NCBI GenBank assembly: GCA_017526905.1
Contig: JAFXQT010000032.1
Location: 1-39,167, forward strand
Reading direction: 5' to 3'
Source: Bacteroidaceae bacterium
GTDB taxonomy: Bacteria; Bacteroidota; Bacteroidia; Bacteroidales; Bacteroidaceae
DNA length: 39,167 bases
Below the pieces are notes generated by a model. That model had not been told where the DNA came from. It was given only the letters and a program-made list of their open reading frames with translations, and did no database searches. How positions within the stretch are numbered: position 1 is the first letter of the stretch; each line of letters begins with the position of its first letter. The translations under genes were made by a program, and so were the position numbers. Shown one piece after another: positions 1-39,167 of the stretch.

Positions 1-273
1 AAGGCCGGGCGCAGAAAACTTCAGGAGGCCGCCACTCAGGCTTTCCCTCGCAGGGGCCTCTCTCGTTTTGCGGGTGCAAAGGTACGGCGATTTTGCGAAC
101 CGTGCAAGTCTTTTCGCAAAAAAGTTGCAAAATATTTTTCACACGGCACAGCCTCGCGCGCGAACATTATTAATTATAATTATATAATTTACATATAATA
201 CCGCATTTAAATCAGCCTCTGATTAATGCAGACGGCGAACCACGAAGGTCTGATGTTGTTTGAAAGGAAATCA
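1..273. other. Intergenic edge, no gene seen
   Basis: No credible coding sequence is seen. The left part lies just downstream of a leftward promoter, so it is probably the 5' leader of a gene outside the window. About 150-225 is very AT-rich and lies beyond the 3' end of the GH43 gene. No clear hairpin plus T-tract terminator was found. Confidence 0.6.
77..108 (-). promoter_or_regulatory. Leftward Bacteroidota-type promoter
   Basis: On the minus strand TACCTTTG (77-84) matches the -7 element TAnnTTTG. A TTG lies 20 bp upstream (105-107), the spacing expected of a -33 element. It would drive a gene beyond the left edge. Confidence 0.6.
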
Positions 274-1287
274 TCAGCGAGTTGTAGATGTTGCCCCTTG
301 CGCTGGCGCGGTGATGTCGATTTTCGGAATCCGTCCGTCCTTCATGCGCTGGAACTCACGGATGGCCGTAGTGCGCCGGAAGCCGTTTCCACCCGATGGG
401 ATACCGTCGTGATAGAAGAGGTACGACTTGCCCTTAAAATCGATGGTACCTCCATGAATCGTGAATGAGCCGGGCGACTCATCGGTAATTCGGCCTTCGT
501 AATGCCAGGGACCATGAATGCTCTTTGCCGTTGAGTAGGCCCAGTGTTCGGGCACGCCACCGGCGGCATATTCAAGGAAATAGGTGTCGCCTATCTTATA
601 AATCCACGGTGCCTCCTCGAAGTTAGTCTTCATCACCCTTCTATGGAGCTGGTAGTCCATCTTCATGCAGTGAGGACCGAACTGTGCCTCGTCGTCGAGC
701 ATGGCACGCATGTCGCATATGCCATTGTTGCCGAAAGTGTTGTCAATGCTGATCATGTCATCGTTCAGTTTGGCATACCAGCAACCATTGTTGCCCCAGA
801 AAAGCCATGCCTGCCCGTCATCGTCGACAAACACCGTTGGGTCGATAAATCCCCAGTCGCCCGGAATGAGAGGCTTGCCGATGGGGTCGGTCCAGGGTCC
901 TTCTGGACGTTCAGCCACAGCGACACCGATGCCATGTAGATGTTTGGTGGTATCCTCTGCCGCCACGTACCAGTACCACTTTCCGTTGCGCTCTATGGCC
1001 TGTGACGCCCATGCATTGTCGCCCTGTTTGGCCCATTTGAAATGTGCGGTGCTCAGCACCACTCCGTGATCGGTCCAATGCTCCATGTCGCTGGTCGAGA
1101 ACACTTGCCAGTCCGGCATGCGGAAATAGGTAGCAGTGTCCATGTCGTGGCCCGTGAACACGTAGAGCCGGTCGCCGGCCACAACGGGTGCGGGATCGGG
1201 GGTGTATGTACGGTTGGAAACTCGCATCTGTGCATGCGCAGTGGCAGTCAGCAGAATCACGCTTAGTGTGAGGATTGTTTTTTTCAT
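274..1287 (-). CDS. Glycoside hydrolase family 43 protein, secreted
   Basis: A 337-residue protein with a signal peptide (MKKTILTLSVILLTATAHA, cleavage near residue 20). The rest fits a single five-bladed beta-propeller GH43 catalytic domain. The three expected acidic residues can be placed: Asp31 in TPDPAPVV as general base, Asp149 in GFIDPTVFVDDDG as pKa modulator, and Glu225 in FEEAPWIYK as general acid. GH43 enzymes cleave arabinose-, xylose- or galactose-containing plant glycans, and the sequence alone does not give the substrate. The protein probably acts in the periplasm or at the cell surface. The start lies 4 bp after the stop of the upstream TraB-like gene, so the two are probably one transcript. 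No SusC/SusD pair lies beside it, so this is not an obvious polysaccharide utilisation locus. Confidence 0.9.
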   Translation of the reverse strand: MKKTILTLSVILLTATAHAQMRVSNRTYTPDPAPVVAGDRLYVFTGHDMDTATYFRMPDWQVFSTSDMEHWTDHGVVLSTAHFKWAKQGDNAWASQAIERNGKWYWYVAAEDTTKHLHGIGVAVAERPEGPWTDPIGKPLIPGDWGFIDPTVFVDDDGQAWLFWGNNGCWYAKLNDDMISIDNTFGNNGICDMRAMLDDEAQFGPHCMKMDYQLHRRVMKTNFEEAPWIYKIGDTYFLEYAAGGVPEHWAYSTAKSIHGPWHYEGRITDESPGSFTIHGGTIDFKGKSYLFYHDGIPSGGNGFRRTTAIREFQRMKDGRIPKIDITAPAQGATSTTR

Positions 1288-1291
1288 AAGC

Positions 1292-2230
1292 CTATTTCTT
1301 CTTTACTTGTTCAACCTGATATCCTGAATTGCGCAGAAGTTGTATGATACCCTGATTACCAAGCAAATGTCCGGCTCCGAAGACGAACATCGTGGGGGCG
1401 TTCTTCATGGCGTCCTCCATCTTGGGCAACCACCGTTCATTACGGTGCCTGAACACAGCAGGGTTGTTCCTGAGTTCCGCCTGCCAATAATCCATTGCAG
1501 CAAAATGTTTGAAATCAGCCAAACACCAGTAGATAGTAGACTGCTTCAACACCTCGAACTCCTTGATAGCTGATTGTAGCCGTTGATCGTAATTTCGCAC
1601 AAGCGACATGAGCGAATCCACCTGCACATCAATACTAATTGGCTGAAAGCCTTGCACCTTCAGCCGATCCTCAAGCTCATCGAGTTGTCCAACCCGCATG
1701 TTCTTCAGCTTGGCACGGAAGATGCATGTCTGGTCAATCGGTGCGCTCATTCTGTTCGGCCTTGGACCATGCCTCTTTGCTTCTGACTTGATTTTATTGC
1801 TGATGAGAAACGAAAGTATGTAAGGTTGAAAGTTCCACAACCCCACCATTATCGAGTCTGACAGTTTTTGGCCGAATATCTTTTTCACCCTCACATCCAC
1901 CTCCTCGATTTGCTCTTTGCTCAGTACATCCAGGATATTATTCCCTTCAGGCAATTTAAAACTTGCTTTTGTCTGCTCGATTGCATCATTGAGCTCTTTC
2001 ATCCGGCGCTGGTCAGTTATGTCATACTCCGTGTAGAACTGGGTGCACCGAGCCTCAACCTCCGTGTATTCGGGTGTATAGTCGAGCACAGAGCCTTGCA
2101 TTGTGTGAATGGTGCCAAGCATGTACGATGGCTTCTCCATACCCCGGCCACTGATACGGAAGAGGAATTGGGCATTAGCCTGCACCATAGCGAGGGCAAA
2201 GAGAAACGTTATTAAGTATATTTTCTTCAT
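1292..2230 (-). CDS. TraB/GumN family protein
   Basis: A 312-residue protein with an N-terminal signal peptide ending near AQANAQ (about residue 21). It has the two conserved histidine motifs of the TraB/GumN fold: MLGTIH near residues 37-42 and FGAGHL near 284-289. Family members resemble Tiki metalloproteases, which use a GxxH and a distant GxxH motif. Catalysis by bacterial GumN-like proteins is mostly unproven, so I name only the family. It is the first gene of a leftward pair with GH43 and has a well-formed promoter about 120 bp upstream. A protease-like protein and a glycosidase in one transcript have no evident pathway link. Confidence 0.85.
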   Translation of the reverse strand: MKKIYLITFLFALAMVQANAQFLFRISGRGMEKPSYMLGTIHTMQGSVLDYTPEYTEVEARCTQFYTEYDITDQRRMKELNDAIEQTKASFKLPEGNNILDVLSKEQIEEVDVRVKKIFGQKLSDSIMVGLWNFQPYILSFLISNKIKSEAKRHGPRPNRMSAPIDQTCIFRAKLKNMRVGQLDELEDRLKVQGFQPISIDVQVDSLMSLVRNYDQRLQSAIKEFEVLKQSTIYWCLADFKHFAAMDYWQAELRNNPAVFRHRNERWLPKMEDAMKNAPTMFVFGAGHLLGNQGIIQLLRNSGYQVEQVKKK

Positions 2231-2348
2231 TCATGATGTATTTTAAGGGTGTTACCCCATAGCGTTTTGAGCCAGAAGCGACGCCTTTTCAAGCCAGATG
2301 AGTTGATTAAAGTCTGCTCGATCAGCACGTTTCGGCATCAAACTGGTG

Positions 2349-2379
2349 CAAATGTACAATTTATTGGGATAGAGGCAAA
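2349..2379 (-). promoter_or_regulatory. Promoter of the TraB-GH43 pair
   Basis: Minus-strand TTTG (2376-2379), a 19-bp spacer and TACATTTG (2349-2356) match the Bacteroidota consensus. The implied leader before the ATG at 2230 is about 110 nt. Confidence 0.75.
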
Positions 2380-2667
2380 AAAAAGAGCCACTATTTGCCC
2401 GAAAGGGCTGCATATGCCGGGCGGAAGGATCAGGCTGTCACGGGATGAGGGGCTGATGATGCAGACCGACTCTACTTTAGGATATCATACGGCAGATGGC
2501 CCAAGGAAGTCACGGGCATAGAGATTAAGGTGTCGCTATCATCAGCGGTTGAATGCAATATAATCCTTTTTCTCCATACTTTTAAGCCCCGAAAAACGTT
2601 TTTATAAAAGAAATGCCGTATCTTCGCAGAAAAACATCGGGCTGGATTGTCTATATGATAGGAAGTG

Positions 2668-2708
2668 CCTCCGGAGGAGGAGACCGATAAATGACACTTT
2701 ATGATTGA
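2668..2708 (+). promoter_or_regulatory. Leader of the sigma gene: SD palindrome and overlapping five-codon ORF
   Basis: CCTCCGGAGG (2668-2677) is a perfect palindrome that includes the first part of a strong GGAGGAGG Shine-Dalgarno run (2673-2680). Ten bases later ATG at 2691 opens a five-codon ORF (MTLYD) ending at 2708. This overlaps the sigma-factor ATG at 2701 in another frame. A -7-like TATCTTCG at 2619-2626 may be the promoter, but it deviates from TAnnTTTG at one position. Translation of the small ORF could feed ribosomes to the sigma start by stop-start coupling. Confidence 0.5.
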
Positions 2709-3189
2709 CAAGACGATACTTCACAGGCTTTTCTGCCGTCACTACAGCGAGATGATTCATCTGGCCAGGACCCTCCTGTACGATGACGGGGAGGCTGAGG
2801 ACGCAGTGCAGGATGTATTCGTCAGGCTCCTTGAGGGCGACTCGTTGCCCGCCGAGGACAAGGCACGGGCTTATCTGCTGACGGCCGTACGCAACAGCTG
2901 CATCAACCGTATCAAACGCAAGGCGCTGGCAGAGCAGTTCCGCGAGCTCTATTCCTTGGATGCCAAAGCCGACTGGCAGCACGCCGAACAGCGGATGTCA
3001 ATGCTCCAGGCCATCAGCGACTATGCCGAAAACCACCTCTCCGAGCCGCATCGCACCATTTTCCGCCTGCGCTTTCAGGAGGACCTGAAGCTGAAGGACA
3101 TCGCCAGCCGACTGGGCATGAACCTCAAGACCGTCTTCAAGTATCTCAGTCAATCCATCCAAAGCGTCCAAGAACAATTCAAACCCTAA
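2701..3189 (+). CDS. ECF RNA polymerase sigma factor
   Basis: A 162-residue sigma-70 family factor of the extracytoplasmic-function type. Region 2 spans roughly residues 10-75, with DGEAEDAVQDVFVRLLEG typical of region 2.2-2.4. Region 4 is at about 105-158 with a helix-turn-helix in LKLKDIASRLGMNLKTVFKY. Regions 1 and 3 are missing, as in the class. It is followed after 6 bp by an anti-sigma gene, which overlaps a TonB-dependent receptor gene. That is the FecI-FecR-FecA arrangement used in Bacteroidota for substrate-triggered receptor expression. Ligand binding at the receptor would release this factor to transcribe the operon. The start at 2701 is preceded by an unusual leader (see the separate entry). 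Confidence 0.92.
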   Translation: MIDKTILHRLFCRHYSEMIHLARTLLYDDGEAEDAVQDVFVRLLEGDSLPAEDKARAYLLTAVRNSCINRIKRKALAEQFRELYSLDAKADWQHAEQRMSMLQAISDYAENHLSEPHRTIFRLRFQEDLKLKDIASRLGMNLKTVFKYLSQSIQSVQEQFKP

Positions 3190-3195
3190 GAAGAT

Positions 3196-3882
3196 ATGGA
3201 AACGAATCCCAACATCAGCCGTCTTCTGGCCATGCTCGACAATCCCGAAGCATATACCGAGCAGGAGGTCTACGACATCATCCATAGCGACGAAGAGACC
3301 CTCGAGGCCTACCGCTGTATGGTTGCAGCCAAACAAGCCTACCGCCACAAGCAGGCTCTTCAGCCAGCAGACGCCGAAGTGGCATGGCAGCGATTCATGA
3401 ATGAAATGCAGCATGAAGAATCTGAAGGAATGAAGAATGAAGAATCGCCTGAGCATGATACGGCGGAAGCAAATTCTTCATCCTTCATTCCTCATCCTTC
3501 ATTCAAGAAAATCGCCGCCTCGTTCATCGCCGTTCTTCTCCTCACGGGCGCGGCCTTTGCTGCCTATCATTTGCTTTCGCCACACCGGTCGGTTAAGCCG
3601 TCCGAGGCTGTTGCGCCATATTCAGAGCTCACCACAGCGGACTCCCTCGTCCGCTTTACCAACGCCCGTCTGGACAGCATCCTCACCGTCGTTGCCGGGC
3701 ACTACGGACGCAAGGTCTGCTTCCGCGACGAAGCACCGCACAAGCTGAGGTTCACCATCACCTGGAACCGTCGGCAACCGATAGCGTCGTTCGCCGGCTC
3801 GCTCAATGAGTTCGACGGCTTGCTGTTGACTGATAAGCATGATACCTTGTTCGTGGAATCCGTAGAAAGCGAGGAAGAATGA
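3196..3882 (+). CDS. FecR-like anti-sigma factor, short form
   Basis: A 228-residue single-pass membrane protein: a cytoplasmic N-terminal region (1-105) that would hold the sigma factor, a membrane helix at about 106-127 (IAASFIAVLLLTGAAFAAYH) and a periplasmic C-terminal domain. The C-terminal part (about 148-226) resembles DUF4974, the STN-like domain at the end of Bacteroidota FecR proteins. The FecR domain normally found between helix and DUF4974 is absent, so the protein is about 100 residues short. Residues 77-103 are encoded by a foreign-looking inverted repeat (3424-3493) just before the membrane helix. It ends in a 4-bp ATGA overlap with the receptor gene, indicating translational coupling. 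The anti-sigma role follows from position and topology; sequence identity to characterised members could not be checked. Confidence 0.8.
   Translation: METNPNISRLLAMLDNPEAYTEQEVYDIIHSDEETLEAYRCMVAAKQAYRHKQALQPADAEVAWQRFMNEMQHEESEGMKNEESPEHDTAEANSSSFIPHPSFKKIAASFIAVLLLTGAAFAAYHLLSPHRSVKPSEAVAPYSELTTADSLVRFTNARLDSILTVVAGHYGRKVCFRDEAPHKLRFTITWNRRQPIASFAGSLNEFDGLLLTDKHDTLFVESVESEEE
3424..3493 (+). repeat. In-frame inverted repeat inside the anti-sigma gene
   Basis: Two arms of about 20 bp, AGGAATGAAGAATGAAGAAT near 3426-3445 and its near-perfect reverse complement at about 3473-3492, flank a 27-bp centre. They encode low-complexity, charged and Ser/Phe/Pro-rich segments (EGMKNEES ... SSSFIPHPSF). 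The reading frame stays open. It looks like an inserted palindromic element and not native domain sequence. Confidence 0.65.
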
Positions 3883-6800
3883 AACGCCTGTACTGTCTCA
3901 TCGTGCTGTCGCTCCTGTGCGGAAGGCTGGCAGCCCAACGTCTCCATTCTTTCCATTTCCACGACGCCTCCCTCGCCGCCGTGCTCGACACGCTGGCCGC
4001 TGTGCAGGACGAGTATTCTATCACCTTCATCCACAACGACCTCGAACACTTGCACGTCTCGGCCCGCATCAAGAACCTGACCATAAAGGAAGCTGTGGAA
4101 AAGGTGTGCAAGGGGCAACCCGTCAAGGTGAAGACGCGCAAACAACAGGTATTCGTGCAGTACAAGCCTCACAAGAACTTCCCAAACAAAACCATTCAGA
4201 TTACAGGGCTTGTGCTTGATTCGTTTACCTTGAAACCCGTAGGGCAAATTGATGTAACCATTCTTGACGCCACGCATACCGTTATTTCAAGGACACGAAC
4301 GGCCGCCGGCCCCATCCCTGTTTCTTTCGGCTATTTTAAGGTACGGGAAAAATATCTTTTGGAAATACAAAGCCCTGCCTATCAAAGCGTGAAACGCGAA
4401 ATCTATCCGGATCCCCAGAAGAGAGACACTCAGGTCACGCTGCCAGACATCCTCATGCAACTCAAACCTGACACTGCAGCCACCACCATGCGCGAGGTGA
4501 CGGTTACGGCTTCCAAGCTGAGGTTCGTCTGGAAACGCGATACGCTTATCTATGATGCCACGGCTTTCAACATGCACGAAGGAGCCATGCTCAGGGACCT
4601 CATCCATCAATTGCCGGGCACCGAAATGGACAAGTATGGTCAGATCACCGTATTCGGACGCAAAGTCGACTGTCTGACACTCAACGGGCGGGATTTCTTC
4701 AAAGGCGACAACCGCGTGATGCTCGACAACCTACCCTATTATATCATCAAGGACATCAAGGTATATGAGCGGGGCCCTGCTGCCTACGAGCAGTGGAAGG
4801 CCATGCAAGGCGATAAGAAGGAATACGTGATGGACGTCGTGCTCAAACGCGACTGCCGACGCGGATATCTGGCCAATGCCGAAGCAGGCGGCGGTTCGGG
4901 TGGCCATTGGCTTGCACGCGCTTTCGGCTCGATGTACTCCGACCGGACCCGCATCGGAGCAATCGTCAATGCCAACGACCTCAATGACACCCGCGACCCG
5001 GGACGTTCGACAGGTGACTGGCAGACGATCGGGCAGCCCAAGGGCATCATGACCACGGTACGGGCCAAGTCGGATATGAACTTTTATGGGAAAAGCGACA
5101 AATGGCATGACATGGGGCAGGTGGTTTTGCAGTGGAGCAAACCCCAGACAGCCTTCAGGAACGACGAAGTCACCCATATACAAGACAATCAGAAAAGAGC
5201 CCTCGCCGGGGGCGATGGCACGAGCAAGGACCTCATGCTCAGCTTCGACAACACCTACTCAAGCAGCAAGCCGAATCTCGATTTGAAAACAGCCATCCTC
5301 GTCCGGCGGGGCAGAGAGCATACCAGCGACAGCACAACATCGTTCAACAACGACAAGCTGGTCAATCAGATAAAGAATGCATACTACAACACCCAACTGA
5401 CACAGGACTGCCAACAGTCCTTGTTCACAGGCTGGAAGATGGGCAATGGCAATTTTCTGTCCCTCCGTGCCTCAGGGCGCCATGCCGAACGTCGTAACGA
5501 CAGGTACCACCTGTACGAGATGTCGCTCGCAGCCACTGGCGGCGAGAAGAGCTATCGGTTGCAGCAATCCAGGATGAAGGAGGATGAGCTGAAGGCACTC
5601 ATCGGCTACAACATGCCCTTCCCGGCGGCCAAACTCAGCCTGTACCTGTCCGCAGGGTGGAACTATCATCACGCCGACAAGGACTCGCCCCTGTGGCGAC
5701 TGGAGCGCGATTCCCTGTTCTTCAACACCTTTGCCGCCCTCGGCCAGCATCCCGCACTCCAGGCCACACTCATCGATGCCGGAAACAGTCAATGGATTAA
5801 GGGGCATACGCATCAAATCACTTATAGCGCCAAGCTGTCCTATTTGGACAAGGGCAGTAATTACGAAACGGCATTCGCCCTAAACCTGCCCCTGGCCACC
5901 CTGTGGCAGAACGAACACATTCAGCGCGGGCAGGTCAACGTTGACACCACCCGCAACGCCACCGATTTCCTTCCTTCATTCACCGCAGAAATACGCCGTA
6001 AACACAGCAATTACGTCTGGCTGTTCAATTACGAGCCGCATGTCAGCCGCCCCCTCCTGCTCGAACTCACCAACTACGAAGACACCACGAACCCTCTCAA
6101 CGTACTTCGGGGAAACCCCCAACTGAAGAATGCCGTCACACACAAGCTGGGCACCTCATATTACATCCGGCACGGTCGACAATGGTACCGATTCAACAGC
6201 CAGTACACCATCACCCACAACCAAATCGTGCCTTCGCGCATCTACAATCCCAACACAGGCGGGTATCTCAGCAGTTCAGCCAACGTCAATGGCAACTGGC
6301 TATGGGACAACCTCATAGAAACCACCCACGCCCTGGACGGAAGCCCACGTTGGATTCTGACCAACAAACTCGGGCTCGTATGGCAACACCTCGCCTATAT
6401 GGGATCATCCAACAGCGCGGAGGCGCTAAGACGCATCCAGACCAACCGCAACAGCATCGCCTACGAGATGAAACTCAAATACAGGAAAGATGAGAAGTTC
6501 GACATCGAACCGCACTTCAACCTCCTTATCAACCACGCCACCAACAGCCAGGGTTTCGGCACAGCCGCCAACGCAAGAGACCTCATCTATGGCCTCAACA
6601 TCAACTGGACAATGCCTTACAACTGGATGTTGGCCACCGACCTCAACCTGTTTCAGCGACGGGGATATGGCATGGGCATGAATACAGACGATGTAATCTG
6701 GAACACTCAGCTGACAAAAAGCTGGCTGAAAGGGCGTTTGCAAACCCGGCTCACAGCTTACGACATCCTTAACCAGATGCATCACAACTCCTACATCATC

Positions 6801-6905
6801 ACAGCCGAAGGCTATCAGTCAAGATGGGAGAAAGGCATGTCCCGTTATGCCCTCCTGAGCCTCTTCTACCGGATTGACATCAAGCCAAAGAAGGCACGCC
6901 ACTAA
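3879..6905 (+). CDS. TonB-dependent receptor with N-terminal STN domain
   Basis: A 1008-residue outer-membrane protein. It has a signal peptide (MKRLYCLIVLSLLCGRLAAQ), an STN (secretin/TonB N-terminal) domain at about 22-92, a carboxypeptidase-regulatory-like beta-sandwich at about 107-185, a plug-like segment near 205-320 (starting REVTVTASKL) and a long C-terminal beta-barrel. The STN domain identifies a signalling receptor that touches the anti-sigma factor in the periplasm, matching the two genes upstream. No SusD-like lipoprotein follows, so it is not a typical glycan SusC. A peptide, siderophore or other ligand is possible. The ATG overlaps the anti-sigma stop (ATGA). A short hairpin with a T-run about 250 bp downstream may end the transcript. 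Confidence 0.88.
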   Translation: MKRLYCLIVLSLLCGRLAAQRLHSFHFHDASLAAVLDTLAAVQDEYSITFIHNDLEHLHVSARIKNLTIKEAVEKVCKGQPVKVKTRKQQVFVQYKPHKNFPNKTIQITGLVLDSFTLKPVGQIDVTILDATHTVISRTRTAAGPIPVSFGYFKVREKYLLEIQSPAYQSVKREIYPDPQKRDTQVTLPDILMQLKPDTAATTMREVTVTASKLRFVWKRDTLIYDATAFNMHEGAMLRDLIHQLPGTEMDKYGQITVFGRKVDCLTLNGRDFFKGDNRVMLDNLPYYIIKDIKVYERGPAAYEQWKAMQGDKKEYVMDVVLKRDCRRGYLANAEAGGGSGGHWLARAFGSMYSDRTRIGAIVNANDLNDTRDPGRSTGDWQTIGQPKGIMTTVRAKSDMNFYGKSDKWHDMGQVVLQWSKPQTAFRNDEVTHIQDNQKRALAGGDGTSKDLMLSFDNTYSSSKPNLDLKTAILVRRGREHTSDSTTSFNNDKLVNQIKNAYYNTQLTQDCQQSLFTGWKMGNGNFLSLRASGRHAERRNDRYHLYEMSLAATGGEKSYRLQQSRMKEDELKALIGYNMPFPAAKLSLYLSAGWNYHHADKDSPLWRLERDSLFFNTFAALGQHPALQATLIDAGNSQWIKGHTHQITYSAKLSYLDKGSNYETAFALNLPLATLWQNEHIQRGQVNVDTTRNATDFLPSFTAEIRRKHSNYVWLFNYEPHVSRPLLLELTNYEDTTNPLNVLRGNPQLKNAVTHKLGTSYYIRHGRQWYRFNSQYTITHNQIVPSRIYNPNTGGYLSSSANVNGNWLWDNLIETTHALDGSPRWILTNKLGLVWQHLAYMGSSNSAEALRRIQTNRNSIAYEMKLKYRKDEKFDIEPHFNLLINHATNSQGFGTAANARDLIYGLNINWTMPYNWMLATDLNLFQRRGYGMGMNTDDVIWNTQLTKSWLKGRLQTRLTAYDILNQMHHNSYIITAEGYQSRWEKGMSRYALLSLFYRIDIKPKKARH

Positions 6906-6978
6906 CACACTCATGGCCTGTACGCACTGTGCCTAAAAGCAGGATGGAAGCGCAGATTCATTCCTTCATCTTCTATGT

Positions 6979-7110
6979 CGGCCCACAGGGGAAATGCTGT
7001 CGGTCGGAAGGAATGCATTTTACCTCCCGCAGGCATGCTGCTAACCCTCCGCAAGGTGAGCGCCGACCTGCCGCAAGGTGAGCACGCTGCTGCATGCAGG
7101 CAATTTTCAT
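6979..7110. repeat. Diverged tandem array with 22-bp period
   Basis: Six consecutive 22-bp windows starting at 6979, 7001, 7023, 7045, 7067 and 7089 align without gaps. The two central units (7045 and 7067) share most positions, including CCGCAAGGTGAGC. The outer ones match neighbours at about 12 of 22 positions. It lies in the gap between the receptor gene and mscS, which holds no credible gene. The period is the same as in the arrays at 13211 and 16779. Confidence 0.6.
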
Positions 7111-7158
7111 CGCCCTCACGACGACGTGATTACCACCCTGCACCACCAACATCTATCA

Positions 7159-7178
7159 CGTCCGACGGACGATTTTTT
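7159..7178 (+). terminator. Possible terminator of the sigma/anti-sigma/receptor operon
   Basis: CGTCC-GAC-GGACG (7159-7171) forms a 5-bp stem with a 3-nt loop, followed by A and six Ts (7173-7178). The stem is short, so strength is uncertain. Confidence 0.45.
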
Positions 7179-7320
7179 CATATGCCTGATGAGGCGCTAC
7201 CTCGCCGCATCATGTCGCCCAGAGCAGCGCCACGCCCTGACCGTTTGCACACTAGGGATGGGGCGTAAAGGTGGGAGAAAGCGGACGGAGGTGGTTTATG
7301 GCATTTAACTACAGTAATTA

Positions 7321-7352
7321 TTTGCTCATGTGAAATAATGCCACTATCTTTG
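7321..7352 (+). promoter_or_regulatory. Promoter of the mscS gene
   Basis: TTTG (7321-7324), exactly 20 bp, then TATCTTTG (7345-7352): a full match to the Bacteroidota promoter. It places transcription start near 7358 and so excludes an upstream ATG at 7338 as the start of mscS. Confidence 0.85.
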
Positions 7353-7424
7353 CACGCAGTCAAAGGGGCATGGTGCTGCGGAGCTGATTCCCAGGACCAA
7401 AGAGGCCGTTTTGACGCATATAGC

Positions 7425-8342
7425 ATGTCAATTATACAATCGACGAATACGATTCTGGCCGCCGGAAAGGCAGCAAAGGATGCGGGTCAGGCGGTGACAG
7501 ATGTGGCACAGACGCTCACGGGCTCGAACATGCATCTGGAGCAGGTGATGGGGCAGCTCATCAACTGGTCTCTCGATGCGGGCCGGCATATCTTAGTGGC
7601 TGTAGTAGTGTATGTCATCGGGCACTACGCTGTGAAGTTCATCAACCACTTGGTAACTAAGCTGATGGAGCGCCGCAAGATGGAGCCCACGCTACAGACA
7701 TTCCTAAGAAGTTTCGTAAACATCACCCTGCAAATCCTGCTCATCATCTCGGTAGTGGGGGCTCTGGGCATCAACACAACAAGCTTCGCAGCCCTGCTGG
7801 CATCGGCCGGCGTAGCAGTAGGCATGGCACTGAGCGGCAACCTGCAGAATTTGGCCGGCGGCATCATCATCCTGCTGTTCAAACCCTATAAAGTGGGCGA
7901 CTGGGTAGAGGCCCAGGGGACGAGCGGCACGGTACAGGAAATTCAGATATTCCACACCATCCTGCTCACGGCCGACGGCAAGAAGGTGTATGTGCCCAAC
8001 GGGGCCATGAGCAGCGGCACCATTCAGAACGTGACGCTGACACCCAACCGTCGCATAGAATGGACTATAGGAGTGGAATACGGCGAGGACATAGACCGCG
8101 TGCGCGCCGTGTGCACGGAGCTGCTGAAAGCCGACAAACGCATCCTGCCCGACCCTGCCCCGATGGTGGCGCTTACGGAACTGGCCGACAGCTCGGTAAA
8201 CGTGCTGGTGCGCGGGTGGGTGGCCAACGCCGACTACTGGGATGTGCTGTTCGACATGCAGGAGCGCATCTACAAGCGGTTCAACGCCGAAGGCATCGGA
8301 TTCCCGTTCCCGCAAGTGACGATAAACCGAGGGAAAGAGTAA
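7425..8342 (+). CDS. Small-conductance mechanosensitive channel (MscS family)
   Basis: A 305-residue inner-membrane channel. Three hydrophobic helices lie at about 45-65, 95-115 and 120-150. The last is the Gly/Ala-rich pore helix, running through SAGVAVGMALSGNLQNLAGGIIILLFKPYKVGDWV, shown here only as landmarks: pore glycines at 125-140 and the KPYKVGDWV entry into the beta domain. The cytoplasmic vestibule contains the VPNGAMSSGTIQN motif typical of MscS (PN-x-x-hydroxyl). Such channels open under membrane tension and release solutes on hypo-osmotic shock. I chose the ATG at 7425 because the promoter at 7321-7352 lies inside the longer reading frame. It is the first gene of a rightward series with the metalloprotease and antiporter genes. 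Confidence 0.92.
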   Translation: MSIIQSTNTILAAGKAAKDAGQAVTDVAQTLTGSNMHLEQVMGQLINWSLDAGRHILVAVVVYVIGHYAVKFINHLVTKLMERRKMEPTLQTFLRSFVNITLQILLIISVVGALGINTTSFAALLASAGVAVGMALSGNLQNLAGGIIILLFKPYKVGDWVEAQGTSGTVQEIQIFHTILLTADGKKVYVPNGAMSSGTIQNVTLTPNRRIEWTIGVEYGEDIDRVRAVCTELLKADKRILPDPAPMVALTELADSSVNVLVRGWVANADYWDVLFDMQERIYKRFNAEGIGFPFPQVTINRGKE

Positions 8343-8383
8343 AGAGTAGCGAATAGAGATTGTATTCATATACAATATAAATA

Positions 8384-10834
8384 ATGAAACGCACTATCAT
8401 CGTGGCGCTTGCAGCCCTGGTGCTGCTGCCCGTTCCTGCCGACGCAGGTCTGTTTAAGAAAAAAAAGAAGAAGGCTCCAGCTGCTACTGAAGCCCCCAAA
8501 CCTGCTCCGAAGAAGGAGAAACGTCCGGCACCCGTCGAGGGGCTGTTCAACGTTCAGCATTTCAAGGAGGACTGGTTCTTCCAGATTCCCGACTCGCTGC
8601 TGGGCAGGCCCTTCCTCTCGACTACCCGCTTCATCTCCACGCCCGTGAATTTGGGCGTTTACGGCGGTGAGCTGGTGGCAAGCCACGTGCTGTATTTTGA
8701 GAAGCAGGACGACAAAATCCTTCTACGCGGGTTGGCCTACGATGCCACGGCCGACTCTGATGACCAAATACACCGCGCGCTGGTGGCCTCGAGCGAAGAC
8801 CCCATCATTGCCAGTTTCAAGATTGACAAGGAAACCGACGACACACTGCACCGTCACCACTCGAGCATCCGTGTGACCGACTTCCTGCGTGCCGACAACG
8901 TGGTGACGGGCTTCCCCGATGCCTCCAAACAACGCTACAGCGTGGCAGGCTTGCGACCCGAACAGAGCTATATCGACCACGTGCACACCTACCCCATCAA
9001 CACTGAGGTGCAGACCGTGAAGACATACACCGCTCGGACGGGGCAAGGCACAACGGCCACGCCGTCGGGGGTGCAAACGGGATTGATGACATTCCGCCTG
9101 AACACCTCGTTTGTGTTGCTGCCCAAGGAGCCCATGCGTCCGCGATACTTCGACGAACGCGTAGGCTACTTCACCGAGAGCCACCGCGAGTTCAGCGACC
9201 GCCAGCAACAGGTACGCCGCCGCAGCATGGCCACCCGCTGGCGTCTGGAGCCCAAGAACGCCGAGGACATAGAACGCATGAAGCGCGGTGAGCTGGTGGA
9301 ACCCAAGAAGCCCATTGTGTACTACATCGACCCCGCTACGCCCAAGCAGTGGCGCAAGTATCTGATTATGGGCGTGAACGACTGGAACGTAGCCTTTGAA
9401 CAAGCCGGTTGGAAGAACGCCATCCGTGCTGAGGAGTGGCCTGAGAAGGCCGACTCGTTAGGCATGAGCCTTGAGGATGCACGCTTCTCGGTGATCCGCT
9501 ATCTGGCATCGCCCATCGCCAACGCCTATGGTCCTCATGTGAGCGACCCCCGTTCAGGCGAAATACTGGAGACCCACATCGGCTGGTATCACAACGTGAT
9601 GCAACTGATCCACGACTGGTACTTGATTCAGGCCGGCGCCATCGACCCCCGCACTCACACTATGCAGTTCGATGAGGAGCTGATGGGCCAGCTCATCCGT
9701 TTCGTGAGCAGTCATGAAGTGGGTCATACCCTGGGCCTGCGCCATAACATGGGCGCCAGTTCGGCTACGCCGGTGGACAGCCTTCGCAACAAGGCCTGGG
9801 TCGAGGCCAACGGCCATACCGCCAGCATCATGGACTACGCCCGCTTCAACTTCGTAGCCCAGCCTGAGGACAACATCAGTAGCGAAGGCATCTTCCCCCG
9901 CATCAACACCTATGACAAATGGGCCATTGAATGGGGCTACAAGTACTTCCCCGAAGTGACCGCCCCCATACTCTACACCAACGGGAAATATGTGAGCGAA
10001 GCTGATCAGGAGCGCCTGCTGCTGAACCAGATGACCATTGACCGCATGAGCAAGAGCCGCCGCTACTGGTTCGGTGGCGAGGGTTTTGACAATGACCCAC
10101 TGGCACAGACCGAGGACCTGGGCGATGACCAGATGCGCAGCACCGAGTACGGCATCAAGAACCTGAAACGCATCATCAACGACCTTCCCGCCTGGGTCCG
10201 TGAGGAAGGCGATCTGAATGAGAACCTCGCCCAGATGTACAGCAGCCTCATCGGTCAGGTGCGCCGTTACGTGGGCCACGTGGGCCGCAACATCGGTGGC
10301 ATGTACCACGAATACAAGAGTGTGGAGCAGACGGGCCCCGTGTATGTGCCTGAGGAGAAAGCACGTGTGCAGCGTGCCATGCGCTGGTTAGACACCCAGA
10401 TACTGACCGAACCCAAGTGGCTCATCGACGTGCCTTATATTCAGCGCCTCACGCGCGACCCGCAAAGTCAGATTCGTCCGCTGGCAGACCAAGCCGTGAC
10501 CGCCCTCTGCTCAGCCGGTACGCTGAGCAACATCGTGAGCTGCTCGTATGCCAGCAACGCTTACCAGCCCGCCGATTACGTTACCGACGTGGTCCGCATG
10601 CTGTTCCGCGACGGCAGTCAGAACCTCAGCCGCTGGCGCCGTTATGTGCAGTCGCAGGCCGTCAGCACCCTCATCAGCGCCTGGGGCAGCGGTGCAAACA
10701 CTGAGATGCACCCGTACGTGACTCAGGCTCTGCAACTCATCCAACAACGTGTGCGTCAGGCCGGTGGCGATGCAGCAACCCGCGCCCACTACAAGGAACT
10801 GGACATGCGCATCCGCCTCACTTTCGAGAAGTAA
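8384..10834 (+). CDS. Secreted zinc-dependent metalloprotease (DUF5117/DUF5118 type)
   Basis: An 816-residue protein with signal peptide MKRTIIVALAALVLLPVPADA, then a Lys/Pro/Ala-rich low-complexity stretch (about 23-55). A conserved N-terminal region follows, matching the DUF5118/DUF5117 layout known in Bacteroidota. The metzincin zinc site is complete: H444-E-V-G-H448-T-L-G-L-R-H454. A Met-turn candidate lies shortly after (ASIMDYARFNF near 484-494). The enzyme probably acts in the periplasm or outside the cell. Its substrates are unknown. It starts 41 bp after mscS; that gap contains TTGTAT-TCAT-ATACAA, a small hairpin. The antiporter gene begins 22 bp downstream, so the three are probably co-transcribed. 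I see no functional link beyond shared envelope location. Confidence 0.9.
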   Translation: MKRTIIVALAALVLLPVPADAGLFKKKKKKAPAATEAPKPAPKKEKRPAPVEGLFNVQHFKEDWFFQIPDSLLGRPFLSTTRFISTPVNLGVYGGELVASHVLYFEKQDDKILLRGLAYDATADSDDQIHRALVASSEDPIIASFKIDKETDDTLHRHHSSIRVTDFLRADNVVTGFPDASKQRYSVAGLRPEQSYIDHVHTYPINTEVQTVKTYTARTGQGTTATPSGVQTGLMTFRLNTSFVLLPKEPMRPRYFDERVGYFTESHREFSDRQQQVRRRSMATRWRLEPKNAEDIERMKRGELVEPKKPIVYYIDPATPKQWRKYLIMGVNDWNVAFEQAGWKNAIRAEEWPEKADSLGMSLEDARFSVIRYLASPIANAYGPHVSDPRSGEILETHIGWYHNVMQLIHDWYLIQAGAIDPRTHTMQFDEELMGQLIRFVSSHEVGHTLGLRHNMGASSATPVDSLRNKAWVEANGHTASIMDYARFNFVAQPEDNISSEGIFPRINTYDKWAIEWGYKYFPEVTAPILYTNGKYVSEADQERLLLNQMTIDRMSKSRRYWFGGEGFDNDPLAQTEDLGDDQMRSTEYGIKNLKRIINDLPAWVREEGDLNENLAQMYSSLIGQVRRYVGHVGRNIGGMYHEYKSVEQTGPVYVPEEKARVQRAMRWLDTQILTEPKWLIDVPYIQRLTRDPQSQIRPLADQAVTALCSAGTLSNIVSCSYASNAYQPADYVTDVVRMLFRDGSQNLSRWRRYVQSQAVSTLISAWGSGANTEMHPYVTQALQLIQQRVRQAGGDAATRAHYKELDMRIRLTFEK

Positions 10835-10856
10835 CGCCCTATCCACTACCCACTGC

Positions 10857-13115
10857 ATGGAACCGATGATTGCCGACTTGGCACTGATCCTGATTTGTGC
10901 CGGCGTGATGACGCTGTTGTTCAAGCGCCTGAAGCAGCCGCTGGTGCTTGGCTACATCGTGGCGGGCTTCCTGGCCTCGCCCAACATGCCCTATATGCCC
11001 AGCGTGACCGATATCGAGAACGTACACCTGTGGAGCGACATCGGCGTCATCTTCCTCCTGTTTGCCCTCGGCTTGGAGTTCTCGTTCAAGAAAATCATGA
11101 AGATGGGGGCAGCGCCCATCATCGCAGCCTGCTCCATCATCCTGTGCATGATGACGGTGGGGTTCTTCACGGGCCACGCCTTCGGCTGGAAGCAGATGGA
11201 CTGCATCTTCCTGGGCGGCATGTTGGCCATGTCCAGCACCACCATCATCTTCAAGGCGTTCGACGACATGGGGCTGCGCCAGCAGCGTTTCGCCAGCATG
11301 GTGCTGAGTGTGCTCATCATCGAGGACATCCTTGCCATCGTGCTCATGGTGATGCTGAGCACGCTTGCCGTGAGTCAGCAGTTTGAAGGCATACAGATGG
11401 CCATGAGCATCAGCAAGCTGGTGTTCTTCCTGGTGCTTTGGTTCGTGGTGGGCATCTATCTGATACCGCTTTTTCTGCGCAAGGCACGCCCGCTGCTGGG
11501 CGACGAGACCATGCTCATCGTTTCCCTGGGCCTGTGCTTTGGCATGGTCGTACTGGCCTCCACCGTGGGCTTCTCGCCCGCCTTCGGCGCTTTCATCATG
11601 GGCAGCATCCTGGCCGAAACGGTCGAAGCCGAGCGTATCGAGCACCTGGTATCGCCCGTGAAGGATCTGTTCGGCGCCATCTTCTTCGTGTCGGTGGGCA
11701 TGATGGTCGATGTGGCACTCATTGCCCAGTACATCGTGCCCATAGTGTGCATCGTGGCCGCCATCATGTTAGGCCAGACGGTGCTCTCCACCGGCAGTTT
11801 CCTGCTGGCGGGCCAGCCGCTGAAGACGGCCATGCAGTGCAGTTTCTCGCTCACGCAGATTGGCGAGTTCGCCTTCATCCTGGCCACGCTGGGCACCTCG
11901 CTTGGTGTCACGAGCGATTTCCTCTACCCTATCGTGGTGGCCGTGTCGGTATTCACCACTTTTACAACACCCTACATGATTCGCCTGGCCGTGCCCGCCT
12001 ACAACGTGCTCTACCGCCACCTGCCCACGAGGTCCAAGCTGCTGCTGGAACGCTATGCAAGCGGTGCGCCGAGCGTGGCCGGACAGGACAGCCACTGGCG
12101 CGACTACCTGCTGCAGGTGGGCCGTGTGGTGCTGATCTATGGCGTGCTGTGCATTGCCATCGTCACGCTGATGCTCAGCTTTGTTGAGCCGCTGCTGAAC
12201 CGCCTTCTGCCCTCCCCTTGGAACCACCTTACGGTGGCGCTGCTCACCATCGTCGTGCTGTCGCCCTTCCTGCGTGCGCTGATGCTGAAGCGCAACCACA
12301 GCGAGGCGTTCCAGGCGCTGTGGGACGACAACCGGTTCAACCGTGCGCCGCTGGTGGCCGTGCAACTGCTGCGCATCGCCTTCGGCGCCATCCTGGTGGG
12401 CTACGTGCTGGGGCATACTGTGCATTGGAGCGGCGCGCTGGGCATGCTGGTCGTTGCCGCTGCCATCTGCATCATCATAGCCAACCGCTCGCTGAAGAAA
12501 CAGGGGCAGCTGCTGGAACAGACCTTCACTGAGAACCTGAACCAACGCGAGCGGCAGGCTGCCGAGCGCTCCGGACGGCCGAAATATGCAGGCCGGCTGC
12601 TGGAACGGGACATGCACCTGTCCAACTTCGACGTGCCCATCGGTATTGCCTGGGCCGGCCAGACGTTGCAGACGCTGAACCTGGGTCACCGCTTCGGCGT
12701 GCATGTGGCATCGGTGCTGCGCGGTAACCAGCGCATCAACATCCCCTCGGCCCAGACCGTCATCCTGCCTGGCGACCGCCTGCAGGTGATTGGGTCTGAC
12801 CAGCAGCTGGACACCTTCCGCCAGGCGCTCAATGCCGAAGCACAGCGGGTGGCCGATGCCCCCTCACCTTCCGACAAGGACGAAATGAAACTGAAGTGCC
12901 TGGTGGTGGGCAATCAGGCGCCCATCGTGGGCCGAAGCATCAAGGACAGCGGCATCCGCGAACAATTCCACTGTCTCATCGTGGGCGTGGAAAGCGGACA
13001 GCAGGAGGAACTGCGCTCGCCATCGCCCAACCAGGTGCTGCAAGCGGCAGATGTGCTGTGGATTGTGGGCGAAGAGGCCGACCTCAAACGGCTGCAGCCC
13101 TACGTCTGCCAATGA
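10857..13115 (+). CDS. KefB-type monovalent cation:proton antiporter (CPA2) with RCK-C domains
   Basis: A 752-residue inner-membrane protein. The N-terminal part (about 1-385) is a Na+/H+ exchanger domain with roughly 12 helices and the family's GFSPAFGAFIMG stretch. Four extra hydrophobic helices follow at about 420-545. Two C-terminal TrkA-C (RCK-C) ligand-binding modules follow: around 590-660 (IGIAWAGQTL ... LPGDRLQVIGSDQQL) and 680-750 (VVGNQAPIVGRSIKDSGIRE ... ADVLWIVGEEADL). The nucleotide-binding RCK-N/TrkA-N domain of Kef is not seen between them. It probably exchanges K+ or Na+ for H+. I use the ATG at 10857, 22 bp after the metalloprotease stop; the longer frame would run inside that gene. 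The gene is convergent with the small His-rich membrane protein downstream. Confidence 0.9.
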   Translation: MEPMIADLALILICAGVMTLLFKRLKQPLVLGYIVAGFLASPNMPYMPSVTDIENVHLWSDIGVIFLLFALGLEFSFKKIMKMGAAPIIAACSIILCMMTVGFFTGHAFGWKQMDCIFLGGMLAMSSTTIIFKAFDDMGLRQQRFASMVLSVLIIEDILAIVLMVMLSTLAVSQQFEGIQMAMSISKLVFFLVLWFVVGIYLIPLFLRKARPLLGDETMLIVSLGLCFGMVVLASTVGFSPAFGAFIMGSILAETVEAERIEHLVSPVKDLFGAIFFVSVGMMVDVALIAQYIVPIVCIVAAIMLGQTVLSTGSFLLAGQPLKTAMQCSFSLTQIGEFAFILATLGTSLGVTSDFLYPIVVAVSVFTTFTTPYMIRLAVPAYNVLYRHLPTRSKLLLERYASGAPSVAGQDSHWRDYLLQVGRVVLIYGVLCIAIVTLMLSFVEPLLNRLLPSPWNHLTVALLTIVVLSPFLRALMLKRNHSEAFQALWDDNRFNRAPLVAVQLLRIAFGAILVGYVLGHTVHWSGALGMLVVAAAICIIIANRSLKKQGQLLEQTFTENLNQRERQAAERSGRPKYAGRLLERDMHLSNFDVPIGIAWAGQTLQTLNLGHRFGVHVASVLRGNQRINIPSAQTVILPGDRLQVIGSDQQLDTFRQALNAEAQRVADAPSPSDKDEMKLKCLVVGNQAPIVGRSIKDSGIREQFHCLIVGVESGQQEELRSPSPNQVLQAADVLWIVGEEADLKRLQPYVCQ

Positions 13116-13210
13116 CAAGCTGATGCTTTTAAACCCGAAGGATAGTCTGCAAGGGCACCGAGGCTTGTTCCCGGGCAGGCGGCAGCAGGTCTTTGCAGGC
13201 TGAACAATAT

Positions 13211-13298
13211 GTCCCCGTGCAAAAAACGAAACGTCCCCGGAGACAAAATGAATTGTCTCCGCAGACAAAGCACTATGCGGCCGCGGACAAAACGGGAT
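13211..13298. repeat. Tandem array, four 22-bp units
   Basis: Four gap-free 22-bp units start at 13211, 13233, 13255 and 13277. They share a GTCCCCG/GTCTCCG-type head and a GACAAA core (GGAGACAAA, GCAGACAAA, CGGACAAAA). The array fills most of the space between the converging antiporter and His-rich membrane protein genes. No spacers separate units, so this is not a CRISPR array. Confidence 0.75.
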
Positions 13299-13303
13299 GC
13301 CCC

Positions 13304-13591
13304 TTAGGAGTCGGCCTCCTTCTGCTTCTTACGCACGAAGAAATAGATGAAGATGCCGGCCAACACCGACAGCACCAGCGACACAAAGACGAGGGCTAAA
13401 ATCAGCGGGCTCATGAAATTGATGTTATTGACACCGCAATACATCAGCAACAACAGCAAACACACGAAAAAGAAACCGGAACCTAACTTCCAAGCCTGTC
13501 CCAGCGCTTCCTTACGCCTACGGCGCGAATGCGAGGAACGGTGGTGGTGATGATGTTTGTGCGAATGTGTTGTTGAATCAGCTTGAGCCAT
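13304..13591 (-). CDS. Small His-rich two-helix membrane protein, unknown function
   Basis: A 95-residue protein I do not recognise. The N-terminus (residues 9-27) is strongly basic and His-rich (HSHKHHHHHRSSHSRRRRKE). Two hydrophobic helices follow at about 37-54 (SGFFFVCLLLLLMYCG) and 61-86 (PLILALVFVSLVLSVLAGIFIYFF), ending in a charged tail. Both termini are probably cytoplasmic. The His cluster could bind metal, but that is only a guess. The gene lies 49 bp downstream of tRNA-Ser on the same strand, and no clear promoter of its own was found, so it may be read from the tRNA promoter if termination between them is incomplete. Confidence 0.75.
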   Translation of the reverse strand: MAQADSTTHSHKHHHHHRSSHSRRRRKEALGQAWKLGSGFFFVCLLLLLMYCGVNNINFMSPLILALVFVSLVLSVLAGIFIYFFVRKKQKEADS

Positions 13592-13605
13592 TTTGCCTAT
13601 TGTCT

Positions 13606-13627
13606 ATAAACAAAGAACGGGGTTCTT
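13606..13627 (-). terminator. Weak hairpin after tRNA-Ser
   Basis: On the minus strand AAGAAC-CCC-GTTCTT followed by TTGTTTAT. The stem is 6 bp and the T-run is interrupted, so it is at best a leaky terminator between the tRNA and the small membrane protein gene. Confidence 0.35.
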
Positions 13628-13640
13628 CCCCCCTGCGAAG

Positions 13641-13728
13641 CGGAGAGTGAGGGATTCAAACCCCCGGAACGGACGAGCCGTTCACCGGATTTCGAGTCCG
13701 GCCCAATCGGTCACTCTGGCAACTCTCC
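13641..13728 (-). tRNA. tRNA-Ser, anticodon CGA
   Basis: The 88-nt minus-strand sequence folds as a class II tRNA. The 7-bp acceptor stem is GGAGAGT (13722-13728) with ACTCTCC (13642-13648), discriminator G at 13641. The anticodon stem CCGGA/TCCGG encloses loop CTCGAAA, giving anticodon CGA (codon TCG). A long variable arm follows (GAACGGCTCGTCCGTTC) and a T-loop GTTTGAATC. The CCA end is not encoded. The leftward promoter at 13741-13772 fits exactly. Confidence 0.95.
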
Positions 13729-13740
13729 TTAATTGCGGCG

Positions 13741-13772
13741 CAAAGATAAGGCAAATTCGCGAACCCGCCAAA
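13741..13772 (-). promoter_or_regulatory. Promoter of tRNA-Ser
   Basis: Minus-strand TTTG (13769-13772), 20-bp spacer, TATCTTTG (13741-13748). This is a full consensus match placing the start just upstream of the tRNA. Confidence 0.85.
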
Positions 13773-13821
13773 TTTCCCGGCTCTTTTTTCTGAAACAGAC
13801 CGTTCCGAATGCTGTTGGCAC

Positions 13822-13848
13822 CACGAATTACACGGATTGCACGAATCA
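13822..13848. repeat. Three 9-bp direct repeats (CACGAATTA type)
   Basis: CACGAATTA, CACGGATTG and CACGAATCA follow each other without gaps. The reverse strand reads as the ATTCGTG-type motif that I have seen in intergenic DNA of many bacteria. No gene is seen between 13773 and 14150. Confidence 0.5.
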
Positions 13849-13885
13849 GATTCGGATTGTACGACGAATGATGCACGCCGACAAG

Positions 13886-13939
13886 TGATGCCGTAGGCAT
13901 CAGACAATGGTTCTTCGAAGTGTCGAAGCGACCATTGTC
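13886..13939. repeat. Two adjacent strong hairpins
   Basis: TGATGCC-GTA-GGCATCA (13886-13902) is directly followed by a longer hairpin. Its outer arms are GACAATGGT (13903-13911) and ACCATTGTC (13931-13939); its inner arms are CTTCGA (13913-13918) and TCGAAG (13923-13928) around AGTG. Neither is followed by a T-run. They could be a REP-like element or part of a structured RNA. Confidence 0.55.
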
Positions 13940-14060
13940 AAGTCCCTCTTGGGCCTTTTTCTCACAGGATGTTAGCATCACTTGCGAAACCAGAGACGAA
14001 TTACTTCTGGATTCCATGGGCTTCTCTTGATTCGACCATAGCACACCTGACGGATGGCAT

Positions 14061-14099
14061 AAAAGAGGCGGGCTGCAGAGACTCACGTCCCCACAGCCC
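14061..14099 (-). terminator. Probable terminator of the 30-residue peptide transcript
   Basis: On the minus strand GGGCTG (14094-14099) pairs with CAGCCC (14070-14075), with an inner GGGAC/GTCTC stem. CCTCTTTTA follows. It lies about 50 bp after the stop of the small ORF at 14151. Confidence 0.45.
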
Positions 14100-14150
14100 G
14101 TAGTATTAAACATAGTAAATAATGAACTTTTTTTTGTTGCGTCCTGACGC

Positions 14151-14243
14151 TTAGTCGAGACGGTGGCTGAATACGGATGCGTTACTAACGATGACTGCCA
14201 AAGCCACGATGGCAAATGCGATAGTGTTTGTTGCGTTAATCAT
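14151..14243 (-). CDS. Small hydrophobic peptide, 30 residues
   Basis: ATG at 14243 opens a 30-codon frame: MINATNTIAFAIVALAVIVS then NASVFSHRLD. Residues 5-22 form one uninterrupted hydrophobic helix, long enough to span a membrane. The purine-rich AAAGGAAAAAG just upstream is a plausible ribosome site. A TACCTTTG promoter lies about 180 bp upstream and a hairpin terminator about 50 bp downstream, so it has a complete transcription unit of its own. I do not recognise the family. It could be a small membrane protein, a type I toxin-like peptide or a leader peptide. Confidence 0.55.
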   Translation of the reverse strand: MINATNTIAFAIVALAVIVSNASVFSHRLD

Positions 14244-14429
14244 AATCTTTTTCCTTTCTTTCGTTTGTGTGAGGGCGTCGCCCCCACTGATTAATAATGT
14301 TATCCTTTCTCTTGTGTTTGTTTACCGGTGCCTCGCCAGGCACCTACATCTTTGTTATCCTTTGTTATCCCGATCAATCCTTTTACCCTTTAACAGACCG
14401 GTTTCCTTCTGTTTTGCGCTGCAAAGGTA
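14244..14429 (-). promoter_or_regulatory. Promoter and structured leader of the small peptide
   Basis: Minus-strand TACCTTTG (14422-14429) is a good -7 element, though the -33 element is weak. The roughly 170-nt leader holds the perfect hairpin GGTGCCT-CGCC-AGGCACC (14327-14344). It also holds AAAGGATAACA (14298-14308 and 14353-14363) and a related third copy just upstream. Confidence 0.5.
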
Positions 14430-14569
14430 CGGACTTTCTCTACATTTTGGTCTAAATACATGCCGAAAAGCATAAAAACGCCCCTTTTCGTTAATCTGCA
14501 TCAAGAAAGAGTGTCATCCGAACACTTCTTGACTTATATCGGGTCACAAGCACACTTCCGCGTGCTGAA

Positions 14570-14659
14570 ATGCGACCTTTTGCATTGACAATCAAGGATA
14601 TACATAAAGGGCGCAAAGCAGACAAGGCACAGGTGCTGGCTGCAGTTACTAAGAAATGA
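14570..14659 (+). CDS. Short ORF, 29 residues, possibly a gene remnant
   Basis: ATG at 14570 gives MRPFALTIKDIHKGRKADKA and nine more residues before TGA. The frame stays open upstream to 14495 without another ATG. The peptide looks like the C-terminal end of a soluble protein and not a designed short peptide. No clear ribosome site or promoter is seen. It may be a decayed fragment. The rest of 14430-14719 holds nothing I can name. Confidence 0.25.
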   Translation: MRPFALTIKDIHKGRKADKAQVLAAVTKK

Positions 14660-14719
14660 AGCCCCACCGTGTATTGCTACGCGGCAGGGCTATAGATGTT
14701 GGGCGTTGACTTGTTCAAG

Positions 14720-16012
14720 TCATTTTCCTGGAAGCCTGAACGAAATGGGCAGGTTGAAAACAGAGCGGACAGGCTTGCCGCCTACCTTGCCTGGTTCCCA
14801 TTTGGGCATCAGCTGCACGACGCGCAGGGCTTCTTCGGACAGAAGGTCGTTGGGCGAACGCTTGACTTCAGCTTGTGTGATAGTACCGTCCTTCTCCACG
14901 ACGAATTGGACAAAGACGCGGCCTTGAACCTTATTCTTGACAGCCTCTTCGGGGTACTTGAGGTTCTTAGCCAGCCATTGATAGCAAGCTTCGTCGCCGC
15001 CAGGGAATTGAGCATTCTTATCTACGATGTAGTGAATCTTGTCTTTGTCGTCGTACACCGGAGTGGTGTCTTTATAACCAAGCGACACCGTTGCTTCCTC
15101 GACGGTAAGGAGAGGAACAGTCTCGGTCTTCTGTTTGGCAAAGGCCACAACGGCCATAGCCATCAGTATTGGCAAGATGACTCCTTTGGTCATCAGCCAG
15201 CGGTTGGAATTCTTTTTGTGCATCATTGTGATTCGCTTTTTGAGTGAATGGTGACTCAGGTTGTTGCCAATGGTCTGCAGCCTACCAGCTACGGCCTTCG
15301 TCACGAGTAACAGTTGATATGTCTTTGCATCAATGCCAAGTTGCAGTACAGCGCTGTCGGCTTCGTATTCGTGCACAGCCTTGAGGTCGAGCCCTAAGAG
15401 ATAGACGAAGGGATTGAACCACTGAACAATGGTCACGAGTTGCAGAATCATGAGGTCCCACGAGTGACCTAAGTGGATGTGAGCCTGCTCGTGTGCAAGA
15501 ATGGGTTCACGCAGACGCTCGTAGTCCGCAGCGCTGATAATGATATAATGGAAGAAGCTATAGGGCGCGAAGTCGCCACCGCGAATGATGACGGTGTTGC
15601 CTTGCTCATCCTTAGTGCGCAAGCCGCCTTTGACTTCATGCCAGAAGCGCAAGAGCTGAACGGCGAAGACCAAGAAAGAGGCGAGCACACCAATGAAGTA
15701 AACTGCCTTCACCACAGACATCCACGTTAATGCAGGAACAGGATGTTCTGACGCCGGCGAACCCTCACCGGCTATAGTAGCAGTGCCCTCGCCGATGGTG
15801 ATGGTAGCAGGAGAGTCTGCCGCTAATAGAGAGTTGAGAAATGCGGGCATATTCAAACTCAACTGTACAGCGGGCAAGACTAACGAAGCCACCAGCACGC
15901 TGAGCAGAGCCAGCCTGTTGAAACGATGAAACGTCTCGCGGCTCAGCAGCAAGGCAAAGCTTCCGTAAAGAAGCGCCAGCAGTATTGTGGATTTCAGCAG
16001 GTAGGTCAACAT
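14720..16012 (-). CDS. BlaR1-type M56 metallopeptidase with TonB-like C-terminal domain
   Basis: A 430-residue inner-membrane protein. Hydrophobic helices lie at about 5-25, 35-52 and 100-120. The zinc-protease motif HEQAH is at residues 174-178 in a conserved LAHEQAHIHLGHSWD context, and a fourth helix is near 272-290. The periplasmic C-terminus (about 350-430) is a TonB-C-like module (GRVFVQFVVEKDGTI ... PVRSVFNLPISF). There is no penicillin-binding sensor domain, so beta-lactam sensing is not implied. It lies 13 bp downstream of a BlaI-type repressor gene. In the family the membrane protease inactivates the repressor after a signal. The TonB-like end suggests an envelope cue or contact with an outer-membrane receptor, which is inference. 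Confidence 0.9.
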   Translation of the reverse strand: MLTYLLKSTILLALLYGSFALLLSRETFHRFNRLALLSVLVASLVLPAVQLSLNMPAFLNSLLAADSPATITIGEGTATIAGEGSPASEHPVPALTWMSVVKAVYFIGVLASFLVFAVQLLRFWHEVKGGLRTKDEQGNTVIIRGGDFAPYSFFHYIIISAADYERLREPILAHEQAHIHLGHSWDLMILQLVTIVQWFNPFVYLLGLDLKAVHEYEADSAVLQLGIDAKTYQLLLVTKAVAGRLQTIGNNLSHHSLKKRITMMHKKNSNRWLMTKGVILPILMAMAVVAFAKQKTETVPLLTVEEATVSLGYKDTTPVYDDKDKIHYIVDKNAQFPGGDEACYQWLAKNLKYPEEAVKNKVQGRVFVQFVVEKDGTITQAEVKRSPNDLLSEEALRVVQLMPKWEPGKVGGKPVRSVFNLPISFRLPGK

Positions 16013-16025
16013 GACGATGTAAGTT

Positions 16026-16409
16026 TTACGATTTGTTTATCATCTCCATGATTTCGTGCAGATCCTCGTCGGAGAGGTCTTCGCTCTGGATGAGGTAGGA
16101 GAAGAGACGCTTGGTGGAACTGCCGAAGAGCGAATCTTTCACATCGTTGAGTACATGCGTGATATATTTCTCACGCGAGAGCATGGGCGAATAGTAGAAA
16201 GTGCGTCCTGTACCCTCCTTGCGCCGATGTTCCACATAACCCTTGGCCTCCAGAATCTTCAGGAAGGTAGCCACTGTGGTATAGGCAGGCTGCGGTTCAG
16301 CATATCGCTCCACGATTTCATTCACCGTGAGAGCCTGCGGCGCATCCCAGAGTACGTTCATGACATCCATCTCGGCACGTGTGAGCGGTTTCATTGCCTT
16401 CTTTTCCAT
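16026..16409 (-). CDS. BlaI/MecI/CopY family repressor
   Basis: A 127-residue regulator with an N-terminal winged helix (LTRAEMDVMNVLWD ... LTVNEIVERYAEPQPAYTTVATFLKILEAKGYVEH) described by its landmarks: recognition-helix region near residues 42-58 and wing RRKEGTGRTFYY near 64-76. The C-terminal dimerisation helices follow. Family members bind dyads at their own promoter and are cut by a partner M56 protease, which is encoded next. The promoter at 16431-16462 makes the longer frame from 16448 impossible. ATG at 16409 (MEKKAMKPL) or 16394 (MKPLTRAEM) remain; the second has GGAAAAGAAGG very close upstream. Confidence 0.9.
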   Translation of the reverse strand: MEKKAMKPLTRAEMDVMNVLWDAPQALTVNEIVERYAEPQPAYTTVATFLKILEAKGYVEHRRKEGTGRTFYYSPMLSREKYITHVLNDVKDSLFGSSTKRLFSYLIQSEDLSDEDLHEIMEMINKS

Positions 16410-16430
16410 CGTTTCAGAGTTTTGACAATG

Positions 16431-16462
16431 CAAAAATACAAGGCTCACCAGCCTGTCTCAAA
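16431..16462 (-). promoter_or_regulatory. Promoter of the blaI-M56 pair
   Basis: Minus-strand TTTG (16459-16462), 20-bp spacer, TATTTTTG (16431-16438). The leader to the ATG at 16409 is only about 15 nt. No clear TACA/TGTA BlaI-type dyad was found around it. Between this promoter and 16778 I see no gene. Confidence 0.75.
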
Positions 16463-16778
16463 GAAAAATGCAGGAAAAAGAAAATAACCGCGCAGATTTT
16501 AACATTTATGTTTAGTTTGACGTGGCCGTTTATTAGTAGTTAACAGGCAATAATCGCCATGACAGGAAAACATGTAAACGGTAGCCGCTCAGCCTAAGGG
16601 TCGCCTGCTTCTACGCGTGACATGAGGGACAATTGGGACAAATGTTTTTGCCACTAACACCGCACATGTCATTACACGCAGTCCCTCTCCTGCTTCCCAC
16701 ATAGCACCAACACACGGCCGCCACAGCATAAACTATGACATGTGCGCTGTTTTCCCACAAAAACTATTTGTTTTGCCT

Positions 16779-17042
16779 ACGTGGATACACACGTGTTCCC
16801 ACGTGGATACACACGTGTTCCCACGTGGACACACATGCATTCCCGCATGGATCCCTACGGGTTGCAGCCGGAAAGCGTACGGGTTGCGGCCGGAAAGCGT
16901 ACGGGTTACAGCCGGAAAGCGTACGGGTTCAAGGTCCAAGCACTTCGGGGGCTAAGTCCAAGCACTTCGGGGGCTAAGTCCAAGCACTTCGGGGGCTAAG
17001 TCCAAGCACTTCGGGGGCTAAGTCCAAGCACTTCGGGCAGCC
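16779..17042. repeat. Tandem array of twelve 22-bp units in three sequence families
   Basis: Twelve gap-free units begin at 16779 and every 22 bp after. Units 1-3 are ACGTGGATACACACGTG-type; units 5-7 are GCCGGAAAGCGTACGGGTT-type; units 8-12 are AGTCCAAGCACTTCGGG-type. Unit 4 (16845-16866) is a hybrid with a family-1 left half and a family-2 right half. A at position 7 and G at position 15 are kept in all twelve. Because 22 is not a multiple of 3, each family encodes the same 22-residue cycle in all three forward frames. No promoter or ribosome site suggests translation. Confidence 0.9.
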
Positions 17043-17073
17043 ACACGTAGGTTGGCTGAGGCCATTACCGAAA

Positions 17074-17101
17074 GTAGGCCGGGCTTCACAGCCCAGCCTA
17101 C
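17074..17101. repeat. Strong hairpin, possible terminator
   Basis: GTAGGC/GCCTAC outer arms enclose GGGCT/AGCCC around TCAC. On the minus strand TTTCGG follows, which is a poor T-run. It lies downstream of the small acidic protein gene and could end its transcript. The GTAGGCTGGGCT type is also common as an intergenic repeat. Confidence 0.45.
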
Positions 17102-17209
17102 CCATTGAAAAAACTTTTACTGCTCTATATGTTGAAATGATAGAGCCAACAGAAAGCCGTCGGGCCCACCCAGCAGCTGCGGGCAGTGCCCTCCGGTGAG
17201 GCGCAAAGG

Positions 17210-17398
17210 CTAATCGCGCCAATCGTCGTCCCAGACATTATAGCTGGGGGCCTCGTTCTCCTTGACCCAACCGCCGTTACCTCCTACTGTGGTTTTATCG
17301 GGGTCGGGGTCGGCCTCAAGAGAGCCTGTCAGAAGCATGGCATGCTGTAAGTTAAGCTGGCACACCTGTATTGTTGGAATCACATATATCTTCTTCAT
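17210..17398 (-). CDS. Small acidic protein of unknown function, 62 residues
   Basis: The protein begins MKKIYVIPTIQVCQLNLQHA, followed by a Gly/Ser turn region. The tail is strongly acidic and Trp-rich (ENEAPSYNVWDDDWRD). Short proteins of this plan, with a basic MKKxYxxPxxxV start and an acidic end, are frequent in Prevotella-like genomes; their function is not known to me. It lies 45 bp downstream of the 1103-residue secreted protein gene on the same strand, so co-transcription is likely. Confidence 0.7.
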   Translation of the reverse strand: MKKIYVIPTIQVCQLNLQHAMLLTGSLEADPDPDKTTVGGNGGWVKENEAPSYNVWDDDWRD

Positions 17399-17443
17399 TG
17401 TCGTAGGTATCTTAGTATTATAACTCTATTCTATTAGTGTCTC

Positions 17444-20400
17444 TTACTTGATGGCCACCTTCTTTCCGTTCACCACGTAGATGCCCTTGGCAGGCTTGCT
17501 CACGCGTTGACCGGCCAGGTTGAACACCTGCCCGTTGGCCATGCGCTGCTGTTGAAGTGCCTCGATGGCCGTGGCCGTGTCGAACTGGATAGCAAATCCC
17601 TTGACGCCAGCGTCCTTCAGCATCGATGCAGGCAGATAAGCGCGGTTGGCCTTCAGTGTAGTGCCGTTCCATCTGTAGAATCCCACCTTACCGTCGGCCT
17701 TGCCGAGGAAGAGGTCGGTGCTGGGCGTAACAGTGAGGTCGGTATAGGTTCCGGTGAGCGAAGTATTCGTGAGCGGTGCGCCGTAGGCGGCATCGGCAGC
17801 GATATTTGCCGTGGCCGTGGCACTCGTTCCGCACAGCAACACGGGTGTGCCGGCAGGTACCTCCGTCATAGCTTCAGAGAGTGTCAGGCCCTTCTTGACG
17901 CTATTCAGCGTCAGCGTGTAGGCCTCGCAACCATCAAGGGTTACTGTGAAGGGAAGGCAAGCCGTTGCATAGTAGTTGCCGTCGCCACCATCGTTGAGGG
18001 TGAGGTCGATATCATCTACTCTGACGATGTACCAGGCTGAGGCCTCTCCTTGCCCATTGCTGTTCCATGTAACCAAATTGCCGCTATTGCCAGTACCATT
18101 GCTGTGACCTCCTGCATGCAAAGTCTGAGCATTATTTGATTGCAGTAATGTGTATTGTGCTGCACCAATGGAGGTCACCGTTAAAGGTGCTGCTTCACCT
18201 AATGCGGCATTTTGAACGTTCCACGTGCCATTACCCGTTGTAATAGACTTTTGAGCATTGGGACTGTAGATATTCCACTTATCTTCGTTAGCAGTAAACT
18301 TGAAGATGGAGTTCACCTGATGCTCGGCTGTGGTCGCAGCCTTTGCCCAAACAATGTTCGTTGTGCTCACTGCAGGATTGTAGTACCACGCAGCAGTGGC
18401 ATTGAAGCCAGGTACTGCACTGATGACGCGGTAGTATCCTTCACCAAGTGTGATTTCTGATGCAGCAGCCAGTTTGTTTAAAGTTTGTAAAACCATATTC
18501 TTCTCTACCATGCTGGCAGTTGCAAAGTAGAATGGGTTATCTGCAAAGTAATTCTTAAGATCTTTGCCTGCAGACAGTACGTCAGCAGCTACATTCACAG
18601 TGCCAACAGCACCTGCTGGGGCAGTAAGGACGTATGCGTTAAGGAAGTTAAGGGGATAAGAACTTGGAGTTTTGAACCAGCAGGTGCTGCCATTGCCAGA
18701 ATCAGTCCAACCATTTACGTTATAGGAATCAGAATCATAACAGTTCAGTCGAACTGTACCATCTTTCAGAATGAAGCAGGCATACCCGTTTGCTATTGTC
18801 TTGCCGCTTTCGCTGGAGGCACCTGGAATAAATAGACTACCTGTTGAAGCCATCTTCGCATGTTCTCCATTTGTCGTACTCTTATAGAGAGTCATGCCGC
18901 TTCCGGCTGCTTTGTTGTAGATGCTCAAGCCCTCGTAGGGATTGCCGACAAAGCAGAAGTAGTTCTTATCTGACAGACTTGCATAAGCATTTGTGGCAAC
19001 AGCTTCAGTAGCGATAATATCGGAGTTATCACTATCATACTTCCAGATATGGTTGTCGTTTTCATGTGCCGAGTGAATGCCTACTGTGTACCACTTGGCA
19101 GAAGCAAAATTGTCTGAGAGTTGGAACGGACCATTCCAAGTAGCCGTTACAACGACCTCTGAGGTCTCGCTGGTAATTTCTGCGGGAGAATAGCTCAGTG
19201 TAACGAAATCATTGGCAAAGCCATTAGGCAGGAAGTCTGATGACGGAGAGAGAAGGTTTGTGGAGACATTTTCAATAGTCTTTATGGTTGAGCCGTCGCT
19301 CCATTGAAGCGTATATGTAACGTCCTTTGTCGAGTTATCCGAAACTGTAACTGTAATGTTGGAACTACAAGAGGCGATGGCGTTTGCGGCGTCTACATAT
19401 CCTAAAGCCTCATCACCATTGATACTATAAAGCTTGTTACTGGGTAGCGTGAAGGAGTCGCTGCCGTCGGCTGCCACATAGATAGTTGATACAGCAGCGC
19501 CACCATTTACTGCAACGGCCTCGCTGAAATCAACCTTGTACATAGGCTTGAAAGTGAATTGTTGGCCGCTGGTGTGCGCATAAGTCTTACCACCTGAACG
19601 GTCAATCCAAAGATTATTCGTCTGATCCTTAAACTTGATGGTAGCACCATTATTATACACAGGAATGAAGGAGTTGGCTGAAGCAGCATCAACCAATGTC
19701 AAATTGCCATCTGTTGTAGTACGACCACCAATATACTTTTCTGTACCTACATTGTAGATTCTGTAGCCATTTGTGCCATCCTGCACCAACTGCCACATCC
19801 AGTTTGTTCTGCCTGTGATGTCAGGAAGAGCTCTGCCCTGTCCACAATTCACATCAGTGCCACTTCCTTCCAGCCAACTATTAGCATTGCTGGAAATCAT
19901 CAGCGCATAGTAAGCAGGAGCCTCGTTGGTTGAAGCAATAAAGGGACGCGGCTTAACTGTGACGGTAAGCGTTCCAGTGTTCGCATTGATAGCATTCTTT
20001 ACTTCCTCGGCTGTCTTTTCCACGCCATCAATGTAGTATGCAGCAGCGTAGGCGGTAGAGAAGCTCGTGATTTGATTATCAGAGTTGGTGTAGTACTCTG
20101 CTGTTGTCACGTTTCCGTTTATTGTTACTGTTGCGGGGAAACCCTCAACAGCCACCCCGTTAACGTCGGTGGTTTCAATCACAAAGAGGGTTTGGTAGAA
20201 ACGCTCAAACTTGAAAATGGAACCATCATCTGTAATGTCATTGTAAATACCCATATAATTGCCAACACCTCCATGGTTGCTCAACACATAGCCACAATAA
20301 ACACCACCATACGAGTAGCCGCTGCCCTCAACGCTGTTATCGAACATATTCAGGGTTTTATTGCTACTGCTATACCACGCAAGTTGGAAGTGTGTGCAGT

Positions 20401-20755
20401 CCTCAGCGGTTCCGCTTGACTGTAGCTTTGATCTACCGGCAGCGTATTCAGTGAATTTCCAATAGCCACGGGCAGGGGTTGAAATCAAAGCCTTGCCATT
20501 GGCATCTGCTTCCACCTTCCACATATAGCCTAAAATTCCCAAGCCATTATATGCCTGCACATAGACATTATCAGCTGTCTTTAAGGCTACATTAGCACCA
20601 CGACTTGGAAGAAGAATCCTATAGAATCCACCGTTGACCAAAGCATTGCCTTTGGAATCTTGGGCACTGGTCACAGTGGTGGTGGAATACGCCGCCCAAG
20701 CCGCATTCACGCCCAGCAGTACGAGGGCGCATAATAGTAATAAAGTTCTTTTCAT
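17444..20755 (-). CDS. Large secreted ricin-lectin-like protein with C-terminal sorting motif
   Basis: An 1103-residue protein with signal peptide MKRTLLLLCALVLLGVNAAWA. The body is Ser/Thr/Asn/Gly/Tyr-rich and beta-type. Several segments have the look of ricin-type or similar carbohydrate-binding repeats (GYRIYNVGTEKYIGG near 327-341; KWNIYSPNAQKSITTGNG near 845-862). No catalytic motif was found. The last ~27 residues (FNLAGQRVSKPAKGIYVVNG then KKVAIK) match the short C-terminal motif common on secreted Prevotella proteins, related to type IX secretion signals. The coding DNA is clearly richer in A/T upstream of about 18050 (N-terminal and central part) than in the C-terminal part. A surface or secreted binding role is inferred. 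Confidence 0.75.
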   Translation of the reverse strand: MKRTLLLLCALVLLGVNAAWAAYSTTTVTSAQDSKGNALVNGGFYRILLPSRGANVALKTADNVYVQAYNGLGILGYMWKVEADANGKALISTPARGYWKFTEYAAGRSKLQSSGTAEDCTHFQLAWYSSSNKTLNMFDNSVEGSGYSYGGVYCGYVLSNHGGVGNYMGIYNDITDDGSIFKFERFYQTLFVIETTDVNGVAVEGFPATVTINGNVTTAEYYTNSDNQITSFSTAYAAAYYIDGVEKTAEEVKNAINANTGTLTVTVKPRPFIASTNEAPAYYALMISSNANSWLEGSGTDVNCGQGRALPDITGRTNWMWQLVQDGTNGYRIYNVGTEKYIGGRTTTDGNLTLVDAASANSFIPVYNNGATIKFKDQTNNLWIDRSGGKTYAHTSGQQFTFKPMYKVDFSEAVAVNGGAAVSTIYVAADGSDSFTLPSNKLYSINGDEALGYVDAANAIASCSSNITVTVSDNSTKDVTYTLQWSDGSTIKTIENVSTNLLSPSSDFLPNGFANDFVTLSYSPAEITSETSEVVVTATWNGPFQLSDNFASAKWYTVGIHSAHENDNHIWKYDSDNSDIIATEAVATNAYASLSDKNYFCFVGNPYEGLSIYNKAAGSGMTLYKSTTNGEHAKMASTGSLFIPGASSESGKTIANGYACFILKDGTVRLNCYDSDSYNVNGWTDSGNGSTCWFKTPSSYPLNFLNAYVLTAPAGAVGTVNVAADVLSAGKDLKNYFADNPFYFATASMVEKNMVLQTLNKLAAASEITLGEGYYRVISAVPGFNATAAWYYNPAVSTTNIVWAKAATTAEHQVNSIFKFTANEDKWNIYSPNAQKSITTGNGTWNVQNAALGEAAPLTVTSIGAAQYTLLQSNNAQTLHAGGHSNGTGNSGNLVTWNSNGQGEASAWYIVRVDDIDLTLNDGGDGNYYATACLPFTVTLDGCEAYTLTLNSVKKGLTLSEAMTEVPAGTPVLLCGTSATATANIAADAAYGAPLTNTSLTGTYTDLTVTPSTDLFLGKADGKVGFYRWNGTTLKANRAYLPASMLKDAGVKGFAIQFDTATAIEALQQQRMANGQVFNLAGQRVSKPAKGIYVVNGKKVAIK

Positions 20756-20843
20756 GTTTGTTTTAGATAAGTATTAGTTAGTTTTTCAGTAAGAGTAAGA
20801 CGGGGAGCATTTATATTTAAGGTACGCGTACGCGCGCACGCAA

Positions 20844-20874
20844 GTACATTATGCACCCGCGGGTGCAAATGTAC
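20844..20874 (-). promoter_or_regulatory. Near-palindrome over the promoter of the secreted lectin-like gene
   Basis: A -7 element TACATTTG (minus, 20866-20873) lies inside an imperfect 31-bp inverted repeat: GTACATT-A-TGCACCC, centre GC, GGGTGCA-AATGTAC. Its core GCACCCGCGGGTGC (20853-20866) is perfect. The dyad could be an operator or form a hairpin at the start of the transcript, about 105 nt before the ATG. No good -33 element is visible. The rest of 20760-21071 holds no gene. Confidence 0.5.
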
Positions 20875-21071
20875 GAAGAAAACGCTTATTACCCCCCCCA
20901 TTTAGTTAAATGATGTTAAGCATGGCGACTCACATAAACAAAAGACACACAACGAGCCCCGCTTTTGGCCCAAAGACCATCCAGCACAAGACAAAAAAGA
21001 AGGGGCGCGTGCGTCCCATCTACTTGAACGCCCCATTATCAACAGAAAAAAAAAAGTTTCAGTAATCCAGC

Positions 21072-22301
21072 CTATTCGCCCACCGTGCGCTCAACAGAAC
21101 GGCGCAAGCGCTCAACGGCACGGTTCAGCGCCTCGGTAGGCTCGATGATATTGTCGGCGCCCCAGAAGTCGGGGTCGCTGAAATACTCCACGCGGTCGTA
21201 CAGGTTGTCGCGCTGGCGGAAGCTCTCACGCCCGCGGATGGGGCGTGCATGGGGCTGGATGTTGGTGACCACGAACTCGCTCACCACCGTGAAGGGCGAG
21301 GCAAAGAGACGACGGTGCCAGTCGCACTTGAAACGCAGTTCGTTGCGCACGTAGTTGAGATGGGTGACGCCGCCCTCGGTGCGGTAGTAGATGTTCATGG
21401 TCAGTTCCAGCGGCGTGAAATGCAGACCGGCGGGCTTGTGCACCAGCATGGCCTCGGTGGCGTGCAGGCGGTGGCGCATGTCCAACCGCAGGTCGGCCCG
21501 GGCGATGGCCAGCGACTGCTGGTCGATGTAGAGCGTGGCGTAGAAGAGGGCGTAGGGCTGACGGCCATCGGGCGACATCCGGACCACATAGTGCGGCCGG
21601 TTGCCGAGCATCTCGGTGCCGGTAAGTGTGTAGGTGTAATGACCGAGGTCGTCGGGATAGAACAGGAGTTCTGAGTTCTTCACCACATCGGCCACGATGG
21701 GCAGCATAGGGCCGCCCTTCAGCTTCACGGCCAGCGTGTCGGCGCCGCGGATGTTCATCATGCGGCGGCCGCGGCGTATGGCCACCGCATCAAAGTCGGC
21801 CGGATGATCGTAGGCCGTCTTGTACAGTTCCACTACGGCCTCGCTGATGCTGATGTACTGCCGACGCTTCTGCATCACCTCGCGGTAGAAGCCGTAGTAG
21901 GAACAGTCGCGCTGGCTATAGTTGACGGGGAAGCGGCTGATGGCCTTCGCCACCAGTTCGCCGGCGTCGGCCGAGCGCACCACCAGCTCATTCATCGTCA
22001 CGGCGCTGGGTCGCAGCTGCACATGCAGCTCCTGTGCGTGGTCGCCGAGAGGGACGCGCTGACTGGCATAACCGATCAGCGAGAGGGAGAGGGCAGCCGT
22101 CTGCGGCCGCACCTTCAGTGTGAAACGGCCCTGCTCGTTGGTGACCGTGCCCACCGAGTCCGTTGCCACACTGACGTGCGGCAACGGCTGGTGAGTGTGT
22201 TGGTCGGTGACGATACCGCTCAGCGTAACATATTCCTGCGCGGCAAGCGTCGGACACAGCATCACCACGAGCAGGATGAATAGGTGGCGTGCGTGTGGCA
22301 T
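21072..22301 (-). CDS. Carboxypeptidase-regulatory-like domain protein, envelope, unknown function
   Basis: A 409-residue protein with signal peptide (MPHARHLFILLVVMLCPTLAAQ). A carboxypeptidase-D-regulatory-like beta-sandwich follows at about 24-105 (SGIVTDQHTHQPLPHVSVA ... FTLKVRP). The remaining 300 residues are conserved-looking with no named domain; the motif DPDFWGADNIIEPTEAL near the C-terminus is typical of such Bacteroidota proteins. It is not a TonB receptor: there is no plug or barrel. I chose the ATG at 22301 because it opens a proper signal peptide; the longer frame runs into valS in another frame. It lies 16 bp after valS and is probably the last gene of mazG-valS. Confidence 0.75.
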   Translation of the reverse strand: MPHARHLFILLVVMLCPTLAAQEYVTLSGIVTDQHTHQPLPHVSVATDSVGTVTNEQGRFTLKVRPQTAALSLSLIGYASQRVPLGDHAQELHVQLRPSAVTMNELVVRSADAGELVAKAISRFPVNYSQRDCSYYGFYREVMQKRRQYISISEAVVELYKTAYDHPADFDAVAIRRGRRMMNIRGADTLAVKLKGGPMLPIVADVVKNSELLFYPDDLGHYTYTLTGTEMLGNRPHYVVRMSPDGRQPYALFYATLYIDQQSLAIARADLRLDMRHRLHATEAMLVHKPAGLHFTPLELTMNIYYRTEGGVTHLNYVRNELRFKCDWHRRLFASPFTVVSEFVVTNIQPHARPIRGRESFRQRDNLYDRVEYFSDPDFWGADNIIEPTEALNRAVERLRRSVERTVGE

Positions 22302-22317
22302 ATAGCTATAGGGGGTG

Positions 22318-25290
22318 TTACATGCTGGCCAGTGTCTCGCGGATGGATGCAATCTTCTGCTCGGCATCGGCCTGTTTCTTGCGTTCCATCTCCACCACGG
22401 CGGCGGGTGCGTTCTGCACGAAGCGCTCGTTGGCCAGTTTCTTCTGGATGCTGGCCAGGAAACCTTCCAGGCGCTGCAGCTCGGACTCGAGTTTCTGGCG
22501 CTCGGCATCCAGGTCGATCAGGCTGCCCAGGGGCACGGCATACTCTGCGGTGCCGATGAGGAAGGAGGCGCTGCCCTTCGACTTCTCGCTGACGACGTTG
22601 ACGGTTTCGAGGTTGGCCATCTTCTTGAGGGCCTCTACGCCACCCTCAGGCAGCGGGCGCAGGTCGGTGGCATCTACCACTTCGAGCGTGAGCTTCTCCT
22701 TGGGAGCGATGTTCTTCTGCGAGCGCACGGCACGGACGTTGGTCACGATTTCCTTCAGCTCGTCGACGGCAGCACAGAGCTGACGGTCGTAGTCGGTCGA
22801 AGCTTCCATGTGAAGCTCGGCTCGCATGATGCTCTCGCCCGGCTGACGCTCGTAGAGTGCCTGCCATAGCTCTTCGGTGATGAAAGGCATGAAGGGGTGC
22901 ATCATCTTCAGCAGGATCTCGAAGAACTGCAGCGTGCTGTCGTAGGTGGCACGGTCGATAGGCTGTTGCTTGCCATCGACGTAAGCCGGCTTGATCATCT
23001 CGAGATACCACGACGAGAACTCGTCCCAGAACAGTTTGTACACCGTCATCAGGGCTTCCGAAAGACGATACTTCGAGAAGTCATCGGCCAGTTCCTCTGC
23101 TGCGATGCGCAACTTGGCTGCGAACCAGCCGGTGGCAAGCTTGGCAGCCTCGGGCTGCTCGCCCTCGGCCACCTGCCACCCCTTGACCAGGCGGAAGGCG
23201 TTCCAAATCTTATTGTTGAAGTTACGGCCTTGTTCGCAGAGGCTTTCGTCGAAGAGAATGTCGTTGCCGGCAGGGGCGCTGAGCATCATGCCCATGCGCA
23301 CGCCATCGGCACCGAAGCGGTCGATGAGGTCGAGCGGGTCGGGACTGTTGCCGAGGCTCTTGGACATCTTACGGCCCAGCTTATCGCGCACGATGCCAGT
23401 GAAATAGACGTGGCGGAAGGGCATCTTCTTCTCGTACTCGTAGCCGGCCATGATCATGCGGGCCACCCAGAAGAAGATGATGTCGGGACCAGTGACGAGG
23501 TCGGCCGTGGGATAGTAGTAGCTGATTTCTTCGTTGCCGGGGTTGCGGATGCCATCGAAGAGGCTGATGGGCCAGAGCCACGAGGAGAACCAGGTATCGA
23601 GGGCGTCTTCGTCCTGACGAAGAGTGAAGGAAGTGGCGCCCTCCCCTACGGCCCCCGAGGGGGCTTCTAATGTCTTGAGTACGGGATATGTCTCAAGGGC
23701 CAGCTTGTAGGCTTCGGCCTCGTTCTCAGCCACGATGACCTTACCCCAGGGATAATCGCCTCCCCTCGGGGAGGTCGGGAGGGGGCTAATATACCAGGCC
23801 GGAATGCGGTGGCCCCACCACAGCTGGCGCGAGATGCACCAGTCCTTGATGTTTTCCAGCCAGTGGCGGTAGGTGTTCTTGTACTTGGCGGGATAGAACT
23901 GGATGTCGTCGTTCATGACGGGGTCGAGAGCGATGTCGGCAAAGTGCTGCATCTTCAGGAACCACTGCATGGACAACTTGGGCTCGATGGGCACGCCGGT
24001 GCGCTCGGAGCAGCCAATTTTGTTGTCGTAGTCCTCGATTTTCTCCATCAGCCCGGCGGCAGTCATATCCTCGGCAATCTGCTTGCGGCAGGCAAAGCGC
24101 TCCATGCCGACGTACTTGTCCAGGCGGATGATAAATTCGTCGGCCACCTTCGTCTCGGCCAGCGACTTCTGCTGGGCGGTGGCGATGCGTTCGCTGAGGG
24201 TGGCATCGTCGTTGAAGATGTCGATGGCCTCGAGGTTGTACTTCTCGCCAAGCATGTAGTCGTTCACGTCGTGGGCAGGGGTCACCTTCAGGCAACCGGT
24301 ACCGAACTCGATGTCAACATATTCATCTTCAATGACGGGAATGACACGACCTACGACGGGCACGATGACCTTGCGGCCCTTGAGCCACTGGTTCTTGGGG
24401 TCCTTGGGGTTGATGCACATGGCCACGTCGCCCATGATAGTTTCGGGACGGGTGGTGGCAACGACGGCGTAATAGCCGCGGTCATCCTTGTGGATAATGT
24501 TACCCTCCATACTGGCCCCCTCTACGGCCCCCGAGGGGGCTTCTATACCATTGTTAGCAGCAGACGGGGCATACGTGTCCCCCTCGGAGGACGAAAGGGG
24601 GGCTTCCAGGTCGGCCAGATAATATTTCATGTAGTAGAGCTTCGTATGCTCTTCCTTGTAGATAACCTCCTCGTCAGAGAGGGCGGTGAGGGCCTTGGGG
24701 TCCCAGTTGACCATGCGCACGCCACGGTAGATGAGGCCTTTGCGGTAGAGATCGACAAACACCTTGATGACGCTCTCGGAGCGGGGCCCGTCCATGGTGA
24801 AGGCGGTGCGGTCCCAGTCGCACGAGCAACCCAGCTTTCGCAGCTGCTTGAGGATGATGCCTCCGTGCTCCTCGGTCCATGCCCAGGCATGTTTCAGGAA
24901 CTCCTCGCGGGTGAGATCGGCCTTCTTGATGCCCTGTTCGGCCAGGCGGTTCACCACCTTGGCCTCGGTGGCGATGCTGGCGTGGTCGGTGCCGGGCACC
25001 CAACAGGCGTTCTTGCCCTCCATGCGGGCGTGGCGCACCAGAATGTCCTGGATGGTTTCGTTCAGCACATGGCCCATGTGCAGCACACCCGTTACGTTGG
25101 GTGGCGGAATGACTACGGTGTAAGGCTCGCGGCCGTCGGGCTTCGAGCTGAACAGCTTATTGTCTAACCAATACTGGTACCATTTGCCCTCCACCTCGGC
25201 GGGGGAATACTTTGAGGCAAGAGTGGACTCTCCCCCCGCCCTCCCAGTCAGGGAGGAAGCAGTATCATTTGCTACTTGTTTGTTTTCCAT
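22318..25290 (-). CDS. valS: Valyl-tRNA synthetase
   Basis: A 990-residue class I synthetase that charges tRNA-Val and edits misactivated threonine. The HIGH motif is HMGH at residues 71-74 in [13 protein letters not shown], and KMSKS is at 641-645. The editing (CP1) domain lies between, with [11 protein letters not shown] near 280-290. The C-terminal anticodon-binding domain ends in a coiled-coil arm (about 925-990). It is longer than I would expect because five short segments are encoded by palindromic elements in frame: residues about 10-22, 228-239, 249-260, 500-511 and 541-553. They lie in the N-terminal tail and in apparent surface loops of or near the editing and catalytic domains. All motifs are intact, so it should be active; no second valS is in the window. 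Confidence 0.97.
23635..23670 (-). repeat. Intragenic palindromic element, valS copy 4
   Basis: Perfect core GCCCCC-GA-GGGGGC (23651-23664) next to a CCTCCCC run. It encodes [13 protein letters not shown] (about 541-553), directly before the conserved [15 protein letters not shown] segment. The element is antisense to the gene. Confidence 0.75.
23758..23792 (-). repeat. Intragenic palindromic element, valS copy 3
   Basis: Perfect core CCTCCCC-TC-GGGGAGG (23759-23774), followed by GGGAGGGGGCT. On the coding strand it gives [12 protein letters not shown] (about 500-511), just after the conserved GHRIPAWY. The element is antisense to the gene. Confidence 0.75.
24513..24546 (-). repeat. Intragenic palindromic element, valS copy 2b
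   Basis: Contains the same GCCCCC-GA-GGGGGC core as the copy at 23651, in the same orientation. It encodes [12 protein letters not shown] (about 249-260), nearly the same peptide as the copy at 541-553. Confidence 0.75.
24576..24608 (-). repeat. Intragenic palindromic element, valS copy 2a
   Basis: A diverged copy: CCCCCTCGGAGG core and a GGGGGGCTTC end. It encodes [12 protein letters not shown] (about 228-239). With the neighbouring copy it forms an insert of about 40 residues in front of the editing-domain motif ATTRPET. Confidence 0.65.
25225..25261 (-). repeat. Intragenic palindromic element, valS copy 1
   Basis: Core CCTCCC-AGTCA-GGGAGG (25240-25256) with adjoining C/G runs; here the element is in the sense orientation. 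It encodes [13 protein letters not shown] (about residues 11-23), close to the peptide at the same position in the hlyD product. Confidence 0.7.
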
Positions 25291-25431
25291 TTTTATGTAA
25301 TTTATTTTCTGTTTCTTCGTGTAATTGTTTCTCCCCGACCCGGCTCGCGCTCGGCCCGTAGGGACGCTTGACCATTCAAAAAAGAGACATTTGAACCTTC
25401 AAGAACGGGAAGGGGGGGAAGGGGGAGTATC

Positions 25432-26235
25432 TTATTTTTCCAACTTCTTTGCCTCCTCCCAGATCTTGTCCATCTCGGCCAGCGTCATTTCAGTGAGGGG
25501 CTTGCCTATGCGGATGCTGTGCTCCTCGAGATAGGTGAAGCGGCGGATGAACTTGCGGTTGGTGCGCTCCAGGGCATTGTCGGGGTTGAGTTTATAAAGG
25601 CGTGCGGCATTGATCACCGAGAAGAGGAAGTCGCCCAGCTCGTCGGTGCTCTTTTCCTTGTCCTGCCGGTTCAGCTCCACCTCCAGTTCGCCCAGTTCCT
25701 CGCGCACCTTGTCCCACACCTGCTCGCGGGTGTCCCAGTCAAAGCCCACGCCGCGTGCCTTGTCCTGGATGCGGTAGGCCTTGATGAGCGATGGCAGGGC
25801 ATCGGGCACGCCGCTGAGCACACGTTTGTTGCCGTCCTTCTCCTTCACCTTCAGCTGTTCCCAGTTCTTCAGCACCTGGTCCACCGTGACTTCGCCTTTC
25901 TCAATGCGTTCGGCATCGGGTCCATACACGTGCGGGTGGCGGTAGATAAGCTTGTCGCACAGTTTGTTGCACACGTCGGCAATGTCGAACTCGCCCTTCT
26001 CGCTGCCTATCTTGGCATAGAAGACGATATGCAGCAGGACATCGCCCAGTTCCTTGCAAATCTCTTGGTTGTCATTCTTCATCAGGGCATCGCAGAGTTC
26101 AAACGTCTCTTCGATGGTGTTGGGGCGCAGGCTCTCGTTGGTCTGCTTGCGGTCCCAGGGGCATTTTGCCCTCAGGTTGTCCATCACGTCGAGCAGTCGC
26201 CCGAACGCCTGTAGCTTTTCTTCGCGTGTGTGCAT
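25432..26235 (-). CDS. mazG: Nucleoside triphosphate pyrophosphohydrolase MazG
   Basis: A 267-residue protein with two tandem MazG modules. The first, at about 10-125, has the metal-binding pattern in EETFELCDALMKND ... EICKELGDVLLHIVFYA. The second, about 145-260, has VREELGELEVEL ... STDELGDFLFSVINAARL. MazG hydrolyses NTPs, including non-canonical ones, to NMP and pyrophosphate and can lower ppGpp levels; it acts in the cytoplasm. It is the first gene of a leftward group with valS (141 bp downstream) and the envelope protein gene. The spacer to valS is noncoding and holds G/C runs resembling a decayed palindromic element. Confidence 0.93.
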   Translation of the reverse strand: MHTREEKLQAFGRLLDVMDNLRAKCPWDRKQTNESLRPNTIEETFELCDALMKNDNQEICKELGDVLLHIVFYAKIGSEKGEFDIADVCNKLCDKLIYRHPHVYGPDAERIEKGEVTVDQVLKNWEQLKVKEKDGNKRVLSGVPDALPSLIKAYRIQDKARGVGFDWDTREQVWDKVREELGELEVELNRQDKEKSTDELGDFLFSVINAARLYKLNPDNALERTNRKFIRRFTYLEEHSIRIGKPLTEMTLAEMDKIWEEAKKLEK

Positions 26236-26258
26236 GTGCGTAGGATTAAATTTGGCCG

Positions 26259-26266
26259 CAAAGGTA
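26259..26266 (-). promoter_or_regulatory. Promoter -7 element of mazG
   Basis: Minus-strand TACCTTTG lies 24 bp before the mazG ATG. The upstream region is A/T-rich with no clear TTTG at -33. Confidence 0.6.
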
Positions 26267-26320
26267 GTAAAAAAGTTTAGAGTTTAAGGTTGAATGTCCA
26301 AAGAAATTCGCGGTTGCGGG

Positions 26321-26362
26321 CAAAAAAAAGACCTGCGGCAAGGGGGTTGCCTTGCCGCAGGT
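26321..26362 (-). terminator. Strong intrinsic terminator of the 39-residue gene
   Basis: On the minus strand a 12-bp perfect stem, ACCTGCGGCAAG (26351-26362) with CTTGCCGCAGGT (26331-26342), has an 8-nt loop. C and eight Ts follow. It ends the small gene at 26412 and insulates mazG. Confidence 0.9.
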
Positions 26363-26411
26363 GTGTGTATGCATGTCCTGACCGTGCCGTTCGGGATGCC
26401 AGGCAGCAGGC

Positions 26412-26531
26412 TTATGAGTACCAGATGGAGCTATTGCCAGCCTCATCGGAATAGCGCTCCATATCCTCATCGTTCAGATAGTTGTCCAACTCGTACTCCT
26501 CTTGTCCGTACATCTTTCTTTTCGGTTTCAT
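26412..26531 (-). CDS. Small acidic protein, 39 residues, unknown function
   Basis: ATG at 26531 opens MKPKRKMYGQEEYELDNYLN, ending after 19 more residues in SIWYS. AAAGGAGG is a textbook Shine-Dalgarno six bases upstream, which is rare in this window. With a full-consensus promoter (26586-26617) and a strong terminator (26321-26362), this is a complete single-gene unit. The basic MKPKRK start and acidic, Tyr-rich rest recall the 62-residue protein at 17210. No family is recognised and no membrane helix or signal peptide is seen. Confidence 0.75.
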   Translation of the reverse strand: MKPKRKMYGQEEYELDNYLNDEDMERYSDEAGNSSIWYS

Positions 26532-26585
26532 GTTGTGCCTCCTTTCGTGTTAGATGGTTAATAGGTGCGTTAGTTTGTTCTGTTG

Positions 26586-26617
26586 CAAAGATAGGCATTT
26601 AGGCCCGACCGGCCAAA
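26586..26617 (-). promoter_or_regulatory. Promoter of the 39-residue gene
   Basis: Minus-strand TTTG (26614-26617), 20-bp spacer, TATCTTTG (26586-26593): full consensus. The leader to the ATG is about 50 nt. Confidence 0.85.
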
Positions 26618-26743
26618 GAAAAGTGCACTTATTTTCGTTGTTTTTACCTTTCGGCAGTGTTTCTGCGCTGTTTTTAACCTCTTTTTAGGTTTTAGGCGTG
26701 CGCTGCCTGTTCGGCCCTGGCAGGTGGTGTGTCACGCCAGGCA

Positions 26744-28036
26744 TCAGTTGCCGTCGGGCTTCCGGCCCTCGAAGAAAGGAGACTGTACCCAGCGGAAGGT
26801 GGCGGGGTCGTCGGGCTGTGCGGGATTGTAGCCTTTGTAATCGGGGCGCACATACTGACCGATGGGCAGGCCGAGCTGTTTCAGGCACATCACCACGCAC
26901 TTGGCCACTTCGTAGGCTCCGTAGGGGTTGAAATGTGTGTTATCGGCCAGTGCACGACCCTGTCCGGGGAAGGTATTGGCAGGATAGTGCACCAGCGCCT
27001 GCTTGCTGCCCTCCTCGCCCAGGGTCTCGAAGAGGGTGCGGGTGTGTTCGTGCAGTTCCACCACGGGCACTTTCTCGCGCTGTGCCACCCAGCGCATGGC
27101 TTCGGGATAGTCGGCGTGGGTTTCCTGGATGCGGCCGTCCTTGAAGCTGCGACGCTGTGTGGGGGTGGCAAAGAGAGGCGTGGCGCCGCGCCGGCGTGTC
27201 TCATCGACAAAGGTCTTGAGCGCAGTGGCAAAGTTATAATAGGCACCGGCACCGGCAAAACGCTGCTTCTGGTCGTTGTGACCGAACTCGGCAATGAGAT
27301 AGTCGCCCTTGCGCATCATGGACAGCGCCTTGGCCAGGCGGTTGGCACTGATGGAGGTGGAAGCGGTCTCGCCACTCTCGGCAAAATTGGCAATGGCCAC
27401 TTCGGGGCCGAACCAACGCGTGATCATCTGTCCCCACGAGGCCCAGGGCTCGTAGTCCTGATCCACCACGGTGGAGTTGCCGCACAGGAAGAAGGTGATT
27501 GCGGTGGTGTCGGGCTCGATGCTCACGGCGGCCACGGCAGGGCTGGCGCCGTTGAACTCAAGCGTCAGACGGTCGTCCCAGTCGAGTTTGCTCCGCTCGC
27601 GATCCTTGATGCGCACGCTCTGCCGCTCGTCGATATAGGGCGAACGCTTGTTCACCGTGAAGGACACTTCCTGGAACTCGCCCTTCTTCGTGGTCATGTT
27701 CTCCACGAACAGCCTGCGGCTCTCGGCGCGGACGGTGGTCTCGCCGGCACGTTTCTTGCTGCCTATGAGCACCTTGACACGGTAGTTGCCATCAGGCACA
27801 CGCAGCGAGAAGAAGGCTGCATCGCCGTCCTTGGCAGGACTCTTGATGAAGTCATAGCCGTAGGTCACATCGGCCGAGTAGCGGTCGGTGGCCTTGACTT
27901 GTGTGTAAGCGGCGGGCACTTGTTTCAGTTTCTCACCGGTAAACTTGAAGTTCCACGGGCCTGTAGGCTGTGCCATGCAGACACTCACGGCAGCCAGCCC
28001 CTGCAGCAGGCTGCCCAGCAAAAACGTGCGTTTCAT
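26744..28036 (-). CDS. Rhamnogalacturonan acetylesterase-like SGNH hydrolase (CE12)
   Basis: A 430-residue secreted esterase with signal peptide MKRTFLLGSLLQGLAAVSVC. An N-terminal beta-rich domain (about 25-165) resembles a carbohydrate-binding module. The SGNH hydrolase follows: block I CGNSTVVDQ with nucleophile Ser188, block II ANFAESGETA with Gly222, block III EFGHNDQ with Asn, and block V ADNTHFNPYGAY carrying the Asp and His of the triad. The GNST form of block I and the two-domain layout fit CE12 enzymes, which remove acetyl groups from pectic rhamnogalacturonan. With the GH43 at the left edge it suggests use of plant cell-wall glycans. The ATG at 28036 was chosen for its signal peptide and for the promoter at 28070-28077. 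Confidence 0.88.
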   Translation of the reverse strand: MKRTFLLGSLLQGLAAVSVCMAQPTGPWNFKFTGEKLKQVPAAYTQVKATDRYSADVTYGYDFIKSPAKDGDAAFFSLRVPDGNYRVKVLIGSKKRAGETTVRAESRRLFVENMTTKKGEFQEVSFTVNKRSPYIDERQSVRIKDRERSKLDWDDRLTLEFNGASPAVAAVSIEPDTTAITFFLCGNSTVVDQDYEPWASWGQMITRWFGPEVAIANFAESGETASTSISANRLAKALSMMRKGDYLIAEFGHNDQKQRFAGAGAYYNFATALKTFVDETRRRGATPLFATPTQRRSFKDGRIQETHADYPEAMRWVAQREKVPVVELHEHTRTLFETLGEEGSKQALVHYPANTFPGQGRALADNTHFNPYGAYEVAKCVVMCLKQLGLPIGQYVRPDYKGYNPAQPDDPATFRWVQSPFFEGRKPDGN

Positions 28037-28069
28037 TATTGGATAGGGTTTTGTTAGTTTCTCATGCCG

Positions 28070-28077
28070 CAAAATTA
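28070..28077 (-). promoter_or_regulatory. Promoter -7 element of the CE12 gene
   Basis: Minus-strand TAATTTTG fits TAnnTTTG and lies 33 bp upstream of the ATG. It is divergent from the tex promoter about 60 bp away. Confidence 0.6.
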
Positions 28078-28140
28078 CGAAGAAAAGCGAAAAAGGGAAG
28101 GAAAAAGGCAAGAAAATAGCAAATAATAGCAAATAATGCC

Positions 28141-28148
28141 TACCTTTG
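28141..28148 (+). promoter_or_regulatory. Promoter -7 element of tex
   Basis: TACCTTTG lies 22 bp before the tex ATG, so the leader is short. No TTTG is seen at -33, but the upstream DNA is A-rich and contains repeated AATAGCAAAT. Confidence 0.6.
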
Positions 28149-28170
28149 CATCCAAACTGACACATAAACT

Positions 28171-30321
<2,151 letters not shown>

Positions 30322-30341
30322 GGGCTGGCTGCCTCCACACA

Positions 30342-31721
30342 CTACCATTCCACCACCTCGGCATCGCCAAAGCGGTCGTAGCCCCCGACGAGGACGCGGT
30401 CGCCTGCACTTAGCCCTTCCAGAACCTCATAGAACTCGGCATTCTGACGGCCGAGGCGAATGGGTATGCGCCGTGCGCGGTGCGGATTGTTGGCATCGAT
30501 GCGCATAATCCACTGTCCGCCTGTCTGTGCGTAAAAACTGCCACGTGGGATGACGAGCCGCCGCTCTGGTCGTCCCAACTCGATTTGCAAGCGCAGGGTC
30601 AAGCCGATCGGAGGCCCCTCCTTTCCTTCGCCCAGGGGGATGGCACCTGCAGGCCCGGCGCTCCCATCTTCGGAGAAGGGGGTGGACCGCAGTGCCTGCA
30701 GCTCTACGGCAAAGCTGTGTTCCTGCACCTGCGGCGTGACGCGGCTTACCTGCAGGGGGATGCGCCGGCCTTTGTGGATTGCCGTGGCCGGCTGTCCGCT
30801 TTGGATGCGGTCAATATAGTATTCGTTGAGCCGAGCCGTCACCTTGTAGCCTTCCAACACACCGATCTCGCCCACTTGCTCGCCTGCCGTCACCTGTCCG
30901 CCGACGATGGCGTTGAGGTTGGCAATCTGTCCATCGACAGGTGCGAGGACCACGAGTCCGTCCCAGCGCCCGTTGCTCTGCGCGAGCCGCTGCTGCTCCA
31001 TGCTCATCTGCTGCTCGATGAGTTTTCGGCTGATGGCGTTGAGCGTCGAGTCATGTCTGAGCCCTTCGATGGTGAGCAGTGTGCGCCGTCGGTTGTACTC
31101 ATATTCCTCGCGTGCCACCTCCAGCTGTGCCTTGCTCTTCACACCCATCTGATGTTCTTCCTGCGCGAGCTCGAAGTCCTTCTGCATCTTGCGCAGTTCG
31201 AAGTCGGCCTGCAGGGCCTGTTGCCGAAGCGTGATGCTTTTCTGCTGCATCTCCACCAGCTGTCGGCGGTGTGTCAGCTGCTGCATCTCATAGTTCCGCC
31301 GCTCGTCAGTCATCTCTTCCAAGACCTTCGGGTTGGACAGCACGAGGATGGTGTCGCCCCGCCTCAGGAGGTCGCCGTTATGGCAGCAGATGCGCTCCAC
31401 CGTGCCGCCTTCAACGGCGTTGACTCGTCGTGTGGTGAGCGGCACCACCAGCCCGTTCACATCGACATACTCCAGGAAGTCGCTGTCGCATGCCACCGCC
31501 ATCTCGTCGTCGCGGACGTCCGCTTTTAGCGTGCGGGGCCTCAACTGAAGGATGGCGGCATAGATCACCAGGGCGATGAGCCCTGCACCACCCAGCAAAT
31601 ACTTCCAATACTTCACGTACCAAGGCTTGGGGGGTAGTGGGATGTCCATGGCAGACCCACCCCCTGCCCTTCCTTGCAGGGAGGGTGCAGAATGTTTTTG
31701 GTTTGTTAAATCCTTTTCCAT
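30342..31721 (-). CDS. HlyD/MFP-type efflux adaptor
   Basis: A 459-residue periplasmic adaptor. One membrane anchor lies at about 42-62 (YLLGGAGLIALVIYAAIL). A first barrel-sandwich half begins near 90 (NAVEGGTVERICCHNGDLLRRGD). A long coiled-coil hairpin spans about 125-240. The second half (LAPVDGQIANLNAIVGGQVTAGEQ) and beta-barrel domains follow. Such adaptors bridge an inner-membrane transporter and TolC. It is 77 bp downstream of tolC in one operon. Two palindromic-element inserts are in frame: residues about 11-24 (SAPSLQGRAGGGSA), in the cytoplasmic tail, and about 344-370 (STPFSEDGSAGPAGAIPLGE and on), in a loop of the periplasmic beta domain. Confidence 0.9.
   Translation of the reverse strand: MEKDLTNQKHSAPSLQGRAGGGSAMDIPLPPKPWYVKYWKYLLGGAGLIALVIYAAILQLRPRTLKADVRDDEMAVACDSDFLEYVDVNGLVVPLTTRRVNAVEGGTVERICCHNGDLLRRGDTILVLSNPKVLEEMTDERRNYEMQQLTHRRQLVEMQQKSITLRQQALQADFELRKMQKDFELAQEEHQMGVKSKAQLEVAREEYEYNRRRTLLTIEGLRHDSTLNAISRKLIEQQMSMEQQRLAQSNGRWDGLVVLAPVDGQIANLNAIVGGQVTAGEQVGEIGVLEGYKVTARLNEYYIDRIQSGQPATAIHKGRRIPLQVSRVTPQVQEHSFAVELQALRSTPFSEDGSAGPAGAIPLGEGKEGPPIGLTLRLQIELGRPERRLVIPRGSFYAQTGGQWIMRIDANNPHRARRIPIRLGRQNAEFYEVLEGLSAGDRVLVGGYDRFGDAEVVEW
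30611..30690 (-). repeat. Double palindromic element inside hlyD
   Basis: On the coding strand CCACCCCCTTCTCC is followed by CCCCCTGGGCGAAGG then AGGAGGGGCCT. It looks like two partial copies joined head to tail around a GC-rich centre. It encodes about 27 residues rich in Gly, Pro, Ser and Ala. Confidence 0.55.
31650..31690 (-). repeat. Intragenic palindromic element near the hlyD start
   Basis: On the coding strand CCCTCCCTG ... AAGGGCAGGGGGTGGGTCT. It is a type-1 copy (GGGGGTGGG end), sense orientation, and encodes SAPSLQGRAGGGSA at residues 11-24. Confidence 0.75.
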
Positions 31722-31774
31722 AGTGTCTTTCTTCGTCCTCTTTTATCTCTTCCCTTTTATATCTTATATTTCAT

Positions 31775-31809
31775 ATTTCATATTTTATATTTCATATTTT
31801 ATATTTCAT
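31775..31809. repeat. A/T-rich 14-bp tandem repeat between tolC and hlyD
   Basis: ATTTCATATTTTAT occurs twice in a row (31775-31788 and 31789-31802) with partial copies on both sides. The tolC stop codon (31799-31801) is inside it. The tract could vary in copy number by slippage and alter the tolC-hlyD spacing or the end of TolC. Confidence 0.6.
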
Positions 31810-33256
31810 CTTCTGCCGTAAGGCTCCTCAACCCGTAGTGCAGGCTCCAGTATGTCTGTAGGGCACTGATGAATGCCCGCTGTGCATTGTCCTTCTCGCT
31901 GATGCTCGTGTTCAGCTCCAGCAGGCTCGTCCGCCCTTGCAGATAGAGCCACCGCGCCACCTCGTAACGTCGCAGGGCGGTCTGACGGGTCCGATAGGCA
32001 ATCTTCACGCGGTATGCTTGCAGATTATACTGCCGCACCATCTTCAGCACATTCTGTCGGAAATCCTGCATGGCCTGCTCGCTCTGCGTCTGTGTCAGTT
32101 CCAGGCGCGACTGAGCCATACGCACTTCTCCCCGACCCCGTCCCCAGTCCAGCAGTGGTAGCGATAGGGTGAGGCTCACATACTGCTGGCTGAGCGGTTT
32201 CGAGTAGGCTTCCCGCAGGGCGGTGCCTGTCTGAGAAAGGCCGAACTGCATGTATAGGTCGGCCTTGAGGCTCCGATTGGCCTTTGCCGCTGCCAGCGCG
32301 CTCTCGCTCTCCAGCATGTTCAGCCGCACCTGTTCCGGGTCGGGATTGTTGCGCAATGCCAGTTCAAGCACCTTGTCTGCATCCACCTCCTGTCCGCAGA
32401 TGAGCGTGTCGGGCTCTACGGTCAGCGTCACATCGTCCTTGATGCCAAGATAGGATCGCAGTGTCTGCATTACATCCTCCACCTCCGCCTCGGCATTCAG
32501 GCGGTTGGTCTCCTCGCTGAGTTTGCTCACCTCCAACTGCAGCATCTCGCTCTCCGTGATGCTGCCTCGCTCATAGCGGCGACGGGCATAGCGGTGCAGC
32601 GTGTCGCTGACGGCGTAGTTCTGTCTGGCGATGTCGAGATTGGTCTGTGCGGAGGCAAGCATGAAGAAATAGGAACTGGCGCGCGAGGCCACCAACTCCA
32701 TCGTCTCGGCATACTGCTTGCGGGCAATGCTGTGTCGCAGTGGCTCCGTGCGTCGAGCCCAACGCAGGCTGTTGTGCCCGAACAGGCTTTGTCGGTAGCC
32801 GATGCTGAAGGGCACGCTGCTGTAGCCGTGTGTCCGTTGCTCGAACTCGTCCTGACGATACAGGTTGCTGCGCACAAACAGCGTGCCTCCCGTCAGCGCC
32901 AGGTTTTGGCTGATGTCCAGCGCCAGGTTCGTACTCAGCTGGTTCTGCCGCACAAAGACATTGGTGCCATCGGGCTGGGTGATACTGCTGACTTGGCGGT
33001 TGAGCGTGGGTGCGCTGCTCAGCGATACCGCAGGCAGGTAGTTGGCTTTGTAATAGCGGTAGCTCCACTCCGCTGCCGCCAGCGTGTGACGTGCCGCCAG
33101 CGCGTCGTTGGATTGCCGCTGAGCCAGCTCCACCGTCTCGGCCAGCGTCAGCCGCAGCGTGTCGGCCACAAGGTGGTGGCCACTATCTTGCGGAGTAGGT
33201 GTGGCTGCGGCTACAGATGCCGTCAGCAGGATTGATAGGAAAATCGTTGTCCTCAT
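31799..33256 (-). CDS. TolC family outer-membrane efflux protein
   Basis: A 485-residue protein with signal peptide MRTTIFLSILLTASVAAATP. Two repeats of the outer-membrane efflux domain follow: long alpha-helical coiled segments and short beta strands, for example LTLAETVELAQRQSNDALAAR near residue 38. Three copies would form an outer-membrane channel and periplasmic tunnel. It is the first gene of the leftward tolC-hlyD operon. A near-perfect sigma-54 promoter ends about 13 bp before the ATG, which would give an almost leaderless mRNA. Paired dyads for the neighbouring response regulator lie about 85-118 bp upstream. Confidence 0.92.
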   Translation of the reverse strand: MRTTIFLSILLTASVAAATPTPQDSGHHLVADTLRLTLAETVELAQRQSNDALAARHTLAAAEWSYRYYKANYLPAVSLSSAPTLNRQVSSITQPDGTNVFVRQNQLSTNLALDISQNLALTGGTLFVRSNLYRQDEFEQRTHGYSSVPFSIGYRQSLFGHNSLRWARRTEPLRHSIARKQYAETMELVASRASSYFFMLASAQTNLDIARQNYAVSDTLHRYARRRYERGSITESEMLQLEVSKLSEETNRLNAEAEVEDVMQTLRSYLGIKDDVTLTVEPDTLICGQEVDADKVLELALRNNPDPEQVRLNMLESESALAAAKANRSLKADLYMQFGLSQTGTALREAYSKPLSQQYVSLTLSLPLLDWGRGRGEVRMAQSRLELTQTQSEQAMQDFRQNVLKMVRQYNLQAYRVKIAYRTRQTALRRYEVARWLYLQGRTSLLELNTSISEKDNAQRAFISALQTYWSLHYGLRSLTAEDEI

Positions 33257-33268
33257 GCTTTGCCATGG

Positions 33269-33284
33269 AGCAACATCTGTGCCA
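33269..33284 (-). promoter_or_regulatory. Sigma-54 promoter of tolC-hlyD
   Basis: Minus-strand TGGCACAGATGTTGCT fits the -24/-12 consensus TGGCACR-N4-TTGCW at every defined position. Counting from the -12 C at 33270, transcription should start near 33258, two bases before the tolC ATG. Confidence 0.85.
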
Positions 33285-33340
33285 AAGCGTTATCATACTG
33301 ACAGCCAATGCGATGACGGGCAGTCTTCGATGGCCACGCT

Positions 33341-33374
33341 GTGCGATTCCACTCACCAGTGTGCTTTTCCGCAC
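33341..33374 (-). promoter_or_regulatory. Paired activator sites upstream of tolC
   Basis: GTGCTTTTCCGCAC (33361-33374) and the related GTGCGATTCCAC (33341-33352) start 20 bp apart. They match the dyad GTGCG-N4-CGCAC found upstream of the regulator and permease genes. They lie about 83-117 bp before the predicted tolC start, the usual place for an NtrC-type activator. Between 33385 and 33650 I see no gene. Confidence 0.7.
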
Positions 33375-33655
33375 AGCCTCTTCGCCACCGCACGGGAAAG
33401 ACTCGGACTACCGTTGATGGCCCCGTGGCATCTTCCACGGAGAGCCTGCCGTGCCCTTCGTCAGCACCTGTTCAACAGCGCTGAACCCGAATCGGTCATC
33501 AGCGCTTGAGTGATGGCAACTTAAATTATTGAACAGATGTTTTGACGCTTTGAAGGAACTGGTGGGGTTCCATTGCAACTGAAAAGCGGTGAAACAGCTG
33601 ACAAAAAGAATGTCTGTCAGGGCATAAACAGTCTAATGACCGCTTCGAATTTATG

Positions 33656-33689
33656 GTGCGGAAGCGCACGCGGGTGTGCGTTTCCGCAC
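33656..33689 (+). promoter_or_regulatory. Paired activator sites upstream of the response regulator gene
   Basis: GTGCGGAAGCGCAC (33656-33669) and GTGCGTTTCCGCAC (33676-33689) are both full GTGCG-N4-CGCAC dyads. They start 20 bp apart. The second extends to a 16-bp dyad, TGTGCG-TTTC-CGCACA. They are the best pair in the window and suggest autoregulation. Confidence 0.75.
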
Positions 33690-33760
33690 AAAATGGCTCC
33701 GTCATGCGACGCCGCGCTAAAAAGGTCGGCCTCGGCTGGGCTTATCTGAAGTATTCTATC

Positions 33761-33768
33761 TATCTTTG
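33761..33768 (+). promoter_or_regulatory. Housekeeping -7 element before the response regulator gene
   Basis: TATCTTTG fits TAnnTTTG and lies 37 bp before the ATG at 33806. No good -33 element is visible. The dyad pair would lie about 85-120 bp upstream of the implied start. Confidence 0.55.
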
Positions 33769-33805
33769 TGCCCAGCTTGCAAGACATTGCTGCAAGCATT
33801 CGCCT

Positions 33806-35185
33806 ATGGAAAAGAAAGGAAAGATACTCATCATTGACGACAACGAGGACATCCTCTTCGCGCTGAACCTGCTGCTGAAGCCGCTGGTGGAGGACCTCCG
33901 CGTGACGACGAAGCCGGAGCAGGCGGACAGGTTCATGGACTTGCTCCGTCCCGACGTGGTACTGCTGGATATGAACTTCAGGCGCGATTCCATCAGCGGC
34001 GAGGAAGGCTTCGAGTGGCTGGAGCACATCCTGCACCGCGACCCGCAGGCGGTGGTCATCATGATGACGGCCTATGCCGATGCCGACAAGGCGGTACGTG
34101 CACTGAAGAGCGGCGCCACGGACTTCGTCACCAAGCCGTGGGACAACAGCAAGCTGCTGGCGACGCTCTTCGCCGGCGTAGAACTCAGCCGCGAACGCCA
34201 CAAAGCGCGCTTGCTGGAACAGCGCATGGAGGTGGCCGCCTCGCCCTTCGGAGCCACGGCAGCACCAACGATTATCGGCGAGAGTGCCGCCATGCGACAA
34301 GTGATGCAGACGGTGGCACAGGTGGCGCCGACAGATGCCAACGTGCTCATCCTGGGCGAGAACGGCACGGGCAAGGATGTCATCGCCCGCCAGCTGTGCG
34401 CCCTCTCGGCGCGGGCCTCGAAGCCCTTCGTGAGCATCGACTTGGGCAGCGTGCCGGAGCAACTCTTCGAAAGCGAGCTGTTCGGCTACGAGAAAGGGGC
34501 GTTCACGGGGGCGCTCAAGGCGAAGGCAGGGCGCATGGAGGCGGCATCGGGCGGCACGCTCTTCCTCGATGAAATAGGCAACCTGCCGCTGCCATTGCAG
34601 GCCAAGCTGCTGGCAGCTCTGGAGCGCCGCGAGATCTCGCGACTGGGCAGTACACAGCTGACGCCCATCGATGTCCGCCTGCTCTGCGCCACAAATGCAG
34701 ATATCCATGCAGAGGTCGCCGAAGGTCGCTTCCGTGAAGACCTGCTCTACCGCATCAACACCATCGAAATCACGATGCCGCCCTTGCGCGACCGCGGCGA
34801 GGACATCATCCTGCTGGCCGAGCACTTCCTCGGCCTCTACGCACGTAAATATAACAAGGTGTCGCTCTCACTGAACCGCGATGCCCGTCAGCGGCTGCTG
34901 CGCCACACGTGGCCGGGCAACGTGCGGGAACTGATGCACGCCGTGGAGCGCGCCGTGCTGCTGGCCAAGGGGCCGGGGCTCTGCGCCCAGGACTTCGTGC
35001 TGAAGGAACCGTCGCGCCGCTCGTCACAGACGCCGACGCTGAACCTCGAACGCTTGGAGCAGGAAGCCATCCACAGGGCCATGGACATCGCCGGAGGCAA
35101 CGTAAGCCGGGCGGCAGAGCTGTTGGGAATCACGAGATTCGCGCTGTACAGGAAGCTCAGGCCCTCCGCCGACTCCTGCCGGTGA
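33806..35185 (+). CDS. NtrC-family sigma-54-dependent response regulator
   Basis: A 459-residue activator. The receiver domain (about 5-122) has acidic pocket Asp11/Asp12, phosphoacceptor Asp55 in VVLLDMNF and Lys110 in TKPWD. The AAA+ domain (about 157-390) has Walker A GENGTGKD (184-191), the sigma-54-contacting GAFTGA loop (231-236) and Walker B TLFLDEIG (251-258). A Fis-type helix-turn-helix ends it (about 415-455, NVSRAAELLGITRFALYRKL). The intact GAFTGA means it should remodel sigma-54 holoenzyme. It is encoded with a histidine kinase 77 bp downstream and flanked by genes with sigma-54 promoters and shared dyads, its likely targets. I start at 33806 since the longer frame begins inside the dyad sites. 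The final SADSCR and stop lie in a decayed palindromic element. Confidence 0.95.
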   Translation: MEKKGKILIIDDNEDILFALNLLLKPLVEDLRVTTKPEQADRFMDLLRPDVVLLDMNFRRDSISGEEGFEWLEHILHRDPQAVVIMMTAYADADKAVRALKSGATDFVTKPWDNSKLLATLFAGVELSRERHKARLLEQRMEVAASPFGATAAPTIIGESAAMRQVMQTVAQVAPTDANVLILGENGTGKDVIARQLCALSARASKPFVSIDLGSVPEQLFESELFGYEKGAFTGALKAKAGRMEAASGGTLFLDEIGNLPLPLQAKLLAALERREISRLGSTQLTPIDVRLLCATNADIHAEVAEGRFREDLLYRINTIEITMPPLRDRGEDIILLAEHFLGLYARKYNKVSLSLNRDARQRLLRHTWPGNVRELMHAVERAVLLAKGPGLCAQDFVLKEPSRRSSQTPTLNLERLEQEAIHRAMDIAGGNVSRAAELLGITRFALYRKLRPSADSCR

Positions 35186-35215
35186 GGGGGAGCGGGGAGG
35201 GCTGGAACTTCTGAA
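35163..35215 (+). repeat. Decayed palindromic element at the end of the response regulator gene
   Basis: CTCCTGCCGGTGAGGGGGAG then CGGGGAGGGCT aligns with the type-2 element, with mismatches in the C-rich arm. The TGA stop of the regulator (35183-35185) lies inside. Confidence 0.45.
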
Positions 35216-35262
35216 CTCCAAGGAAGTGGAGCAAAAGCGAAACTTTCATCATAGAGATTATT

Positions 35263-36444
35263 ATGCGAACCTATTTGTTGTATATCATCGGGCTTATCGT
35301 GCTGCCGCTGGCCATCGCGACCTGCCTGTTTGCGCATCTGCCCGTCACCGCAGTTGCCGTGGGGTTTCTGCTGTCGGGCTTGTGCTTCTCCTTGTATGGT
35401 CGCATCAGCCGGCTGCGCTATGCCTACCGCGAGACAGAGCGGGAGAACGAGCGGCTGCACACGCGAGTGACCGAGGCTGAGCGGCAACTGCAATACCTGC
35501 GACAACTGACCGAGAACGTCGACACCGCCCTCTTCATCTGCGACACGGATGGACGGATTGACTGGATGAACCATGCGGCCCGTGCCCTGGCGACTATGAA
35601 ATTCGCCAGCATGGGATGCTCAGACAGCCTCCCCTATGGGGGGAAGTTGGAGGGGGCTATTCTTCAGGCCATCGCCAATCACGAGGAAGTGGTAGATGGC
35701 TGTGCCCTCTCTACGGTGCTGCTGCGCATTGATGGCCAACGTCGCCTCGTGGTGGCGCTGAAGGATGTCTCGATGCTGATGCAACGCCAGGAGATGGAAG
35801 CGTGGCAGCAACTCATCCGCGTGCTGACCCACGAAATCATGAACTCACTCACACCCATCATCTCAATCAGCGAGACGATGGCCGATTCCCTCCCCCAAGG
35901 GGGAGGACAGGAGGGGGCCTCGGTCATCAACCGCCGCTGCCACGCGCTGCTCGACTTCGTGGAGAGTTACCGCCAACTGACGCGCATCAAGGCACCCGAG
36001 CGGACCACCTTCCGCGTCAGCGATCTTTTCGAACACATAAAGGTCCTCTTTCCGCAGGTGAACATCAAGGAACAAGTCCCCTCTCGGGGGGATTTAGAGG
36101 GGGCCGCATTAAGTGCCGACCGCTCCCAGCTGGAACAGGTGCTCATCAATCTCGTCAAGAATGCCTACGAGAGCGGTGCCACGGAGGTGCGGCTCACCGC
36201 GCAGCCTCTCCCCTCCCTGATGGGAGGGGGTGGGTCTGCAATCCGTGTGGAGGACAACGGCCGCGGCATGGCGCCCGATGTCCTTGCCAACGCCTTCATC
36301 CCCTTCTACACCACCAAGCCCAGCGGCACTGGCATCGGCCTTGCCCTCTGCCGGCAGATTATCCTGAAGCACGGTGGCCGCATCAGCGTGGAGAGCCAAG
36401 AGGGCCGCGGCACCACCTTCACGATCGAACTGCCACAGGCCTGA
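35263..36444 (+). CDS. Sensor histidine kinase
   Basis: A 393-residue kinase. Two membrane helices close together lie at about 3-22 and 27-45, with almost no periplasmic domain. A coiled linker follows, then a PAS-like segment near 80-165 (ENVDTALFICDTDGRIDWMN). The phosphoacceptor His190 is in LTHEIMNSLTPI. The ATPase domain has N-box LVKNAYESGA, G1 VEDNGRGMAP, F-box FIPFYTTKPSG and G2 GTGIGLALC. It should phosphorylate the NtrC-type regulator encoded upstream. Lacking a large sensor domain, it may sense the membrane or partner proteins. Four palindromic elements are in frame at residues about 122-133, 209-220, 272-283 and 315-326, all in sense orientation and between conserved boxes. Confidence 0.93.
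   Translation: MRTYLLYIIGLIVLPLAIATCLFAHLPVTAVAVGFLLSGLCFSLYGRISRLRYAYRETERENERLHTRVTEAERQLQYLRQLTENVDTALFICDTDGRIDWMNHAARALATMKFASMGCSDSLPYGGKLEGAILQAIANHEEVVDGCALSTVLLRIDGQRRLVVALKDVSMLMQRQEMEAWQQLIRVLTHEIMNSLTPIISISETMADSLPQGGGQEGASVINRRCHALLDFVESYRQLTRIKAPERTTFRVSDLFEHIKVLFPQVNIKEQVPSRGDLEGAALSADRSQLEQVLINLVKNAYESGATEVRLTAQPLPSLMGGGGSAIRVEDNGRGMAPDVLANAFIPFYTTKPSGTGIGLALCRQIILKHGGRISVESQEGRGTTFTIELPQA
35628..35661 (+). repeat. Intragenic palindromic element, kinase copy 1
   Basis: CCTCCCCTATGGGGGG then GGAGGGGGCT. It encodes SLPYGGKLEGAI within the PAS-like region. Confidence 0.75.
35889..35921 (+). repeat. Intragenic palindromic element, kinase copy 2
   Basis: Perfect 8-bp arms CCTCCCCC-AA-GGGGGAGG (35889-35906), then GGAGGGGGCCT. 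It encodes SLPQGGGQEGAS between the phosphoacceptor helix and the second helix of the dimerisation domain. Confidence 0.8.
36076..36110 (+). repeat. Intragenic palindromic element, kinase copy 3
   Basis: CCCCTCTCGGGGGG then AGAGGGGGCC. It encodes PSRGDLEGAALS just before the N-box. Confidence 0.7.
36205..36240 (+). repeat. Intragenic palindromic element, kinase copy 4
   Basis: Perfect 8-bp arms CCCCTCCC-TGAT-GGGAGGGG (36210-36229), then GTGGGTCTGC, a type-1 copy. It encodes PLPSLMGGGGSA between the N-box and the G1 box. Confidence 0.8.
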
Positions 36445-36448
36445 AGTG

Positions 36449-36482
36449 GTGCATTTCCGCACGCCCATGAGCGGAAGCGCAC
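36449..36482 (+). promoter_or_regulatory. Paired activator sites upstream of the ABC permease gene
   Basis: GTGCATTTCCGCAC (36449-36462) and GAGCGGAAGCGCAC (36469-36482) each differ from GTGCG-N4-CGCAC at one base and start 20 bp apart. They lie about 84-117 bp before the predicted sigma-54 start, the same geometry as at tolC. Confidence 0.75.
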
Positions 36483-36539
36483 ATAGGCGGACGAACGCCA
36501 ATCCACCGTATCACACTGTAAATCAGAATTTTCTTATTT

Positions 36540-36555
36540 TGGCACGGCCATTGCA
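36540..36555 (+). promoter_or_regulatory. Sigma-54 promoter of the ABC permease gene
   Basis: TGGCACGGCCATTGCA matches the -24/-12 consensus TGGCACG-N4-TTGCA at all defined positions. Predicted start near 36566, 24 bp before the ATG at 36590. Confidence 0.92.
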
Positions 36556-36589
36556 AGGTATAAGGCGTAACTCGTCAACTTAAAATTAC

Positions 36590-39013
36590 ATGAAACAAGC
36601 ATTCCGCCTTCTCACCCGCATGAGAGGCTACACCGCCCTCTCGCTGCTGGGCCTCATCATTTCGCTCAGCGGCACCGTCATCATCAGCCGCTACCTGCAT
36701 CAGGAGTGGACCGTGGACCACTTCATGCCTGCGCTGGACCGCACGTACGTCCTTGGCATCCAATTCAACAAGAAGGGCATGTATGATGATGCCGACTACC
36801 TGGCGTCCAGCTACGACCCCAATCATGAGGCCAGTTTCATCTCGCCTGTGGAAGGACAGAGTGAGGTAGAGGCGTACTGCGACATCAATCTGCGCAAGGA
36901 GTTTCCTGTGGACCCCGAAAGCCACGAGGTGTTCTTTCCTGCCGCCATCACCGTGAAGGACAGCATGTTCTTCCAGGTCTATCCGCTACACATTGTGGAG
37001 GGTGCCCGACTGTTGACGGCCAACGGCCAGTGTATGGTCAGCGAGGAGCTGGCGCGCCGCCTGTTCCCCGATGAGAGCGCGGTGGGCAAGAGCATCAACA
37101 TCGAGGACGGCACGCCGCACACTATACAAGCTGTGTTCCGCCAGCCCGACACTAAATCGACCCTGCGCTTCGACCTCATTCAGTTCCGTAAGGATGAAAT
37201 ACACAGCAACAGCCTGGGCCTCTGCCTCGTGCTGCTGCGTGAAGGCGCCAGCGCGGAAGCATACAACGAGCGACAACCCGTTCAGACGATGACGCTTCAC
37301 GCCAACCGGGAACTCCGTTTCTGCCTGCGTCCTTATCGCGACTTGATCAAAACGCTGTCCCATTGGCAGGGCTATGCGAACGCTGGCTACCCATGTATCC
37401 AGCCAAGCAGTTCTCCTGCCCACCTGTGGATGCTGCTGTTTGTGGCCGTGCTGCTGCTGTTCGTGGGGCTATTCAACTTCGTGAACCTCTACGCCGTGAT
37501 GCGCCGCCGACGGCAGCATGAACTGCACGTGCGCCGCATCTTCGGCGCCTCACGCTGGGACGTGTTTTGCCAACTCTATGCCGAGACCTTCGTCCTCGGC
37601 CTGCTCACAATGGTTGGCGTGTGGACGGTGGTAGAGCTATCGGAGCCCCTGCTCGCCACCTATTATAATTTAGAGGTGCAGCCGCAGTGGAAGTTCGACG
37701 TGGGGCTCACGCTGGTAATACTCTCGGGATTGCCATTGGTTAGCACCCTATACTCCCCCGGTTGGGGACGTTCAAACGAGGCATCATCTTTCTTCGCCCC
37801 CCACCGGGGGGCCACGGGGGGCTTCCTCTTCCTCCAATTCTTCATCTCCCTCACCCTGCTCAATGTCAGCCTCTACTTCATGCGCCAGCTGAACGTGATG
37901 ATGACCACCGACCCGGGCTTCCGCACCAAGGGGTTGCTGAGCGTGCTCCTACAGCCGGAGCGTAATGTGGAATCGTGGTCAGAGGAGGAGTGGGACAAAC
38001 ATGTGGCAACGGCCAACAGGAACCGCGACATCATCCTGCAACGCCTTGCCGCCAACCCCCACATCAAGGGCTTTTGCTTTGACCCGCAGCTCATTGGCGA
38101 CGGCAGCCCCATAGAGGTGAACGAGAAGCACAAGATGAACATCCACTGGATTAGCCCCGAGGCGATGCAACTCTTCGGCATAGAGACCGTGGCCGGACGC
38201 ACGTTCAATGACACTACAGACATCTTCGAGCAGTACCTCTGTCTGGTCAACGAGACGGCCATCCGCCAACTCGGCATCAAGGACTTCCGCCGCTACAAGC
38301 TGCAGTTCCCCCAGCGGTTGTGGTATTCCAGCGGCTTGGATTTCGGCACCAATCCTCCTTACGAGATTGTGGGCGTAGTCCGTGACTTCCATTCCGGTCG
38401 CATGTCGGAGCCGTTGATGCCCACGGCCTACTTCTTCGACGGCTCGTTCAAGCGCGAGAGCTTTTTCGGCCTTGAGGGAAAGCAACTGTTGATAGATGTT
38501 GCCGAAGGGCACGAGGAAGAAGTGCTGGGCGATTTGCGCAACCTCGTACATGAACTCTCAGGTACCAACGAGCTCAACTACCAATGGCTTGAGGACCAGC
38601 GCCGGGCGCTCTACAGCGAGGACCAGCGCACCGCCCGCATCTTCGTCACCTTCTCGCTGCTGGCCATCGCCGTGACGTGCCTCGGCGTGCTGGGCCTGAT
38701 GATGTTCGACGTGCGCCGCCGCTTCCGCGAAATTGCCCTGCGCAAGGTCAACGGCGCCACTTTCCGCGACATCGCCCTGCTGCTCTCGCGCCGCTACCTC
38801 ACGGTCTTCGCCATTGCCGCCGTGGCCTCGCTGCCCGTCAGCCTCATCGTCATCCACCGCCTCATGGCCTCCTACACCATCCGCACCAGCTTCGCCTGGT
38901 GGATTCCGCTACTGAGCATCGCCCTCATCCTCGCTCTCTGCGCCCTCACGCTCTGGTATCAGGTGTGGAAGGCTACAAGAATAAAGCCGTATAAAGTGCT
39001 GAAGGAGCAATAA
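36590..39013 (+). CDS. MacB/FtsX-type ABC transporter permease
   Basis: An 807-residue inner-membrane permease with a duplicated MacB/FtsX layout. A first helix lies at about 14-35. A periplasmic domain (about 36-270) is followed by three helices (near 282-300, 325-350, 365-385). After the linker with the palindromic insert come another helix near 412-430, a second periplasmic domain, and a C-terminal FtsX unit with helices near 690-710, 740-765 and 780-800 (MMFDVRRRFREIALRKVNGAT is the usual cytoplasmic loop, residues about 702-722). No ATPase gene is in the window; it is presumably encoded downstream. Driven by a sigma-54 promoter with the same activator sites as tolC-hlyD, it is the likely inner-membrane part of that export system. 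Its substrate is unknown. Confidence 0.9.
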   Translation: MKQAFRLLTRMRGYTALSLLGLIISLSGTVIISRYLHQEWTVDHFMPALDRTYVLGIQFNKKGMYDDADYLASSYDPNHEASFISPVEGQSEVEAYCDINLRKEFPVDPESHEVFFPAAITVKDSMFFQVYPLHIVEGARLLTANGQCMVSEELARRLFPDESAVGKSINIEDGTPHTIQAVFRQPDTKSTLRFDLIQFRKDEIHSNSLGLCLVLLREGASAEAYNERQPVQTMTLHANRELRFCLRPYRDLIKTLSHWQGYANAGYPCIQPSSSPAHLWMLLFVAVLLLFVGLFNFVNLYAVMRRRRQHELHVRRIFGASRWDVFCQLYAETFVLGLLTMVGVWTVVELSEPLLATYYNLEVQPQWKFDVGLTLVILSGLPLVSTLYSPGWGRSNEASSFFAPHRGATGGFLFLQFFISLTLLNVSLYFMRQLNVMMTTDPGFRTKGLLSVLLQPERNVESWSEEEWDKHVATANRNRDIILQRLAANPHIKGFCFDPQLIGDGSPIEVNEKHKMNIHWISPEAMQLFGIETVAGRTFNDTTDIFEQYLCLVNETAIRQLGIKDFRRYKLQFPQRLWYSSGLDFGTNPPYEIVGVVRDFHSGRMSEPLMPTAYFFDGSFKRESFFGLEGKQLLIDVAEGHEEEVLGDLRNLVHELSGTNELNYQWLEDQRRALYSEDQRTARIFVTFSLLAIAVTCLGVLGLMMFDVRRRFREIALRKVNGATFRDIALLLSRRYLTVFAIAAVASLPVSLIVIHRLMASYTIRTSFAWWIPLLSIALILALCALTLWYQVWKATRIKPYKVLKEQ
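37753..37826 (+). repeat. One or two palindromic elements inside the permease gene
   Basis: CTCCCCCGGTTGGGGACG (37753-37770) and, 26 bp on, CCCCCC-ACC-GGGGGG (37797-37811) followed by ACGGGGGGCTTCC. Together they encode SPGWGRSNEASSFFAPHRGA and a few more residues (about 388-412) in the linker between the two permease halves. Confidence 0.7.
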
Positions 39014-39014
39014 A

Positions 39015-39050
39015 GGAAGCCCACCCCTAACCCCTCCCCAGGGAGGGGGA
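39015..39050 (-). repeat. Intergenic palindromic element, type 1, reversed
   Basis: GAAGCCCACCCC, then perfect arms CCCCTCCC-CA-GGGAGGGG (39031-39048). It starts 2 bp after the permease stop codon and is inverted relative to the copy in the next gene. Confidence 0.8.
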
Positions 39051-39094
39051 ATGAAAAGTTAGTTATTATCAATATAAAAAATATAAATACAATT

Positions 39095-39167
39095 ATGAAT
39101 ATGAAAGACAACATCAGCAAGAGTAACCAATCCCCCCTCCCTTGGGGAGGGGATGGGGGTGGGCTTC
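39095..39167 (+). CDS. Start of a further gene, truncated by the window
   Basis: ATG at 39095 opens MNMKDNISKSNQSPLPWGGD and continues to the window end; ATG at 39101 is an alternative start. Only 24 codons are present and the last half of them comes from a palindromic element (39131-39167). Position and strand suggest another permease or the ATPase of the export system, but the sequence seen cannot show this. Confidence 0.5.
   Translation, partial: MNMKDNISKSNQSPLPWGGDGGGL
39131..39167 (+). repeat. Palindromic element, type 1, at the start of the last gene
   Basis: CCCCTCCC-TTG-GGGAGGGG (39134-39152), then ATGGGGGTGGGCTTC. It encodes the peptide SPLPWGGDGGGL at about residues 13-24. Its last 12 bases are the exact reverse complement of the first 12 of the element at 39017. 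Confidence 0.8.

Follow-up and report, generated by a model that had tools for sequence, protein, structure and literature searches.

Selfish palindromes that sit in frame within genes are best known from Rickettsia. The Rickettsia palindromic elements (RPEs), according to the sections cited, are palindromic DNA found in frame within many unrelated conserved genes (PMC2229807, PMC10969869). REP sequences and REPINs, again in the sections cited, are hairpins of 20-40 bp that occur singly and as inverted doublets, with intragenic copies in several species (PMC3733652, PMC6006769), and in-frame fusions are reported in part of one of these sources for several MITE families, such as Correia/NEMIS and ERIC (PMC2229807). 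Here we consider hairpin arms in a window of 39,167 nt, one whole contig (C69) of a Bacteroidaceae genome (2.80 Mb in 104 contigs, 79% complete). That these arms are small mobile DNA elements is almost certain; our overall explanation, to which we give a probability of roughly 0.8, is that they come from several interrelated families of non-autonomous mobile elements, small in size, with complete units mostly about 85-160 bp long.

Searches relied on degenerate patterns, each run with its reverse as control, and on a structure scan modelled on a C-rich arm, a loop of 2-7 nt, the complementary G-rich arm, 0-6 nt and a G-run. The scan found 12 arms in the window (span 23,758-39,163) and none in the same window read backwards. 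It may register the two strands of a single hairpin as separate hits (e.g., L001 9523/9534); overlapping matches were merged before pairs and ORF locations were counted, and identical units were entered once. Counting stop-to-stop ORFs of 150 aa or more, ten of the 12 are intragenic, with valS, hlyD, the kinase and the permease as hosts; of the remaining two, one is intergenic (39,020-39,048) and one belongs to the N-terminal part of the gene that follows (39,134-39,163). Degenerate arms outside the scan were recognised by eye at 23,637-23,667, at 37,738-37,768 and in parts of 25,330-25,430 and 30,605-30,700. A first-pass annotation had described about 15 separate palindromes of 30-40 bp, of two types, at least 12 of them lying in frame in these four genes and the last one. 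Scan, controls and orthologues bear out in-frame palindromic DNA, and the count is fair once the degenerate copies join the 12; many of the supposedly separate elements, however, make up halves of inverted units with two arms, and the two types give way to several subtypes. The features are as follows.

22318..25290, minus strand: valS, valyl-tRNA synthetase gene, host to five arms (Pfam PF00133, PF08264, PF10458)
23637..23667, minus strand: C-type arm in valS with decayed tail, residues extra relative to orthologues (by eye, outside the scan)
23757..23789, plus strand: B-type arm in valS, extra relative to most orthologues (scan)
24512..24608: two-armed unit of C type within valS, minus arm 24512-24543 and plus arm 24576-24608, gap 35 nt (scan)
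25225..25262, minus strand: A-type arm, valS N-terminus (scan)
30342..31721, minus strand: hlyD-like membrane fusion gene (Pfam PF13437)
31648..31686, minus strand: A-type arm, hlyD N-terminus, SAPSLQGRAGGGSA (scan)
35263..36444, plus strand: histidine kinase gene with four arms (Pfam, alignment, structure model)
35627..35658, plus strand: B-type arm in kinase, SLPYGGKLEGA (scan)
35888..35919, plus strand: B-type arm in kinase, SLPQGGGQEGA (scan, alignment)
36075..36105, plus strand: B-type arm in kinase, VPSRGDLEGA (scan, alignment)
36205..36242, plus strand: A-type arm in kinase, LPSLMGGGGS (scan, alignment, structure model)
36590..39013, plus strand: FtsX/MacB-type permease gene (Pfam)
37738..37827: C-like unit with two arms, in a loop of the permease, minus arm 37738-37768 decayed (by eye) and plus arm 37796-37827 (scan)
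39016..39167: two-armed unit of A type spanning the start of the contig-end gene, minus arm 39016-39051 and plus arm 39128-39167 (scan)

The elements are not confined to this contig. The A-type pattern GGGAGGGGN{1,4}GGGGTGGG has 35 matches in the window's own genome and none backwards; the subtype occurs in 98 of 139 genomes of the same genus, with up to 219 copies, and its total of 2,176 matches against 9 reversed is far more than base composition predicts. The C-type pattern, which also picks up some B-like arms, was found in 57 of the 139 genomes (8 matches in the own genome), its reversed control being zero throughout. Loci far from the clade, 1.10 Mb in all, gave 6 copies and their control 1. 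The hosts are Prevotella-related rumen bacteria, and include most genomes of one genus.

The complete unit consists of two inverted hairpins with their G-runs outward and a short centre between them. Neighbouring arms no more than 300 nt apart run minus then plus in 29 of 31 cases in genome G144, and among the C-type places listed in 23 of 24; 18 of those 24 pairs are exactly 64 nt apart. The C-type count draws on 104 listed places in ten genomes, at least the first places of each, and leaves out the other listed genomes, where no two places within 300 nt were seen. Genome G106 has all four orientations, with a noisy control (136 against 31). A-type arms have characteristic flanks (mostly CT before and TCT after in 51 G144 copies, each base at 84-94%), and the outer ends of units read AGACCC...GGGTCT.

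Partner arms resemble one another: in G144 their mutual score is 19.6, where shuffled partners give 14.8 (sd 1.0), and at other loci it is 22.0 against 12.4 (sd 1.4); an arm's best match is its own partner in just 4 of 29 pairs in G144 and in 10 of 19 elsewhere. Such matching within pairs would be expected if replication copied an inserted hairpin into its own inverted partner by local template switching, with no transposase needed. The valS gene offers this idea two further points: the arms at 23.6-23.8 kb have a host-homologous segment between them, so that not every pair of arms is one unit, and at this site loci L086 and L087 carry both arms of one subtype while the window carries two other subtypes. 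Template switching nevertheless leaves unexplained the orientation rule and the dispersal of whole units, centres included, to unrelated sites, and we consider it a quite unlikely source of the pairs.

Relatives with and without insertions at corresponding positions show the elements as DNA. At the OMP gene, alleles of same-genus relatives that have the unit and those that lack it differ by 99-135 nt (both anchors were found in 8 of 17 loci tried, the rest being uncounted), with flanks in G142 that are 95% and 93% identical, and the whole unit at this site has further matches, at about 76-86%, in other places of many genomes. Units or arms also occur in genes for GH2 beta-galactosidase, threonine synthase, OMP decarboxylase and glutamate synthase. 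In an alignment of valS ORFs from 30 loci (L081 being the window's own copy), no other sequence has an insert as long as that at 24512..24608, although L087 has a single C-type arm there; near the 23757..23789 site a different subtype stands in L086 and L087, and a B-type arm in L091. L087 also has a two-armed version of the N-terminal A-type arm, whose partner in the window is probably a decayed sequence within 25330-25430, to judge by eye. The valS internal sites carry no insert in any of the 11 sequences from other families that cover them. Neither this comparison with distant orthologues nor that of copy number with base composition, the two grounds on which the first-pass annotation said it would fall, speaks against it.

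The kinase presents a comparable picture. The peptide SLPQGGGQEGA recurs in the kinases of L008, L010 and L011, and with one residue different in L002, while the same site (35888..35919) is empty in L005, L006, L012, L015 and L057; one kinase loop has four forms of insert and five empty relatives (n=19). In the predicted structure the arm at 36205..36242 lies in the beta-hairpin turn of the HATPase domain, and in this one modelled protein the arms are placed mostly at loop positions. At the permease loop nearly all aligned relatives have an insert, and these are mostly dissimilar among themselves. The gene at the contig end, a putative ATP-binding cassette protein by a Walker motif read by eye, is cut off in the window and whole in L003 and L065, both of which have the unit over its start; L005, L009, L012 and L014 have none, and L001, L010, L011 and L015 have other sequence in its place.

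Because valS and kinase relatives are empty or differently filled at the same loops, the insertions are DNA and not protein domains, as had been supposed from the outset. A recurrent Gly/Pro-rich protein motif, or an expansion of codon repeats, would account for the recurring peptides, but it is already contradicted by arms that are read in both orientations and several frames to give different peptides, by intergenic copies, by the hairpin symmetry and by orthologues lacking the insert, and is scarcely conceivable. On average slightly more of an arm's six reading frames are open than at random positions (4.97, 5.33 and 5.19 frames against 4.59, 4.72 and 4.63 in three sets); the excess is modest, and we set aside the notion of a design free of stops in all six.

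Insertion into genes is nearly as frequent as chance would give. The share of copies in ORFs of at least 150 aa is 74/92 in G144 (0.91 for random positions), 52/64 at loci L001-L018, L057 and L065 (random 0.88) and 10/12 in the window (random 0.86). It is very improbable, given 74 of 92 copies within ORFs, that these are transcription terminators or regulatory RNA or DNA structures of conserved position; G-run hairpins of which some adjoin gene ends would suit that role, but the same gene differs in element sequence and position between species.

Gene starts are another matter in G144, where 12 of 29 units cover a start and contain the start codon (6.4% expected, p 8e-8); the enrichment is absent in G106 (1 of 13 units, p 0.41). 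In the window, the start codon of the contig-end gene falls between the arms, at 39095 or 39101. It is possible, though we think it unlikely, that the family is adapted to life in coding sequence, a suggestion that joins the whole-codon changes in C-type unit length (arms 64 nt apart, or 12 nt less), slightly fewer stops in the hairpins than chance, the enrichment at starts in at least one genome, and a native ATG gone from the flanks, with a start codon that lies within the unit and opens a short N/S/T/K/Q-rich leader and then the arm. If true, the unit would be a roaming cassette that gives proteins new N-termini and seeds surface loops.

In the explanation we propose, units with two inverted arms, G-runs outermost around a short centre, and single arms too, spread to unrelated sites, genes included; survivors are those that keep the frame and sit in loops or protein N-termini, where they persist as short peptide inserts or as caps carrying a start codon. 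Movement would depend on a transposase of the HUH class (Y1, RAYT-like) that recognises single-stranded hairpins in trans, a step that we put forward tentatively and hold to be somewhat less than an even chance. The first-pass annotation had suggested looking for a Y1 transposase in the same genome, with a mixed outcome: PF01797 (Y1_Tnp) has no match there at E<=0.001, but a divergent RAYT-like family has 6, and across the genus genomes with such a gene have a median of 10 copies against 1 in those lacking it (p 4e-8, Spearman 0.585, uncorrected for phylogeny, genome size or completeness). On the other side, arms do not as a rule flank RAYT-like genes (17 copies against 5 in the control over 253 kb in 40 stretches, of which 39 contain a RAYT-like gene; 4 against 1 at 30 loci), and several of these genes have their own, different palindromes beside them. 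Strong canonical Y1 genes (26 genomes, E<=1e-15) were rejected as candidates, showing no association with copy number (p 0.97) and two copies in total at ten loci.

At two exceptional loci, L222 and L237, a C/G hairpin lies about a dozen nt or less from the stop codon of the RAYT-like gene.

The inverted arms, the fixed 64-nt spacing of most C-type pairs and the outer ends would also suit MITEs moved by a double-strand (DDE) transposase, with hairpins incidental to terminal repeats and the parent IS lost or unnoticed. Several observations make this doubtful. No target duplication is visible at the OMP gene, which offers the best comparison of alleles with and without the unit, although remnants of its tips may persist in alleles taken as empty, and host bases seem to have been lost, not duplicated, at the contig-end gene and kinase sites. 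Each arm is itself a hairpin: among 27 C-type rows the base pair adjoining the C5/G5 run is standard in 26, by way of three pair types (17 GC, 6 TA, 3 CG), though the pair after it is nonstandard in 13. Single arms are common within coding regions, and no parent element was noticed in the sequences compared.

No description of these elements in Prevotella or Bacteroidales was found in the open literature, where broad queries covered top-ranked papers only; a MITE of Porphyromonas gingivalis is reportedly the subject of one paper (PMC4596501). The initial belief that they are undescribed is accordingly uncontradicted by the literature searched but unproven. Since close relatives have filled and unfilled orthologous sites, one can measure the rate at which proteins take in mobile DNA, identify the loops that tolerate it and ask whether the inserts acquire a function. 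Annotations of these genomes contain element-derived peptides and moved start codons, and should be used with caution.

The parallel with Rickettsia drawn in the first-pass annotation is apt in behaviour. As with RPEs, insertion is in frame in conserved protein genes and absent from orthologues; the elements differ in their phylum, in having two G-tailed hairpins where RPEs have one long stem-loop, in the several subtypes per genome and in the copies over gene starts. Like MITEs they are small and non-autonomous with terminal inverted repeats, but unlike them each arm is its own hairpin. With REPs and REPINs they share a high-copy palindrome of 20-40 bp occurring singly and as inverted doublets. 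REPs, as the portions cited describe them, have a GTAG or CGTC foot and are mostly intergenic, whereas no such tag is conserved among the A and C types counted here (CGTC stands at the hairpin foot in 5 of 27 C-type rows), most copies are inside ORFs, and RAYT-like genes are not flanked by the elements as in REP/RAYT systems. These elements behave like RPEs and REPINs, a known kind of element differing in details, and bring RPE-like behaviour to rumen Bacteroidota.

A scan for C-rich arms that pair, across a short loop, with a G-rich arm followed by a G-run found 12 copies of the element in the window and 0 in its reversed sequence, upholding the first-pass claim of repeated G/C palindromes in valS, hlyD, the kinase and the permease; by Pfam, the hosts are valS, an hlyD-like gene, a histidine kinase and an FtsX/MacB permease. 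Scan copies are confined to 23,758-39,163, with one decayed arm seen by eye at 23,637, and none was returned from positions 1-23600. Other repeats in the window are two adjacent arrays of 22-bp tandem repeats (e.g. CGGGGGCTAAGTCCAAGCACTT) at 16754-17037, where no ORF of at least 100 aa is listed, and an AT-rich TTTCATATTTTATA-type repeat at 31736-31805, in the gap separating hlyD from the outer membrane efflux gene.

The window spans all of contig C69 in a draft genome of 2.80 Mb, in which the A-type pattern (A, B and C denote arm subtypes) matches 35 times over 17 of 104 contigs; these copies cluster on few contigs, with eight on C76 and seven on C28. Among 139 same-genus genomes, 98 carry A-type copies, from 0 to 219 per genome and 2,176 in total (summed from our table) against nine for the reversed pattern, while the C-type pattern, which is not pure and also catches some B-like arms, is present in 57. 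Of 393 genomes sampled evenly across the order, 37 have at least one A-type copy, the window's own among them; by genus the figure is 27 of 207. The nearest named records (response regulator 82-90% identical) are MAGs, most of them from the rumen, under the labels Prevotella, Prevotellaceae, Bacteroidaceae, Bacteroides or Bacteroidales.

Arms occur both singly and as inverted pairs, or units, with the G-runs pointing outward. Twenty stretches of the same-genus genome G144 gave 93 copies (control 4); neighbours within 300 nt of each other stand in minus-then-plus order in 29 of 31 cases, and the gaps in these 29 pairs measure 35-113 nt in 26 and 8, 165 and 209 nt in the remaining three. Another such genome, G106, is noisier (136 copies versus 31 in the control), with all four orientations present. 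Close C-type pairs are spaced at 64 nt in 18 of 24 cases and at 52 nt in two. Units end in AGACCC/GGGTCT, or in sequences like AGACTCTCC/GGAGAGTC; grouped by eye, the sequence adjoining the arm recurs within each subtype (e.g. GGCTGGCGCG, or AGTAATTACC) and the middle is variable. Of 27 C-type rows, 26 have a standard base pair adjoining the C5/G5 run, drawn from three pair types, and 13 have a non-standard pair at the next position. Arms within a pair are more alike than shuffled partners, but an arm's best match is its own partner in no more than 4 of 29 G144 pairs and 10 of 19 elsewhere. On contig C40 of the window's genome (L171/L261) the tip of one unit, CAAGACTCT, stands three times in tandem, with the frame kept.

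Comparison of the host proteins with their orthologues shows inserted DNA and not a protein domain, as had been claimed. The valS inserts are absent from all 11 other-family sequences that cover the internal sites, and from most same-genus sequences; at the window's sites two relatives (L086, L087) carry other subtypes and a third (L091) has a B-type arm at one site. Among 19 kinases, the loop after SET[ML] is empty in five relatives (L005, L006, L012, L015, L057), holds one common B-type insert in the window, L002, L008, L010 and L011, a different insert in L003 and L013, an A-type pair in L009 and a C-type pair in L065, and is decayed or unlike in L001, L004, L007, L014 and L016. Nearly all of 14 aligned permeases have some insert in their loop, mostly dissimilar, including an Ala-Asn-Gly repeat in one from L005. 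Since these two loops hold differing inserts across relatives, we consider them tolerant sites that have been struck repeatedly. An A-type copy in the kinase HATPase turn, common to several species, may represent one old event. In L003 a second GC-rich sequence is seemingly nested within the A-type arm of the HATPase loop, and by eye sequence resembling it can be seen upstream of valS in the window (25330-25380) and also in L013.

An outer-membrane barrel gene (by Pfam) provides filled and unfilled alleles. It carries a unit in the window's genome (L171) and in G035, G045 and G104, and lacks it in G126, G142 and G003, the G142 flanks being 95% and 93% identical. Anchor-to-anchor lengths are 194-221 nt in filled alleles, 95 nt in G126 and 86 nt in G142, and therefore the unit adds 99-135 nt; in G000 part of this is a tandem repeat of the element tip. 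Length modulo 3 is identical in all eight alleles read, and no target duplication is visible between filled and unfilled alleles. The G126 allele retains what appear to be two tips, which we infer to be a footprint of the element; remnants may also persist in G003 and perhaps in G142. By eye, units also lie some 170 nt further along this gene, C-type ones in G000, G126 and G142, A-type ones in G003, G045 and G104. The G108 gene (L266) has an in-frame palindrome similar to those beside the RAYT-like genes described below.

Within G144, 74 of 92 copies lie inside ORFs, against a proportion of 0.91 for random positions. When nine G144 host ORFs were submitted to Pfam, the unit fell inside a domain span in four: a GH2 TIM barrel, a threonine synthase (PALP), an OMP decarboxylase, whose arms may flank host sequence, and a DPP IV N-terminal region. 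A structural model of the kinase (29 sequences, mean pLDDT 85, pTM 0.55) predicts inserts near residues 122-132, 271-281 and 316-324 to lie wholly or almost wholly in the segments that join secondary-structure elements, and places a fourth (209-219) across an inter-helix loop and the start of the helix that follows; pLDDT falls under 50 at 119-123 and 319-321.

Units also cap gene starts. Downstream of the permease, four relatives (L005, L009, L012, L014) have an ATG a few bases after a stop codon, whereas the window, L003 and L065 have a two-armed unit there, with the native ATG missing from both flanks and an ATG in the centre that may be the native one or may have come with the element; the valS start in L087 is similarly arranged. 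The 73 distinct units in the scanned loci comprise 18 caps, 34 that run through a frame and 21 that do neither. Caps account for 12 of 29 units in G144, where random placement would give 6.4% (p 8e-8), and for 1 of 13 in G106, where it would give 4%, a difference that is not significant.

The proposed check for a REP-associated Y1 transposase gave a mixed outcome. A divergent RAYT-like ORF (L160:10402-11541) has a PDHVH motif; its long C-terminal part, of about 180 aa, bears no Pfam name, and the protein matches NCBIfam REP_Tyr_transpos at 3.7e-8, below the family cut-off. Relatives occur in 89 of 139 same-genus genomes, with six matches in the window's own; median A-type copy number is 10 with the gene and 1 without it, though 3 of the 50 genomes lacking it nonetheless reach at least 10. 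Strong canonical Y1 genes, however, show no link with A-type copy number within the genus. That an HUH transposase moves the elements is a lead from this copy-number link, and not a result, because the RAYT-like genes are not flanked by the elements and some adjoin palindromes of different sequence. Such palindromes (TGCTGCAACA/TGTTGCAGCA; GTTGCGTTG/CAACGCAAC) were seen beside the genes in L221, L225, L248 and L258.

As read from sequence, the elements are a genuine, genus-wide and active-looking set of protein-invading hairpins. By the tests made they should not be filed as REP. Their likeness to REPINs is one of behaviour, as is that to the Rickettsia palindromic elements, a parallel drawn in the first-pass annotation and sustained here by the invasion of protein genes.
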